Source: Candidatus Kuenenia stuttgartensis
Lineage (GTDB): Bacteria; Planctomycetota; Planctomycetia; Planctomycetales; Planctomycetaceae
Reading direction: 5' to 3'
Length of the DNA: 51,927 bases
NCBI GenBank assembly: GCA_945904015.1
Contig: CAMDPK010000027.1
Coordinates: 1 to 51,927, forward strand
Position 1 is the stretch's first letter, and every line of letters starts with the position of its first letter. A program made the translations under genes and the position numbers. The notes under the pieces were generated by a model that was given only the letters and a program-made list of their open reading frames with translations, did no database searches and was not told the origin of the DNA. Shown in pieces: positions 1 through 51,927 of the stretch.

Positions 1-450
1 ACCAGCATCTTCCCCACGCCGGTCTTCTTCTACGGCATGAACACCGGCGAAGAAATCTCGATCGACATCGAGTCCGGCAAGACGCTCATCATCAAGTACC
101 TGACGATGAGCGAACCTCACGCCGACGGCTCGCGCAACGTCTTCTTCGAGCTGAATGGTCAACCGCGCGACGTGACCGTCACCGACCGCTCGCTGGAACC
201 GACCGAGAAGCGCGCCGCCAAAGCCGACCCCGCCGATGCGAACCAAGTCGGAGCCTCAATGCCCGGCATGGTCGTCACCGTCGCCATCCAACCCGGCGAC
301 AGCGTCAAGAAGGGCCAGAAACTGCTGACCGTCGAAGCCATGAAAATGGAGACGACGATCTCCGCCGAACGCGACGGCAAAATCGCCGACGTCCTCGTCA
401 AACCCGGCAGCCAAGTTTCGACCGGCGACCTGCTGCTGAAGTTTGCGTGA
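1..450 (+). CDS. pyc: Pyruvate carboxylase, C-terminal fragment (5' end outside window)
   Basis: The reading frame is open from base 1, so only the last 149 residues are visible. The fragment starts with the TPVFFYG segment typical of the pyruvate carboxylase tetramerisation region, and it ends in a biotinyl/lipoyl domain. The biotin-accepting lysine lies in the motif EAMKME, with its codon at 343-345. Pyruvate carboxylase makes oxaloacetate from pyruvate, bicarbonate and ATP in the cytoplasm, and the C-terminal domain carries the biotin between active sites. The first in-frame ATG at 37 is internal, not a start. A lone oxaloacetate or acyl-CoA carboxylase biotin subunit is less likely because the FFYGM-GEEI stretch precedes the biotinyl domain without a break. 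The next gene starts 26 bp downstream on the same strand. Confidence 0.88.
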   Translation, partial: TSIFPTPVFFYGMNTGEEISIDIESGKTLIIKYLTMSEPHADGSRNVFFELNGQPRDVTVTDRSLEPTEKRAAKADPADANQVGASMPGMVVTVAIQPGDSVKKGQKLLTVEAMKMETTISAERDGKIADVLVKPGSQVSTGDLLLKFA

Positions 451-475
451 AATCACTGACCGACGTGGGCCACAG

Positions 476-1783
476 ATGAAGCTCAAGCTCCTCACTTGCT
501 GTTTGCTCCTGACGATTCTTCGGAGCACTCTGGCCGAGGACGTTGGTTATCAACCGTCCGTCACCGTTCGCGAATCGACTCGGCTGGATTGGGTTTTCGC
601 GGCTGCCAACCAGAGCTTGACCAATCCACCGGCCGAATGGTTGGAGGGATACGACTCGACCAAGCAGCGGTACGAATTGTTTGTGCCCGCAGCGGCCAAA
701 GCGACGGCTCCGAAAACGAAGACAAAAGGGAAAGCGAAGAATGGCGAGCCGGCCGACGCGGGTTTGCCGCTTGTGCTGTTCATCTCGGCGGGAGATCAAC
801 CGACCGGATGGGGCCAACTTCAAACTGTCTGCCAGCAGCGCGGGATCGCCTTCGCGAGTCCCTTCGGAGCCGGCAACAATACGTCGATGCCGAAGCGCAT
901 TCGTATTGTGCTGGATGTGTTGGACGACCTGCGACGGCAACATCGCATCGACGCGGATCGGACGTATCTCGCGGGTTTCTCTGGTGGCGGTCGAGTTGCC
1001 TGTGGCATCACGTTCGCGCTGCCTGAACTCTTTGGCGGCGTGATCCCGGTCTGCGCGGGAGGCGATCTGCGCGACGAGCCGTGGTTGCGGCATCGCGTCA
1101 TCGATCGGCTGAGCGTCGCGATGATCACCGGCACGGGCGACTTCAATCGGGGCGAAGTCGAACGCTTTCGCGGGCCGATGCTCACCGACTTCGGTGTGCG
1201 GACGAAAGTCACGGTTGTTGAGAAGCTCGGCCACGGCATTCCCGATGCCAAGACGTTTGCGGATGTGATCGAGTGGCTCGATGCCGGCGCGGTGGATCGA
1301 CGGAAGCTGGCGGCCAGTCATCCCGCCAGCCGTATCGGGTCGGAAGCGACACCGACTCGCGAGGCGTGGGCGAAGTCGCTGCTGGCCGAAGGGCAGTCGC
1401 GACTCAAAGAACCGAAGACGCTGTATTCCGGTCTGATGCAGTTGCAGGGCGTGATGCAGCGTTGGCCGGATCTCAAAGCCGCCGACGAGGCGAAACGGAT
1501 TTTGCTCGACTACGAAGCTCGCCAGGAAAAGCCGTGGGAGGAAGACGACATCGACGAGCAACGCCGCTTCTTAATCGCTCGCGCTCGGGCCTTGGATGCG
1601 TATGCTTCCGGTGAGTTGCCGCCGCAATACGCCAACCAGCGCAAGGACATGCTGGAGGCGGCCATCAATCTGTGGATGCTTGTGATCCAAGACGGCCAAG
1701 ATGACAAAGCCGTCGATGACGGTCAGCGACGCTTGCCAAAGTTGACGGCGATGCTGGCCTCCGATGGCGATCAGGCAAAGTAG
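476..1783 (+). CDS. Secreted alpha/beta-hydrolase-like (esterase/PHB-depolymerase-like) protein
   Basis: This 435-residue protein has a signal peptide (MKLKLLTCCLLLTILRSTLA) followed by an alpha/beta hydrolase core. The nucleophile elbow is GFSGGGR near residue 170, and a GHG segment near residue 253 fits the catalytic histidine region. The core resembles predicted esterases of the LpqC/PHB-depolymerase type; the substrate is unknown. About 150 C-terminal residues after the hydrolase core are helical and charged, and I do not recognise them. An in-frame ATG lies upstream at 443, overlapping the pyc end, but 476 is preferred because it begins directly with the signal peptide. The TAG stop lies inside the left end of repeat C1 (GTAGACC), so the natural C-terminus has probably been reset by the repeat. 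Confidence 0.7.
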   Translation: MKLKLLTCCLLLTILRSTLAEDVGYQPSVTVRESTRLDWVFAAANQSLTNPPAEWLEGYDSTKQRYELFVPAAAKATAPKTKTKGKAKNGEPADAGLPLVLFISAGDQPTGWGQLQTVCQQRGIAFASPFGAGNNTSMPKRIRIVLDVLDDLRRQHRIDADRTYLAGFSGGGRVACGITFALPELFGGVIPVCAGGDLRDEPWLRHRVIDRLSVAMITGTGDFNRGEVERFRGPMLTDFGVRTKVTVVEKLGHGIPDAKTFADVIEWLDAGAVDRRKLAASHPASRIGSEATPTREAWAKSLLAEGQSRLKEPKTLYSGLMQLQGVMQRWPDLKAADEAKRILLDYEARQEKPWEEDDIDEQRRFLIARARALDAYASGELPPQYANQRKDMLEAAINLWMLVIQDGQDDKAVDDGQRRLPKLTAMLASDGDQAK

Positions 1784-1845
1784 ACCGGACGCCTACGTCC
1801 GGTCGCAACTCGCGAAATGCGACTGGACGTGGGCGTCCGGTCTAC
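1780..1845. repeat. Nested palindromic element C1 (GTAG-headed REP doublet)
   Basis: Two inverted arms lie between convergent genes. The left arm begins GTAGACCGGACG and the right arm ends CGTCCGGTCTAC. Each arm is itself a hairpin: ACCGGACG-CCTA-CGTCCGGT on the left and ACTGGACG-TGGG-CGTCCGGT on the right. The element contains the TAG stop of the upstream esterase gene. A second copy of the family (C2) is inside the coiled-coil gene at 47231-47283. No T-tract follows it, so it is not a standard intrinsic terminator. Confidence 0.85.
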
Positions 1846-1854
1846 AACTCGACG

Positions 1855-2481
1855 CTACCGGCGTTCCTTTTGATACAGCTCGGTGAGCAGGTCTTCGACC
1901 GATTTGAACTTCTTGCCAGCGGCCATCACCGTGTCGATCTTCTGCCGAGCATCCGGAGCCGAATGGCCGAGGCTGACGAGAGCCTCGTAGGCTTCCTGCA
2001 CGACCGATTGCTGACCGGCTTGTTCCGGCGGCAAATCGCGAGCGATCATCAACGCGAACTTGGCCATCTTGCGTCGCAGCTTGGCGACAATTCGCTCGGC
2101 GGTCGCGGGGCCAATGCCGGGGAGCGCGGTCAGCTCTTTGATGTCTTGCTCTTCGATGGCCACGGCGACTTCGCGCACGGGGCGAACCATCGCGCGCAGC
2201 GCCGTCTTCACGCCGACGCCGTCCACCGAGCAGATGCTCTCGAAGAATTCCTTTTCCGCATCGTTGAGAAATCCAATCAGCCGCGGCGTCAGTCGGCCAC
2301 CTTTTTGCGGATTGCCTTCGAGGTACTCGATCGTCCGCAGGCTGACCTCTTGATCGAGGCTCCCTTGAAGCTGCCGCCGCACGAACTCCGGCACGAAGAC
2401 TTCGTACTCGAACGCTCCAACCGACAGCGTCGCTTCGCTGCCTGTCAGATGGACCAATCGGCCGGTGATGCGGGTGATCAA
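1855..2481 (-). CDS. ruvA: Holliday junction branch migration protein RuvA
   Basis: With the TTG start at 2481 the product is 208 residues, the usual RuvA length, and begins [12 protein letters not shown], the standard RuvA N-terminus. An N-terminal OB fold is followed by the helix-hairpin-helix region ([14 protein letters not shown], then [16 protein letters not shown]) and a small C-terminal domain III that contacts RuvB. RuvA binds four-way junctions in the cytoplasm and loads the RuvB motor. AGAGGA sits about 6 bases upstream of the TTG. A longer in-frame ATG reading starting at 2565 adds 28 residues, but that extension translates repeat E1 and should be discarded. ruvB and ruvC are not in the window. 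Confidence 0.93.
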
Positions 2482-2496
2482 GGGAGTCCTCTCAAC

Positions 2497-2615
2497 GTAG
2501 CCCTCTCGCTCCGCGAGAGGATTGCCGAGCGGTGCTTCGGCGTCGTTTGCGCGATCAGCCGTCAATCAACGTTGACTCCGCGTCCGGCTGTCCTCTCGCG
2601 GAGCGAGAGGGCTAC
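2497..2615. repeat. Nested palindromic element E1 (GTAG-headed)
   Basis: The left arm starts GTAGCCCTCTCGC and the right arm ends GCGAGAGGGCTAC. Each arm is a hairpin: CCTCTCGC-TCC-GCGAGAGG on the left and CCTCTCGC-GGA-GCGAGAGG on the right, with about 70 bp of spacer. It covers the junction between ruvA and the DUF1573 gene. It encodes the last residues of the DUF1573 protein (SSPLAPRED) and, on the same strand, the false N-terminal extension of RuvA. Confidence 0.85.
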
Positions 2616-3423
2616 TTTTCACAGCATGGTCGTCGCTGGGCGACGGGCCTTCAACCTGTAGCGGCACACGCAGCTCGGCGTATTCCGAGATGTTCGTTCG
2701 GACGATGATCGAGCCGTCGTGTTTTCCCGGTGGGACATCGGTGATCGTGACGAGAACTTTTTGCTGACGCTGGCCGATCTCATCGAACTGAGCTTCGCCG
2801 ATCACAACCTCGACCCATTTCAAAGAGCAGGTCGCTTCCAGAAGTTCGAGACGTGCGAGCGGCCGATCGTCCGGCGCGGCACGGAAGTCAGTGATCGTGA
2901 TGTCGCGCGTCGTTGGCTGGTTGTTGAACTGATAGACGATCAGTGACCGCGGTCGAATTTCGACACGCTCTTCGGGCAGCGAGATCTTGAAGCGGACTTC
3001 CGCCTCGCGCGGCTGCCCGTCGTCGTAAAGGATTTGGCAGGTGTATTCGTGCGGGCCGGGCTTTTCGTTGGCGGCACGGACTCGCAAAAAGAACTCGCCC
3101 CCTTCACCGGGAGCGAACTCTTTCCGTTCAAGGCGCGGATTCAAACAACCGCAACTCGGCTTGAGTTCTGAGATCTTCAGCGGCTTCGATCCGACATTCC
3201 GAAAGGCGTACCGCGCGAGATATTCTGATCGCGGAGGTGGCGCGCCGAGATTCACGAGGTACTGCTCGAACGCAAGGCTGTCTCGCGCGACGCCGTCCGC
3301 AACCGGCCGAGCCTTCACGCCGCTGGCATGCACGACCAGCGACAACGCAAATGGCAACAACGCCGCCGTCCACAACGCTCGCGGCCACCAATCCGCCTTG
3401 GCGGATCGAACTGACGCATCCAT
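2566..3423 (-). CDS. DUF1573 domain protein, membrane-anchored
   Basis: This 285-residue protein has one N-terminal hydrophobic segment (about residues 15-33) acting as a signal or anchor. The extracytoplasmic part matches the DUF1573 pattern: a beta-sandwich with FRNVGSKPLKISELKPSCGC near residues 75-95. DUF1573 proteins are ASH/MSP-like Ig-fold proteins of the cell envelope with no assigned activity. A second Ig-like segment follows (IVYQFNNQPTTRDITITDF), as is usual in planctomycete members. The final 17 or so residues are encoded by repeat E1 and are probably not part of the ancestral protein. The gene is upstream of ruvA on the same strand, separated only by the repeat. Confidence 0.78.
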   Translation of the reverse strand: MDASVRSAKADWWPRALWTAALLPFALSLVVHASGVKARPVADGVARDSLAFEQYLVNLGAPPPRSEYLARYAFRNVGSKPLKISELKPSCGCLNPRLERKEFAPGEGGEFFLRVRAANEKPGPHEYTCQILYDDGQPREAEVRFKISLPEERVEIRPRSLIVYQFNNQPTTRDITITDFRAAPDDRPLARLELLEATCSLKWVEVVIGEAQFDEIGQRQQKVLVTITDVPPGKHDGSIIVRTNISEYAELRVPLQVEGPSPSDDHAVKSSPLAPREDSRTRSQR

Positions 3424-3439
3424 GCGCGAAGCCTCCCAA

Positions 3440-3498
3440 CGTGGGGCAGGTTTTCAACCTGCCCGGAACCTAATGGCAGGTTGAAAACCTGCCCCACG
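3440..3498. repeat. Nested palindromic element A1, perfect 24-bp arms
   Basis: Two perfect 24-bp inverted arms are separated by 11 bp. Within each arm there is a hairpin, GGCAGGTT-TTC-AACCTGCC on the left and GGCAGGTT-GAA-AACCTGCC on the right. It lies between the SGNH hydrolase gene and the DUF1573 gene, both on the minus strand. The family recurs at 21440-21496, 46234-46323 and, as one arm, 47194-47216. Confidence 0.9.
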
Positions 3499-3573
3499 GG
3501 CTTGTAGCACGGTTCCGCAAATTGAGACAAGCTGTGTGCCGCCCATCCGCCGCCGCTCGAAAGAGCGACCGAA

Positions 3574-4815
3574 TCACCGCTGCTGAGCCAGCCACTTGGC
3601 CAGCAAGTCCTCCGCCGAAGCGGCATCCCCGACGGCGCGATCGACGAGGCTCAAGTGCTGTGCTCGGACCAACGGTCGGACCAAGTCGTCGCGCGATGCG
3701 GGCGCACCGGCAGCCGCGACGGACGGATGCACGACGAAGCAATCCCATTCCGCGTGGCCGAAGCTCAGCGACCAGTTCATCACCCACGAGTACGACTTCA
3801 CGAATTGTTCGTCGCTGTCGGCCGTCGCCGAACGCGGGACGGCGAGAACGACCAGGTCCGGCTTCATCGCTCGCACGGTTTGCTGAGCGGCTATTTCTAG
3901 TTGGGCGAGCGTCTTGCCCTCCGTCGTCCATGCCGTGACTTCGACAACGGCATTCGGATGCTGCCGCTTGAGCGCCGGCCCGATCAGCGTGTCGAACGGC
4001 GGCATCGCGAGTACTCGGATCGGCTTCGACTTCTTCACCAAGTCGAGCGTCTTGGCCAGGACCGGCGACGGTGGCTCGACGGCCTTCAACGAAGCCGATT
4101 TTCCGGTGATCGTGTGGCAGAGTTCCTCGGCCATCAATTTGTGGCCGTCCATGTTCGGATGGATTTCATCGCTGAGCGTCAGCCGCCAGCCCCAAGCGTC
4201 TTTCGTCCGCTGTGCATCGCCGGCGCGGTACTGATCGCACACCGCCAGCTTCAAATCGCGAGCCGTTGCACGAATGACTTCGCAGTAGCGTTCCAACTTC
4301 TCGGTTGGCCGGCCGCCCGTGTTGATCACTGCGTTCGGCGTACAGAGCACGACATCCGCCTTGGCCTCGCGGCAGCGAGCGACAATCGTTTCGAGGTTCT
4401 TGCGAAATTGGTCTTCAGGGATGCGTGTCATGTCGTTCAGCCCGAAGCTGACCGTGACGAGATCCGGCTTCTTGCTGAGCACATCGCGGTCGAGCCTGTC
4501 TAAACCGTTCTGCGTCGTGTGTCCGCTGATGCCGGCGTTGATCACCGTCACGTTGGCCTTCGGGACTGCCAGCTTGATTGCGATCTCCAGCATCTCCGGA
4601 TACGCCCGCCGTCCGCCGGTGTGGTAGTAGACCCCGGTGACACTGTCGCCGAGACAGACAATCTTCACCGGCTTCTCGCCGAATGAGAGCAGCGGCTTTG
4701 CAGAGTCGTCCGAGTTCGCGACCCGCAAAAGCACGAGTGTCGCCAGGACGAAGCATGCCACCGCGCTGGGCCACACGCGCTGCAATCGGCAATGCGAGAA
4801 CATCATCATCGTCAT
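3574..4815 (-). CDS. SGNH/GDSL-family hydrolase, exported
   Basis: This 413-residue protein has an N-terminal hydrophobic export segment (residues 12-31) and an SGNH hydrolase fold. Block I is LGDSVTG with the nucleophile Ser58, block II includes the glycine in NAGISGHT, block III is GLND with Asn127, and block V is SDEIHP with Asp216 and His219. All four catalytic landmarks are present, so an active esterase, lipase or carbohydrate deacetylase is expected outside the cytoplasm. The second half (about residues 240-413) looks like a repeated, degenerate SGNH-like domain (IRVLAMPPFDTLIGPALK, DLVVLAVPRSA) without a full set of catalytic residues. Several Met codons at the start (MTMMMF) leave the exact start open by a few residues. 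Confidence 0.82.
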   Translation of the reverse strand: MTMMMFSHCRLQRVWPSAVACFVLATLVLLRVANSDDSAKPLLSFGEKPVKIVCLGDSVTGVYYHTGGRRAYPEMLEIAIKLAVPKANVTVINAGISGHTTQNGLDRLDRDVLSKKPDLVTVSFGLNDMTRIPEDQFRKNLETIVARCREAKADVVLCTPNAVINTGGRPTEKLERYCEVIRATARDLKLAVCDQYRAGDAQRTKDAWGWRLTLSDEIHPNMDGHKLMAEELCHTITGKSASLKAVEPPSPVLAKTLDLVKKSKPIRVLAMPPFDTLIGPALKRQHPNAVVEVTAWTTEGKTLAQLEIAAQQTVRAMKPDLVVLAVPRSATADSDEQFVKSYSWVMNWSLSFGHAEWDCFVVHPSVAAAGAPASRDDLVRPLVRAQHLSLVDRAVGDAASAEDLLAKWLAQQR

Positions 4816-4958
4816 GGTTTCACTCCCTGCTGCTGAGACTGCGAAGCGGACCCGTCTGTTATGGACGACCAGCAGCCACTTCTAATCCGAACATTCGCAA
4901 CGGACCAGCGACGCACGGCATGGCGGCACGGCTGACAAATGGTCGTATTTTTGTGGTT

Positions 4959-6839
4959 TTATTTTGGCGACTGATCTGCGGCAGTGTGCCAATCTCGAAT
5001 GGCCTTGGCGACGGCTACCAATGTGTCCTGACTGAGTTCGGCGATGCGCCGGTCATCACTGGCGGAACTCTCAAGCAAGCCGCGAACGATGGCCCGAACT
5101 GCTTCCGAGTTCTCTGGCGTTATGAGCCTGACAAGGTGCCGGCCGGCGTACACGCCGTCGCGGACCATTTCAAGACAATCAACGGCAATTTCGTGCGCCT
5201 GCGCGGAATCACCACGAGCCAACTCGCAGAGCACTTCAACGATCTGATGATTAGTGTTCCCGCGCGGGTTTTTTTTGAAGAGTCGCCGAAGCTCGGGAAT
5301 GTGAACTCGTCCGGCCTGTGGATTGACCTCGACGATCTGTTTGATCGAATAGCTGACGTAATGGAAATCTCCTTGCTCGAGCATCTGGACCAGCACGGGC
5401 ATGACTTCTGGACCACGTTTCGGATGGTGACGTGCGAGGTCACCGAGCACTTCCGAAACGGCCATGCGAACGGTCTGCGCAGGATCGTTGGCAAGCCGGA
5501 TCAGCCGTGGCAGACCGAATTCGACCGCGCTTTCGCTCGGTGCCCAATCATCTAGGAACGGGTGCCCATATCGGCTGAACCCATACACGGCGATAGATCG
5601 AAACCAGGAAGTCTCATTAGTCAACATCTCGTCGAGTTTCCGAACGGCATTGGGATTCTCCAGTCCATCTCGGACCAACAGATACGCACCGTACCTCCAC
5701 AGGTTCTCCGCAGCTTGGGGATTCGTTACTGGATGCATCGCATCGAGGAGTTGTTGGATGTCGTCTTTCGAAAAGCGGTCGCGTGCGAAAGCGCAGACTT
5801 CATAGGGCGGCCGTTGCGGGTACTGAAGTCGTCGTAGGAAGTCGGCGGTCGAGTCGATCGACTCGACGGTTCGCTGCGGCTGGGCTGGGCCGCGGTACTG
5901 ATTCGTGACCTGCCGTGGCCGGCCGACTCCGCGCGCGCCGATCGCTGCAATCAATTGCGTGAGTTGCTGCGGATCAAGCTCGACTTCGCGAGCCACGATT
6001 TCGACAACTCCAGCCAGCGTTTCATCCCAAGCGTCCGCGGCGTTCCATAACGCGAGCCCGCTCGGATTGATTCCCTGGACGGTCGCAGATCCGGCCAGTC
6101 GGCTCACAAGTTCTTTGGTTTGCCGCCCGAATCCGTCGGCCACATGAATCCGAATGTTCTCCAGTGACTTTACCGCTTGAAGAGCCAGGACGCCGTCGTC
6201 TGTGATGCAACTGTCGTCCAGGTCGAGCGCCTTAAGCGACGACAGTTTTTGCAATGACGGCAAACCTGCGGCGGTCACTGCGGTGCCGTTGATCTCCAAG
6301 TTGACAAGACTTGTGGTGTCGGCAAGTCGCGAAAGACCAGCGTCGGTCAGGGACGTGTTGCGAAGTGACAAGGTCACAAGCGGAAGCCCACTCCATGAAA
6401 GGTCGGTGTCGGAGACGTTTGACTCGGCGAGCGACAAACCTCGGAGTGCGATCAACTGACGTATGGCTCGATAATCGTCACTCGCCAGTCGTGCTCCATC
6501 GAGGTTCAGTCGCTGAATCGTGGTGAATGCACTCAGCCGCTTCATGAAGTCGCCTTCGATCGGTCTTTGGCCAAGATCGACCGTGAGCAAAGGTGGAGGC
6601 GCGTCGCCCGTGCCAGTCGGAGCAACGACGACACTGCCTCCGAGCTGCTTGACCTTTTTGACAAATAAACTCTGGGCTTTTTCAAGCTCTTCATAACGAA
6701 GCATTGCTGGCAGAATCAGGTACAGAATCAAAGCCCCTACAGCCACCAGCCGTAAACCGGTAATACGAATTCGAAGATGGCTGGCAAATTGTCCGCAGCG
6801 AGCCAGGAGACTACGCCTGCCGTTTCCATTCAATAACAT
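4959..6839 (-). CDS. Membrane-anchored LRR + HEAT-repeat protein
   Basis: In this 626-residue protein a single transmembrane segment (about residues 25-48, LRLVAVGALILYLILPAML) is followed by leucine-rich repeats at about residues 95-250. These are of the bacterial/RNI-like type (LTDAGLSRLADTTSLVNLEI). Residues 370-610 are HEAT/Armadillo-like helical repeats (AQTVRMAVSEVLGDLA, then IKQIVEVNPQAG and so on). Both halves are protein-interaction scaffolds; no catalytic motif is visible. The chain probably faces outward from the inner membrane. It is flanked by the SGNH hydrolase and the beta-helix gene with gaps of 143 and 204 bp, so an independent promoter is likely. The partner is unknown. Confidence 0.72.
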   Translation of the reverse strand: MLLNGNGRRSLLARCGQFASHLRIRITGLRLVAVGALILYLILPAMLRYEELEKAQSLFVKKVKQLGGSVVVAPTGTGDAPPPLLTVDLGQRPIEGDFMKRLSAFTTIQRLNLDGARLASDDYRAIRQLIALRGLSLAESNVSDTDLSWSGLPLVTLSLRNTSLTDAGLSRLADTTSLVNLEINGTAVTAAGLPSLQKLSSLKALDLDDSCITDDGVLALQAVKSLENIRIHVADGFGRQTKELVSRLAGSATVQGINPSGLALWNAADAWDETLAGVVEIVAREVELDPQQLTQLIAAIGARGVGRPRQVTNQYRGPAQPQRTVESIDSTADFLRRLQYPQRPPYEVCAFARDRFSKDDIQQLLDAMHPVTNPQAAENLWRYGAYLLVRDGLENPNAVRKLDEMLTNETSWFRSIAVYGFSRYGHPFLDDWAPSESAVEFGLPRLIRLANDPAQTVRMAVSEVLGDLARHHPKRGPEVMPVLVQMLEQGDFHYVSYSIKQIVEVNPQAGRVHIPELRRLFKKNPRGNTNHQIVEVLCELARGDSAQAHEIAVDCLEMVRDGVYAGRHLVRLITPENSEAVRAIVRGLLESSASDDRRIAELSQDTLVAVAKAIRDWHTAADQSPK

Positions 6840-7043
6840 TCTAAATCTCCCCGACGACCCCGAAGAAAACGAAAGACGGAACGGCGCGAATCGCGGCTGC
6901 CCAATTCAGGTGGAATTCGCCAATGGTATCAATGTACGTTGCAGCGGGCAGCCGTTGTTGTTCGCCAGTCACGAACCCAGGCGACGCTCCCGATGGTCAC
7001 TTGCCCTGGGCTGGCGTATTGCTGCCCCGTCGGGGCGGAACCA

Positions 7044-9095
7044 CTACTCGAACGCCAAGCCGTCGATGGTAAATCGCAATGTCGGCGCGCCCCACGAGTC
7101 GAAGATCAACGCCAGGGCTCGGACTTTGTCGGGAAGGTCGCCGCTGGTTTGCCATTGGTCGTTGGCACGCAGCGGGATCTCGAACAGACGCCAGCCGTCG
7201 CGGGCTTCGTTGTGCTCGGCGTTGCGCATGTGGTCCAGGCCGGGCTTCGGTTCGATGTGATATTGCTGACCGGCTGCGCCGTCGAGCCGGATAAACGGGC
7301 CGCCTTGCCAACCGGTGACATCTTCGTTGGTCGCCTTCAGCCAGAAGATGAGCTTTGTCTTGCCCTCCAGCGACCACTGAGCATCTCGCGATTTTGGAAA
7401 CGTCAGCGCGGCGCGGAAGCCGGCATAGGGGGCGATGACGACATTCAGCGCCGACTTGCCGACCAGTTTGTCGGTCGTGTCGTCTGCGAACTTCGCTCGC
7501 GAGATTTGTTCGTTGCTGCGCGTGCGGTCGTGGAAGTCTTCGATCGACCAATTCGTGGCCGAACCCTCGGTGCCAATCTCGGTCACATCGCGGACGACGT
7601 ACACGTCGCGCCACGCCAAATCCGTCAGCCAGCCATTCGAGACATTGAGTCCCACGCGATGAAAACCAACGCGGTCGAACGTGTGCTCAAATTTCGGGCC
7701 GACGAGCAATCGGCCGTCACCGACGTCCCAGGTCAACTTGAGTTCGCGGCTGGTCGGATCGAGACTATTCAAAGCCTCCCAGGCCGCACGCTCGCCAAGT
7801 TTGACGGACGTCGGGCCGGACAGTTTTGGCTGCGGCGACAGTGCGGCATCGGGGATCGGCAACGAACTCTCTTCCCAGCGAGTCACACCGCCGTCGAGTT
7901 GCACATCCTTGACTGAGTTGCCGTCGAAGCGATTGCCCGCCAGCGAAACCCAATCGGCGTGCTTGGCGTAGATACCCCAGCGATTCTTGGTGAGCGTGTT
8001 CTGCTCGATGATCCAGTGGTATGCCCGCCACTTCTTGCCTTGGCTGTCGAGATCGCCGATCAGCGCGATCCCCGCGCCGTTGTTCTCGCGGCAGACGTTG
8101 CCTCGGCAGACGGTGTGGCTGGAGGGGCCGAACATGAACACGATGCCGGCGTGACCCTCTTGCGGCAGATGCGGCGAGTTGTGATGACCACTCTTCAAGC
8201 CGTTGAACGACGCCTCGTTGCCGATCAGCCGTGATTGATCCGATCCCCCCAGCCAGAAGCCGTAGCTGCAATGGTTGGCCTTGTTCTTCACGAACACGTT
8301 CCGCGGTGCCCAGCATTCGACGCCGTTGTTGTTGGCGAATGAGCAATCGTTGCTCTCGAACAGATTCCCCGTGCTGCACCAGCCGTTGAGGACGCGGACA
8401 AAGATGCCGTCGCCGCCGTGCGTGCAATCGTTCTCGATGAAGCGGTTCTCGTTCGAGCCGCTCTCAATCAGCACGCTGGTCGAATCGCGAGCGTGAACTT
8501 CACCCGGCTTGATCCGAATGCCGTGGCTGAGCACGTTCTTGCGAACCGTGTTGCCAGACGCGGTCCAGAGCTTCAAGCAGGTATTCGAGGTGTGCGAGAA
8601 ATCGTTCTCTTCCAGCACGTTGTCGTCCGAGTTCATCAGCACACAGGCGTCCCAGACGCGATTGGCTTTGTTTTTTCGCAACGTCGATTTGGTGACTCGT
8701 TCGAGCACGATCCCGCCGCGCCGTCCGTTCTCGCCCCAGCCGAATTCCGGATCGTGAAAGTTGTCGGAGAAATTGCAGTTCTCGATCGTCCAACCGCTGC
8801 CGCCGACGATCCGCAATCCAGTCTCCCAGCCCTTCGCGTTGACATTTTTCAGTGTGACGTTCGACACTCCTTCGGCCAGGATCGCGACTCCTTTGAGCTT
8901 GTTGCTGGGCTGATCCTTCTCTCCGACGATCCAGGCTCCACGACCGTCGATCGTGATGTTCGATCCCTTGATGACCAGCGATCCGTAGACCTTGTCCGGT
9001 TCCAGTCGCGTGTCCTGTGTGATCTCCAAAGCGAACGACTCGGAGAACATCACGAGCCAACTGACAAGAACGATTGCAACCGGCCGCCACGGCAT
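7044..9095 (-). CDS. Secreted right-handed beta-helix protein with PKD-like and C-terminal beta-sandwich domains
   Basis: This 683-residue protein has a signal peptide (MPWRPVAIVLVSWLVMFSESFA). Residues 35-400 form NosD/CASH-type parallel beta-helix repeats with many short turns ending in N or G (SNVTLKNVNAKGWETGLRI, NRFIENDCTHGGDGIFV). Such folds are found in carbohydrate-binding or carbohydrate-cleaving proteins and in periplasmic NosD. Residues 425-500 resemble a PKD domain (LTWDVGDGRLLVGPKFEHTF), and the last 160 residues look like a jelly-roll carbohydrate-binding module (GKSALNVVIAPYAGFRAAL). A polysaccharide-directed extracellular role is inferred. No catalytic residues can be assigned, because parallel beta-helix families differ. 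The gene ends 204 bp before the LRR/HEAT gene. Confidence 0.75.
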   Translation of the reverse strand: MPWRPVAIVLVSWLVMFSESFALEITQDTRLEPDKVYGSLVIKGSNITIDGRGAWIVGEKDQPSNKLKGVAILAEGVSNVTLKNVNAKGWETGLRIVGGSGWTIENCNFSDNFHDPEFGWGENGRRGGIVLERVTKSTLRKNKANRVWDACVLMNSDDNVLEENDFSHTSNTCLKLWTASGNTVRKNVLSHGIRIKPGEVHARDSTSVLIESGSNENRFIENDCTHGGDGIFVRVLNGWCSTGNLFESNDCSFANNNGVECWAPRNVFVKNKANHCSYGFWLGGSDQSRLIGNEASFNGLKSGHHNSPHLPQEGHAGIVFMFGPSSHTVCRGNVCRENNGAGIALIGDLDSQGKKWRAYHWIIEQNTLTKNRWGIYAKHADWVSLAGNRFDGNSVKDVQLDGGVTRWEESSLPIPDAALSPQPKLSGPTSVKLGERAAWEALNSLDPTSRELKLTWDVGDGRLLVGPKFEHTFDRVGFHRVGLNVSNGWLTDLAWRDVYVVRDVTEIGTEGSATNWSIEDFHDRTRSNEQISRAKFADDTTDKLVGKSALNVVIAPYAGFRAALTFPKSRDAQWSLEGKTKLIFWLKATNEDVTGWQGGPFIRLDGAAGQQYHIEPKPGLDHMRNAEHNEARDGWRLFEIPLRANDQWQTSGDLPDKVRALALIFDSWGAPTLRFTIDGLAFE

Positions 9096-9169
9096 TCGAT
9101 GTCTCCTGGAATTCGTCGGGACACTTCACCTCACGCAGCCAATGGCTGATGAATCCAGGTAAGGTGCCG

Positions 9170-10660
9170 TCAAGAGGGATCGGCTCCGACGCCTTCTCGC
9201 GGCGAGGCTCGAAGTTCGAGAGCTTTGCGGCGGTCGGATTCGGCAAGCTTTTCCTTGCCGAGTTGCAGGTACGCCTCGGAACGCATGGCGAAGGCGTCGG
9301 CGTCCGTCGGATTGAGTTCGATCGCGGCGGTGAAATCGGTGACGGCGGAGTTGTGATCTCCCAGCCGCCAATGCACTTCGCCGCGCGCACGCAGACAGAC
9401 GGGACACTTCGGATCGAGCCGTACTGCCACGTCGTAGTCGGCTAACGCTCGCGGCAGATCGCCGGTGTCGAGGTACAACCCGGCGCGGCCGTTGTACGCC
9501 TCGTGGTTGTCGGGGTCGATCTCCAGAGCGCGGTTGAAGTCGAGCAGCGCGAGGTCGTGGCGCTTCATGGCTCGCCAGGTGTCTCCGCGGTTTCGGTAGG
9601 CGATGACCATGCTCGGTTCCAACTGGATTGCCTGCGAGTAGTCGTCACACGCCTTGTCGAACTCACCTTTTTCAAACCGGATGTTGCCGCGATTGTGCCA
9701 CGCTCCGGCCAGCGTCTTGTCGAGTTGCAACGCCATGTCGTAGTCGGCCAAGGCCTTGTCTGTCTGGCTGAGCTCATCGAAGACATTGCCGCGGCGATAG
9801 AACAGATCACCCTCGTCCGGATCCATGTCGATCGCGGTGTTGTAGTCAGCGAGAGCCTTGTCGTGTTCCCCCTTGCGGAGCCAAGCGTCGCCGCGCGAAG
9901 AGAATGCTCGACGATTGTCCGGTTCGCGTTCGAGCGACTCATCGAAGTCCGCGATGGCCTCATCCAGCTTGCCGGAGTTCAAGTAGGCCAACCCACGGTT
10001 GAAGAGAATCAGCGGATCGTTTTCCGATAGCTCCAAAGCGCGGTTGTAGTCTTCGAGGGCATTCTCCAACTCGCCCAGCTCATCCCAACAATTGCCACGG
10101 TCCATCACAGCGGGAACGTATTCGGGGTCGAGATCCAGCGCTCGCGTGAAGTCCTCGATCGCTTTCTGATAATCCTGCTGAGCCTCCCAGACCAAACCCC
10201 GGTCGTAAAACAAATCGGGGTTGTCGGGGGCGAGGTCGAGAGCCTGCTCGTAGTCTTCGAGAGCCTCAGTCCATTTTTGCTGATCAGAGTAGGCTCCGCC
10301 GCGCAGCAGCAGAGCTTCGGAATCGAACGGATCGAGGTGCAGCACTTCGGTCAGGTCGTCGGCGGCCCGTTCCGGCTCGCCGATCAGCGTGAAGACGCGA
10401 GCTCGGTTGAAAAAGTATGCCGACGCGGTCGGATTGAGGTCGATGGCGTTCGTGAAGTCTTCGATCGCTCGTTCGGAGACGCCGAGCTTGTCCCAGACCA
10501 GACCGCGATCGTTGAAGTAGTCGGGATCCTGCGGTTCGAGCTGGATCGCGATATTGAATTCGCGCAGAGCGTCCCGGAATCGCCCTTTTTCGAACAGGCG
10601 ATTCGCTCGATCGTAGTGCCGTTCCGCTTTGCTCACGGTGTCCTCGCTGGGAGTCGTCAC
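9170..10660 (-). CDS. Tetratricopeptide repeat (TPR) protein
   Basis: This 496-residue protein is built almost entirely of 34-residue TPR units, about 14 in tandem from residue 6 to 480. Typical unit spellings are ALEDYEQALDLAPDNPDLFYDRG and ALADYNTAIDMDPDEGDLFYRRG. There is no signal peptide or membrane segment, so it should be a cytoplasmic protein-interaction scaffold. The N-terminus uses a GTG start at 10660. No clear Shine-Dalgarno is visible, so the start is not certain. The C-terminal 15 residues are outside the repeats. The partner is unknown, and the neighbours give no hint. Confidence 0.83.
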   Translation of the reverse strand: MTTPSEDTVSKAERHYDRANRLFEKGRFRDALREFNIAIQLEPQDPDYFNDRGLVWDKLGVSERAIEDFTNAIDLNPTASAYFFNRARVFTLIGEPERAADDLTEVLHLDPFDSEALLLRGGAYSDQQKWTEALEDYEQALDLAPDNPDLFYDRGLVWEAQQDYQKAIEDFTRALDLDPEYVPAVMDRGNCWDELGELENALEDYNRALELSENDPLILFNRGLAYLNSGKLDEAIADFDESLEREPDNRRAFSSRGDAWLRKGEHDKALADYNTAIDMDPDEGDLFYRRGNVFDELSQTDKALADYDMALQLDKTLAGAWHNRGNIRFEKGEFDKACDDYSQAIQLEPSMVIAYRNRGDTWRAMKRHDLALLDFNRALEIDPDNHEAYNGRAGLYLDTGDLPRALADYDVAVRLDPKCPVCLRARGEVHWRLGDHNSAVTDFTAAIELNPTDADAFAMRSEAYLQLGKEKLAESDRRKALELRASPREGVGADPS

Positions 10661-11048
10661 CGAGACATGTCTCGCCCGTCGTGCCCTGACCAGTCGCCAG
10701 CAAGTATCGCATCGAACTACCGCGCCGCAAGCACAATTTTTGCGGACAGGGTATCCCGCTATGTCTCAGCCAGAGGGCGAAAACTACTCGGTCGATCAAG
10801 GGGACGCAACCAAGGGGGTCTAAGGCATTGCAAATTGCAAATTGCAAATTGCAAATTGAGAATTGAAGCCAGCCAGCGGGGTCATTGCCGCCCATTGTTC
10901 GTCGATTTGCAACTTTCAATTTTCAATTTGCAATTTGCAATCTGCATTGATCGCTGGCTCACTCCATTGATTGCGAACCCGCCAAACCAACGGTATCGTC
11001 ACACCCCGTTTCGACCGTCTCTTTCCACTTTGCAGAGGGCTTTCGCAC
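10661..11048. other. 388-bp divergent intergenic region holding an inverted pair of heptad-repeat tracts
   Basis: This region separates the TPR gene (minus) from the oxidoreductase gene (plus) and so must hold both promoters. It contains element H1 (10825-10946). No convincing protein-coding frame or RNA gene is visible; the short frames seen here translate the repeat (FAICNLQFAICN-type peptides). Confidence 0.6.
10825..10946. repeat. Element H1: inverted pair of 7-bp tandem-repeat tracts (GCAAATT)n
   Basis: The left tract (10825-10866) has about four perfect GCAAATT units plus degenerate ones. The right tract (10904-10946) has the inverse units (TTGCAAT, TTTCAAT). About 38 bp of unique sequence lies between them. 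The two tracts could form a long AT-rich hairpin. A second copy of the arrangement is at 24535-24702. Confidence 0.85.
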
Positions 11049-12533
11049 ATGCGCCGTCCAACCTCCCGCCGTGATTTCATGAAGAACGTGACTGTCGCCA
11101 GTGTCGGCGCGTATGTTGGTCACGGAATCGCGTTTTCTAAACAAGCTCTCTCTGCCAACGAGGAAATCAATGTCGCCTGCATTGGTGTGGGCGGCAAAGG
11201 AGGCAGCGATTCGAGCAATGCCTCGCAATTCGGCAACGTCGTTGCGATTTGCGACGTGGACCGGAAAACGCTGGAAGACAAGGGGAAGGCCGACAAATTC
11301 AAGGCCGCCGAACAGTTCTCCGACTTTCGCGAACTGTTCGCCAAGCATGGCAAGAAGATCGACATCGCGACGATCAGTACGCCGGACCACATGCACGCTC
11401 CGGCAACGCTGGAGGCCATGCGGTTGGGGATCAGTTGCTACACGCAGAAGCCGCTCACACGCACGATTCACGAGGCCCGATTGATGGCCACCGTCGCGAA
11501 AGAGATGGGGGTCTGTACGCAAATGGGCAACCAGGGGACCGCGTTAGATTCGTCGCGGGAAGCGATCGCTCAGATCAAGTCGGGCGTGTTGGGAACATTG
11601 AAAGAAGTCTATGCCTGGTCGAATCGCCCGGTTTGGGACCAAGGCCCCGGTCGCCGCATGACGCTGGCAAAGTTCGCCGCTCAGGCCAAGAAAGAGGATG
11701 CTGAGAACGCCGAGAAGATCGTCGGAAAGAAAAAGGAAGAGATTGCCAAGGCGCTCGAACGAGTCGATTGGAAGCTCTGGCTCGGAGTCGCGCCGCCGCG
11801 CGAATTCTGGCCCAGTATTTACCACACGTTCCAATGGCGCGGCTGGTGGGATTTCGGCAGCGGTGCCTTGGGGGACATGGCGTGCCACCAACTGACAGTT
11901 CCGTTCGCCTCGTGCGGACTGCGCGATCCGATCTCCGTCGTCGCCAAGAGCACGGGTCACGACTTCGATAGTTTTCCAGCCAGCTCGGTCATCAAGTTCG
12001 AGTTCCCCGAAACGGCGGAGCGACCCGCGATTCCGTTCTGGTGGTATGACCGCAAGGAGAACAAGCCGCCGATGGAAGTGTTCGAGAAGCATGGAATCAC
12101 GTCGGTGTCGAGCAGCGGCGTGTTGATCGTCGGTGAAAAGGGAGCCTTCTACAGCTCCGACGACTACTGCGGTAAGTACGAGTTGAAGGGTGTCGAAAAG
12201 GTCAAAGTCGATTACGAAAAGGCCGAGAGCAAAGGGGGCTACGACGTGGACAACATGTACGAGCTGTTCCGGGCGAAGCGAGCCGGTGAACCCAAGATCT
12301 GCAAGTCGAATTTCGTGGACCGAGCCGGCCCGCTGACCGAGACGATTCTGCTCGGCAACCTCGCCGTCTGGGCCGCTGCCACTGGTGGAGCGGACGGATC
12401 GATGGGCGATTGGGGCGAGAAGGTTGAGTGGGACGCCAAGAACCTCAAGGTCACGAACCTCGCATCGCTCAAGACGCCGCGCGTCGCCGACCTGATCAAG
12501 CCGAAGTATCCAGAAGGCTATCGGTTGGACTAA
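11049..12533 (+). CDS. Gfo/Idh/MocA-family oxidoreductase, Tat-exported
   Basis: This 494-residue protein begins with a twin-arginine signal (SRRDFMKNVTVASVGAYVGHG) and continues with an N-terminal Rossmann fold (INVACIGVGGKG, then VAICDVD). The Gfo/Idh/MocA C-terminal domain follows, with the EKP-like signature seen here as TQKPLTRT. The family uses NAD(P) to oxidise or reduce sugars and cyclitols, and planctomycetes encode many exported members. The EKP lysine is kept although Glu is replaced by Gln. About 30 residues of charged helix (residues 190-225) are inserted in the C-terminal domain. The start at 11049 is preferred over an in-frame Met 26 codons upstream because it gives a proper Tat signal and has AGAGGG upstream. 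Element B1 and a terminator follow the stop. Confidence 0.85.
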   Translation: MRRPTSRRDFMKNVTVASVGAYVGHGIAFSKQALSANEEINVACIGVGGKGGSDSSNASQFGNVVAICDVDRKTLEDKGKADKFKAAEQFSDFRELFAKHGKKIDIATISTPDHMHAPATLEAMRLGISCYTQKPLTRTIHEARLMATVAKEMGVCTQMGNQGTALDSSREAIAQIKSGVLGTLKEVYAWSNRPVWDQGPGRRMTLAKFAAQAKKEDAENAEKIVGKKKEEIAKALERVDWKLWLGVAPPREFWPSIYHTFQWRGWWDFGSGALGDMACHQLTVPFASCGLRDPISVVAKSTGHDFDSFPASSVIKFEFPETAERPAIPFWWYDRKENKPPMEVFEKHGITSVSSSGVLIVGEKGAFYSSDDYCGKYELKGVEKVKVDYEKAESKGGYDVDNMYELFRAKRAGEPKICKSNFVDRAGPLTETILLGNLAVWAAATGGADGSMGDWGEKVEWDAKNLKVTNLASLKTPRVADLIKPKYPEGYRLD

Positions 12534-12540
12534 CTGATTC

Positions 12541-12612
12541 GGAAGATGGGCACTCTTGTCCGTCCGTCCGATGTCGAACGAACGCATGGACGGGCAAGAG
12601 TGCCCATCCTCC
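12541..12612. repeat. Nested palindromic element B1
   Basis: The left arm reads GATGGGCACTCTTGTCC and the right arm GGGCAAGAGTGCCCATCC. The right arm keeps the hairpin GGGCA-AGAG-TGCCC, while the left has one mismatch (GTCC for GCCC). It belongs to the same family as B2 and B3. It follows the oxidoreductase stop by 7 bp and, together with the terminator, had been read as a false N-terminus of the next gene. Confidence 0.82.
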
Positions 12613-12618
12613 AATTCA

Positions 12619-12652
12619 ACAGGGGTACGGCACGCCGTACCCCCTGTTTTTT
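12619..12652 (+). terminator. Intrinsic terminator, GC-rich palindrome followed by T6
   Basis: AGGGGTACGG pairs with CCGTACCCCCT around a CACG loop, with one unpaired C, and TTTTTT follows directly. It lies 3' of the Gfo/Idh gene and 27 bp before the next start, so it should end the oxidoreductase transcript. The GGGGTACGGC palindrome itself may be another repeat family. Confidence 0.72.
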
Positions 12653-12678
12653 CCACGGTATCGAATGAGGCGAAAGTC

Positions 12679-14010
12679 ATGATCCGTTTGAGTTGTCAGC
12701 GTGGTGTTGCTGCGTGTGTGACCTTGAGTTTGATTTTTCTGACTGGATGTCCAAAGTCTGCGCCCCCCACCAACAGCGGAAGTCCGACGAGCGCGTCGCA
12801 GAGTGAGGCACCACTGGCGTCCACGAAAAAGGCGACGGCTAAAGCGGACGACGTGAAGGCCGCCAGGGCTCGGATCGACGCCTTAGACGCACGCTCCAAG
12901 TACGCACCGAAAGCGGGCGACCTGCTGACGGAAATTGTGATTCAAGGCGGTTCGAATTTGTCGGCGGACGATTTCGCACTGTTCGGCAAGCTCAACGACC
13001 TCGAAAAGCTGCAGATCTATAACTGCCGCACGCTAGATGACCAGACGGCCGCGAAGCTCGCCGGCCTGCAGGGCCTCGCTAGCTTGGCGATGACGAATTC
13101 GGTGATCAGCGACGCGACGGTGGGGATGATCGTCAAATCGTTTCCCAACCTCACGGAACTGGACCTCTCGTCCAATACGAACTTGACGAGCGGCGCGCTC
13201 AAAGTCCTCAGCGAACTCGGCAAACTTCAGCGGCTGACTTTGATGTTCAACAAATTCAACGACATCAGCGTTCAGCGACTTTCGAAGCTGCAAGATCTCC
13301 GCATGCTCGACTTGCGAGGCAACATGGAAGCGGGAGACATGCTGCTGGAAGTCGTCGCCGATCTCCCGAAGCTGACCGGATTCAAACACCGCAGCACGGC
13401 GGTCACCGATGCGGGCTTGGAGTATCTGAGCCGCAATCAAACGCTCGACTCGCTGCTGATGCAGGACTTCGGCGTCACGGACCGGTCGGGGCCACATCTC
13501 GCCAAGCTCGGCAAACTGACACAACTCGAAGTCTTTCGCTGCCAGGGATTCGGCACCGACGGCGTGCTGGCCCTCAAGGGGATGAGTCTGACTCGGCTGA
13601 CGTTGCGCGACCTGCCCAACATCGACGATCGAGCGATGGAGGTCTTCGACGACCTACCGAAGCTGAAGCGCCTCTACCTGCACGAAATCACGTCGGTCGG
13701 CGACTCGGGGCTGAAGCATCTCGTAGCTCTCAAATCGCTGGAGTTGCTCGATCTCTGGACCGTGCCGCAGATGACGGATGCCACGATCGACGTGATCGCC
13801 ACGCTCCCGAATTTGAAGGAGCTGACGATCCGAACGACCGGCGTCACCGACGCGGCCATCGACAAGCTGTTAAAAATGCAGAGCCTGCAATCGCTGACAT
13901 TCAAAGAGAACGGCTCGGTCACCGCCGACGGGCTGAAGAAGCTGGCGAGCAAGAAATGGTCGAAGCTGGATGTCGGAGCGTCCGACACGGGCGAGTCGGC
14001 GGCTCAGTAG
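12679..14010 (+). CDS. Leucine-rich-repeat lipoprotein
   Basis: The 443-residue product has a lipoprotein signal peptide with lipobox LTGC (Cys24), a low-complexity Ser/Thr/Pro linker, then leucine-rich repeats at about residues 85-430. The repeats are of the RNI/F-box-like type (SVISDATVGMIVKSFPNLTELDL, split over neighbouring units). It is expected to be membrane-tethered on the periplasmic side and to bind proteins; the ligand is unknown. The start at 12679 begins directly with the signal peptide. An in-frame ATG at 12556 would add 41 residues that only translate element B1 and the terminator. The stop is 8 bp from element G. Confidence 0.8.
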   Translation: MIRLSCQRGVAACVTLSLIFLTGCPKSAPPTNSGSPTSASQSEAPLASTKKATAKADDVKAARARIDALDARSKYAPKAGDLLTEIVIQGGSNLSADDFALFGKLNDLEKLQIYNCRTLDDQTAAKLAGLQGLASLAMTNSVISDATVGMIVKSFPNLTELDLSSNTNLTSGALKVLSELGKLQRLTLMFNKFNDISVQRLSKLQDLRMLDLRGNMEAGDMLLEVVADLPKLTGFKHRSTAVTDAGLEYLSRNQTLDSLLMQDFGVTDRSGPHLAKLGKLTQLEVFRCQGFGTDGVLALKGMSLTRLTLRDLPNIDDRAMEVFDDLPKLKRLYLHEITSVGDSGLKHLVALKSLELLDLWTVPQMTDATIDVIATLPNLKELTIRTTGVTDAAIDKLLKMQSLQSLTFKENGSVTADGLKKLASKKWSKLDVGASDTGESAAQ

Positions 14011-14018
14011 ATTTCTCA

Positions 14019-14077
14019 GTAGCCACACTCGCCAGAGCGTGGGCTGCGGCCACCCACGTTCTGGCGAACGCGGCTAC
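14019..14077. repeat. Nested palindromic element G (GTAG-headed)
   Basis: The ends are GTAGCC and GGCTAC. The left arm forms CCAC-a-CTC-GCCA-GAG-c-GTGG, and the right arm forms CC-a-CGTTC-TGGC-GAACG-c-GG. The two arm loops (GCCA and TGGC) are complementary, while the stems differ by changes that mostly stay paired. It sits between the LRR lipoprotein gene and panB. Confidence 0.75.
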
Positions 14078-14082
14078 CGCAT

Positions 14083-14117
14083 CGGAGGCTCGCCCTCGTT
14101 GACGCTTCGGGTTACTT
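14083..14117. repeat. Single-arm repeat J upstream of panB
   Basis: Read on the minus strand, this segment gives GTAACCCGAAGCGTCAACG followed by AGGGCGAGCCTCCG. It resembles a common planctomycete intergenic repeat whose translation gives NPKRQRG and SVNEGEP peptides. Only one arm is present. It ends 7 bp before the panB start codon, so it overlaps the translation initiation region. Confidence 0.55.
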
Positions 14118-14124
14118 TGTTCGC

Positions 14125-14925
14125 ATGACCAAACCAACTCCAACGATGACCGTCCCCAACTTCGTGAAGGCCAAATCCGAAGGCCGTAAGCTGACGATGT
14201 TGACGGCCTATGACTTCACCTGGGCGGGATTGCTCGACGCGGCGGGTGTGGATTCGATCCTGGTCGGCGACAGCTTGGGCATGGTCATCCAAGGACATTC
14301 GACGACTCTGCCGGTCACGCTCGACGAGATCATCTATCACGCCAAGTGTGTCACACGAGCAGTTCGACAAGCGTTAGTCATCGTCGATATGCCGTTCATG
14401 TCATTTCAAGTCAGCCCGGCTCAGGCGGTCGAAAATGCGGGCCGCATCCTGAAAGAAACTGGAGCCGCCGCCGTGAAGCTCGAAGGGGGCGAAAATCAGG
14501 CTCGTACTATCACCGCGTTGGCCGAGGCGGACATTCCGGTGATGGCTCACGTTGGTTTGAAGCCGCAATCGGTCCACAAATTCGGCGGCATGAAAGTGCA
14601 ACGGGACGAACATCGACTCTTGGCTGACGCGCGGGCCGCTCAAGAGGCCGGAGCATTCAGCGTGTTGTTGGAACTCGTTCCGCGAGACATCGCCGCTCAG
14701 ATCACTCGCGAACTCCACGTTCCGACCATCGGTATCGGAGCCGGTCCCGATTGCGACGGCCAAGTGCTGGTCAGCTACGACATGCTCGGCTTGACCGACG
14801 GCTTCCATCCGAAGTTCGTCAAGCATTTCGCGGAATTGCGGGCCGAGGCGACTCGTGCCGCTCAGCAGTACGTCGCTGAAGTCCGCTCCGGGTCGTTCCC
14901 CGATGACGCTCACAGCCATCGGTGA
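14125..14925 (+). CDS. panB: 3-methyl-2-oxobutanoate hydroxymethyltransferase
   Basis: The 266-residue product is the usual length for PanB. It transfers a hydroxymethyl group from 5,10-methylenetetrahydrofolate to 2-oxoisovalerate to make ketopantoate, the first committed step of pantothenate and CoA synthesis. Recognisable family segments are LTAYDFTWAGLLDAAGVDSI, LVGDSLGMVIQGHSTTLPVT, IVDMPFMSFQ, VKLEGG, VMAHVGLKPQSVHKFGG, and TIGIGAGPDCDGQVLVSYDM. The metal ligand Asp (VGDS) and the catalytic Glu in LLELVP are present. No panC or panD lies nearby. Elements G and J upstream and F downstream isolate it from its neighbours. Confidence 0.96.
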   Translation: MTKPTPTMTVPNFVKAKSEGRKLTMLTAYDFTWAGLLDAAGVDSILVGDSLGMVIQGHSTTLPVTLDEIIYHAKCVTRAVRQALVIVDMPFMSFQVSPAQAVENAGRILKETGAAAVKLEGGENQARTITALAEADIPVMAHVGLKPQSVHKFGGMKVQRDEHRLLADARAAQEAGAFSVLLELVPRDIAAQITRELHVPTIGIGAGPDCDGQVLVSYDMLGLTDGFHPKFVKHFAELRAEATRAAQQYVAEVRSGSFPDDAHSHR

Positions 14926-14929
14926 TTTC

Positions 14930-14989
14930 AAAGTAGTCCGGTCAGTCCGTGACCGGACAATTCGCGTCACGGAGTGACGCGACTACTTT
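14930..14989. repeat. Palindromic element F, three-stem (cloverleaf-like), GTAG-headed
   Basis: An outer stem AAAGTAGTC/GACTACTTT encloses two hairpins, CCGGTCA-GTCCG-TGACCGG and CGCGTCA-CGGAG-TGACGCG. The two inner stems differ at two positions, with both partners changed, so each hairpin stays intact. It lies 4 bp after the panB stop. Confidence 0.82.
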
Positions 14990-15316
14990 TGCAACACGCC
15001 GCAGTCAGCCGAGCAAAATGCCGCAGGTGTTGCAAAGTGCCCGACTCTGCGAATGGGACTGCCAACCTGCGAAAATGTCTGCGAGTGATGAAATCCTTTG
15101 TCTGGCCAACGACTTGCGGCACTTTTCAAAATCCTGCCCAAGTTTGGCACGAGCACTGCAATGGAACTCACTCGCCGTGGTGGCAGGCGTTGGCCCGCAA
15201 CTGCAAACTTCGGCGAACCCGAAAACGCTGTGAGTGACTCGTCGTTGCTCACAGCGTTTTTTGTTTTTAGGGTGTCCGCCTCGCGGCCCCGCTTTCATGG
15301 CCGCCAAGGAGCGGCC
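14990..15316. other. Intergenic region with a terminated small transcript or short ORF candidate
   Basis: The segment between element F and the MFS gene contains a strong intrinsic terminator at 15222-15268. Upstream of it is an open frame (15075-15233, 52 codons, MSASDEILCLANDL...) whose stop codon lies in the terminator stem. No Shine-Dalgarno or recognised domain supports translation. A small RNA or an attenuator for the MFS gene is equally possible. It does not match the core motifs I know for tmRNA, RNase P RNA or SRP RNA. Confidence 0.4.
15222..15268 (+). terminator. Intrinsic terminator upstream of the MFS transporter gene
   Basis: A perfect 13-bp stem (AAAACGCTGTGAG / CTCACAGCGTTTT, 15222-15234 and 15248-15260) has a 13-nt loop and runs into TTTTTTGTTTTT. 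It is oriented toward the MFS gene and ends about 50 bp before its start codon. Confidence 0.85.
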
Positions 15317-17296
15317 ATGTTTGAAGCACCGTCCCGCCCAAGCGGCGTCCGGCATCTGATCATCTTGCTGCTGACGCTGATGTCGGTGCTGCTTTACTTG
15401 GACCGCTTCTGCGTCTCGTTCGCCGGCGACTACATCAAGGAAGACCTTGGCCTGTCGCAGACGCAGATGAGCTGGTTCCTGAGCCTCTTCTTTTGGTCGT
15501 ATGCACTGTCTCAAGTTCCGGCCGGCTGGCTGGCGGACCGATTTGGCGCGCGGCTGATGCTGTCGATTTACGTCGTTGCGTGGTCGCTGTTCACGGCTCA
15601 GATGGGATTGGCCGCCGGCTTCACGATGCTGATGTTCGCGAGACTCATGTGCGGCATCACTCAAGCCGGAGCGTACCCGACCGCCGGTGGAGTCATCAGT
15701 CGCTGGGTGCCGCTCTCCAAACGAGCGACCGCTAGTGCCTGGGTCGGTCTCGGCGGCCGCATGGGCGGAGCAATGGCCCCTGTCCTGACCGCTTTCTTGA
15801 TGGTCGTCTTCGTGCCGGTTGGTACATCGGTCGAATTCACAGAGACCGACATGATGTCCGCTCCAAAATTGGCCGCTCGCCTGACTCCGATTTCCGAGAC
15901 GCTCGAACAGGCTATTGAAATCGCGGCAAAGGAAAACTCGCAGAAGCAATCCTCTGTCGAGCTCGCCAAAACTCTGAAGAAGAAACTCACCTCTGAAGCG
16001 GCTGCGGCGGGGAAACATTTATCGAAGTTCGCCAATCAGGAGATGACTTCGGTTGTCGCCGGAGACGTTTCACTCGCGGCCGAAGAACTGCGGTGTGCTG
16101 AGCTTCAAGCGGCTGTCGAAGACATTCGCAAATCCTCTGGTGTCAGTGCTGGTTCAACGACTCGCGAGGCACCAAATCCGAGTTCCACAAGTACACCGCG
16201 ATCCGCGCCAATCGCCGCCGCGGAGCTTTCCGAGTTTCTGCGAACCGCGCTGAACGGGTTGCTGAATCGTCGCGACTTGTTCGATGATGCCGCGTTTGCG
16301 AAAGCCAATTTGCCGCGTGAGGCACTGGGGTACGCCGAACGGTCAAAAGGGAGCGATCCGCTGACCGTCGAGCAACAACGACGATTCAATCGACTGTTGA
16401 TCGAAGCGGCCTTTCCAGGGGAAATTCGCAAACTCTACGGTCGAGGTTGGCGGCCGGTGATGATTGCCTATGGCTTGTCGGGTGTCCTGATCGCGTTGGC
16501 GATTTGGTGGATGTTTCGCGACCGGCCGGAATTGCATCCCCGGGTCAACGACGCCGAACGCGAACTCATCACGACCGGACGATTGGCCACGGCGGCGGCG
16601 GCAAACAGCAAGGCGGGACGTTTGCCGATCCGGCCGTTGTTCACCAATTTCAGTTTGTGGTGCAACTGCGCGAATCAGATTGGAACGAACATCGGCTGGG
16701 TGTTTTTGGTAACCTGGCTGTCGCGATATTTCATCGAGATGCACAGCGTTCCGATTTTGGAACGGAGCGTCTTGGTGATGATGCCGAACTTGATCGGCCT
16801 TTGCGGCGGATTCCTCGGAGGCCGCTTGGTCGATTGGCTGCTGCCGCGCATCGGTTTGAAATGGAGCCGCAGCTTGCCGCCGATCATCACACGGTTCGTT
16901 GCGGCTGGCGGCTACGGAATGTGTCTGTACTTCGCGGCTCAGCCAGCGGGATCGGCGTTGAATTCACCGTACGCGTTCACGGCGGCGTTTTGCTTGATCT
17001 ATTTTTCGGTGGACCTCGGCCAGTCGGCGTTCTGGGCTTACGCTCAAGATGCCGGCGGAAAATATGTCGGCTCGGTCCTCGGCTGGGGCAACATGTGGGG
17101 CAACCTCGGAGCCGCATTCGGGCCGCTGCTCTACAACCACCTGCTCGGCGAAAACCCGACGGTGGCCGAGTGGAACAATCTTTTCTGGCTGGGGCTGATC
17201 GCGTTTGTGTTTGCGGGTATCGCGACATTCGGCCTGGATGCCTCGAAACCGGTGTTCGCGGAAGAGACGACTCTGCCGGCGAGCGGAGGGTGTTAA
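15317..17296 (+). CDS. MFS transporter with large extra domain between TM5 and TM6
   Basis: This 659-residue protein looks like the sugar-phosphate/anion:cation symporter branch of the major facilitator superfamily. The first half shows DRFCVSFAGDYIKEDLGLSQ after TM1 and GWLADRFGARL between TM2 and TM3. The usual TM6 block is displaced to residue 378 (GWRPVMIAYGLSG, then FRDRPELHP). Between TM5 and TM6, residues 169-377 form a hydrophilic, helical, Ser/Ala-rich insertion that topology predicts to be periplasmic. Normal family length is 400-450, so the excess equals this insertion. The substrate is unknown. The chosen Met gives a short N-tail before TM1; upstream in-frame Mets read through the terminator. 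The final residues ASGGC and the stop are supplied by repeat D1. Confidence 0.83.
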   Translation: MFEAPSRPSGVRHLIILLLTLMSVLLYLDRFCVSFAGDYIKEDLGLSQTQMSWFLSLFFWSYALSQVPAGWLADRFGARLMLSIYVVAWSLFTAQMGLAAGFTMLMFARLMCGITQAGAYPTAGGVISRWVPLSKRATASAWVGLGGRMGGAMAPVLTAFLMVVFVPVGTSVEFTETDMMSAPKLAARLTPISETLEQAIEIAAKENSQKQSSVELAKTLKKKLTSEAAAAGKHLSKFANQEMTSVVAGDVSLAAEELRCAELQAAVEDIRKSSGVSAGSTTREAPNPSSTSTPRSAPIAAAELSEFLRTALNGLLNRRDLFDDAAFAKANLPREALGYAERSKGSDPLTVEQQRRFNRLLIEAAFPGEIRKLYGRGWRPVMIAYGLSGVLIALAIWWMFRDRPELHPRVNDAERELITTGRLATAAAANSKAGRLPIRPLFTNFSLWCNCANQIGTNIGWVFLVTWLSRYFIEMHSVPILERSVLVMMPNLIGLCGGFLGGRLVDWLLPRIGLKWSRSLPPIITRFVAAGGYGMCLYFAAQPAGSALNSPYAFTAAFCLIYFSVDLGQSAFWAYAQDAGGKYVGSVLGWGNMWGNLGAAFGPLLYNHLLGENPTVAEWNNLFWLGLIAFVFAGIATFGLDASKPVFAEETTLPASGGC

Positions 17297-17356
17297 CCCT
17301 TCGAGTGACTGACATAGGGCGAGAATAACCTCGGAGGGTTAACACCCTCCGCTCGC
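17279..17356. repeat. Nested palindromic element D1 between convergent genes
   Basis: The left arm is GCGAGCGGAGGGTGTTAACC and the right arm is its inverse. The right-arm hairpin is GGAGGGT-TAAC-ACCCTCC; the left has one mismatch (CCCTTC for CCCTCC). About 23 bp separates the arms. Both convergent genes end inside it, each with the residues ASGGC and TAA. A second copy is at 39857-39929. Confidence 0.88.
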
Positions 17357-17983
17357 CGATGGGCTCGTGAGCTTCTGTTGCCAGAATGCGTAGTCTTCCG
17401 GCGTGTCGAGATCGGCGAGGACCGATTCGTGGTCGGTCGGCCATTCGGTGACGAGGCCCGGTGACGAGCGGAGCAGCGTGTTGACTCCGACGTCTTTGGG
17501 AAGTGCTTCGATCCGCGTTGCCAGCGACCAGCGCAAGAATGTCGGGTGTCCGCGCCGCAGGCCGAGCGTCGGCAGCAGTGCTTGGCAATCGCCTTGCGAC
17601 CAGCGAGTCAGCAAGCCGTTGAGGACTTCCGATTCGATCAGCGGATGATCGGCGGGAATCAACAGCCAGCCGTCATCGTCGGTCGGAGCGAATCGCTGGC
17701 GGATGGCTCGCAGGCCGATCTCGATGCTGTCTCGCATTTCTGCCGGTTCATGATCGGGAATGACCGCGACGACGGACGTGCGTTGCACGGCTACTTGCAG
17801 TGCGTGGTCGTCGGGTCGAGTGACGATCAAAACGGCAGCGATGTCCAGCCGGGTCAGCGTGCCGATGAGGTGCTCGATGACCGTTGTGCCCTGCCACGGC
17901 AGCAGTAGCTTCGACGTCCCCATCCGACGGCTGCGACCGGCAGCGGGAATTAGAGCGAACAATCGGCGGGGAATGTCGGCCAT
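17339..17983 (-). CDS. MobA/MocA-like nucleotidyltransferase
   Basis: This 214-residue GT-A-fold nucleotidyltransferase has the N-terminal LIPAAGRSRRMGTSKLLLPW signature (G-rich loop plus Lys) and the metal-binding region LIPADHPLI. It resembles MobA/MocA-type molybdenum cofactor guanylyl- or cytidylyltransferases, closest to the MocA (CTP) type. No molybdenum cofactor genes lie nearby, so the substrate is open. A longer frame extends to 18385 but is antisense to the release-factor-like gene. The start at 17983 fits the family, and 18013 (MISIRPPD...) is the alternative. The last residues (SASGGC) come from repeat D1. It is divergent from the GGQ gene with only 66 bp between starts. Confidence 0.78.
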   Translation of the reverse strand: MADIPRRLFALIPAAGRSRRMGTSKLLLPWQGTTVIEHLIGTLTRLDIAAVLIVTRPDDHALQVAVQRTSVVAVIPDHEPAEMRDSIEIGLRAIRQRFAPTDDDGWLLIPADHPLIESEVLNGLLTRWSQGDCQALLPTLGLRRGHPTFLRWSLATRIEALPKDVGVNTLLRSSPGLVTEWPTDHESVLADLDTPEDYAFWQQKLTSPSASGGC

Positions 17984-18049
17984 GTGGCAATCCGGTGGGC
18001 GAATCGAAATCATCCGTGACGATTGTGTCTCCTCGAACTGAAGCTGGCG

Positions 18050-18574
18050 ATGCCGAACAAAGATTCTCACGACTGTCATCCCGCCGCGCTCGATCCGGAG
18101 GCATTGCTGCGAATTTGCTCGGAGCGGCGAGTTCGGCGTTCTGGCCCAGGCGGTCAGCATCGCAACAAAGTCGAGACCGCCGTCGTGCTGAAGCATGAAC
18201 CGACAGGAATTGACGCCGAAGCGAACGAGCGTCGCAGTCAGCCAGAGAACCGGCAGGTCGCGCTGTTCCGGCTGCGAGTCCGGTTGGCGGTCGAGTTTCG
18301 CACAGTTCGCTTGCCCGATGCCGTACCTTCGGAATTGTGGAAGTCCCGGTGCCGCGCGGGACGAGTGTCTGTGAATCCGAGTCATCCCGATTTCCCCGCG
18401 ATTTTGGCCGAGGCGTTAGACGTGCTCGCGATGTGCGATTTCGATCATGCGGTGGCAGCGGCCTCCCTGAGTTGCACCGGTTCGCAGCTCGTCAAACTGC
18501 TGAAGGAAGAGCGGTCCGCCTTCGAGCGGCTGAATCGTGAGCGAGTCGCTCGCGGAATGCCGCGTCTGAAGTGA
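18050..18574 (+). CDS. Peptide chain release factor-like protein (GGQ domain only)
   Basis: This 174-residue protein carries the class I release factor catalytic domain. RRSGPGGQHRNKVETAV holds the GGQ motif at residues 34-36, which triggers peptidyl-tRNA hydrolysis in the ribosomal peptidyl transferase centre. The stop-codon-recognition domain (PXT or SPF motifs) of RF1/RF2 is absent. This is the layout of ArfB/YaeJ-like and related rescue factors. The usual basic ArfB tail is not obvious; the C-terminus ends VARGMPRLK, and residues 110-174 form a helical region (LSCTGSQLVKLLKEER). A role in ribosome rescue is inferred. It could also be the planctomycete release-factor-like family of unknown role. 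Confidence 0.8.
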   Translation: MPNKDSHDCHPAALDPEALLRICSERRVRRSGPGGQHRNKVETAVVLKHEPTGIDAEANERRSQPENRQVALFRLRVRLAVEFRTVRLPDAVPSELWKSRCRAGRVSVNPSHPDFPAILAEALDVLAMCDFDHAVAAASLSCTGSQLVKLLKEERSAFERLNRERVARGMPRLK

Positions 18575-18718
18575 GCGTCACAAATTGGACTCGTCAATCT
18601 GATTTCGCTGGGTAAACTCACGCCCGATCGTTGGCCTGACGGGATTGCACGAGTCCCGTCGAAGCCGCCGTGGCTCAAGCCTCAATGGAATGTGTGCTCG
18701 CAACGGAAGGAAGTCGCC

Positions 18719-19084
18719 ATGCGAAAACAGACTCGCTCAGAGGAAGTGCGTCGTCGAGTTCCCGCTCCGGTTAGTCCCGATCCAATCATGGAGGTGGAAG
18801 AGTCAGCCCGCTGCGACACCTTGGTGTTGTCGCCGGATGATTCGGTCCTGCGGCACCCACACCGTCTGGAGCAAGATGTCCGCAACCGGCTGATGTCGGA
18901 GCCAAGCCTCAACTTCACCTCGCTGGTGGTGCGCCGCGTCCGGGACGGATTCTGTCTGGAAGGTGTGTTGGAAGCCGACGATGAGGACGACGCGAGCAAT
19001 CTCGTTCGTCGCATCTGTGGTGCGATGCAAGTGCTGAATCATTTGGTCGTCCATCGCACTCGCGAACTGCCACGCAAAGGGTGA
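18719..19084 (+). CDS. Small BON-like domain protein
   Basis: This 121-residue protein has a hydrophilic N-terminal 60 residues with no signal peptide, then a segment fitting the BON pattern (NFTSLVVRRVRDGFCLEGVL, then ASNLVRRICGAMQVLNHLVV). BON domains are small alpha/beta folds thought to bind phospholipid or protein partners. GGAAGGAAG precedes the ATG at a suitable distance. In-frame upstream Met codons begin before this ribosome binding site and were not chosen. The assignment is by motif shape only and is moderately confident. The gene is convergent with aroF, with element B2 between the stops. Confidence 0.62.
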   Translation: MRKQTRSEEVRRRVPAPVSPDPIMEVEESARCDTLVLSPDDSVLRHPHRLEQDVRNRLMSEPSLNFTSLVVRRVRDGFCLEGVLEADDEDDASNLVRRICGAMQVLNHLVVHRTRELPRKG

Positions 19085-19087
19085 GTT

Positions 19088-19153
19088 GGAGGATGGGCAC
19101 TCTTGCCCGTCCGATTTTCACGAAGCCAGGACGGGCAAGAGTGCCCATCCTCC
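19088..19153. repeat. Nested palindromic element B2, perfect 25-bp arms, GGAG-headed
   Basis: Left arm GGAGGATGGGCACTCTTGCC plus GTCC, right arm its exact inverse, spacer 16 bp. Each arm contains GGGCA-CTCT-TGCCC or GGGCA-AGAG-TGCCC. It lies between the stops of the BON-like gene and aroF, and its right end overlaps the first base of the aroF TAG stop as read on the plus strand. Confidence 0.9.
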
Positions 19154-20169
19154 TAACCGATCGTCTTCCCAACGGCGGCGGCTACGAGTCGGCAGCGAGC
19201 CATTGTGTCAGCGAACACCGTGGGTGTGAGTGATTGTGCTCCGTCGCTCATCGCCTTCTTCGGATCGGGATGAACTTCGACGATCAGCCCGTCGCTGCCG
19301 CACGCGACCGCCGCCAGACACATCGACGGAACCAGCGACGCGATGCCGGTGCCGTGGCTCGGATCGACCACGACGGGCAAGTGCGTTTTCTCTTGCAGGT
19401 ACGCGACCGTCGCCAAGGGCAACGTAAACCGCGTGTGCGTCTCGAACGTGCGGATGCCCCGTTCGCAGAGCATCACTTGCTGGTTGCCTTGATCGAGGAT
19501 GTATTCTGCCGCGAGCAGAAACTCTTCGATGGTCGCCGATGGTCCGCGCTTGAGCAGCACGGGCAGTCGCGTTTCACCGACCGCTTGCAGCAGGTGGTAG
19601 TTCTGCATGTTGCGAGCACCGATTTGCAGGACGTCGGTGTATTTTGCGACGAGATCGACGTGCTGCGGAGTCATCACCTCGGTGACGATCGCGAGCCCCG
19701 TCTTTTCGCGCGCCAACGCGAGCAACTTCAGACCCTCTTCTTTCATCCCTTGGAAGGCATACGGGCTGGTGCGGGGCTTGAAGGCACCGCCGCGCAGGCC
19801 GGTCGCGCCGGCGGCTTTGACTTGTTCGGCGGCGAGCAGGATTTGCTCCTCGCTTTCGACCGAGCAGGGGCCGGCGATGACTCCGATGTGACCGCCGCCG
19901 ATGACCAAGCCGCGCGTCCGAATCGTGGTTGCCTCCGGCTTCGTTTCCAGGCTGGCGACTTTGTACGGCGCGAGGATCGGGACGACTTGCTCGACTTCGT
20001 CATACGACTCCAGCAACTCCTTCGCACCGTTTCGCTTGTCGCCGACAGCGGCGATCACGGTCCGCTCGGTGCCGACGATGACGTGTGCCTTCAAGCCCAT
20101 CTCTTCGACTTTGCGAGCCATTTGCTGGACGGCTTCGGGAGTCGCAGTCCGTTTCATCACAACGATCAT
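19153..20169 (-). CDS. aroF: 3-deoxy-7-phosphoheptulonate (DAHP) synthase, type I-beta
   Basis: This 338-residue enzyme condenses phosphoenolpyruvate and erythrose 4-phosphate, the first step of the shikimate pathway. Residues 1-70 are the ferredoxin-like regulatory domain ([20 protein letters not shown]) found in Thermotoga-type enzymes, which gives feedback control by aromatic amino acids. The catalytic barrel follows: [69 protein letters not shown], and [10 protein letters not shown]. The Cys, His, Glu and Asp metal ligands of the family are all present in these blocks. GGAG lies 8 bases upstream of the ATG. Repeat elements B2 and B3 flank it on both sides. Confidence 0.96.
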
Positions 20170-20193
20170 GATTCATGCTCCAAAGGAGTTCTC

Positions 20194-20245
20194 GTAGGTT
20201 GGGCACTCTTGCCCGACACGGGACGGGCAAGAGTGCCCATCCTAC
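20194..20245. repeat. Nested palindromic element B3, GTAG-headed
   Basis: The element begins GTAGGTTGGGCACTCTTGCC and ends GGCAAGAGTGCCCATCCTAC, with a very short central spacer. It sits between the aroF start and the stop of the M20 gene and lies only about 25 bp upstream of the aroF ATG, so it is likely in the aroF leader. Confidence 0.88.
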
Positions 20246-20246
20246 G

Positions 20247-21422
20247 TCACGCGAGCAACCGTTCAGCGAGTCGCACCCAGTAGCTAGCGCCGATCGGCAG
20301 CAGTTCGTCGTTGAAATCATAGCGCGGATTATGCAACACGCGGCCATTGTCGGACGGGCCGTTGCCAGCCCACAAGTAGCAGCCGGGACGCTCTTGCAAC
20401 AGGAACGAGAAATCCTCTCCGCCCATGCAGGGAGCGACTCCCGTATCGACATGCTGCTGGCCAACGACATCGGCCGCTGCCTCGGCCGCCCACTCTGTCT
20501 CTTGCTGCGTGTTGACCGTCGAGGGATAGCGGCGGTCGTAATGCAGTTCGGCGGAGGCACCGAGCGAAGTCGCGATACCGCTGACGATGCGACGCATGTG
20601 GGCTTCGGCCATGTCTTGCACCTCTTTGCGAAACGTGCGCACGGTGCCGCGGAGCATCACTTGAGTGGGGATCACATTCCACGTGTCGCCGCCATGAATC
20701 TGCGTGACGCTGACCACGAGTTGATCGAGTGGATTCACATTGCGGCTGACGATGGTCTGCAACGCCGTGACGATCTGCGATGCAGTCACGATTGGATCGA
20801 TGCCCAGATGCGGCATCGCGGCGTGTGTGCCGTGACCTCGGACGATGATCTCGAAGACGTCAAATGCGGCCATGATCGGGCCGGAACAGACGCCGAAGTG
20901 ACCGACCGGCATCCCCGGCCAGTTGTGCATTCCGAAGACGGCGTCGCACGGGAACTGGTTGAAGAGGCCCTCTTCGACCATCACTCGGCCGCCCCCTTCG
21001 TTTTCTTCGGCGGGCTGAAAGATGACGTTCACCGTGCCGGTGAAATTACGAGACTCGGCGAGATATCGCGCCGCCCCCAACAGCATCGTCGTGTGTCCGT
21101 CATGCCCGCAGGCGTGCATCTTCCCGGGATTCACCGAGCGATGCGGAACGTCGTTTTGTTCTTCGACGTCGAGTGCGTCCATGTCGGCTCGCAGACCGAT
21201 GCTGCGGAGCCGCGCGTCGCCGGCTTGCTTGCCGCGAATGACGCCAACGACGCCGGTCTTCGCAAGGCCGCGATGCGTTTCAATGCCCCACGCTTGCAGC
21301 TTCGAGGCGATCAGTTCCGACGCGAACGTTTCCTCGAACGCGGTCTGCGGGTGAGCGTGCAGCTCTCGCCGCCACGCGGTCATTTCGGGATGCCATTCGG
21401 TGAGTCGCGAGTTGATGTTCAT
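20247..21422 (-). CDS. M20-family amidohydrolase (hippurate hydrolase / N-acyl amino acid hydrolase-like)
   Basis: This 391-residue metallopeptidase-family enzyme resembles the IAA-amino-acid hydrolase/hippuricase group (M20D). Metal and catalytic motifs are LRADMDALDV (residues 77-86), MHACGHDGHT (Cys105, His107), QPAEENEGGG (Glu139, Glu140) and PCMGGEDFSFL near the C-terminus. The lid or dimerisation domain is at about residues 180-295. It hydrolyses amide bonds of N-acylated amino acids, and the acyl preference cannot be told. Its ATG overlaps the stop of scpA (ATGA), so translation is probably coupled to it, although repeat A2 at the scpA end creates this arrangement. Confidence 0.88.
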   Translation of the reverse strand: MNINSRLTEWHPEMTAWRRELHAHPQTAFEETFASELIASKLQAWGIETHRGLAKTGVVGVIRGKQAGDARLRSIGLRADMDALDVEEQNDVPHRSVNPGKMHACGHDGHTTMLLGAARYLAESRNFTGTVNVIFQPAEENEGGGRVMVEEGLFNQFPCDAVFGMHNWPGMPVGHFGVCSGPIMAAFDVFEIIVRGHGTHAAMPHLGIDPIVTASQIVTALQTIVSRNVNPLDQLVVSVTQIHGGDTWNVIPTQVMLRGTVRTFRKEVQDMAEAHMRRIVSGIATSLGASAELHYDRRYPSTVNTQQETEWAAEAAADVVGQQHVDTGVAPCMGGEDFSFLLQERPGCYLWAGNGPSDNGRVLHNPRYDFNDELLPIGASYWVRLAERLLA

Positions 21423-22225
21423 GCTGGCTCCTGTGTTTCGTGGGGCAGGTTTTCAACCTGCCCGTCTTGTCCGGGCAGGTTGGAAACCTGCCCCACTTCC
21501 GGTGGCACAATCCAAATCTCGCCGAAGGCGTCGGCCTGGTCGGCTCGGAAACCATGATGTCGCAAGAGCTCGAGAATCGCCAGAAAGATGCTGATGATTC
21601 GGCTGCGTTGTGAGGTGTCGTCGAACAGCGTCGTGAACCCAACGCGGCCCAACTCGCGGACTCGCGCCCCGATTTGATCGATGTAGACCGAGATCGGCGT
21701 GTCGTCGTAACGGATCTTCGATTCCTCTTCGATCACCCGGCGTTCGAGCACTCGGCTGAGCGCGCTGACCAAATCCCAGAGTTCGACCCCTTTGATGCGA
21801 TCGGCGCTCGGGTCACGCACGGCGTCCGGGCGTTCGTCGCTCAGTCGCGGGTAGCGTTCGAGCGACTCGGCCGCGCGCTCTTCGAGAGCTTTCGCCGCCT
21901 CTTTGAACCGCTTGTATTCGATCAACTGCTGGATCAGCCCGCTGCGTGGATCGTCCGACACTTCCACCGGGACTTCCTCATCCTCATCCGGATTCGGCAG
22001 TGCCTGTCGACTCTTGATTTCCAGCAGCGTGCTGGCCATCACGACGAAATCCCCCGCCTGATCGAGATCCAGAAACTGCAACGCTTTCAGATACCTCTGA
22101 AACTGCGCCGTGATTTCGGCGATCGGCAGTTCGATCAAATCCAATTCGTTCCGCCGGACCAGGAACAGCAACAGGTCCAGTGGTCCGGAAAAGCGATCAA
22201 GTTCGACTCGGTAATCGACGGTCAT
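21419..22225 (-). CDS. scpA: Segregation and condensation protein A
   Basis: This 268-residue kleisin bridges the SMC heads with ScpB during chromosome condensation. The N-terminal block is [20 protein letters not shown], then [19 protein letters not shown] and [16 protein letters not shown], all typical of ScpA. A C-terminal winged-helix segment follows ([20 protein letters not shown], then DAFGEIWIV). From about residue 245 the chain ([10 protein letters not shown], then [10 protein letters not shown]) is simply the translation of repeat A2, which has replaced or extended the native tail. The stop overlaps the next start by 4 bp. scpB is not in the window. The upstream neighbour is divergent. 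Confidence 0.92.
21440..21496. repeat. Nested palindromic element A2 inside the 3' end of scpA
   Basis: The arms are 25 bp and differ only in the inner loop triplet (TTC against GGA as read on the plus strand). Each arm keeps GGCAGGTT/AACCTGCC, and the spacer is 7 bp. The element is read through in frame as the last residues of ScpA. Confidence 0.9.
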
Positions 22226-22327
22226 GACGGGACTGTAGCAGCGCGGCGGAGTTCGTCGAATCTCGCTCGGTCACTCCGTACAATCCGACCCAGTCAACTC
22301 CGTTACAACGTCCGAGAGTCTGCCGCC

Positions 22328-23431
22328 ATGAAAGCGATTGCCGTCAAGCCGCGTCACCCGAACAGCGTCCACTTGGCCGAGCTGCCCAAGCCGCGAGTTT
22401 CCGATGTCCCCAACGGTCGCGGCGTGCTGGTCCGCGTGCTGAAGGTTGGTGTCGACGCGACCGACCGCGAGATCAACGACGGGCTGTACGGCAATCCGCC
22501 GCCGGGCTACGACTTTTTGGTGCTCGGCCACGAGTCATTTGGCATCGTCGAGGAAGTCGGCCCCAGCGTGCGACACGTCAAGCCGGGCGATTACGTCACC
22601 TGCACCGTACGCCGGCCGGGCACCTCAATCTTCGACCGGATCGGCCGATCGGACATCACCAGTGAGGAGACTTACTACGAGCGGGGCATCAACCTGCTGC
22701 ACGGGTACTTGACCGAGTATTACGTCGATGACTCCGAGTTCGTCGTCCGCGTCCCGCCGGCGCTCAAGCATCTCGGCGTGCTGTCCGAACCGATGAGCGT
22801 CGCGGACAAGGCGATTCAGCAAGTCTACGAAGCCCAGAAGCGGCTGCTCGTGTGGGAGCCGAAGATCGCCTACGTCACCGGGGCCGGCCAGATCGGCTTG
22901 CTGGTGACGCTGATCCTGCGACTGCGCGGCGTCGAGGTTTTCACGATCGCTCGCGGCACGAAGCCCAGCCTCAAGGCCGAGATCGCGGAAGCGTACGGCG
23001 CGACCTACGTCAGCACGCAGAGCATGTCGCTGACAGAACTCGCCAAACATACCGGCAAACCAGACCTGATCATCGAAGCGACCGGAAACAGCGCCATCGC
23101 GTTCGAGGCGATGAGCGTGCTCGGTCACAACGGCGCGATCGTCTGGACCAGCATCACCGGCGGCCAACGCAAAGTCGAAGTCCACACCGACAGCATCAAT
23201 CTGAATTGGGTGCTCGGCAACAAGTTGCTGCTGGGGTCGGTGAATGCCAACTACCGACACTTCGAGTCCGGCATCAGCGATCTGGCCCAGGGAGAGATTT
23301 TTTATCCGGGTGTCACACAGCGAATTCTCACGACCCCGGTGAACGGCCTCGACAACTACCAAGAAATGATGCGGCAGCTCGTCGATTCGAAGGAGGCGTT
23401 GAAGGTTTACGTCAACGTCGCGGAGGGATAA
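22328..23431 (+). CDS. Zinc-dependent glucose dehydrogenase (haloarchaeal-type)
   Basis: This 367-residue medium-chain dehydrogenase resembles archaeal glucose 1-dehydrogenase. The catalytic zinc ligands appear as Asp43 ([12 protein letters not shown]), His68 and Glu69 (LGHESFG) and Glu154 (LSEPMS). The Cys ligand of the Thermoplasma/Sulfolobus enzymes is replaced by Asp, as I recall for the Haloferax enzyme. The [13 protein letters not shown] segment is shared with that group. The dinucleotide motif is GAGQIG (185-190). It oxidises glucose or a related sugar to the lactone with NAD(P). The frame is open far upstream, but Met at 22328 is the family start and follows scpA divergently. galT and GH57 genes downstream suggest a sugar-use group. 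Confidence 0.85.
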
Positions 23432-23519
23432 GTCGGCAACCTGTCTTCCGCGAATTTGCGAGAGTCAGTCAAATCCGTCGTCTGAACTCTATTTGTGAAC
23501 TTCCTCCAGAAACGACGAC

Positions 23520-24524
23520 ATGCCTGAACTTCGCAAGGATCCGATCACCGGCCGCTGGGTCATCATTGCGCCCGATCGAGCCAAACGGCCGACCGACTAT
23601 CAGACCTCTCCGAAGCCTGCCGCCGAAGAATTCTGCCCGTTTTGCGAGGGGAACGAATCGGCCTGCCCGAACGAGATTCTCTCGTATCGCAATCACGGCT
23701 CGGTTCCGAATCAGCGCGGCTGGCGAGTCCGTTGCGTTCCGAACAAATTCCCGGCGCTGAAGATCGAGGGTCAGTTCGAGAGCCGCGGCATCGGCATGTA
23801 CGATGTCATGCACGGCATCGGCGCTCATGAAGTCATCATCGACTGCCCGCACCACGAGACTCGGTTCGCGAATCTCCCGCCGAGCAACATTCGCGAAGTG
23901 CTCTGGATGTATCACGACCGGCTCGTGGACCTCAAACGAGACAAGCGGTTGGTCCATCCGATGGTCTTCAAGAACGAAGGAGCCGCCGCCGGAGCATCAT
24001 TGGAACACGCTCATTCGCAGTTGATCGTGACGCCTGTAGTGCCGATTCAGGTTGCGGAAGAGATGCGGGGTGCCAAGGAGTTTTTCGGTTGGCGAGGCAG
24101 GTGCATCTACTGCGATATGATCCGCCAGGAACTGGACGACGCGCATCGAATCGTGCTCGACTCCCCGAACTTCGTGGTATTCTGCCCGTTCGCCAGCCGG
24201 TTCCCGTTCGAGACTTGGATCCTTCCGAAGCGGCACTCCAGCCACTACGAAACGGTCCAGGAAGCGGACGTGGACGAGCTGTCTCACGTCCTGAAGACCA
24301 CACTCCAAAAGCTGGAAGTCGCGCTCGACAACCCGCCGTACAACTACATCCTGCACACTGCACCGTTTCACGCCGACAACTTTGATTTGAAGTCGTACCA
24401 CTGGCACCTCGAAATCATCCCGCGCCTGACCGGCGTGGCCGGCTTCGAGTGGGGCAGCGGCTTCTACATCAACTCGGTCCCGCCGGAAGAGGCGGGGGAG
24501 TTTTTGCGGCGGACAGAGATTTGA
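23520..24524 (+). CDS. galT: Galactose-1-phosphate uridylyltransferase
   Basis: This 334-residue HIT-superfamily enzyme of the Leloir pathway swaps UMP between UDP-glucose and galactose 1-phosphate. The N-terminal block [20 protein letters not shown] is characteristic. CPFC (Cys39, Cys42) provides zinc ligands, and the active site is LEHAHSQ, with His165 the uridylylated nucleophile and Gln167 the conserved Gln. The first position after His is Ala where Pro is common (HPH), a variation seen in bacterial group members. A second HIT-like half includes CIYCDMI and YHWHLEIIP. It begins 88 bp after the glucose dehydrogenase gene and is followed by repeat H2. Confidence 0.92.
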
Positions 24525-24534
24525 GGAAAGAAGG

Positions 24535-24702
24535 GAATTGCAAATTGAAAGTTGCAAATTGCAAATTGCAAATTGGTCGGACAGGAACAATGTCCGCAAT
24601 CAGTCGGCGTCAGACGAAAGCTCATTGGATGTCGTCCGTTAGCACCCCCCGCTACCTTGCCTTCAACTTGCAATTTGCAATTTGCAATTTGCAATTTGCA
24701 AT
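24535..24702. repeat. Element H2: inverted pair of 7-bp tandem-repeat tracts
   Basis: The left tract (24535-24575) contains GCAAATT-type heptads, and the right tract (24665-24702) carries TTGCAAT heptads in the opposite sense. They flank about 90 bp of unique sequence. The layout matches H1 near 10.9 kb, and the spacer sequences are unrelated. It fills the galT-GH57 gap. Confidence 0.86.
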
Positions 24703-24732
24703 GCCCTGCCGCCCGGAAGAAGGGATGCTTCC

Positions 24733-26946
24733 ATGACCCACCCGATTCGACTTTCACTTGTCTTCCACAACCATCAGCCGATCGGCAACTTCGAAGGAGT
24801 CTTCGAGGCCGCCTATCAAGACAGCTACGCGCCGTTTCTCGAAGTGCTCCGCGAGTATCCCGACATCAAGGTTGTGATCCACAACTCCGGCAGTCTGCTG
24901 GAGTGGCTGGTCACCGCGCACCCGGAATACATCGAGGGACTGAAAGAACTCGCTCAGCGCGGACAGATCGAAATCCTCGGCGGGCCGTTCTACGAGCCAA
25001 TCCTGGCGTGCATCCCGCGCCGCGATCGAGTCGGCCAGATGAAGCTTTACGCCGATTACCTCGAAGGTCTCTTCGGCCAGCCGATCCGCGGCATGTGGGT
25101 GCCGGAGCGTGTTTGGGAACAGAACTTCGCGTCCGACATCGCGTCGGCGGGGATCGAATTCACGGTGCTCGACGACACGCACTTCCGCAACGCGGGGCTG
25201 TCTCCGGAGCAACTCTTCGGGCACTACCTCACCGAGGACGAAGGCCAACTGCTGACGATCTTCCCGATCGCCGAGCGGCTGCGATACACGATCCCGTGGG
25301 AAGACCCGCAAGCGAGCATCGACTTTCTGCGCGACCTCGCGGCCAAGAATCCGAACGCGATCGCCGTCTGCGGTGACGACGGAGAAAAGTTCGGCGTCTG
25401 GCCCGGCACTCACGATCTCGTCTTCAATCGCGGCTGGCTGCGACGATTCTTCGACACGCTGCGAGCCAACAGCGATTGGGTGAAGACCACGACGCTCAGC
25501 GAGTGCATCGACAACGTGCCGCCGGTTGGCCGCTGCTTCCTGCCGGACAGCAGTTACCGCGAGATGACCGAATGGGTCTTGCCGCCAGAGCGTCAATTGT
25601 CGCTCGACGCGCTCAACAAAAAGCACGTCGCCAACCCAGAATGGCCGGAAATCAAGCAATTCATTCGCGGTGGTTTCTGGCGCAACTTCCGCTCGAAGTA
25701 TTCCGAGTCCAATGAGATGTACGCGCGAGCGTTGCAGGTCAGCAGCCGGTTGGAAGAACTGACACGCCTCGACTCGCGGCGAGAGCATCACGACCGATTG
25801 GCCGAAGCTCGCTCCGAGCTGTATCGCGGGCAATGCAACTGTCCGTACTGGCACGGCTCGTTCGGCGGGCTGTACCTTCCGCACCTGCGGAACGCAATTT
25901 ACCAGCACCTCATCTCCGCCGACAACATCCTCGAAGAGGTTGCCGGCCAACTCGGCTCGGCCAATCACAACGGCAGCGGCCCGTGGGTGCGGATCGACTC
26001 GGACGATTTCGATTTCGACGCCCGCAAAGAAATCCGTTTGGCGAGTGACCGACTTGTCGCGTTTGTCGCTCCCGCTCGCGGCGGACATTTGTACGAGCTT
26101 GACCTGCGCAGCATCCGCCACAATTTGTTGGCAACGCTCGATCGCCGCTTCGAGCCGTATCACGAGAAGATCAAGCAAGCTGCACTCGACCGGTCGCTGC
26201 AATCGGGCATCGGCGGAGTCGATCCCAGCGGCGGCGTGAAGTTCAAACAGCCCAACCTCGACCAAAAGCTGATCTACGACACAACACCTCGGAAGAGTCT
26301 CGTCGATCACTTCCTCGCCGAAGGCACAACTCTGGACGACTTCCAGCGCGGTCACGGCGAAATTGGTGATTTTGCGTTGGGCGCGTATCAGTCCTTGCTG
26401 CGCCGCTCGTCGGAACGAGTCGAGGCCGTTCTCACGCGAATCGGCCGAGTCGGTCAGCATCAGGTCAAACTGACAAAGCGGTTCGCGCTCAACGCGGGCG
26501 GCGGTACGACTCTTGAGATTTTGTACGTTCTGGAAGGCTTGCCGCCCAATGAGCCACTCAATTTCGCCGTGGAACTCAACTTTGCCGGCATGGCCGCCGA
26601 GGCCAATGACCGCTACTTCTACGACGCTGCCGGCCGTCGACTTGGTCAACTGCAAACAGTTCTCGACTTGCCGGAGACCAACCGCCTTGGCCTCGTCGAC
26701 GAGTGGCTCGGGCTCGACGTCGCGATTGAACTTTCCGAACCTGCGGCGCTGTGGGCCTTCCCGATCCAGACTGTCAGCAACTCCGAAGGTGGCTTCGAGA
26801 CCGTCCATCAAAGCTGTGCCGTCGTCCCGCATTGGCGAGTCCTCGCCGACGCTGACGGTACTTGGGGCGTGGAGATCACGCTGTCACTCGACACCTCTGC
26901 GGCACAAGCCCGCGTGCTCGCGAAGTCCACTGTTGTCACGGCGTAG
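24733..26946 (+). CDS. Glycoside hydrolase family 57 (4-alpha-glucanotransferase / alpha-amylase type)
   Basis: This 737-residue protein has the conserved GH57 regions in order: HNHQP (residues 12-16), ILGGPFYEP (81-89), GMWVPERVWEQ (120-130; Glu125 is the expected nucleophile) and CGDDGEKFGVWP (213-224; an Asp here is the expected acid/base). The catalytic barrel is followed by the DUF1925-like helical segment and a C-terminal DUF1926-like beta-sandwich (about 440-737). This domain set is that of Thermococcus-type 4-alpha-glucanotransferases, acting on maltodextrins or glycogen in the cytoplasm; there is no signal peptide. An in-frame Met 17 codons upstream translates repeat H2 and was rejected. 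A long antisense frame across the gene is a shadow. Confidence 0.9.
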   Translation: MTHPIRLSLVFHNHQPIGNFEGVFEAAYQDSYAPFLEVLREYPDIKVVIHNSGSLLEWLVTAHPEYIEGLKELAQRGQIEILGGPFYEPILACIPRRDRVGQMKLYADYLEGLFGQPIRGMWVPERVWEQNFASDIASAGIEFTVLDDTHFRNAGLSPEQLFGHYLTEDEGQLLTIFPIAERLRYTIPWEDPQASIDFLRDLAAKNPNAIAVCGDDGEKFGVWPGTHDLVFNRGWLRRFFDTLRANSDWVKTTTLSECIDNVPPVGRCFLPDSSYREMTEWVLPPERQLSLDALNKKHVANPEWPEIKQFIRGGFWRNFRSKYSESNEMYARALQVSSRLEELTRLDSRREHHDRLAEARSELYRGQCNCPYWHGSFGGLYLPHLRNAIYQHLISADNILEEVAGQLGSANHNGSGPWVRIDSDDFDFDARKEIRLASDRLVAFVAPARGGHLYELDLRSIRHNLLATLDRRFEPYHEKIKQAALDRSLQSGIGGVDPSGGVKFKQPNLDQKLIYDTTPRKSLVDHFLAEGTTLDDFQRGHGEIGDFALGAYQSLLRRSSERVEAVLTRIGRVGQHQVKLTKRFALNAGGGTTLEILYVLEGLPPNEPLNFAVELNFAGMAAEANDRYFYDAAGRRLGQLQTVLDLPETNRLGLVDEWLGLDVAIELSEPAALWAFPIQTVSNSEGGFETVHQSCAVVPHWRVLADADGTWGVEITLSLDTSAAQARVLAKSTVVTA

Positions 26947-27065
26947 TCCGATCGGCGTTCGCGAAATTGGCATTTCTGAATTCTGGCTGAGGCTCGCCAG
27001 ATGACGGTCGAGTCGTTCAAAATGACCAGCCGCGTTCGAGAATCATTCACGCTTGGGAGTTCGCC

Positions 27066-30000
27066 GTGTGCTGTCACGTTCGACGAGTCTGTCGTCTCTT
27101 CCTGCTGATCGCGTCGTGTGCCGTGTCAGACAGCATCGCTGCTGAGCCGGTCTCCTTCGACGTCCTCGGCACCGAATACGCTCGCGACATCAAGCCGGTG
27201 CTCAAGCAGTTCTGCCTGAATTGCCATTCGACGGAGAAGCAGGAAGGCGACCTCGACCTCGAGCGGTTCGCCGTTTTGGCCGATGTGCGAAAGTCTCCAC
27301 GCGTTTGGCAGAAGGTGGTCGAGATGCTCGACACCAACGAAATGCCGCCGAAGGAGTCGAAACCACAGCCCTCCGCCGCACAGAAAAAGCAACTGCGCGG
27401 CTGGGTCGAGCGATACCTCAATTCCGAAGCGTTCGCCAGCGCGGGCGATCCGGGACCGGTGGTTCTGCGACGGCTCAGCAACGCCGAATACACCTTCACG
27501 ATCCGCGATCTGACCGGCGTTGAGCTGAGTCCCGCGAAAGAATTCCCCTCCGACGGCGCTGCGGGCGAGGGCTTCACGAACACCGGCAATGCGCTCGTCA
27601 TGTCCCCTGCCCTGCTGACGAAGTACTTCGATGCGGGCAAAGACATCGCTCAATACGCCGTGTTGCTGCCGGACGGAATTCGGTTCTCGCCGTCGCAGAA
27701 TCGCAGCGACTGGACCAACGACACGCTCGCGCGGATTCGCGACCTCTACCGCGATTTTTCCGATGCCGGCGGCGGCACACAGGTCAACTTGCAAGGCATC
27801 GTCTTCGACACGAATAACGGCGGACGGCTGGCCGTCGAAAAATATCTGACGGCAACGCTCGTCGAGCGAGAAGCCATTCAATCCGGCAAAAAGTCCATCG
27901 CCGATGTCGCGAAGACGCACGGGCTGAACGCGAAGTACCTCGGCATTCTCTGGAAGACTTTGAACGACAAAGAACCGTCGTTGCTGCTCGACTCGTTGCG
28001 CCGCCCGTGGCGAGCGGCCAAAGCCGACGGCTCGGCACCGCTCACGGCGGAGGTCGCGCGCTGGCAGCAAGCATTGTGGCGGTTCACGAGTGTCGGGCAC
28101 ATCGGCAAAGTCGGCGGCCCGACGGGTTGGCAAGAACCGGTGCTGCCGCTGACCGCGCGACATGACCTCAAAGTAAAACTGTCTGCGGCGCCGGATCAGA
28201 AAGAAATCACGCTGTATCTCGTCACGAGCGATGCGGGGGATGGCCGCGACAGCGACTTCGTCATTTGGGATCGCCCCCGATTTGTCGCCGCCGGACGACC
28301 GGACCTGTTGCTGCGCGACGTGCGTGACGTGAGCCGCCAACTGCTCGCGCGGCGCGAGAAACTTTTCGCGAGCACCGCTCAGTGCCTCGCTGCTGCGGCC
28401 GAAGCAGGCGAGTCGAAAGATCAATTGGAACTCGCACCACTCGCGCAGAAACACGGAGTCGAACCGGACGTGCTCGCGGCGTGGTTGGATTACCTCGGCA
28501 TCGGCACCGGCAGCGCGGTGAAAATCGACTCGCTGCTGACGCAGAAGGTCGCGACCTCGGCGGGCTACGACTTCGTGAAGGGCTGGGTCAGCGACAACGC
28601 GATGAGCGTCGTCGCGAACTCATCGGACCAGCACGTCCGCATTCCGGGCAACATGAAGCCGCACGGAGTCGCCGTGCATCCCGCGCCGACTCTGCAAGTC
28701 GCCATCGGTTGGCGTTGCCCCGTCGCGACGACGACGCGCATCGAGGCGAAGGTACAACACGCTCACCCTGAATGCGGCAACGGAGTCGCCTGGACGCTCG
28801 AACTGCGCCGAGGCAACACACGGCAACGGCTCGCGACCGGCATCTCGCAAGGTGCCAAAGTGATCGACGTCGGCCCCATCGAGAATATCTCGACCAAGCC
28901 CGGCGATTTGGTCGCACTCGTGATCGCCCCGCGCGACGGTAATCACTCGTGCGATCTCACGGCCGTCGATCTGACGCTCACGGCCGCTGACCGAAAATGG
29001 GATTTAGCCAAGGACGTCTCTCCCGACATCCTCGCCGGCAACCCGCACGCCGACAGCATCGGCAACGCGGGGGTCTGGCACTTCTACACCGAACCGACAA
29101 CCGGAAGCACCGGTATCGTCATCGTCGCCGGCTCGGTCCTGACGAAATGGCAATCGGCCGCGACCGCCGCCGACAAACAACGATTGGCAAACGACGTTCA
29201 GAAGCTGCTGGTCTCTGGCCCGCCCGAAATGAAAGACAGCCCGGATGCCGTGCTGTATCGCCAACTGGCATCACTCGGCGGCCCGCTGCTGAGTGCCTCG
29301 CGAAATTCACTGACCGCGAAGCCGACCGCCGCGCCGCAGGATTCTAATCAATCCGCGCTGGGCCTTGATCCGGCACTGTTCGGCAAGCATCCAAACGGTT
29401 CGGCTGTCGATGCTTCGAGTCTTTGCGTTCAAGCCCCAACCGTCATCGAAGTACGTGTGCCTGCTGATCTGGTCGAAGGCTGCGAATTCGTCGCCACCGG
29501 GGCGCTGCATCGCGAAACCGGAGCCGAAGGCAGCGTCCAACTGCAAGTGCTCCCCACGAAGCCGGAGCGATCCTCTGGCCTACTCCCGACGACGGCCACC
29601 GAAACCAATGCGAACGGTTTGTGGTCGTCGAACAATCGCGGCGTCGCGCACTCGACGCCGGTGGTCGTGAACGACGGCAGCGTCGCCCGTCGCCGGATGG
29701 AAGCAGCGTTTGACACGTTCCGCTCCCTGTTCCCGATCGCTCTGTGCTACACGAAGATCGTGCCGGTCGATGAGGTCGTCACGCTGACACATTTCTATCG
29801 CGAAGATGACCAATTGCAGCGGTTGATGCTCGATGAAGCTCAGACCACTCGCCTCAACACGCTGTGGGACGAATTGCGTTTCGTCAGTCTCGATCCTCTG
29901 ACGCAGGTCGATGCGCTGGAGCAACTGATTCAGTACGCGACGCAGGACGCCGATCCGAAAGTCTTCGAGCCGCTCCGAAAACCATTCGCCGAACGAGCGG

Positions 30001-31298
30001 CCGCATTCCGCAAAACGCTGGTCGACGCCGAGCCGAAACACATCGACGCGCTCATCGCGTTCGCCTCGCAAGCCTACCGACGCCCGCTGAAGGATTCGGA
30101 GATCACCCAACTTCGAGGCTTGTATCGCAAGCTGCGCGACCAAGAACTGCCACACGACGAGGCTTTCCAATTCACACTCGCACGAGTCTTCGTCTCGCCG
30201 GCATTTTTGTATCGACTCGAAAAAGCCGCATCGGGAACGGCGGCCGGACCGGTCTCAGATTGGGAACTCGCCAGCCGGTTGAGCTACTTTCTGTGGTCGT
30301 CGCAGCCCGATACGCAACTGCGACAAGCCGCTGCGTCCGGGCAGCTTCGCAATCCAGAAGTGCTCACCGCGCAAGCTCGGCGAATGCTGCAAGACGCTCG
30401 CGTCCGGCGACTGGCGACCGAGTTCGCCTGCCAATGGCTGCACATCTACGACTTCGACACGCTCGACGAGAAAAGCGAAAAGCACTTCCCGGAGTTCGCC
30501 GGCCTGCGCGGCGACATGTACGAGGAATCGATCCGCTTCTTCACCGACGCCTTTCAACGCGACGCCTCAGTGCTGAGCTTCTTCGACGCCGACCACACGT
30601 TCGTCAACGAACGGCTCGCGAAACTCTACGGAGTCGTGGGCATCACCGGAGCCGACTGGCAGCGTGTCAACGATCTCAAGCAGCACGGCCGCGGCGGGTT
30701 GCTGGGCATGGCCTCGACGCTCGCGAAGCAATCGGGAGCGTCCCGCACCAGCCCGATTCTGCGCGGCAATTGGGTGAGCGAAGTGCTGCTCGGCGAGAAA
30801 CTCCCCAAACCACCGAAAGGTGTTCCCCAACTTCCCGAAGATGAAACCGCGACCGAAGGCAAGACCGTTCGGGAACTCGTGGAACTACACAGCATCGACG
30901 AAAAGTGCATCAACTGCCATCAGCGAATTGATCCGTTCGGCTTCGCCCTGGAAGGCTTCGACGCCATCGGCCGTCGTCGCGACAAAGATCTCGGCAATCG
31001 ACCGATCGACACGAAAACGAAACTCCCCGACGGCACCGCCATCGACGGCCTGACGGGACTGCGCGATTATCTGCTGAAGTCCCGCCGCGACGCCGTCCTC
31101 CGCCAGTTCTGTCGCAAGTTGCTGGGCTATTCGCTGGGCCGAGGCATCCAACTCTCGGATGAACCGTTGCTCCAGGAGATGCAGCAGCAATTGCAAAAAC
31201 ACGACTACCGTTTCTCGGCCGCGGTCGAAACAATTCTCCGCAGCCGACAGTTCCGAGAAATTCGCGGCATTGACGCTCAGTTCGCCGAATCGCCGTAA
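27066..31298 (+). CDS. Giant DUF1587/DUF1592/DUF1588/DUF1585 cytochrome-domain protein, exported
   Basis: This 1410-residue protein has a GTG start (GGGAG upstream) and a signal peptide. An N-terminal cytochrome c-like domain carries CLNCHS (CXXCH at about residue 50) with a later MPPK. A DUF1587 block follows (LRRLSNAEYTFTIRDLTGVE). The C-terminal third holds DUF1595 (AYRRPLKDSEI), DUF1592 (about 1055-1180), DUF1588 with KCINCHQRIDPFGFALEGFD, and DUF1585 (FCRKLLGYSLGRGI). A second CXXCH is thus present. Typical members are 700-850 residues; here about 700 extra residues lie between DUF1587 and DUF1595, with beta-sandwich-like stretches. The function is unknown, possibly electron transfer coupled to polymer degradation. 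The DUF1552 gene follows by 27 bp. Confidence 0.84.
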   Translation: MCCHVRRVCRLFLLIASCAVSDSIAAEPVSFDVLGTEYARDIKPVLKQFCLNCHSTEKQEGDLDLERFAVLADVRKSPRVWQKVVEMLDTNEMPPKESKPQPSAAQKKQLRGWVERYLNSEAFASAGDPGPVVLRRLSNAEYTFTIRDLTGVELSPAKEFPSDGAAGEGFTNTGNALVMSPALLTKYFDAGKDIAQYAVLLPDGIRFSPSQNRSDWTNDTLARIRDLYRDFSDAGGGTQVNLQGIVFDTNNGGRLAVEKYLTATLVEREAIQSGKKSIADVAKTHGLNAKYLGILWKTLNDKEPSLLLDSLRRPWRAAKADGSAPLTAEVARWQQALWRFTSVGHIGKVGGPTGWQEPVLPLTARHDLKVKLSAAPDQKEITLYLVTSDAGDGRDSDFVIWDRPRFVAAGRPDLLLRDVRDVSRQLLARREKLFASTAQCLAAAAEAGESKDQLELAPLAQKHGVEPDVLAAWLDYLGIGTGSAVKIDSLLTQKVATSAGYDFVKGWVSDNAMSVVANSSDQHVRIPGNMKPHGVAVHPAPTLQVAIGWRCPVATTTRIEAKVQHAHPECGNGVAWTLELRRGNTRQRLATGISQGAKVIDVGPIENISTKPGDLVALVIAPRDGNHSCDLTAVDLTLTAADRKWDLAKDVSPDILAGNPHADSIGNAGVWHFYTEPTTGSTGIVIVAGSVLTKWQSAATAADKQRLANDVQKLLVSGPPEMKDSPDAVLYRQLASLGGPLLSASRNSLTAKPTAAPQDSNQSALGLDPALFGKHPNGSAVDASSLCVQAPTVIEVRVPADLVEGCEFVATGALHRETGAEGSVQLQVLPTKPERSSGLLPTTATETNANGLWSSNNRGVAHSTPVVVNDGSVARRRMEAAFDTFRSLFPIALCYTKIVPVDEVVTLTHFYREDDQLQRLMLDEAQTTRLNTLWDELRFVSLDPLTQVDALEQLIQYATQDADPKVFEPLRKPFAERAAAFRKTLVDAEPKHIDALIAFASQAYRRPLKDSEITQLRGLYRKLRDQELPHDEAFQFTLARVFVSPAFLYRLEKAASGTAAGPVSDWELASRLSYFLWSSQPDTQLRQAAASGQLRNPEVLTAQARRMLQDARVRRLATEFACQWLHIYDFDTLDEKSEKHFPEFAGLRGDMYEESIRFFTDAFQRDASVLSFFDADHTFVNERLAKLYGVVGITGADWQRVNDLKQHGRGGLLGMASTLAKQSGASRTSPILRGNWVSEVLLGEKLPKPPKGVPQLPEDETATEGKTVRELVELHSIDEKCINCHQRIDPFGFALEGFDAIGRRRDKDLGNRPIDTKTKLPDGTAIDGLTGLRDYLLKSRRDAVLRQFCRKLLGYSLGRGIQLSDEPLLQEMQQQLQKHDYRFSAAVETILRSRQFREIRGIDAQFAESP

Positions 31299-31325
31299 CC
31301 TGACTTCCACTCAACGAGGCCAATC

Positions 31326-32630
31326 ATGAATGATCACCAATTCTCACGTCGGACTTTTTTGCACGGCGTCGGCGTCACGATGGCGTTGCCGTGGATGGAA
31401 TCCCTGTCGGTTTGGGGCGATGACGCCAAGGCGGCGAAGACCGCGAGTCAGGCTCCCGTGCGACTGGCGGTGCTATTCTCCGGCAACGGCTTCCACAGCA
31501 CGGAGTGGTGGGCCAAGGGGGAAGGTGAGCAGATGGAACTCGGCAAGGTGCTCGCACCGTTGACCGATTTCCGCAAAAAGATGCTCTACATTCGCGGGCT
31601 GTTCAATGCCGAGGCGCTGAAGGGAAATATCCACAGCTCGATGACCGGCAACATCCTCTCCGGTGCCCCGCTGACGGCCGGTGGCGAGATTCGATCCGGC
31701 ACGAGCATCGACCAATTGATCGCTCAACGGCACGGTCGCTCGACCAAGGTGCCGAGCCTCGTGCTCGGCTGTGAGAAATCGAATCCGTCGGTCCACAAGA
31801 ATTACTCGATGATTTACAGCTCGCACATTTCATGGTCGTCGCCGACCACTCCGACGCCGCTGGAGTTGTATCCGTCGCTCGCCTTCGACCGACTTTTCAA
31901 AGACGAAGTGCAGCGCGGCGACAAGAGCGTGCTCGATGCGGTCCTCGCCGACGCCAGCGACGTGCGGAAGCAGATCAGCAAGTCGGATCAGCGGAAACTC
32001 GACGAGTACCTCGACTCCGTGCGCGAAGTCGAACAACGCATCGAACAGGCCGGCAAGCGCGGAGAGCTGCAAGGTTGGAAGCCGACGCTCGACAAGCCCA
32101 ACGTCCCGCGACCGGCCGACGGTATTCCGCAGGACATCTCAGAACACACGCGGCTGATGTGCGACATTTTGGTGCTCGGCTTTCAGACTGATACGACGCG
32201 TGTCTGCACGCTGAAACTCAACAACGATCACAGCTCGTTGCGGTTCCCGCATCTCAGCGTCGATTACATGATCCACCACCTGCTGTCGCATTCGGACACC
32301 GCCGACTGGCTGAAGGTGAATCAGTTCTTCATCGAGCAACTCGCCTACATCGCTCGCAAGCTGGACGCGATCCAAGAGGGGGAACGGACCGCGCTAGACA
32401 ACTCGATGATCATGTATTGCTCCAGCATGTTGACCGGCAGCCACGACGCGACGAAGTTGCCGGTCGTACTGCTCGGCGGTGCCGGCGGCCAAATCAAGAC
32501 TGGCCGAGTGCTCGACTATCTCGACAAGCCGAACCGCAAGATGTGCAGTCTGTACCTGTCTCTGCTCGACAAGGTCGGAGTGCCGCTGAAGAGCTTCGGT
32601 GACTCGGATGAACGGCTCGCCGAGGTCTAA
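31326..32630 (+). CDS. DUF1552 protein, Tat-exported
   Basis: This 434-residue protein begins with a twin-arginine signal (FSRRTFLHGVGVTMALPW). The body matches DUF1552 (LAVLFSGNGFHSTEWW, SSMTGNILSGAPLTAG, TSIDQLIAQRHG, HISWSSPTTPTPLELYPSLAFD, RLMCDILVLGFQTDTTRVCT). The family is related to the alkaline-phosphatase-like DUF1501 group, but no activity is established. It is nearly always encoded next to a DUF1592-type cytochrome-domain protein, as here, which suggests one exported complex. CGAGG precedes the ATG. The stop overlaps the stop of the convergent ABC ATPase gene by 4 bp, leaving no room for a separate terminator. Confidence 0.88.
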   Translation: MNDHQFSRRTFLHGVGVTMALPWMESLSVWGDDAKAAKTASQAPVRLAVLFSGNGFHSTEWWAKGEGEQMELGKVLAPLTDFRKKMLYIRGLFNAEALKGNIHSSMTGNILSGAPLTAGGEIRSGTSIDQLIAQRHGRSTKVPSLVLGCEKSNPSVHKNYSMIYSSHISWSSPTTPTPLELYPSLAFDRLFKDEVQRGDKSVLDAVLADASDVRKQISKSDQRKLDEYLDSVREVEQRIEQAGKRGELQGWKPTLDKPNVPRPADGIPQDISEHTRLMCDILVLGFQTDTTRVCTLKLNNDHSSLRFPHLSVDYMIHHLLSHSDTADWLKVNQFFIEQLAYIARKLDAIQEGERTALDNSMIMYCSSMLTGSHDATKLPVVLLGGAGGQIKTGRVLDYLDKPNRKMCSLYLSLLDKVGVPLKSFGDSDERLAEV

Positions 32631-33307
32631 CGATCCGTCGCCACCAGTCGCCCAGATTTGAGTCGGTGAACCGTCTCAGCGATCGCGAGCACTCGCGGAT
32701 CGTGCGACGAGAGGATGAGCGTCGTTCCCGCGGCATGTGTCTTTTTCAGAACGGCAATCAACTCGACAGCGGCAGCGTCATCGAGATTTGAAGTCGGCTC
32801 GTCGGCGAGGATCACCTCCGGACGACCGGCCAGTGCGCGGGCAATCGACACGCGCTGCTGTTCGCCACCACTGAGTTCATACGGTCGTTCGTAGGTCTTG
32901 TCGGGCAATCCCAATTCGCCCAGCAGCGACTGAGCCAGCTTCAGCCGCTCGACGGTCGACATTCCACGCGGGATCAGCGGATAGGTGATGTTCTCCCAAA
33001 CCGCCAGCGAAGGAATGAGCGCGAAGTCCTGAAAGATGAAGCCCATCTTCCGACGGATTCGAGTCAACTCCGCATCGGAGTCGCTGCGGAGATCGCGCCC
33101 CTGAAAGAGAACCTGCCCGTGGCTCGGCCGCTCCAAAGCCCCCAGCAGCGCCAGCAACGTTGTCTTGCCCGATCCCGAGGGGCCAGTGAACGCGACACAA
33201 CTTCCAACTTCCACGCACAGCGAAACATCGTCCAGCGCGCGAACCTCCGCCCGAGTTCCAGGTCGGTGAATCTTGGTAACGTTTTGAGTTTCCAACAGCA
33301 CGGTCAT
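32627..33307 (-). CDS. ABC transporter ATP-binding protein (LolD/MacB type)
   Basis: This 226-residue ATPase has Walker A GPSGSGKTT (42-50), Q-loop FQDF, signature LSGGEQQR (145-152), Walker B VILADE (165-170) and the H-loop His202 in SSHDPRV. The sequence type is the LolD/MacB/FtsE group that drives FtsX-like permeases. These are mechanotransmission machines acting on envelope substrates rather than classical importers. The permease gene directly upstream (3-bp gap) is its expected partner. It is the last gene of the probable six-gene operon starting near 38.4 kb. Confidence 0.93.
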   Translation of the reverse strand: MTVLLETQNVTKIHRPGTRAEVRALDDVSLCVEVGSCVAFTGPSGSGKTTLLALLGALERPSHGQVLFQGRDLRSDSDAELTRIRRKMGFIFQDFALIPSLAVWENITYPLIPRGMSTVERLKLAQSLLGELGLPDKTYERPYELSGGEQQRVSIARALAGRPEVILADEPTSNLDDAAAVELIAVLKKTHAAGTTLILSSHDPRVLAIAETVHRLKSGRLVATDR

Positions 33308-33310
33308 CGG

Positions 33311-34498
33311 TCACCTCATGGCGTCTCGCGGCGGGACGATGGCCGCACGCCAAGTGGGATACAAAGTGCCGCTCAGCACCACGATCGCCGAAATCAAAAA
33401 CGCCAACAGCACCGGCACGGGAACCAGGCGAAATGGAATCTCGAAGCCCGGCACCGCATCCACTCCGTTCAGAAACACGCTGGCGATCCACAGGCCATTG
33501 AGCCATTTCAGCCAAACGAACGCGACCACCACCGAGCCTGACGCCGCTGCACAGCACAACAACAGACTCTCGACGAGGCCACGCAACAGTATTTCGTCCG
33601 TCTGCCAACCGGTGGCTTTCAGAATTCCGATTTCGCGGCGGCGCTCGGACAAGCCGGCTCCTGACGTGACCAACACCGCCAGAATCGCCACCGCAAACCC
33701 CAACACAAAGTGCAGATTGAAAATCCCCTCTCGATGCAACCAGCCGCTCGGAAGCAACGACTCCAATTCACGTCTCGAGGCCACTCGATACCGGATCGCG
33801 CCCTGAGTCGAATCCGGTGCAGCGGTGCGCAGGATGGCGGTCTTGATCTGATCCGCATAACCCGCGCGGCAAGAAACCAGCAAGCATGTGACTTGATCGG
33901 GTTGGTCAAAAACCTGCGCCGCCGTTTCCAAAGATGTCAGCATGAGATTGGCTTGCCACAGCGGCGCATCCGGCGCAAGAACTCCCACGACTTTGCTCAG
34001 TCGCTCACCTTTCGCGCTGCGATAAAACGGCGGGATGATTGACCCGACCTCCAAGCTGAGTCGGCTCGCCAACTGACTCCCCACGACGAATTCGTTCAAT
34101 GTGCTGGAATCCGAAAACTGTCCCTGGACCCACTTCACATCCTTCGGCAATCGTCCGTGCGGAAGACCCACCAGCACGGCTGGCTCACGATTCTTGCCCA
34201 GCGACAGAGCGCCAACAATCCGCGGCACAACCTCGGTCACCCCTTCGATTCGCCGAATGGCATCGACGGCTGACAGCGGGATAGGAACCGTGCGGCCGAA
34301 GCGCAGTCCAGTCACGGTCAGGTCCGCGCCGAATCGCAGGGAATCTTCCGCGACGTCACGGATGCCGTGGGACAACCCGACACCGGCCAGGTACGGCACC
34401 AAGATCGACATCACCACACAGATCGTCACTCCGCTGCGCAGGGGATGCAGGCACAGTGCGGCGAATCCGGTGCGGGCAATTTCAAGGAACAGTCGCAT
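33311..34498 (-). CDS. FtsX-like ABC permease (MacB_PCD + FtsX domains)
   Basis: The 395-residue permease has one N-terminal transmembrane helix (HPLRSGVTICVVMSILVPYL), a periplasmic domain at about residues 50-235 (VTEVVPRIVGALSLGKN, GVLAPDAPLWQ), then three C-terminal helices with the FtsX pattern (ERRREIGILKATGWQTDEIL). This is the MacB/LolC topology. It should pair with the LolD-type ATPase encoded 3 bp downstream. The start at 34498 overlaps the preceding small gene by 17 bp. An upstream frame extends to 34669 but lies inside that small gene. A substrate is not evident; the neighbouring NosL-like gene makes a metal- or heme-related task conceivable. Confidence 0.88.
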   Translation of the reverse strand: MRLFLEIARTGFAALCLHPLRSGVTICVVMSILVPYLAGVGLSHGIRDVAEDSLRFGADLTVTGLRFGRTVPIPLSAVDAIRRIEGVTEVVPRIVGALSLGKNREPAVLVGLPHGRLPKDVKWVQGQFSDSSTLNEFVVGSQLASRLSLEVGSIIPPFYRSAKGERLSKVVGVLAPDAPLWQANLMLTSLETAAQVFDQPDQVTCLLVSCRAGYADQIKTAILRTAAPDSTQGAIRYRVASRRELESLLPSGWLHREGIFNLHFVLGFAVAILAVLVTSGAGLSERRREIGILKATGWQTDEILLRGLVESLLLCCAAASGSVVVAFVWLKWLNGLWIASVFLNGVDAVPGFEIPFRLVPVPVLLAFLISAIVVLSGTLYPTWRAAIVPPRDAMR

Positions 34499-34829
34499 CC
34501 GGCGTGGCCTCAGCCCACGGAAGCAGTGGTTCCACCGCAGGCGAATAATCAAAGACAGAACAGGCGTGATGCGGGCACACGAATCCGCCGCCGGGGATCG
34601 GACCCAACTGCGATTCGCACACCGGGCCGAGCCGCGGATCGAAAGCCAGCGTACAACGTGACAAGTCAATCGCCGGCCCGAGTCCCAACCCGCCGAGCAT
34701 CTGCTGGAACTCCCGTGACCGGCCGGCGGCTACCGGATCCCGTCGTGACTCAGCCAGGACAATCGCGCCGGCCGCAGCGGACAACCCGAGGAGACTCGCC
34801 AAAATCAATCGCGGACGTGTCGAGTTCAT
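34482..34829 (-). CDS. Small exported Cys/His protein with CPHHAC motif
   Basis: This 115-residue protein has an N-terminal hydrophobic signal or anchor (residues 8-26) and no other membrane segment. Four cysteines (59, 71, 85, 90) and His87-His88 are grouped in the second half, with the motif VCPHHACSVFDY. This composition suggests a metal or heme site, but no known family was recognised. It sits between the CRTAC1 gene (30 bp upstream) and the permease gene, which it overlaps by 17 bp, so it is translated as part of the operon and is likely needed for the same function. Confidence 0.68.
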   Translation of the reverse strand: MNSTRPRLILASLLGLSAAAGAIVLAESRRDPVAAGRSREFQQMLGGLGLGPAIDLSRCTLAFDPRLGPVCESQLGPIPGGGFVCPHHACSVFDYSPAVEPLLPWAEATPDATVP

Positions 34830-34859
34830 TCGCTGTGTTCCTCACGTCTCGACTGCGCG

Positions 34860-36794
34860 TCAGTTGGACTCCGCAGGCTCGACGATTTGATGCACGGCGT
34901 TGAGCTTCGGCGAATCGAGCTTTTGGACGGTTCCCGATGGCCAAGTGATTTCGACACGGTCGATGTGATCGCGTGGCCCCAATCCAAAGTGCAGGGTCTT
35001 GGACGACTGCGACAGGTATCCTCCGGCGGGATTGACTTGGCGAGTCAGAATCTGATCGCCGACAAACACGCGCGCGACGGCTCCGACTGCGTCATGATTG
35101 CTCCGCGTTCCGGCCAGTTTGAAGGCGACATAATTCTGTGGCGTCAATTTGTTGCGAAAGTAGTACGGCCGATCGTTGAAGTTGTTGGTCACGATTTCCA
35201 GTCGGCCGTCCCCATCAAAGTCCGCAGTCGCCGCACAGCGTGAACTCCGCGCCGCCCGCTCGCCGCCGATCTGATCTCGCTGAAGGGTGCCGCCGCGCGG
35301 AGGCTCGATCCCCAACTCGGTGGATCGTTCCGAAAACGTCTCGTCCCGGTTGTTCATCATCAAGTGGTTGTGCCAGTACGAAAACGGATACCCCATGCCG
35401 GACGCCAAAAAGATGTCTTCCGATCCGTCGCCATCCAAGTCACCGACGGCAATCGCCCACGGCCACCACGTTTCCAATCCGGCTCGATCTGACATCTCCT
35501 CCATCCGGCCCGATCCCAAGTTCTTGAACAGAGAATTGCCGAACACGACGTCGTCGTAACGCACTTGCAACCGATCCACGAAGCGAGCCTCCATCGCATC
35601 GGCTTGTTTTCCGAGCAACTTTGCTCCGGCACCGGTGACTCGCGGATATTTGACTTTGGCGTTTTGGGTGGCGTACTTCAACACGTCAGGCATATTGGGC
35701 GGAGGCCACATGTCGGAATGCATGTCGGAGATGAACAGATCCAATTTTCCGTCGTTGTTGAAGTCGAGCACTTTGGCACCGATCGCACCCCAGGAAATTC
35801 GCTCCAGCGCCTCCTTTGTGACGTCACGAAAAGTCAAGTCTCCAAGATTTTTGTAGAGTTGGCTCGCGCCGAACATGTTCGTGATCAGCACATCGATCCG
35901 TCCATCGGCATCGAAATCGAAGACGGCCACATCCCCACCCCAGCCTTGGCCTTTCAGCCCCGAAGTCTCGGTGATGTCCGCGAACGTCCCATCGCCGTTG
36001 TTCTTGTAAATGTTGTTGAATTCCTTGGGGCTGATGACGAGATCGTCGTAGCTCGCGATTCCCGGATAGTATTTGCCATCGCTATCGAGTTCGCCAAAGG
36101 TCCACTGAGCCGTGTTAGTCACGATCAAATCGAGATCGCCGTCATGATCTAGATCGACGAACGAGGCGGTGGACGAGTGCGCGATCAACTCCAGCCCCGC
36201 GCGCTGTGTGACATCCTTGAAGATGCCCCCGCCTTGGTTTTCAAACAAAATGTTGCCGCCGCGTGTGCTGGTCACAAACAGGTCTTGATCGTCGTCGTTG
36301 TCGTAGTCTGCGAACGTGCCGGCCACGCAGATCCGATCCCCCACGCCGACTCCAGCTTGTTTTGTGACGTCCACAAACGTGCCATCCCCTTTGTTTTTGA
36401 ACAGAGCATTGGGGCTGAGCTGATTCAAGAAATAGAGATCGTCGTGCCCGTCGCCGTCGTAGTCGCCGACGACCACGCCGCAGCCGTGGTCATACAAATT
36501 GATCTTGAATTTCTCCCCTTGCTCATTCGGTAGAAAGTTCATCCGAAACGTGATTCCCGCCTCGACCGCTCGATCCTCGAACTGTCCGCCAGGGTTGGCC
36601 ACAGTCACGTCGGAATTCCCACCATCGGGAGCTCGATTGATTTTCGTCGTCCCACTGTCGCGCGGGGCTGACTCGACCACTGGCTTCGCTGGCTCAGGAG
36701 CAGGTTTCGGACAACCCGCAAGCCCCAATAGCAACGCGAAGACGATGAAGCCAAACGGCGACAATCGTCGGGCAAAAGCAGCTTGCGGCATCAT
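34860..36794 (-). CDS. CRTAC1-family lipoprotein with FG-GAP/VCBS repeats and ASPIC/UnbV domain
   Basis: This 644-residue protein has a lipobox LAGC (Cys28) after a signal peptide. Residues 70-530 are FG-GAP/VCBS-type beta-propeller repeats with calcium-loop-like segments (GDYDGDGHDDLYFLN, DYDNDDDQDLFV, DLDHDGDLDLIVTN, DFDADGRIDVLI, DFNNDGKLDLFI, DLDGDGSEDIFL, DFDGDGRLEIVTN). The final 100 residues are the ASPIC/UnbV domain (AGGYLSQSSKTLHFGLG, then VEITWPSGTVQ). The family is exported and of unknown role; the propeller should bind Ca2+ and protein or glycan. It lies inside the NosL-like/ABC operon with gaps of 96 and 30 bp, though it may be an independent insertion in it. Confidence 0.86.
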   Translation of the reverse strand: MMPQAAFARRLSPFGFIVFALLLGLAGCPKPAPEPAKPVVESAPRDSGTTKINRAPDGGNSDVTVANPGGQFEDRAVEAGITFRMNFLPNEQGEKFKINLYDHGCGVVVGDYDGDGHDDLYFLNQLSPNALFKNKGDGTFVDVTKQAGVGVGDRICVAGTFADYDNDDDQDLFVTSTRGGNILFENQGGGIFKDVTQRAGLELIAHSSTASFVDLDHDGDLDLIVTNTAQWTFGELDSDGKYYPGIASYDDLVISPKEFNNIYKNNGDGTFADITETSGLKGQGWGGDVAVFDFDADGRIDVLITNMFGASQLYKNLGDLTFRDVTKEALERISWGAIGAKVLDFNNDGKLDLFISDMHSDMWPPPNMPDVLKYATQNAKVKYPRVTGAGAKLLGKQADAMEARFVDRLQVRYDDVVFGNSLFKNLGSGRMEEMSDRAGLETWWPWAIAVGDLDGDGSEDIFLASGMGYPFSYWHNHLMMNNRDETFSERSTELGIEPPRGGTLQRDQIGGERAARSSRCAATADFDGDGRLEIVTNNFNDRPYYFRNKLTPQNYVAFKLAGTRSNHDAVGAVARVFVGDQILTRQVNPAGGYLSQSSKTLHFGLGPRDHIDRVEITWPSGTVQKLDSPKLNAVHQIVEPAESN

Positions 36795-36890
36795 GACGTT
36801 CGTCCACTCCAGTTTGGGAACGATCGGAATAGAAGGTCGATTGCCCTCTTCGATGATCCACGAGAATGCTCTGGCTTTCCCAGAGAGAAG

Positions 36891-37349
36891 TCAATTCGCC
36901 GGGTCGTCGCGTGCGATGTTTTCGAACGGCCGCGAGGAGCCCGACAGGATCGTGCCGCGAGAAACTGACGCATGGTGCTCGGCGTCTGACCTGCTCTGGA
37001 AGGCATGCACGCGATTTCCCGTCGTGGCATTGGTGATCACTCCGCTACGAACAAAATAGGCAGACCGCGCGTCGAACCGGCGACCGCTCGTTTCATCGGT
37101 CACGAGCACCTGCCTTGATTTTTCTCCTCGTCGCTGAGCCCACCAAACGGCGCATTGCAAACAGCAAAACCGATGCTCCACATCGCGGGCATCGATGATC
37201 CGGACCTCGAACATGGGATCGATGCGGATTCCATCCAGAGCGCATCCTTCATCCGATTGCCGACGCAGCCAAGTCCCCACAATCGGCAGACCGATCACGA
37301 TCAACAGTCCGATGCCTCGGACGATCCAACGACTTCCTTGCGAGTTCAT
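36891..37349 (-). CDS. NosL-like membrane-anchored protein
   Basis: This 152-residue protein has one N-terminal transmembrane helix (residues 11-28) and an extracytoplasmic part that follows the NosL pattern: GCALDGIRIDPMFEVRIID, FCCLQCAVWW, VLVTDETSGRRFDARSAYFV, and HAFQSRSDAEHH. NosL is a copper-binding chaperone for nitrous oxide reductase and its relatives. The usual lipobox and Met ligand are not evident here, and Cys36, Cys62, Cys63 and Cys66 are candidate ligands instead. The similarity is at motif level and needs profile confirmation. The start at 37349 overlaps the stop of the upstream membrane protein gene (ATGA), implying coupling. A longer frame to 37502 is rejected. Confidence 0.6.
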   Translation of the reverse strand: MNSQGSRWIVRGIGLLIVIGLPIVGTWLRRQSDEGCALDGIRIDPMFEVRIIDARDVEHRFCCLQCAVWWAQRRGEKSRQVLVTDETSGRRFDARSAYFVRSGVITNATTGNRVHAFQSRSDAEHHASVSRGTILSGSSRPFENIARDDPAN

Positions 37350-38398
37350 GCTAGATGCACTTCCAAAATAGTCATCACGAGCGCACCGACGTAACAGCTC
37401 GCGCCTGTGGACAGCAGCCAGTCCTGCTCTGACCGCGCCAGGTTCTTGGTTTCCGGACAATCCGCCAGCCATCGAACCGCGCTCGCCCAACCGACGCAAC
37501 AAGTCCCCATCACAAACAACACAATTGCCAAGACCATGTCCGGTGCTCGCGGGATCAAGTCGTAGAGGCAGTGATGATACGGCAATCGCAACACGGCCGG
37601 CGCAGCGACCTCAATCAAGTAGGCCACGGTCAAAGGAGCGGCCAGAACCGCGCCCAGCAACACGAGGCTCATCCCCGGAGTATTTTCGCGTCGTCGGCAA
37701 CAACCACGAAAACACCACAGCCCCAGCACCAACGCGAGGTTGACGAGGTAAAACGCCACCGACAACCACGTCGGACCAAGTCCATCGGATAGCGTGGCAA
37801 GCCAGGCGGTTGAGCGACCTGACAGGCCGCTGACGCCCGACGTGCAACAGCCTGTGAGCAGAAACTCTTCCTTTTTGGGGATCACCAAGTAGGCTCCTTC
37901 GATCACGGCGTCAGTCAGAGCCAGCACTCCAAACGCGAATTGCGTCAGCAGGATTTGCCCCATCAGCGGTCCTGTCTGTGTGCCCCGCTGGATGCGATAC
38001 AGCACCCACCACACCCCACTCACGAAGACCGCAGCCGGTTTGAGCAACTGCAAGGCGGCGATCAAACCCGGTAGGAAGCGGCCGGCTCCCGAACTTCCAA
38101 CACCGATTTGAGTCACGCCGTAAATGCACATCACTCCCGGCCAATGGGGGACGTAGCTCTGCAGCAGCAAGTACAGCAGCGGCCAGGAAATCAAACTCAA
38201 ACCCAACAGCCAGGTCGACAGCAGCGACAGCAAATAGAAACGATTCTCAGATTCTGTCCGCTCCGTTGGTGACGAGTCGGCACGTCGCCGACTCCGTAGA
38301 TTCTGGCACGCCAAGCCAATCACCAACAGCGCCACGATGGCGCACAGCACCACGACGAATCCGCTCAAGACCGCATACGCATTGAGGATCATCAGCAA
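37346..38398 (-). CDS. Polytopic Cys-rich membrane protein (first gene of operon)
   Basis: This 350-residue protein has about eight hydrophobic helices. Conserved-looking features between helices are MCIYG (Cys91), LLTGCCTSG (Cys184, Cys185) and LPYHHCLYDLIP (His275, His276, Cys277), plus a CRGCC-like cluster (WCFRGCC, 228-234). These could bind metal or take part in thiol redox. I do not recognise the family by name. It overlaps the NosL-like gene by 4 bp and is followed by the CRTAC1, CPHHAC and ABC transporter genes, so it looks like the membrane core of that module. The upstream gene is only 24 bp away on the same strand, so the operon could begin even earlier. Confidence 0.7.
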   Translation of the reverse strand: MLMILNAYAVLSGFVVVLCAIVALLVIGLACQNLRSRRRADSSPTERTESENRFYLLSLLSTWLLGLSLISWPLLYLLLQSYVPHWPGVMCIYGVTQIGVGSSGAGRFLPGLIAALQLLKPAAVFVSGVWWVLYRIQRGTQTGPLMGQILLTQFAFGVLALTDAVIEGAYLVIPKKEEFLLTGCCTSGVSGLSGRSTAWLATLSDGLGPTWLSVAFYLVNLALVLGLWCFRGCCRRRENTPGMSLVLLGAVLAAPLTVAYLIEVAAPAVLRLPYHHCLYDLIPRAPDMVLAIVLFVMGTCCVGWASAVRWLADCPETKNLARSEQDWLLSTGASCYVGALVMTILEVHLA

Positions 38399-38422
38399 TG
38401 AATTCCCAGCAGGGACACCGAC

Positions 38423-39835
38423 TCACGCAAACAAGTCACTGACGACGTTGCCCTCGACATCGGTCAGACGGAAATCGCGGCCAGCGTAGCGGTACGTCAG
38501 ACGTTCGTGATCCAGGCCGAGCAGATGCAGCATCGTCGCGTGCAGGTCGTGGATGTGGACTTTGTTCTCGGCCGCATAAAAGCCGTAGTCGTCGGAACTG
38601 CCGTAGCGCAGGCCCCCCTTCACGCCGCCGCCGGCCAACCACATCGTGAAGCCGTCCGGGTTGTGATCGCGGCCGTTGTTGCCTCCTTCGGCCGTCGGAG
38701 TGCGACCGAATTCGCCGCCCCACCAGATGAGTGTGTCGTCGAGCATCCCGCGTGCTTTGAGATCAGCCAAGAGTCCTGCGATCGGCAAGTCGACTTCGCG
38801 AGCGTTTTTCTCGTGCCCGTTTTTGAGGTCGGCATGTTGGTCCCATTGGACTTTGTTGTCGTTGTGCGTGACCTGAATGAACCGCACGCCTGACTCCGCG
38901 AAGCGACGGGCCATCAGACACATGCGTCCGAAGTTCGCGGTCACCGGATCGTCGAGTCCGTACAAGTGCTGAGTCGCTTTCGATTCGCCGGACAGGTCTT
39001 CGACTTTCGGCAACTCGGACTGCATGCGGAACGCCAACTCGAACGAGTTGATGCGAGCCTCTAGCGAAGCTTCGGGACCGGATCGCGATTGATGCTCGCG
39101 GTTGAGTTGGCTCAATCGCTCAAGCTGCAATTGCTGGAGTTCACGCGACAAGCGTGAGTTGCGGATGTACTTCACTTTGGCCCGCTCGGAGGGGACGCTT
39201 GCGTCGCCGAGTGCTGTCCCCTGATAGACCGCCGGCAGAAACGCGGAGCTCCAGTTGTTGATCCCACCGAACGCCAGCGTCGGACAGATCGTCACGAAGG
39301 CGGGCAGATTTCCGTTCTCGGTGCCGAGTCCATAGCTGACCCAGGAGCCGATGCTGGGGCGAATGAAATTGTCGCTGCCGGTATGCACCTTCATCACCGC
39401 GCCGCCGTGGGCTGCGTTCGAGCCGTGCATCGAATGAATCATGCACAAGTCGTCGACTCGTTCGGCCAAGTGCGGAAAGAGTTCGCTGACCCACAGGCCG
39501 CTGTCGCCGTGCTGTCGAAATCGCCACGGCGACTTGAGCAGATTACCGGTGCCGTTGAATTGAACTCGCGGCTTGTCGAACGGCAGCGGCTTGCCGTCGT
39601 CGCGATCCAGCAGCGGCTTCGGATCGAACGTGTCGACCTGCGAAGGCCCGCCGCTCATGAACAGAAAAATGATCCGCTTCGCGCGAGCGGCATGATGCGG
39701 CATCTGCGCTGCCAGCGGGTCGATCGTGTTCGCATCGGACGTCGTCTCCGACAACAGCGACGCTAGAGCCAACGAACCAAATCCAGCGGCCGACTTCTTC
39801 AGAGCTTGTCGGCGAGAAATGGGAAATTGAAACAT
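38423..39835 (-). CDS. DUF1501 protein, Tat-exported
   Basis: The 470-residue product starts with a twin-arginine signal (ISRRQALKKSAAGFGSLALA). The body matches DUF1501, a member of the alkaline-phosphatase-like superfamily: FLFMSGGPSQVDTFDPKP, LFPHLAERVDDLCMIHSMHG, AFVTICPTLAFGGINNWSSAF, ESGVRFIQVTHNDN, TLIWWGGEFGRTPTAEGGNN, GRDHNPDGFTMWLAGGG, HDLHATMLHLLGLDHERLTY. His and Asp metal-site candidates are present, but activity in this family is not established. The gene is paired with the upstream DUF1549/DUF1553 gene, the usual planctomycete arrangement, with repeat D2 in the 105-bp gap. An upstream frame from 39874 translates the repeat flank and is not used. Confidence 0.92.
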   Translation of the reverse strand: MFQFPISRRQALKKSAAGFGSLALASLLSETTSDANTIDPLAAQMPHHAARAKRIIFLFMSGGPSQVDTFDPKPLLDRDDGKPLPFDKPRVQFNGTGNLLKSPWRFRQHGDSGLWVSELFPHLAERVDDLCMIHSMHGSNAAHGGAVMKVHTGSDNFIRPSIGSWVSYGLGTENGNLPAFVTICPTLAFGGINNWSSAFLPAVYQGTALGDASVPSERAKVKYIRNSRLSRELQQLQLERLSQLNREHQSRSGPEASLEARINSFELAFRMQSELPKVEDLSGESKATQHLYGLDDPVTANFGRMCLMARRFAESGVRFIQVTHNDNKVQWDQHADLKNGHEKNAREVDLPIAGLLADLKARGMLDDTLIWWGGEFGRTPTAEGGNNGRDHNPDGFTMWLAGGGVKGGLRYGSSDDYGFYAAENKVHIHDLHATMLHLLGLDHERLTYRYAGRDFRLTDVEGNVVSDLFA

Positions 39836-39856
39836 GAGTGCTTTCCAATTGAAGAG

Positions 39857-39929
39857 GCGAGCGGAGGGTGTCAACCCTCCGAGTCATCCCCTCAATTTTT
39901 TTCTCGGCGGGTTAACACCCGCCGCTCAC
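39857..39929. repeat. Nested palindromic element D2 with compensated arm
   Basis: The left arm hairpin is GGAGGGT-GTCA-ACCCTCC, and the right arm hairpin is GGCGGGT-TAAC-ACCCGCC. The A-to-C change in the right arm is matched by a T-to-G change in the same arm, so each arm hairpin is intact while pairing between arms is weakened. It lies between two same-strand genes that act as a pair. Confidence 0.87.
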
Positions 39930-39940
39930 CATTGTGTGAC

Positions 39941-42352
39941 TCAGCGGACGTAAACAAACTCATTGGCCGCGATGACGACGTGACACAGGACACTCCAGGC
40001 TTGCCGACGTCGCTTGCTGGCGTCAAGTTCTGTCGCGGCGACGGACTTCTCGATCTTCGTCAGAAAGACACGATTGCCTAGCCGTTCTTCGTCAGACGCC
40101 TCGCGGCCGTAAGCCAAGACGTGCATCCGCGAGATTCGCTGATCGTCGTCGCCCGGCTCGGCGAGCAGTCGTGCGGCGAGTTCATCGGCCGATTGCATCA
40201 CGAAGTCACTGTTGAGCATCATCAACGCTTGCGGAGCCACGGTGGTCATGGCTCGGTCGCCGCTGGGGACCGCCGGGTCGGGGAAGTCCAACAACTGAAA
40301 CAGATCGAAGACGTTGTTGCGGATCACTGGCAGATACAACGAGCGGCGACGGCTCGTGTAGTCGGTCAGATCAATCGACGTGTGATCGAACAAGTAGCCG
40401 CGATTCTTGACCTTCAGCAGCGAGCCTCCGAACGTCGAGTCCAACTGACCGCTGACCGCCAGCAGCGAGTCACGCACTTCCTCCGCTTCGAGCCGCCGCA
40501 CGTTGACGCGACCGAACAGGCGGTTCTCAGGATCGCGAGCGACGACCTCAGCGGATGCCAAACTGCCCTGCTGGTAGGTGCTGGAGTTCAGAATCAAACG
40601 ATGCAGCGATTTGAGCGACCAGCCATCAGCCACGAATCGCCGCGCCAGCCAGTCGAGCAACTCCGGATGCGACGGTGCCTCACCGAGCAGTCCAAAGTTT
40701 TCTGTCGTGCGAACCAGCCCCTTGCCAAAGTGCCACCGCCAGACGCGATTGACGAGAACTCGCGCGGTGAGCGGATGCTGCGGGTCGGTCAACCATTCCG
40801 CGAGTTGCCTGCGTCCACTTTCGGCCGGCCCGAACTGTGGCGGTTGCGGCCCACGCACGACGGGCGGAGTGCGGCGAGGGACGACGTCACCCAGCTTGAG
40901 CGGATTACCGCGCACATGAATCGCCAGATCGACGACTTTGTCCTCGGAGACGCCCATCGCCGCGGGATAGTCCGGCGGATTCTTTACGAGAGTCGATAAC
41001 GCCTCACGGAGCTTCGTCAGTTCGGCTTTCGTCGCGTCGGGGTACAGCGTCTCCAATTTCTCCGGAGGCTTCTCCGCACCGTCGGCGGCGAGCTTCTCGC
41101 GAACCTGCTTGTCGGCTTGAGCGACAAATTCATCGACCGCCTTCTTCTTCGTTGCGAGCTGCGCTTCGTACTCGGTTCGCATGGCGATGAGCGTCGCGGA
41201 AGGCAATTCGTTCTCGTGCCACTTCGCGACCTTCGTGTAGGTGTCCATCGTCCGCGTGCTTTTGAGAATGCCGGCCAACCCGTAGTAATCGGCGGTCTCG
41301 ATCGGATCGAACTTGTGGTCGTGACAGCGAGCACAGCCCAGCGTCAGTCCGAGAAACACGCGGCCGATGCTATCGACTTGCTCATCGACGATGTCCATCT
41401 GCATCTTGTCCTGGTTGACCTCGGCCAAGACTTTCGGGCCGATGGTCAGGAACCCGGTCGCGATCAATTGCGCGTGCCGCTGAGCTTCATCCGCCGCCGG
41501 CAGCAGATCGCCGGCAAGTTGTTCGACGATGAAACGATCGAACGGCTGATCGCGGTTGAATGCTGCAACGACATGATCGCGATACCGCCACGCATTGCCG
41601 TGCGCGATGTTCTCGTCCAGTCCGTTGGAGTCTGCGTATCGAGCGACATCCAGCCAATGCCGCCCCCACCGCTCGCCGTAGGCCGGCGATGCCAGCAGCC
41701 GATCGACAAGTTGAGCGAACGCATCGTCTCGATCATCTGCGAGAAAAGTTTCGATCTCGCCAAGCGTCGGCGGTAGGCCGGTCAAGTCGAAAGTCACTCG
41801 GCGAATCAGCGTTCGCTTGTCGGCTTTCTCCGCAGGCGAAAGCCCGGCGGATTCGAGTTTCGACAAGATGAAGTTATCCAGCGCGATTTGCGGCCATTTC
41901 GTGTTTTTGACAGCCGGGATTTGCGGTTCTGTCGGCGGTTGAAAGGCCCAATGCTTGGGGTCACGGCTCCGCATGCCGGTCTTCGCAGTCTCCGGAAACG
42001 GCGCACCCATCTCGACCCAGCGGACGAGATCCGCGATCTGACGATCCGCGAGTTTCCCGTCCTCCGGCATCTTGAGGTTCTCGTCCTCGTGCCGCACTGC
42101 GCGGATCAACAAGCTTTTGTTCGGTTCGCCGGGAACGATCGCCGCGCCGGAGTCGCCCCCGCGCAACAGTGCTTCACGCGAATCCAACCGCAGCCCGGCC
42201 CACTGCTTCTTCGAGCCGTGGCATTTCTGGCAATGCTCGACCAGCACCGGACGCACGTTGGTCTCGAAGAACCGCAACTGCTCCGCCGTTGGCGGCGCAG
42301 TTCGAGCGGGTTCGTCGGCGGCCAACAGCACGCACAGCAACGCACAAATCAT
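39941..42352 (-). CDS. PSD1-type cytochrome-domain protein (DUF1549/DUF1553)
   Basis: This 803-residue protein has a short signal (MICALLCVLLAADEPA) and a cytochrome c-like Planctomycete_CytC domain with HCQKCHGSKKQWAGLRLDSR (CXXCH). DUF1549 follows (LDNFILSKLESAGLSPAEKA, then FDLTGLPPTLGEIETFL and WGRHWLDVARYADSNG), and DUF1553 at the C-terminus (WLTDPQHPLTARVLVNRVWR, LNSSTYQQ, APQALMMLNS). LGCARCHDHKFDP adds a second CXXCH. The start at 42352 has AGGA six bases upstream and begins the signal peptide; a GTG 12 codons earlier is less likely. The function is unknown, and a secreted redox complex with DUF1501 is inferred. Confidence 0.9.
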   Translation of the reverse strand: MICALLCVLLAADEPARTAPPTAEQLRFFETNVRPVLVEHCQKCHGSKKQWAGLRLDSREALLRGGDSGAAIVPGEPNKSLLIRAVRHEDENLKMPEDGKLADRQIADLVRWVEMGAPFPETAKTGMRSRDPKHWAFQPPTEPQIPAVKNTKWPQIALDNFILSKLESAGLSPAEKADKRTLIRRVTFDLTGLPPTLGEIETFLADDRDDAFAQLVDRLLASPAYGERWGRHWLDVARYADSNGLDENIAHGNAWRYRDHVVAAFNRDQPFDRFIVEQLAGDLLPAADEAQRHAQLIATGFLTIGPKVLAEVNQDKMQMDIVDEQVDSIGRVFLGLTLGCARCHDHKFDPIETADYYGLAGILKSTRTMDTYTKVAKWHENELPSATLIAMRTEYEAQLATKKKAVDEFVAQADKQVREKLAADGAEKPPEKLETLYPDATKAELTKLREALSTLVKNPPDYPAAMGVSEDKVVDLAIHVRGNPLKLGDVVPRRTPPVVRGPQPPQFGPAESGRRQLAEWLTDPQHPLTARVLVNRVWRWHFGKGLVRTTENFGLLGEAPSHPELLDWLARRFVADGWSLKSLHRLILNSSTYQQGSLASAEVVARDPENRLFGRVNVRRLEAEEVRDSLLAVSGQLDSTFGGSLLKVKNRGYLFDHTSIDLTDYTSRRRSLYLPVIRNNVFDLFQLLDFPDPAVPSGDRAMTTVAPQALMMLNSDFVMQSADELAARLLAEPGDDDQRISRMHVLAYGREASDEERLGNRVFLTKIEKSVAATELDASKRRRQAWSVLCHVVIAANEFVYVR

Positions 42353-42397
42353 GAACGGTCCTTCTTGATGATCTCGGAGAATTCTCACCGGACCAGC

Positions 42398-44227
42398 TTA
42401 GAACGGCCAGACCAACGGGGCCAGTGCGACGGTCACGAGCATGTACAGCAGGTCGAGCGGAATGCCGATCCGCAGGTAGTCGCTGAAGCGATAGCCGCCC
42501 GGCCCCATGACCATCAAATTGCACTGATAGCCGGTCGGCGTCGCGTAGCCGGCGGACGAAGCGACCATGATCGACATGATGAACGGCATCGGATTCACGC
42601 CGAGTTTGTCAGCCGCCGCGAGCGCGATCGGGAACACGAGCACCGCCGCCGCGTTGTTCGTGATGAGCTCCGTCAGAATCATCGTCGCGAGGTACACCGC
42701 TGCCAGCACCGCCCACGGTCCACCACCAAAGGCTTGAGCGGCACCCGTCAGGTTGTCCGCCAGGAGTTTCGCGGCTCCAGACATTTCCAGCGCACGCCCG
42801 ATACCGAACGAGGCACCGATGCTGATAAGCACGTCCATCTCCATGCTCTCGCGAGCCTCTCGAGCGGTGCAGCACTTCGTCAGGATCATCAGTCCGCCCG
42901 CCAGCGTTGCCGCCGTCAGGATGTCAAACCACTCGGCGAGATTCACGAGCACCATCACCAGCAGAATCAGAATCGCAATCCAAGCTTTCTCGTGCCGCAG
43001 CGGTGCGGAATTTTGCACGCTGCTGACCAGAAAGAAGTCGCTGCGATTTCGCATCCGGGTCTCGAAGGATTGATGAGCCTCCAGCAGCAACGTGTCGCCG
43101 GAACGCAGCACAATGTCGCCGATCTTCGCGTTGATCCGCTCGCCGCTGCGAGCCACCGCCAGCACGGCTGCGTCGTAACGGCTGCGAAACTGGCCGTCGC
43201 GAATCGTCTTGCCGACGATCGGGCAACGATCCGAAACCACCGCCTCTAGCAAGCATCGTTGCGTCCGCGGATCGTTCAATTTGAAGACTTGATTCGTCGC
43301 CGGCTGCAAACCGCGAATCTTCTGCAAATCAACGACCGACTCGACGATGCCGACAAAAATCAGCCGGTCGTTTTCTTGGAGCCGCTCGGTCGGACCGACG
43401 GCCGGCAGGATGTCCTCGCCCCGTTCAATCTCCGCCAGAAACAGTCCCGACAAATGACGCAGTCCTGCCTGTTCAATCGTCTGACCGACCATCGGACCGC
43501 CGGGCTGCACGATCATCTCGACCGTGTATTGCCGAGGATCGTCGCTCAAGCTGATCGCCGGCTTGCGATCGGGCAGCAGCCATTTGCTCGTGGCGATCAC
43601 GAACGCCAAGCCGATCACCGCCGCCGGCAGGCCGATCCAGGTGATGTCGAACATCTCCAATTGAGGAAACGCCTTGGGCAGTCTGCCATCGCCGATCGCC
43701 TTCACGATCAACCCGGCAATCACGATGTTCGTGCTGGTGCCGATCTGCGAGCAACAGCCGCCGAAGACCGACGCGTAGCTCAGTGGCAAGAACAATTTCG
43801 ACGGACTGATTTTGCTTTTCTTGCAGAGGTCATCGACCACCGGCATGAACATCGCCACGCAGGGCGTATTGTTCAGAAAAGCGCTCAACCCCATCACCGG
43901 AAACAACAGCCGAGTCTGAGCCGTCATCACGGTCTGCGGCTGTCCGATGATTGGTTTCGTGACCATCGCCATCGCGCCAGTTTGCACCAAGCCCGCAACG
44001 ACCACGAACAACACCGCCACCGTCAGCAGCGCGGAATTTCCGAAGCCTGCCACCGCTTGATCGACCGACGGCAGCAGCTTCCCGGCCGAGAACGGACTGA
44101 CCGCCAGGATCAAAGCCAAGCACCCCATCGTGATCATGTCGGCCGCGAAGTTCCGCGCCAGGCCATAGACCATCACGACAACGACAGCGAGCGAAAACCA
44201 CAGTTCCCAAGGATGTCCAAACAGCAT
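42398..44227 (-). CDS. SLC13-family permease with two TrkA-C (RCK_C) domains
   Basis: This 609-residue protein has about 11 hydrophobic helices in two blocks separated by a soluble middle (about 215-410). The first block contains SAFLNNTPCVAMFMPVV, and the second ELITNNAAAVLVFPIALAAA and SSAGYATPTGYQCN, the paired SLC13/DASS signatures. The middle holds two TrkA-C/RCK_C domains (DRLIFVGIVESVVDL, DTLLLEAHQS), which usually sense ligand. The substrate may be sulfate, a dicarboxylate, or another anion. The start at 44227 gives a Met just before the first helix; a TTG five codons upstream is possible. The next gene on the strand is 45 bp away, but it belongs to a different functional pair. Confidence 0.85.
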   Translation of the reverse strand: MLFGHPWELWFSLAVVVVMVYGLARNFAADMITMGCLALILAVSPFSAGKLLPSVDQAVAGFGNSALLTVAVLFVVVAGLVQTGAMAMVTKPIIGQPQTVMTAQTRLLFPVMGLSAFLNNTPCVAMFMPVVDDLCKKSKISPSKLFLPLSYASVFGGCCSQIGTSTNIVIAGLIVKAIGDGRLPKAFPQLEMFDITWIGLPAAVIGLAFVIATSKWLLPDRKPAISLSDDPRQYTVEMIVQPGGPMVGQTIEQAGLRHLSGLFLAEIERGEDILPAVGPTERLQENDRLIFVGIVESVVDLQKIRGLQPATNQVFKLNDPRTQRCLLEAVVSDRCPIVGKTIRDGQFRSRYDAAVLAVARSGERINAKIGDIVLRSGDTLLLEAHQSFETRMRNRSDFFLVSSVQNSAPLRHEKAWIAILILLVMVLVNLAEWFDILTAATLAGGLMILTKCCTAREARESMEMDVLISIGASFGIGRALEMSGAAKLLADNLTGAAQAFGGGPWAVLAAVYLATMILTELITNNAAAVLVFPIALAAADKLGVNPMPFIMSIMVASSAGYATPTGYQCNLMVMGPGGYRFSDYLRIGIPLDLLYMLVTVALAPLVWPF

Positions 44228-44505
44228 CGGCAAACAACTCAAAGCGAGGGGGCGACAGATTTCCGCGACACGATCAAAGCGGAGGGAATGTAACCGATGC
44301 CGTGGTCGCGATGGTACGCAGCAGCGAACTCATTCACCTGGAGTGCTGCGGCTTGACGCAGCCCTCCATCCGACTTTTTGCACGCGTCCAGTCGTCGCAA
44401 ACTCTCAACCTTCGCACGTCGACTGTCACGACGTCATCACGAAGCATTCGCGAGTCGCATCCCGCGATGAATGGAGGGCTGCGTCAAGCCGCAGCACTCC
44501 AAGGA
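44228..44505. other. Intergenic region holding element I
   Basis: This 278-bp gap between the coiled-coil gene stop and the SLC13 start contains the 30-bp inverted repeat (element I) and its 101-bp core. No protein-coding frame or RNA gene was recognised in it; the SLC13 promoter should be within 44228-44339. Confidence 0.6.
44340..44500. repeat. Element I: perfect 30-bp inverted repeat around a 101-bp core, GGAG-headed
   Basis: The left arm 44340-44369 begins GGAGTGCTGCGGCTTGACGC and the right arm 44471-44500 is its exact inverse, ending CTCC. Each arm has an internal hairpin, GCTGCG-6 nt-CGCAGC. The core differs from anything else in the window. It ends 5 bp from the stop of the coiled-coil gene. 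Confidence 0.92.
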
Positions 44506-47500
44506 TCACTCCTGTTCGGCCAGCGATTCGTAGTAGCGGCGGATGTGCTCGGAGTATTTCGGCAGCGTTTTGTCGTGCGGCAGGTTGAGCATTTTCTCGC
44601 GCAGTGCTGGGGGTAGATGTCCCCAGACCGCCTCGCGAAGTTGACGTTGGCGGCGGAGTTCGGCGAGGGCATCGCTGCCGGTCTGCTCGCGGTCGGATGA
44701 GTTGCGGGCCTGAGCGGAATCCCGTCCCGTCGGTTTGCCCCCCGTGCCGTCGGTCGTTGATGATTTTTCGTTCGGAGTCTTGTCCGACATCGGTCCTGGC
44801 TGGCCCGTGCGCGCGACGGACTGCTGCTGAGCCGCTCGTTGTTGCCAGCGTTTCAACAGCGCGTCGAGCGATTCAACTGCCGTCTGCTGCATTGCCTGTG
44901 TCGGCTTGCCGGTCTCGGCCGCTCGGAGTTTTTCGAAGGATTCCTGCATCGCCGACAGCGCCGTCTCGCGCGGCGCGGTTTCGTCGGGAGTTGTCGGGGG
45001 CGGATCTTTCATCGGCTCCGCTGCCGGAACTTGCTCCAACAGGCGGGACGTCGCCTCACGCACGGACTGCTGGTCATCGGCAAGCTGACGCAGTTCCGAC
45101 TCGCGACGCTTTGTCTCGTCGTCATTCGGCGGAGTCTTCGGCTCACGAGCCTCGGCCGATCGGGTGCGGTCACCGACGTCGGATTGCAAGTCGCGGAGCA
45201 GTTTCAATTGAGCGACGGGGGGCACCGGCTCCTCCGGCTGCGCGTTCTGCTTCTGACCTTCCGGCGGCTGTTGAGCGGTCTCGCCTTTCGGCGGTTGAAC
45301 GGGCGGCGGAGCGAGAGCGTCCGCCAGTGATTGCAACGCACGGAGCGCGGACTGTTCGCGGCGAGCGGTCTCCTCGTCAAGTTGCTTCTCTCGCAGTCGT
45401 GATGCGGCGGCGGCGAGATCGCTCGTCGCGCGGTCGAGCGTCAGCCGCACCGCTTCGATGTCGGTCAGCGACTTCGACAGCTCTTCTGTGTTGACGGCAA
45501 GTTCCTGCTCCGCCTCGCCGAGATTCAGCGCGGCCTTCGACAACGGCCGAGTCCATTTGCCGGTCTTCTGTTGCTCGGCCGACAACCGCTGCGTCTCGTC
45601 CACGACCGTCTTTTGCCGAGCCACCAATTCGCGCACCGCTTCAGCCAGAGCGTTCGTTTTCTCGGCGAGTTCCTGTTGCTGAGCCGCTCGGCGAGCGGCC
45701 GCGAGTTCGCGACCCGCCTGTTCCAGATCGTCGAGTGCCGTTTGCTCTTCGTCCGCCCCGCGCGCGAGTTGTTTGTCAGCCAATTGCAATTCCGCTTGCT
45801 GCATGTGCCGGCTCGCGCGACGCAGCGCTTCGCGCGACTCGTCCGCGCGAGTTTCTTTCAACTTCGATGCCAATTCCTCCGCCGACTTTTTCGCTTCCCC
45901 TTGTCGATCGCGCAGAGACTTCGCCTGCTCGGCGAGTTCCTCCGGCGTGAGCGACGCCCCCTTCTCCGCCGCCGCGCGAGTTTCTTCGAGCAACTTCCGC
46001 TGCTGCTGAGTCAAAGTATCGAGTTGCCCTTCAAGCTCCTTCAACTCGCGAACGGCTGCATCGGAGTTTGCCGTCGGAGTCTGCGCCAGCTTGTCGGCGA
46101 GAGCCTGCAATTCCTCGGCAAGCTGCTGCTGAGTGCGACCCGCCTGACCGAGATTGTTCTCGGCAACCTCGCGCGCTGCCTCCCGCGCCTTCGCCGCGAG
46201 CGCACGCTGGTCGAGTTCGGCGACGACCTCCTCGTGGGGCACGTTTTCAACGTGCCCGCCCGTCTTCTTTTCGACCGACGATTCTTCCGCTGCTGGGCCG
46301 GGCACGTTGGAAACGTGCCCCACAGCGAGTCGCTGCCGCAGTTGTTCGATCCGTTCGGCCTGACGCGACTGTCGATCAGCGAGCTTCGCGACGTCCGCTT
46401 GCTGCTGACTCGGCAACTGCGACGCCGATTTTCCGAGCGTCTGCGGTGCCAGTTCCGACGTGTCTCGATTGAGCGTCTCTTGCGTTTTCGCGAGTTCGCC
46501 GACTTCGCGGGCCAAGTCGCGCCGGTCTCGCCACTGAGTCAAATCGCGGATCAACTCGGTCAACGTCGTCAGCACGTCCGCCTGCCGCGCGACAATTTCC
46601 GGAAACGATTCCGCCAAGCCGACGAGCGGTTGAGTCCCGGCACTCTCCTTCACGGCTCGACCCAACAGGCTTTCCAACGTCGGTAGCGTTTGACGGGCCA
46701 AACCCTCGACCGCCGCAGCGATGTGCGTGAGCCGTTCGCGCGTCACCGAATCGTTCAACTGGTTGTCTTCGAGTTGCGACAAAAGTTCTCGCGAGCGTGA
46801 AATCACACCGTCGCCTCGGCCAGTCAGCCGCAAGCCGATCTGCCGCTGATCCAACTCAACCCGCTTGAGCGAGTCCCGATCCTGCGGTCGAAATTCCCCA
46901 CCCTTCTCGGCTTGAACACGCAGCAAGTCCGTTTGATCTTTCGCCTGCGACTGCTTCGTGGCGAGCGTTTCCAAATCGTGCAACAGCAGGTCGAGCCGAT
47001 GCGCGATCTCCGAAAGTTTCTCTTCCGGTGAGACGACGGTCAGCGTCCGCGTCACACTCCGGCCGACACGCGGCTCGCCGATGTCGCAGAGATCTGATGC
47101 AACGAATCGCAGCGCAATCCGATCGCCGACCTTCGGGTTCAGCTTGTTCACCTGCCAAGCCAGCCGCACGATTGCTTCACGCGCCCCGTCCTCGTGGGGC
47201 AGGTTTTCAACCTGCCAGTTGTCATCGTTCGTAGCCCGGACGCCTACGTCCGGGGTGAGTTCGGACGTAGGCGTCCGAACTACGGAATACTCCAATCGCA
47301 CATCGCGCAAACGACGCTCATCCCGCCCGGTCGCCGCCAGCCGAACCGTCGCGTTTGCCGTCACGAGCTGATCGGTCGCTGGCTCTTCGAGCGACACGAC
47401 CGGCGGCGGGTCGGCGATGCCGACAACGTCCAATCGCAATGCCGACAAGTTTTGAAACTCGTCCCGATCCGTCAGCGCTAATTGCTGAGTCACCGATCCG

Positions 47501-48636
47501 GCATGCGATACGCCGAACCGCCAGACCAAATCACGTCCGTTCGGTACGATCGAAATCTCGTGGCCGATGCTGGCAGCATCCGCCACGGCGCGTGTCACCG
47601 GCCGATTAGACTTCGCGCTGATCTTCACTCGCGAGCCAACGATCGCGCGGACTTGAGTCGCTCCCTCCGGCAACGTCGCGGCCACGTCGCCCGTGTAGCT
47701 CGGCGGCCTGATCTCCACGCGGAACGATTCCAGTTTGGGAGGCGGGACGATTCGCAGTTCGTGCCACGGCATCTCGTGATCGTCACCGCCAATGGCTCGG
47801 AACTCGACCACTCCTTCGTCGATCGGAAGACGAACTGCCGCAGCCTCGTGAGAACGATCCGCCGAGTCTCGCAGCGTCGCCGTTCGCAACGGCTCGGATT
47901 GCGGCAACCGACCGCGCTGACGAAACTCGACCAGCACCGGCTGAGGCAGCGGCCCGCGAGCATTGATCACAAACACATCTAACGGCTGTCCCTGCACGTT
48001 TCGCAACGGATGCTCCGGCGAAGTCGTCACCGGCGAAAGATCGCCGCGCACCAATTGCAGTTCGACCCTCTTCGGCCACGGCTGATCGGCGAGCGGCCAC
48101 CACAACCGCCGCATCGCCATCGACGCGGCCGCCGAATTCACCGTGAACAACAACAACCCGATGCCGAGCAACGCGGCCACCGACAACACCGCCCGCCGCG
48201 ATTCGCGCCGGTCGAGCACCTCGGCGAAATCCAGAGAGCGGGCTTCCGCCGCCGTCTGCTCGATCAACCGCCGCTGCAACTCTGGCGAGCCGACGCTCGG
48301 ACTGACATCGTGTTCCAAGAACTCAACAGCCGTCGCCAAGCGGCTGCGCAGCTTCGGAAAGTGCGACTCCAGATGGCCGGAGAGTTCCAAGTTCGACAAC
48401 GGCCGGCGCAACGGAGCGATCAATCGCCGCCACGCCAACCAACCAACCGCCAGCAACAACGCCGCCAGCAATCCGGTTCGCGTCCCGCGGTCATCGAAGT
48501 GCAGCAACCAATCGCCAAGCCCGATCAACAGCGCACCGCTCAGCAATCCCGCGATCGTCCAACCGAGTCCATTCAGCCACAGCAGGCGACGGACAGAACG
48601 GCGAAGGTCACCCAAATGGTCGAGAAGCGAAGGCAT
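44506..48636 (-). CDS. Giant coiled-coil membrane protein (DUF4175-like), with in-frame repeat insertions
   Basis: The 1376-residue protein has two transmembrane helices near the N-terminus (about 20-65), another at about 148-170 (AVLSVAALLGIGLLLFTVNS), an extracytoplasmic beta-rich part (about 180-520), then about 800 residues of Glu/Gln/Ala/Arg-rich coiled coil. It resembles DUF4175-type proteins and pairs with the VWA protein upstream (translated just before it). Residues about 452-481 (DVGVRATNDDNWQVENLPH) and 772-801 (GHVSNVPG, then GGHVENVPHE) are translated repeat elements A4/C2 and A3. The start at 48636 (MPSLLDHLGDL) is preferred; an upstream ATG at 48684 is possible. The function is unknown, perhaps envelope organisation. 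Confidence 0.72.
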   Translation of the reverse strand: MPSLLDHLGDLRRSVRRLLWLNGLGWTIAGLLSGALLIGLGDWLLHFDDRGTRTGLLAALLLAVGWLAWRRLIAPLRRPLSNLELSGHLESHFPKLRSRLATAVEFLEHDVSPSVGSPELQRRLIEQTAAEARSLDFAEVLDRRESRRAVLSVAALLGIGLLLFTVNSAAASMAMRRLWWPLADQPWPKRVELQLVRGDLSPVTTSPEHPLRNVQGQPLDVFVINARGPLPQPVLVEFRQRGRLPQSEPLRTATLRDSADRSHEAAAVRLPIDEGVVEFRAIGGDDHEMPWHELRIVPPPKLESFRVEIRPPSYTGDVAATLPEGATQVRAIVGSRVKISAKSNRPVTRAVADAASIGHEISIVPNGRDLVWRFGVSHAGSVTQQLALTDRDEFQNLSALRLDVVGIADPPPVVSLEEPATDQLVTANATVRLAATGRDERRLRDVRLEYSVVRTPTSELTPDVGVRATNDDNWQVENLPHEDGAREAIVRLAWQVNKLNPKVGDRIALRFVASDLCDIGEPRVGRSVTRTLTVVSPEEKLSEIAHRLDLLLHDLETLATKQSQAKDQTDLLRVQAEKGGEFRPQDRDSLKRVELDQRQIGLRLTGRGDGVISRSRELLSQLEDNQLNDSVTRERLTHIAAAVEGLARQTLPTLESLLGRAVKESAGTQPLVGLAESFPEIVARQADVLTTLTELIRDLTQWRDRRDLAREVGELAKTQETLNRDTSELAPQTLGKSASQLPSQQQADVAKLADRQSRQAERIEQLRQRLAVGHVSNVPGPAAEESSVEKKTGGHVENVPHEEVVAELDQRALAAKAREAAREVAENNLGQAGRTQQQLAEELQALADKLAQTPTANSDAAVRELKELEGQLDTLTQQQRKLLEETRAAAEKGASLTPEELAEQAKSLRDRQGEAKKSAEELASKLKETRADESREALRRASRHMQQAELQLADKQLARGADEEQTALDDLEQAGRELAAARRAAQQQELAEKTNALAEAVRELVARQKTVVDETQRLSAEQQKTGKWTRPLSKAALNLGEAEQELAVNTEELSKSLTDIEAVRLTLDRATSDLAAAASRLREKQLDEETARREQSALRALQSLADALAPPPVQPPKGETAQQPPEGQKQNAQPEEPVPPVAQLKLLRDLQSDVGDRTRSAEAREPKTPPNDDETKRRESELRQLADDQQSVREATSRLLEQVPAAEPMKDPPPTTPDETAPRETALSAMQESFEKLRAAETGKPTQAMQQTAVESLDALLKRWQQRAAQQQSVARTGQPGPMSDKTPNEKSSTTDGTGGKPTGRDSAQARNSSDREQTGSDALAELRRQRQLREAVWGHLPPALREKMLNLPHDKTLPKYSEHIRRYYESLAEQE
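46234..46323. repeat. Element A3, variant of family A, inside coding sequence
   Basis: The arm hairpins are GGCACGTT/AACGTGCC on both sides, against GGCAGGTT/AACCTGCC in A1 and A2; the G-to-C change is matched by C-to-G. The spacer (about 40 bp) is longer than in A1 and codes for residues AAEESSVEKKTG. The reading frame of the host gene is kept. Confidence 0.88.
47194..47216. repeat. Element A4, single arm of family A inside coding sequence
   Basis: One 23-bp arm identical to the A1 left arm (GTGGGGCAGGTT then TTCAACCTGCC). No inverted partner lies within the next 100 bp. It is immediately followed by element C2, and both are read in frame. Confidence 0.85.
47231..47283. repeat. Element C2, GTAG-headed REP doublet inside coding sequence
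   Basis: It starts GTAGCCCGGACGCCTACG and ends CGTCCGAACTAC. The left arm hairpin is CCCGGACG-CCTA-CGTCCGGG, and the right is TTCGGACG-TAGG-CGTCCGAA. Two adjacent pairs have changed together in the right arm. It is read in frame as SELTPDVGVRATN in the host protein. Confidence 0.88.
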
Positions 48637-48687
48637 GGTGTTGTCGTTATACCGATCCACCGTGGCGATGGCATAGACTTTCATCCG

Positions 48688-51213
48688 TCAGACAAGACGC
48701 CAGCGACGTCGGAGCGACCATTCGACGGTCAACAGTGCAGCAAACAACACCAGCAATTCCCAGCGAGTCCACAACGGAATGATGGTCGCGGCCGAAAGCG
48801 GGACGGGTTGCCCGGCAGGGATCTCGGCCGGAACGCGGTCGGCTTCGTGCAGCGGAAAGTATCGGCCGTGCGTCGCACGAGTGGCGGCTTCGAGATCAGC
48901 TCGGTCGAGCTGCCGGCGCAGCAACTCGCGCTGTGGTGCTTCGACCGCAAAGTCGGCGGCCGGTGGCGAACCGGGAAACGACGGATCAGAGAGCCAGGCG
49001 TGATAGCGTCCGACGCTCAGTCCGCGCAGCTCGCCGGCGAAGAGATTCGTGGAATTGGCCATGCGCGCGAGTTCGATGCTTCGCCGCGGCTCGTCGGACC
49101 GTTCGAGCATCACGGTCGCCGAACCGCTCGCCGGGAGTTGTCGTTCGTCGTTGACTTGCAACCGCAGCTTCACGGCGTCGCCACGCTGGTACGTCTGTCG
49201 GTCGGCGGTGAATTCGACGCCGCGAGCTCCGTCGAGGCTTTGCGTCCGGCTGAGAAATCGCAATGCCTGAATCCAGTACCGCGAGTAAATTCTCTCGCCG
49301 TCTCGAAAACGCCAGCGCCACAACTCGTCGGTCGCGTGAAACAAAACCTTGCCCGCTCCGAACCGTTGCAACGCGATGACTGGCAATCCGCTTGCTGCGG
49401 ACTTCTCACCGCGCCGCTGCGGATGTTCGAGCAACACGGTTGCCCCAGCTCGCAAACGAGGCGCATCGCACAACCAGAACAGTCCGGGCAACGATTTCCA
49501 CACGTCGCGCGTTGCACTGACGCCGGTCAGGTCGTCGCCGCTTGCGAGCGCGTCCAATTGCAGATGCCGAAACAACGAAGTGCTCAAGCGCCCGGCCTCG
49601 GTCAATCGCGGCTGAAACGGTTCGCGCAGGTCCGTGTCGAGGGTCGGCACACTCGCCCCGTCGAGTTCCACTGGCAACAGTGTTTCGAGCGGCGTGCCGC
49701 GAAAGCCCAACGGCATGTGCTCTGAACCGGCCATCAGCAACAGTCCGCCTCCCTCGCGGACGAACTCGCGGACATGTTCCAAAACGCCGGGTGAGAACGC
49801 CCCGGGATTCAGGTCGCCCAGCAACAGCACGTCGTACACCGAGAGTGCCTCGCGCGTCAGCGGGAAGCGGCCTTGCAGCGGCTTTGCGGTCTCGTCCTGC
49901 AATGCAAATTCGAGGTCCGCCTCTTGCAACAACGTGTGCAACTCGATGGTCGGTTCGCGTTCGAGCAGGTTCTTCAGCTCGCGAAATTCCCAGCGCGGCA
50001 GCCCGTCTGCCAGCAGGATTTTCAGTTTGCCCTCGCGTACCCGCACCGATCGCGACAGCCGATCGTTGTTGCGGTCCACATCCCCCGGCGGCGGCGTGAC
50101 GAGAAGCTCAAACTCGTGATCTCCCGGCTGCGTCGGAGTGAACAGCAAATCAACCGTCACCGTTTGTCCGTCCGCCGGCAGTTTGATCGACCGCCGGGTG
50201 AGGCTTCGTTCCTTGCCGCGCTCGCGCAACTCCACCGTGGCAGACTGCCCGGCCAAGCCGAACGACTTGACCTTCGCGGAGAAAATCAGCGGATCGTTCA
50301 CGAACGCGACATCATCGACCGCGACCTCGCCAAGCTGCACGTCGCGAGTCGGCTGATCACTGCCAATGCCGATGACGAACAGCGGCACCAACCGCTCGCG
50401 AGCCAACGGAACGACCGCACTCAGTCGATCGGCGTCACCGCTGCTGGCAATCCCGTCTGTCAGCAGCACGATCGCAGTGGGAGGCGTCCCGCGCGTTTGA
50501 TTCAACACCTGCCGCACCGCCTCCGCAGGTCGAGTCACGTCGCCTGTCGGCAGCAATCGTTCGAGGTCCGCGATCAGCCGTCGTACCGCTTCGTCATCCA
50601 CCAAGTCGTCGCCGACGGGAACCGCCTCCGCTGAGAATCTCTCAACGCGGAGTCTGTGTCGGCGTTGCAATTGTCGCAGCCAGCGTCCGTCGTCTCGCGA
50701 CAGGATCCGCCGTGCCAATTCCAATCGCTCGGCATCCGCTGAAGCCGCCGTGGAATTCGATCCGGCGAGTGTCGCGACAAACTTGCGGTCCTCGTCCGCC
50801 GAATACGCATCGCGCAGCCCCATGCTGGCCGAGTCGTCGATCAACACCACGACCAATGGCAATCCCGTGCTCTCCACCGACACGCTGACTTGAGCCAGCA
50901 GCAGCAACACCAACGACAAAACCAAACAACGCAGCCCGATCAAGATAGCTCGTTGCCGCAGGCCCAGTGACCGCCCGTCGCGGCGATAGACCTCGACGAT
51001 CACCAACATCAATCCAACCAGCAGCAACCAGCCAATCGCTGGCGGCAGCCACGACGGCCACGGCAGTCGCGCAGTCCAACTCCAGCGCAACACTTGCCCC
51101 GGCTCCGTCGCCGGCAAGCCCAAAGATGTTTCCCACCAACGATGCAGCCAATTGCTCACGGTGTCGTAATGCCTCAAGCCACTGCGAATCTCCCCGATCG
51201 AACTGCGCAGCAT
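48688..51213 (-). CDS. VWA-domain membrane protein with glutamine amidotransferase-like region
   Basis: This 841-residue protein has two N-terminal transmembrane helices (about 58-76 and 90-110). A von Willebrand A domain follows with the MIDAS motif DDSAS (126-130; Asp126, Ser128, Ser130) and TDG in VLLTDGIASSGD. A beta-sandwich region (about 280-400) leads to a gatase-like Rossmann segment (VYDVLLLGDLNPG, HVREFVREGGGLLLMAGSEH), then a C-terminal domain and a final transmembrane helix (LLVLFAALLTVEWSL). This is the BatA-like/gatase-like layout common in planctomycetes, usually near MoxR and DUF58 genes. The coiled-coil gene starts 3 bp after its stop (or 51 bp, depending on start). Function unknown; it probably acts at the cell envelope. 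Confidence 0.78.
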   Translation of the reverse strand: MLRSSIGEIRSGLRHYDTVSNWLHRWWETSLGLPATEPGQVLRWSWTARLPWPSWLPPAIGWLLLVGLMLVIVEVYRRDGRSLGLRQRAILIGLRCLVLSLVLLLLAQVSVSVESTGLPLVVVLIDDSASMGLRDAYSADEDRKFVATLAGSNSTAASADAERLELARRILSRDDGRWLRQLQRRHRLRVERFSAEAVPVGDDLVDDEAVRRLIADLERLLPTGDVTRPAEAVRQVLNQTRGTPPTAIVLLTDGIASSGDADRLSAVVPLARERLVPLFVIGIGSDQPTRDVQLGEVAVDDVAFVNDPLIFSAKVKSFGLAGQSATVELRERGKERSLTRRSIKLPADGQTVTVDLLFTPTQPGDHEFELLVTPPPGDVDRNNDRLSRSVRVREGKLKILLADGLPRWEFRELKNLLEREPTIELHTLLQEADLEFALQDETAKPLQGRFPLTREALSVYDVLLLGDLNPGAFSPGVLEHVREFVREGGGLLLMAGSEHMPLGFRGTPLETLLPVELDGASVPTLDTDLREPFQPRLTEAGRLSTSLFRHLQLDALASGDDLTGVSATRDVWKSLPGLFWLCDAPRLRAGATVLLEHPQRRGEKSAASGLPVIALQRFGAGKVLFHATDELWRWRFRDGERIYSRYWIQALRFLSRTQSLDGARGVEFTADRQTYQRGDAVKLRLQVNDERQLPASGSATVMLERSDEPRRSIELARMANSTNLFAGELRGLSVGRYHAWLSDPSFPGSPPAADFAVEAPQRELLRRQLDRADLEAATRATHGRYFPLHEADRVPAEIPAGQPVPLSAATIIPLWTRWELLVLFAALLTVEWSLRRRWRLV

Positions 51214-51306
51214 TGTCTCGCGACACCGGCTCGATTTCCAAGCCGAGCGTCAAGGCATTACGATCCGCCGCAACGGGGACTTCTCTCTTCGACTGCGACC
51301 AACGTG

Positions 51307-51606
51307 ATGCGCCGCTTCCTCAAAAATTATCGTGAACGACATCTGCATCCCGGCAATCTGGCCATCCACCTGATCGCTCTGCCGGTGACGTTCATCCTGC
51401 CGATTCACTTTCTCGTTTGGAGCTACCCGACTTCGTGGGCACTGATCGCATTTGTGGTCGGCTATGCCTTGCAGTTCCTCGGACATGCGATCGAAGGCAA
51501 CGACGCGGGCGAGTTCATCCTCATCAAACGTTGGCTCGGCCGGCCGTACGTCGAATTTGGTCCGCGACACCCGTCACGCACCGGCTCAGCATCACCGGAA
51601 GCATGA
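51307..51606 (+). CDS. DUF962 (Mpo1-like) small membrane protein
   Basis: This 99-residue protein has two or three hydrophobic helices and the DUF962 pattern: HLHPGNLAIHLIALPVTFIL, then WALIAFVVGYALQFLGHAIE, then GNDAGEFILIKRWLGRPYVE. Conserved His and Asn positions are those of the yeast Mpo1 family, a Fe2+-dependent dioxygenase in fatty acid alpha-oxidation. Whether bacterial members share that activity is not known. The start at 51307 is the family start, preceded by an open frame from 51094 without a signal. It is divergent from the VWA gene (93 bp between starts) and precedes tRNA-Ser. Confidence 0.75.
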   Translation: MRRFLKNYRERHLHPGNLAIHLIALPVTFILPIHFLVWSYPTSWALIAFVVGYALQFLGHAIEGNDAGEFILIKRWLGRPYVEFGPRHPSRTGSASPEA

Positions 51607-51653
51607 TCCTTCACTCTGCCGACCGAAGTGCTGCGACCGCTGTTTCACCGAAG

Positions 51654-51681
51654 TTGCTTTCCATTTTGCGTCCGGTATAGT
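51654..51681 (+). promoter_or_regulatory. Sigma-70-type promoter of tRNA-Ser
   Basis: TTGCTT (51654-51659) and TATAGT (51676-51681) have 16 bp between them and lie 22 bp before the mature tRNA 5' end. Both hexamers are close to the -35 and -10 consensus. Confidence 0.65.
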
Positions 51682-51703
51682 TCCGCCCGTCCGCACGCGG
51701 ATC

Positions 51704-51793
<90 letters not shown>

Positions 51794-51803
51794 TCGATCG
51801 ACG

Positions 51804-51838
51804 GCCCACGAGTCACAATCAAATGACTCGTGGGCTTT
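51804..51838 (+). terminator. Intrinsic terminator after tRNA-Ser
   Basis: A perfect 12-bp stem (GCCCACGAGTCA / TGACTCGTGGGC) has an 11-nt loop and is followed by TTTTG. It begins 12 bp after the tRNA 3' end. Confidence 0.9.
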
Positions 51839-51861
51839 TGCGTTTCTGGAGTGCTTTCAGA

Positions 51862-51925
51862 GCTTCCCTTTTGTGGCGGTGTTTGTGGCGTTTTGTGGAG
51901 GGGGAATTCTCTGAAAGGCTTCCCT
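51862..51925. repeat. Short direct repeats at the window edge downstream of tRNA-Ser
   Basis: GCTTCCCT occurs at 51862-51869 and 51918-51925. Between them TTGTGGCG occurs at 51871 and 51883, with TTGTGGAG at 51893. The group looks like protein-binding sites near a tRNA; the role cannot be decided because the window ends here. Confidence 0.45.
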
Positions 51926-51927
51926 CA

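What the first reader, a model, noticed from the sequence alone, without database searches (positions are those of the whole stretch)
1780..47283. Many unrelated palindrome families share one REPIN-like architecture with GTAG/GGAG heads
Elements C1, C2, E1, F, G and B3 begin GTAG and end CTAC; B2 and I begin GGAG and end CTCC. A and D have other ends but the same build: two inverted arms, each a small hairpin with a 3- to 6-nt loop. GTAG or GGAG followed by a hairpin is the recognition layout established for REP sequences and their RAYT (TnpA-REP, Y1) transposases. Finding at least nine sequence-distinct families in 52 kb is unusual; known genomes usually hold a few REP families. It suggests a large set of RAYT-like enzymes elsewhere in this genome, or one enzyme with relaxed hairpin specificity.
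Basis: partly seen in the sequence, partly recalled or inferred. Interest (0 to 1): 0.78.

Follow-up and report, generated by a model that had tools for sequence, protein, structure and literature searches.

The report
Many REPIN families, each with its transposase
The palindromes are real hairpin pairs (REPINs) of many families in a planctomycete genome; in its genus most of the families sit beside their own transposase gene, so this is a known kind of element in unusual variety, with some uncommon end signals and hints that one family can take another's place.

Summary
The window holds 13 inverted hairpin pairs of seven families (A, B, C, D, E, H, J) and two single arms. A dyad finder there and 0 in 30 shuffles, and 140 in 1.24 Mb of this genome against 0 shuffled.

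They are REPINs. In this genome families A and B flank RAYT genes, and three class-3-like RAYTs have three other palindromes. RAYTs of relatives are flanked by C, E, F, G, I, M, Q and S6, by D on one side, and by H-like palindromes. RAYT and REP distances correlate (Mantel r=0.64, p=0.0001, N=18 chosen pairs). So: one enzyme per family rather than one relaxed enzyme. But only two GTAG-type RAYTs were found in this assembly, one interrupted by another REPIN; most families are orphans here. J and R have no RAYT in the loci scanned.

Less usual: GGAG feet on both sides of RAYTs, GTAC feet, the number of families, and orthologous sites holding different families in different species, though enrichment of such swaps was not shown.

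The parts
1780..1845 (.). Family D REPIN, foot GTAG, CCGGACG-ccta-CGTCCGG
   Evidence: 168 exact-pattern arms in the genome; same family downstream of a partial RAYT at a contig end in congener G008:C1435
2497..2615 (.). Family B REPIN, foot GTAG, CCTCTCGC-tcc-GCGAGAGG
   Evidence: own RAYT on C5 has family B pairs on both sides
3441..3497 (.). Family A REPIN, foot GTGG, GGCAGGTT-ttc-AACCTGCC
   Evidence: 334 exact-pattern arms in the genome; own RAYT on C229 has A REPINs on both sides
12541..12612 (.). Family C pair, GGAG foot on the right arm, left arm degenerate (GGAA)
14019..14077 (.). Family E REPIN, foot GTAG, CCACACTC-gcca-GAGCGTGG
   Evidence: not called by the finder; E-type palindromes on both sides of a RAYT-like gene in congener G002:C280
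14093..14113 (-). Single S3 arm
   Evidence: own class-3-like RAYT on C69 has S3 on both sides
17278..17357 (.). Family H pair, GGCGAG-headed, GGAGGGT-gtta-ACCCTCC
   Evidence: H-like palindromes at class-3-like RAYTs G001:C83 and G007:C85 and in locus L198 of G004:C374
19088..19153 (.). Family C REPIN, foot GGAG
   Evidence: RAYT with GGAG-headed C on both sides in G001:C387
20194..20245 (.). Family C REPIN, foot GTAG
   Evidence: RAYT with GTAG-headed C on both sides at L231
21440..21496 (.). Family A REPIN; a family G pair stands in the orthologous gap of congener G009
39856..39930 (.). Family H pair, right arm with 4 mismatches
44339..44501 (.). Family J pair, GGAG...CTCC ends, 30-nt arms, no RAYT found
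   Evidence: family G pair at the same site in G006
46234..46323 (.). Family A (GGCACGTT subfamily) pair in frame inside the ORF 44506-48684
   Evidence: the orthologous site holds R, A or no known family in congeners
47194..47216 (+). Single family A arm in frame; recognisable in all nine orthologous sequences compared, with a compensating pair swap in some
47231..47283 (.). Family D pair in frame in the same ORF; congeners hold D, Q or A here
44506..48684 (-). Host ORF, 1392 aa, no Pfam match, with three in-frame REP elements

Best explanation
The palindromes are REPINs: pairs of REP hairpins facing head-outward, each arm a 4-nt foot (GTAG or GTGG; GGAG in a subfamily of C) followed by a hairpin of about 7-9 bp with a loop of 3-5 nt; family H is built alike but headed GGCGAG. 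Each family is most likely copied by its own single-strand DNA transposase (RAYT/TnpAREP, HUH-Y1), whose gene is flanked by that family. The genus holds a pool of many RAYT-REPIN pairs; each species carries REPINs of many families but only some of the RAYTs, so in this genome most families look orphaned. Shown: structure, copy number, compensating stem changes, RAYT flanking, RAYT-REP co-divergence, and sites with a REPIN in one species and a short interval without one in another. Inferred: cleavage at the foot and the ssDNA route (from published work on other TnpAREPs) and RAYT loss as the cause of the orphan state. J is unexplained.
For: 140 dyads vs 0 in one shuffle of all 61 stretches; same-family neighbours within 150 bp 90 heads-out, 7 heads-in, 2 tandem. 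Feet: A GTGG 85/85, B GTAG 34/36 (2 GTGG), D GTAG 41/42 (1 GTGG), E 19/19, F 23/23, G 15/15 GTAG, C 26 GTAG + 16 GGAG of 42 (which admits only G[TG][AG]G starts, without that limit, saw one CTAG in D of 33, one GTAC in G of 14 and one AAAG in C of 36). 142 two-sided stem changes, 138 Watson-Crick, 44.7 two-sided expected if independent (copies are related). RAYT link: hairpin-bearing repeat on both sides at 21 of 48 Y1 loci vs 1 of 600 random positions; named pairs. Mantel r=0.64, p=0.0001, N=18; one per family r=0.52, p=0.0003, n=13. Enzyme identity: invariant HxH, W, Y and N columns in 15 rows; own C229 protein 80.5 bits vs cut-off 80 for NF047646 REP-associated tyrosine transposase; best match in the PDB is 4er8 TnpArep. 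66 of 107 classified dyads intergenic vs 10 at random (33 unclassified dyads left out, 25 of them intergenic). Seven own dyads face 10-31 bp without a known family in a congener.
Against: For C, D, E, F, G, H, I, M, Q and S6 no cognate RAYT was found in this assembly (91.7% complete). Copy number follows the enzyme only in part: the genome with most arms holds the cognate RAYT for A (this one, 334) and F (G004, 167), but none was found for C (this one, 136), D (this one, 168) or G (G004, 189), and D is rare (8) in the one genome with a D RAYT, a fragmented assembly. Hairpins of orphan families are not clearly more broken (A 1.9%, B 4.2%; orphans C 2.9, D 2.1, E 5.9, F 1.0, G 4.4%). J and R have no RAYT. 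27 of 48 Y1 loci missed the two-sided hairpin criterion: fragments, loci cut by a contig end (8 of 48, one of which passed all the same), class-3-like loci with weak hairpins, IS200-like genes and others; one of the 21 that passed (L134) did so by a long direct repeat. S11 was seen only beside its own RAYT. No movement was watched.
Confidence: 0.9

Rival explanations
1. One or two RAYTs of relaxed hairpin specificity mobilise most families in this genome; the feet are shared and the stems drift.
For: Only two GTAG-type RAYTs were found here against about nine families with GTRG feet; orphan families D and F keep well-paired hairpins.
Against: In relatives RAYTs are flanked by their own distinct family, and RAYT and REP distances correlate.
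Confidence: 0.12
2. The hairpins are kept mainly as RNA structures (terminators, mRNA ends) or DNA binding sites, not as mobile elements.
For: 66 of 107 dyads intergenic; compensating stem changes, and 35 of 91 one-sided changes leave a G-T pair.
Against: RAYT flanking; REPIN versus short-interval sites between species; a pair inside a RAYT gene and in-frame pairs in a window ORF. A secondary RNA role is not excluded.
Confidence: 0.05
3. The orphan state is an assembly artefact: the cognate RAYTs lie in the unassembled part of this MAG.
For: 8 of 48 Y1 loci had a flank cut by a contig end; completeness here is 91.7%.
Against: Profile searches of this genome found no further GTAG-type fragment at E<=1 and no further class-3-like gene at E<=0.001; ten families would all have to fall in the missing part. 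Abundant REP classes without their RAYT, with the RAYT in related strains, are reported for pseudomonads and stenotrophomonads (PMC3686654, section 8 read).
Confidence: 0.25

Closest known systems
REPINs with RAYT/TnpAREP (Pseudomonas, Stenotrophomonas, E. coli)
   Same: Foot + hairpin arms in inverted pairs, RAYT flanked by its own family, several families per genome, orphan families, REP insertions inside RAYT genes (PMC3116915 search listing only; PMC2817692 passages; PMC3686654 passages and section 8; PMC6006769 passages and section 12)
   Different: GGAG and GTAC feet; by the text read, at most four RAYTs and 'several' REP classes per genome there, against sixteen palindrome families counted here, not all with GTRG feet
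GTAG super-family of Di Nocera et al. 2013 (PMC3733652; outline, sections 5 and 16, passages)
   Same: GTAG foot, subfamilies with complementary stem changes, heads-out dimers in most families, repeat-specific REPtrons, a planctomycete (R. baltica) with a 'plethora' of transposases and repeats, REPs inside genes
   Different: GGAG and GTAC do not occur in its main text (figures not held). How many families R. baltica has is not stated in the parts read, so 'unusual number' is a limited claim
Class 3 TnpAY1 (PMC6006769, sections 12 and 27)
   Same: Own C69, C111 and C76 proteins carry YVLEAQ, YTLEAQ and YVREAQ (Y....Q type) and have flanking repeats; the class is described mainly in Planctomycetes
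   Different: The CnGA foot was not tested; membership rests on motif and flanks
TIRYT genes with GGGGWSAS repeats (PMC3733652, section 16)
   Same: Own C39 has a GGGGACAGGTC-type inverted repeat on both sides
   Different: Not studied further; none of the window's elements is of this type

Membership tests
REPIN / REP (GT[AG]G type) | Palindrome preceded by GTAG or GTGG | tested here: met
   220 of 220 arms of A, B, D, E, F, G found by a search that admits G[TG][AG]G; C is 26 GTAG and 16 GGAG, so more than a third of C does not meet it. H and J do not meet it
REPIN / REP (GT[AG]G type) | Two arms in inverted, head-outward pairs | tested here: met
   90 heads-out, 7 heads-in, 2 tandem
REPIN / REP (GT[AG]G type) | High copy number, mostly intergenic | tested here: met
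   66 of 107 intergenic vs 10 at random; family A is an exception, 16 of 27 inside predicted genes (approximate gene caller)
REPIN / REP (GT[AG]G type) | Cognate RAYT gene flanked by the same family | tested here: met
   A and B in this genome; C, E-type, F, G, I, M, Q in related genomes; D on one side only; not met for J and R
RAYT / TnpAREP | HUH and catalytic Tyr motifs, RAYT-type domain | tested here: met
   only 1 of 10 proteins scanned passes the NF047646 cut-off (C229, 80.5 vs 80), five others match below it at E<=1e-5
RAYT / TnpAREP | Cleaves single-stranded REP at the foot | not testable with these tools
   needs biochemistry
Class 3 TnpAY1 | Y....Q motif and atypical flanking hairpins with CnGA foot | tested here: inconclusive
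   motif and flanking repeats seen; CnGA foot not tested

The most novel reading that the evidence does not exclude
In this genus REPIN positions behave as conserved slots whose content is exchanged: at the same point different species carry unrelated families (D, Q or A; A or R; A or G; J or G), at one in-frame site with the foot at the same alignment column and the reading frame kept, and a resident arm is re-written to another subfamily by paired changes. That would mean foot-guided cross-family replacement or gene conversion by RAYTs, with families competing for a fixed set of permitted sites.
Probability: 0.2. Interest if true: 0.75.

Novelty: new variant of a known kind. Interest (0 to 1): 0.5.

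Why it matters
One genus with a dozen or more RAYT-REPIN pairs, many present in a species without the enzyme, is a natural experiment on how a single-strand transposase reads its hairpin, how long REPINs persist after the enzyme is lost, and whether families compete for sites. GGAG and GTAC feet beside RAYTs are natural variants of a tetranucleotide whose changes abolished or re-aimed cleavage in enzymes tested so far (PMC8266576, passages).

Tried and rejected
Pfam PF01797 alone misses the family A RAYT. The idea that GGAG or GTAC feet go with Q95->E in the WQ motif: suggested by L133 (WE, GGAG) and L233, L234, L235, L252 (WE, GTAC), but L236 and L253 are WE with GTAG, L237 is WE with mixed feet and L238 is WQ with GGAG; rejected as a rule. 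The idea that REPINs land beside other REPINs: 4 different-family site pairs within 100 bp vs 11.5 at random (max 22); rejected. Enrichment of family swaps at orthologous gaps: a congener dyad in 3 of 23 gap comparisons with an own dyad vs 5 of 75 without, Fisher p=0.39; not shown (98 comparisons; the strict caller misses degraded pairs and the gene-internal sites are not in it). RAYT presence as predictor of copy number: mixed. RAYT for J or R: none in 193 loci scanned by pattern; R has one pair in the G001:C529 locus, roughly 900 bp from the gene and on one side. One search's covariation count read some hairpins on both strands and was replaced.
Full report
WHAT IS THERE. The window is contig C27 of an unnamed 7.43-Mb genome in 286 contigs. 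The window holds 13 hairpin pairs in seven families and two single arms. A dyad finder that knows nothing of families called 11 pairs in the window and none in 30 dinucleotide shuffles, and 140 in 61 stretches (1,238,458 bases) of this genome against none in one shuffle of all of them. Eight of the 61 stretches were chosen because they hold Y1 genes, so densities were taken from the other 53 (1,091,927 bases). Extrapolated arms per genome: A 347, C 218, D 184, S3 157, S6 136, S5 129, B 116, E 102, J 95, F 88, Q 61, H 48, R 41, G 34, I 34, M 14; S11 had none there and was seen only beside its RAYT. The shuffled control gave 0 for all 17 patterns (one shuffle). Whole-genome counts of other, exact patterns: A 334, D 168, C 136, F 60, G 31, reversed-pattern controls 0.

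ANATOMY. Same-family neighbours within 150 bp are 90 heads-out, 7 heads-in, 2 tandem. With foot and loop required, 262 arms of families A-G show 142 stem pairs changed on both sides, of which 138 are Watson-Crick, against 44.7 two-sided changes expected if the sides varied independently (the arms are related copies, so these are not independent events). The foot is GTGG in all A arms and GTAG in nearly all B, D, E, F, G arms; C has 26 GTAG and 16 GGAG (one search gives the counts without a foot requirement). Of 107 family-classified dyads 66 are intergenic by an approximate gene caller, against a mean of 10 (max 17 of 200 trials) at random; 33 unclassified dyads were left out. Family A is often inside genes (16 of 27).

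THE ENZYMES. PF01797 gives 8 hits in this genome; a profile of 15 RAYTs adds C229 and finds C5 again; a class-3-like profile adds C76. C229 has family A pairs on both sides, C5 family B pairs on both sides, C69 S3 on both sides and as its C-terminal tail, C76 S5 and C111 S11. C39 has a GGGGACAGGTC-type repeat on both sides, C32 and C92 a similar stretch upstream only. C42 and C249 look like IS200 transposases. In relatives: C at G001:C387 with GGAG feet on both sides, at L231 and L232 with GTAG feet; D at G008:C1435, downstream only, contig end upstream; E-type at G002:C280; F at G004:C147; G at G010:C27, and weaker at G007:C185; I at G006:C21 and G019:C512; M at G010:C110, Q at G004:C166, S6 at G010:C8, H-like at G001:C83 and G007:C85. 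GGAG arms also flank a RAYT in a Kiritimatiellae record, L238. Four related RAYTs (L233, L234, L235, L252) are flanked by hairpins whose foot reads GTAC when set beside GTAG families; its C can join the stem. Automatically, 21 of 48 Y1 loci have a hairpin-bearing repeat on both sides, against 1 of 600 random positions. RAYT and REP distances correlate: r=0.64, p=0.0001 for 18 pairs that I chose because the arm was clear; r=0.52, p=0.0003 for one per family, n=13. The profile's best match in the PDB is 4er8 TnpArep.

ORPHANS. In this assembly A, B (gene interrupted), S3, S5 and S11 have a cognate RAYT; C, D, E, F, G, H, I, M, Q and S6 do not, though relatives have them (H by H-like palindromes only); J and R have none in the loci scanned. 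Copy number follows the enzyme for A and F, not for C, D and G, and orphan hairpins are not clearly more broken. Nunvar et al. (PMC3686654, section 8 read) report abundant REP classes without their RAYT 'quite often', mostly with the RAYT in related strains or with a switched flanking REP, and propose RAYT loss or such a switch. Completeness of 91.7% leaves an assembly explanation open.

MOVEMENT. Of 140 own dyads, 26 had a congener interval to compare. Seven of them face 10-31 bp without a known family in at least one congener (for example a B pair opposite 10 bp in G003, an A pair opposite 26 bp in G006, H at window 17277 opposite 19 bp in G003). At four a different family is recognised by pattern: window 21440 A vs G in G009; 44339 J vs G in G006; 46234 A vs R in G004, G007 and G009 (A in G002 and G010, no known family in G003, G006, G011); 47231 D vs Q in G009 and A in G011. 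A fifth, a C pair at L059:12870, faces a J-like hairpin in G003 by eye. The sites 46234 and 47231 lie in frame in the ORF 44506-48684; at the latter D, Q and A elements begin at the same alignment column, and the neighbouring A arm shows compensating changes between species. The C5 RAYT gene is interrupted by a 148-bp family M pair, and by eye, against the relatives' proteins, some 35 residues of the gene are missing there. Against a slot-exchange reading: the strict gap test gave no enrichment, and different families are not clustered within the genome.

COMPARISON. In kind this is known: REP/REPIN elements with dedicated RAYTs, several per genome, also in planctomycetes (papers and parts read under Closest known systems). 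Not met in what I read: GGAG or GTAC feet beside RAYTs (searched four main texts: GGAG is absent from three and in PMC3686654 occurs, in the passages shown, inside REP sequences that begin GTRG; GTAC occurs only in PMC8266576, as mutated substrates), this many families in one genome, and orthologous sites with exchanged families. Searches for prior reports were made, in an open-access library without preprints; they cannot prove absence. PMC12306157 (passages only) has no mention of planctomycetes or RAYTs. PMC8266576 (passages) shows that foot and loop matter for TnpAREP activity and that changing the foot moved the cleavage site of one enzyme; cleavage here is inferred.

Noticed in passing
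10824-10949 and 24532-24707: Two intergenic inverted arrays of an AATTGCA heptamer, not REPINs; the G003 and G009 intervals opposite the second one do not match its pattern.
   Followed up: partly
L015 10339-10486 (own contig C5): The family B RAYT gene is interrupted by a 148-bp pair of family M (GGGTGGCACAG...CTGTGCCACCC); part of the gene seems to be missing there.
   Followed up: partly
L014 9441-10109 (own contig C69): A class-3-like RAYT ends in in-frame copies of its own S3 palindrome (TRSVSEGE repeats).
   Followed up: no
L016 18918-19836 (own contig C111): A class-3-like RAYT lies between two direct copies of about 84 bp that look like a gene end, as if its arrival had duplicated it.
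   Followed up: no
44506-48684: Family A elements read in frame as VGHVSNVPG / QVENLPH peptides; short matches to query residues 376-457, around one of them, turn up in other ORFs of the genus.
   Followed up: partly
L233, L234, L235, L252: RAYTs in other planctomycete records flanked by hairpins with a GTAC foot.
   Followed up: partly
9306-10459: Direct repeats spaced by multiples of 102 bp inside the ORF 9170-10660, the spacing of 34-residue repeats (TPR-like; name recalled, not tested).
   Followed up: no
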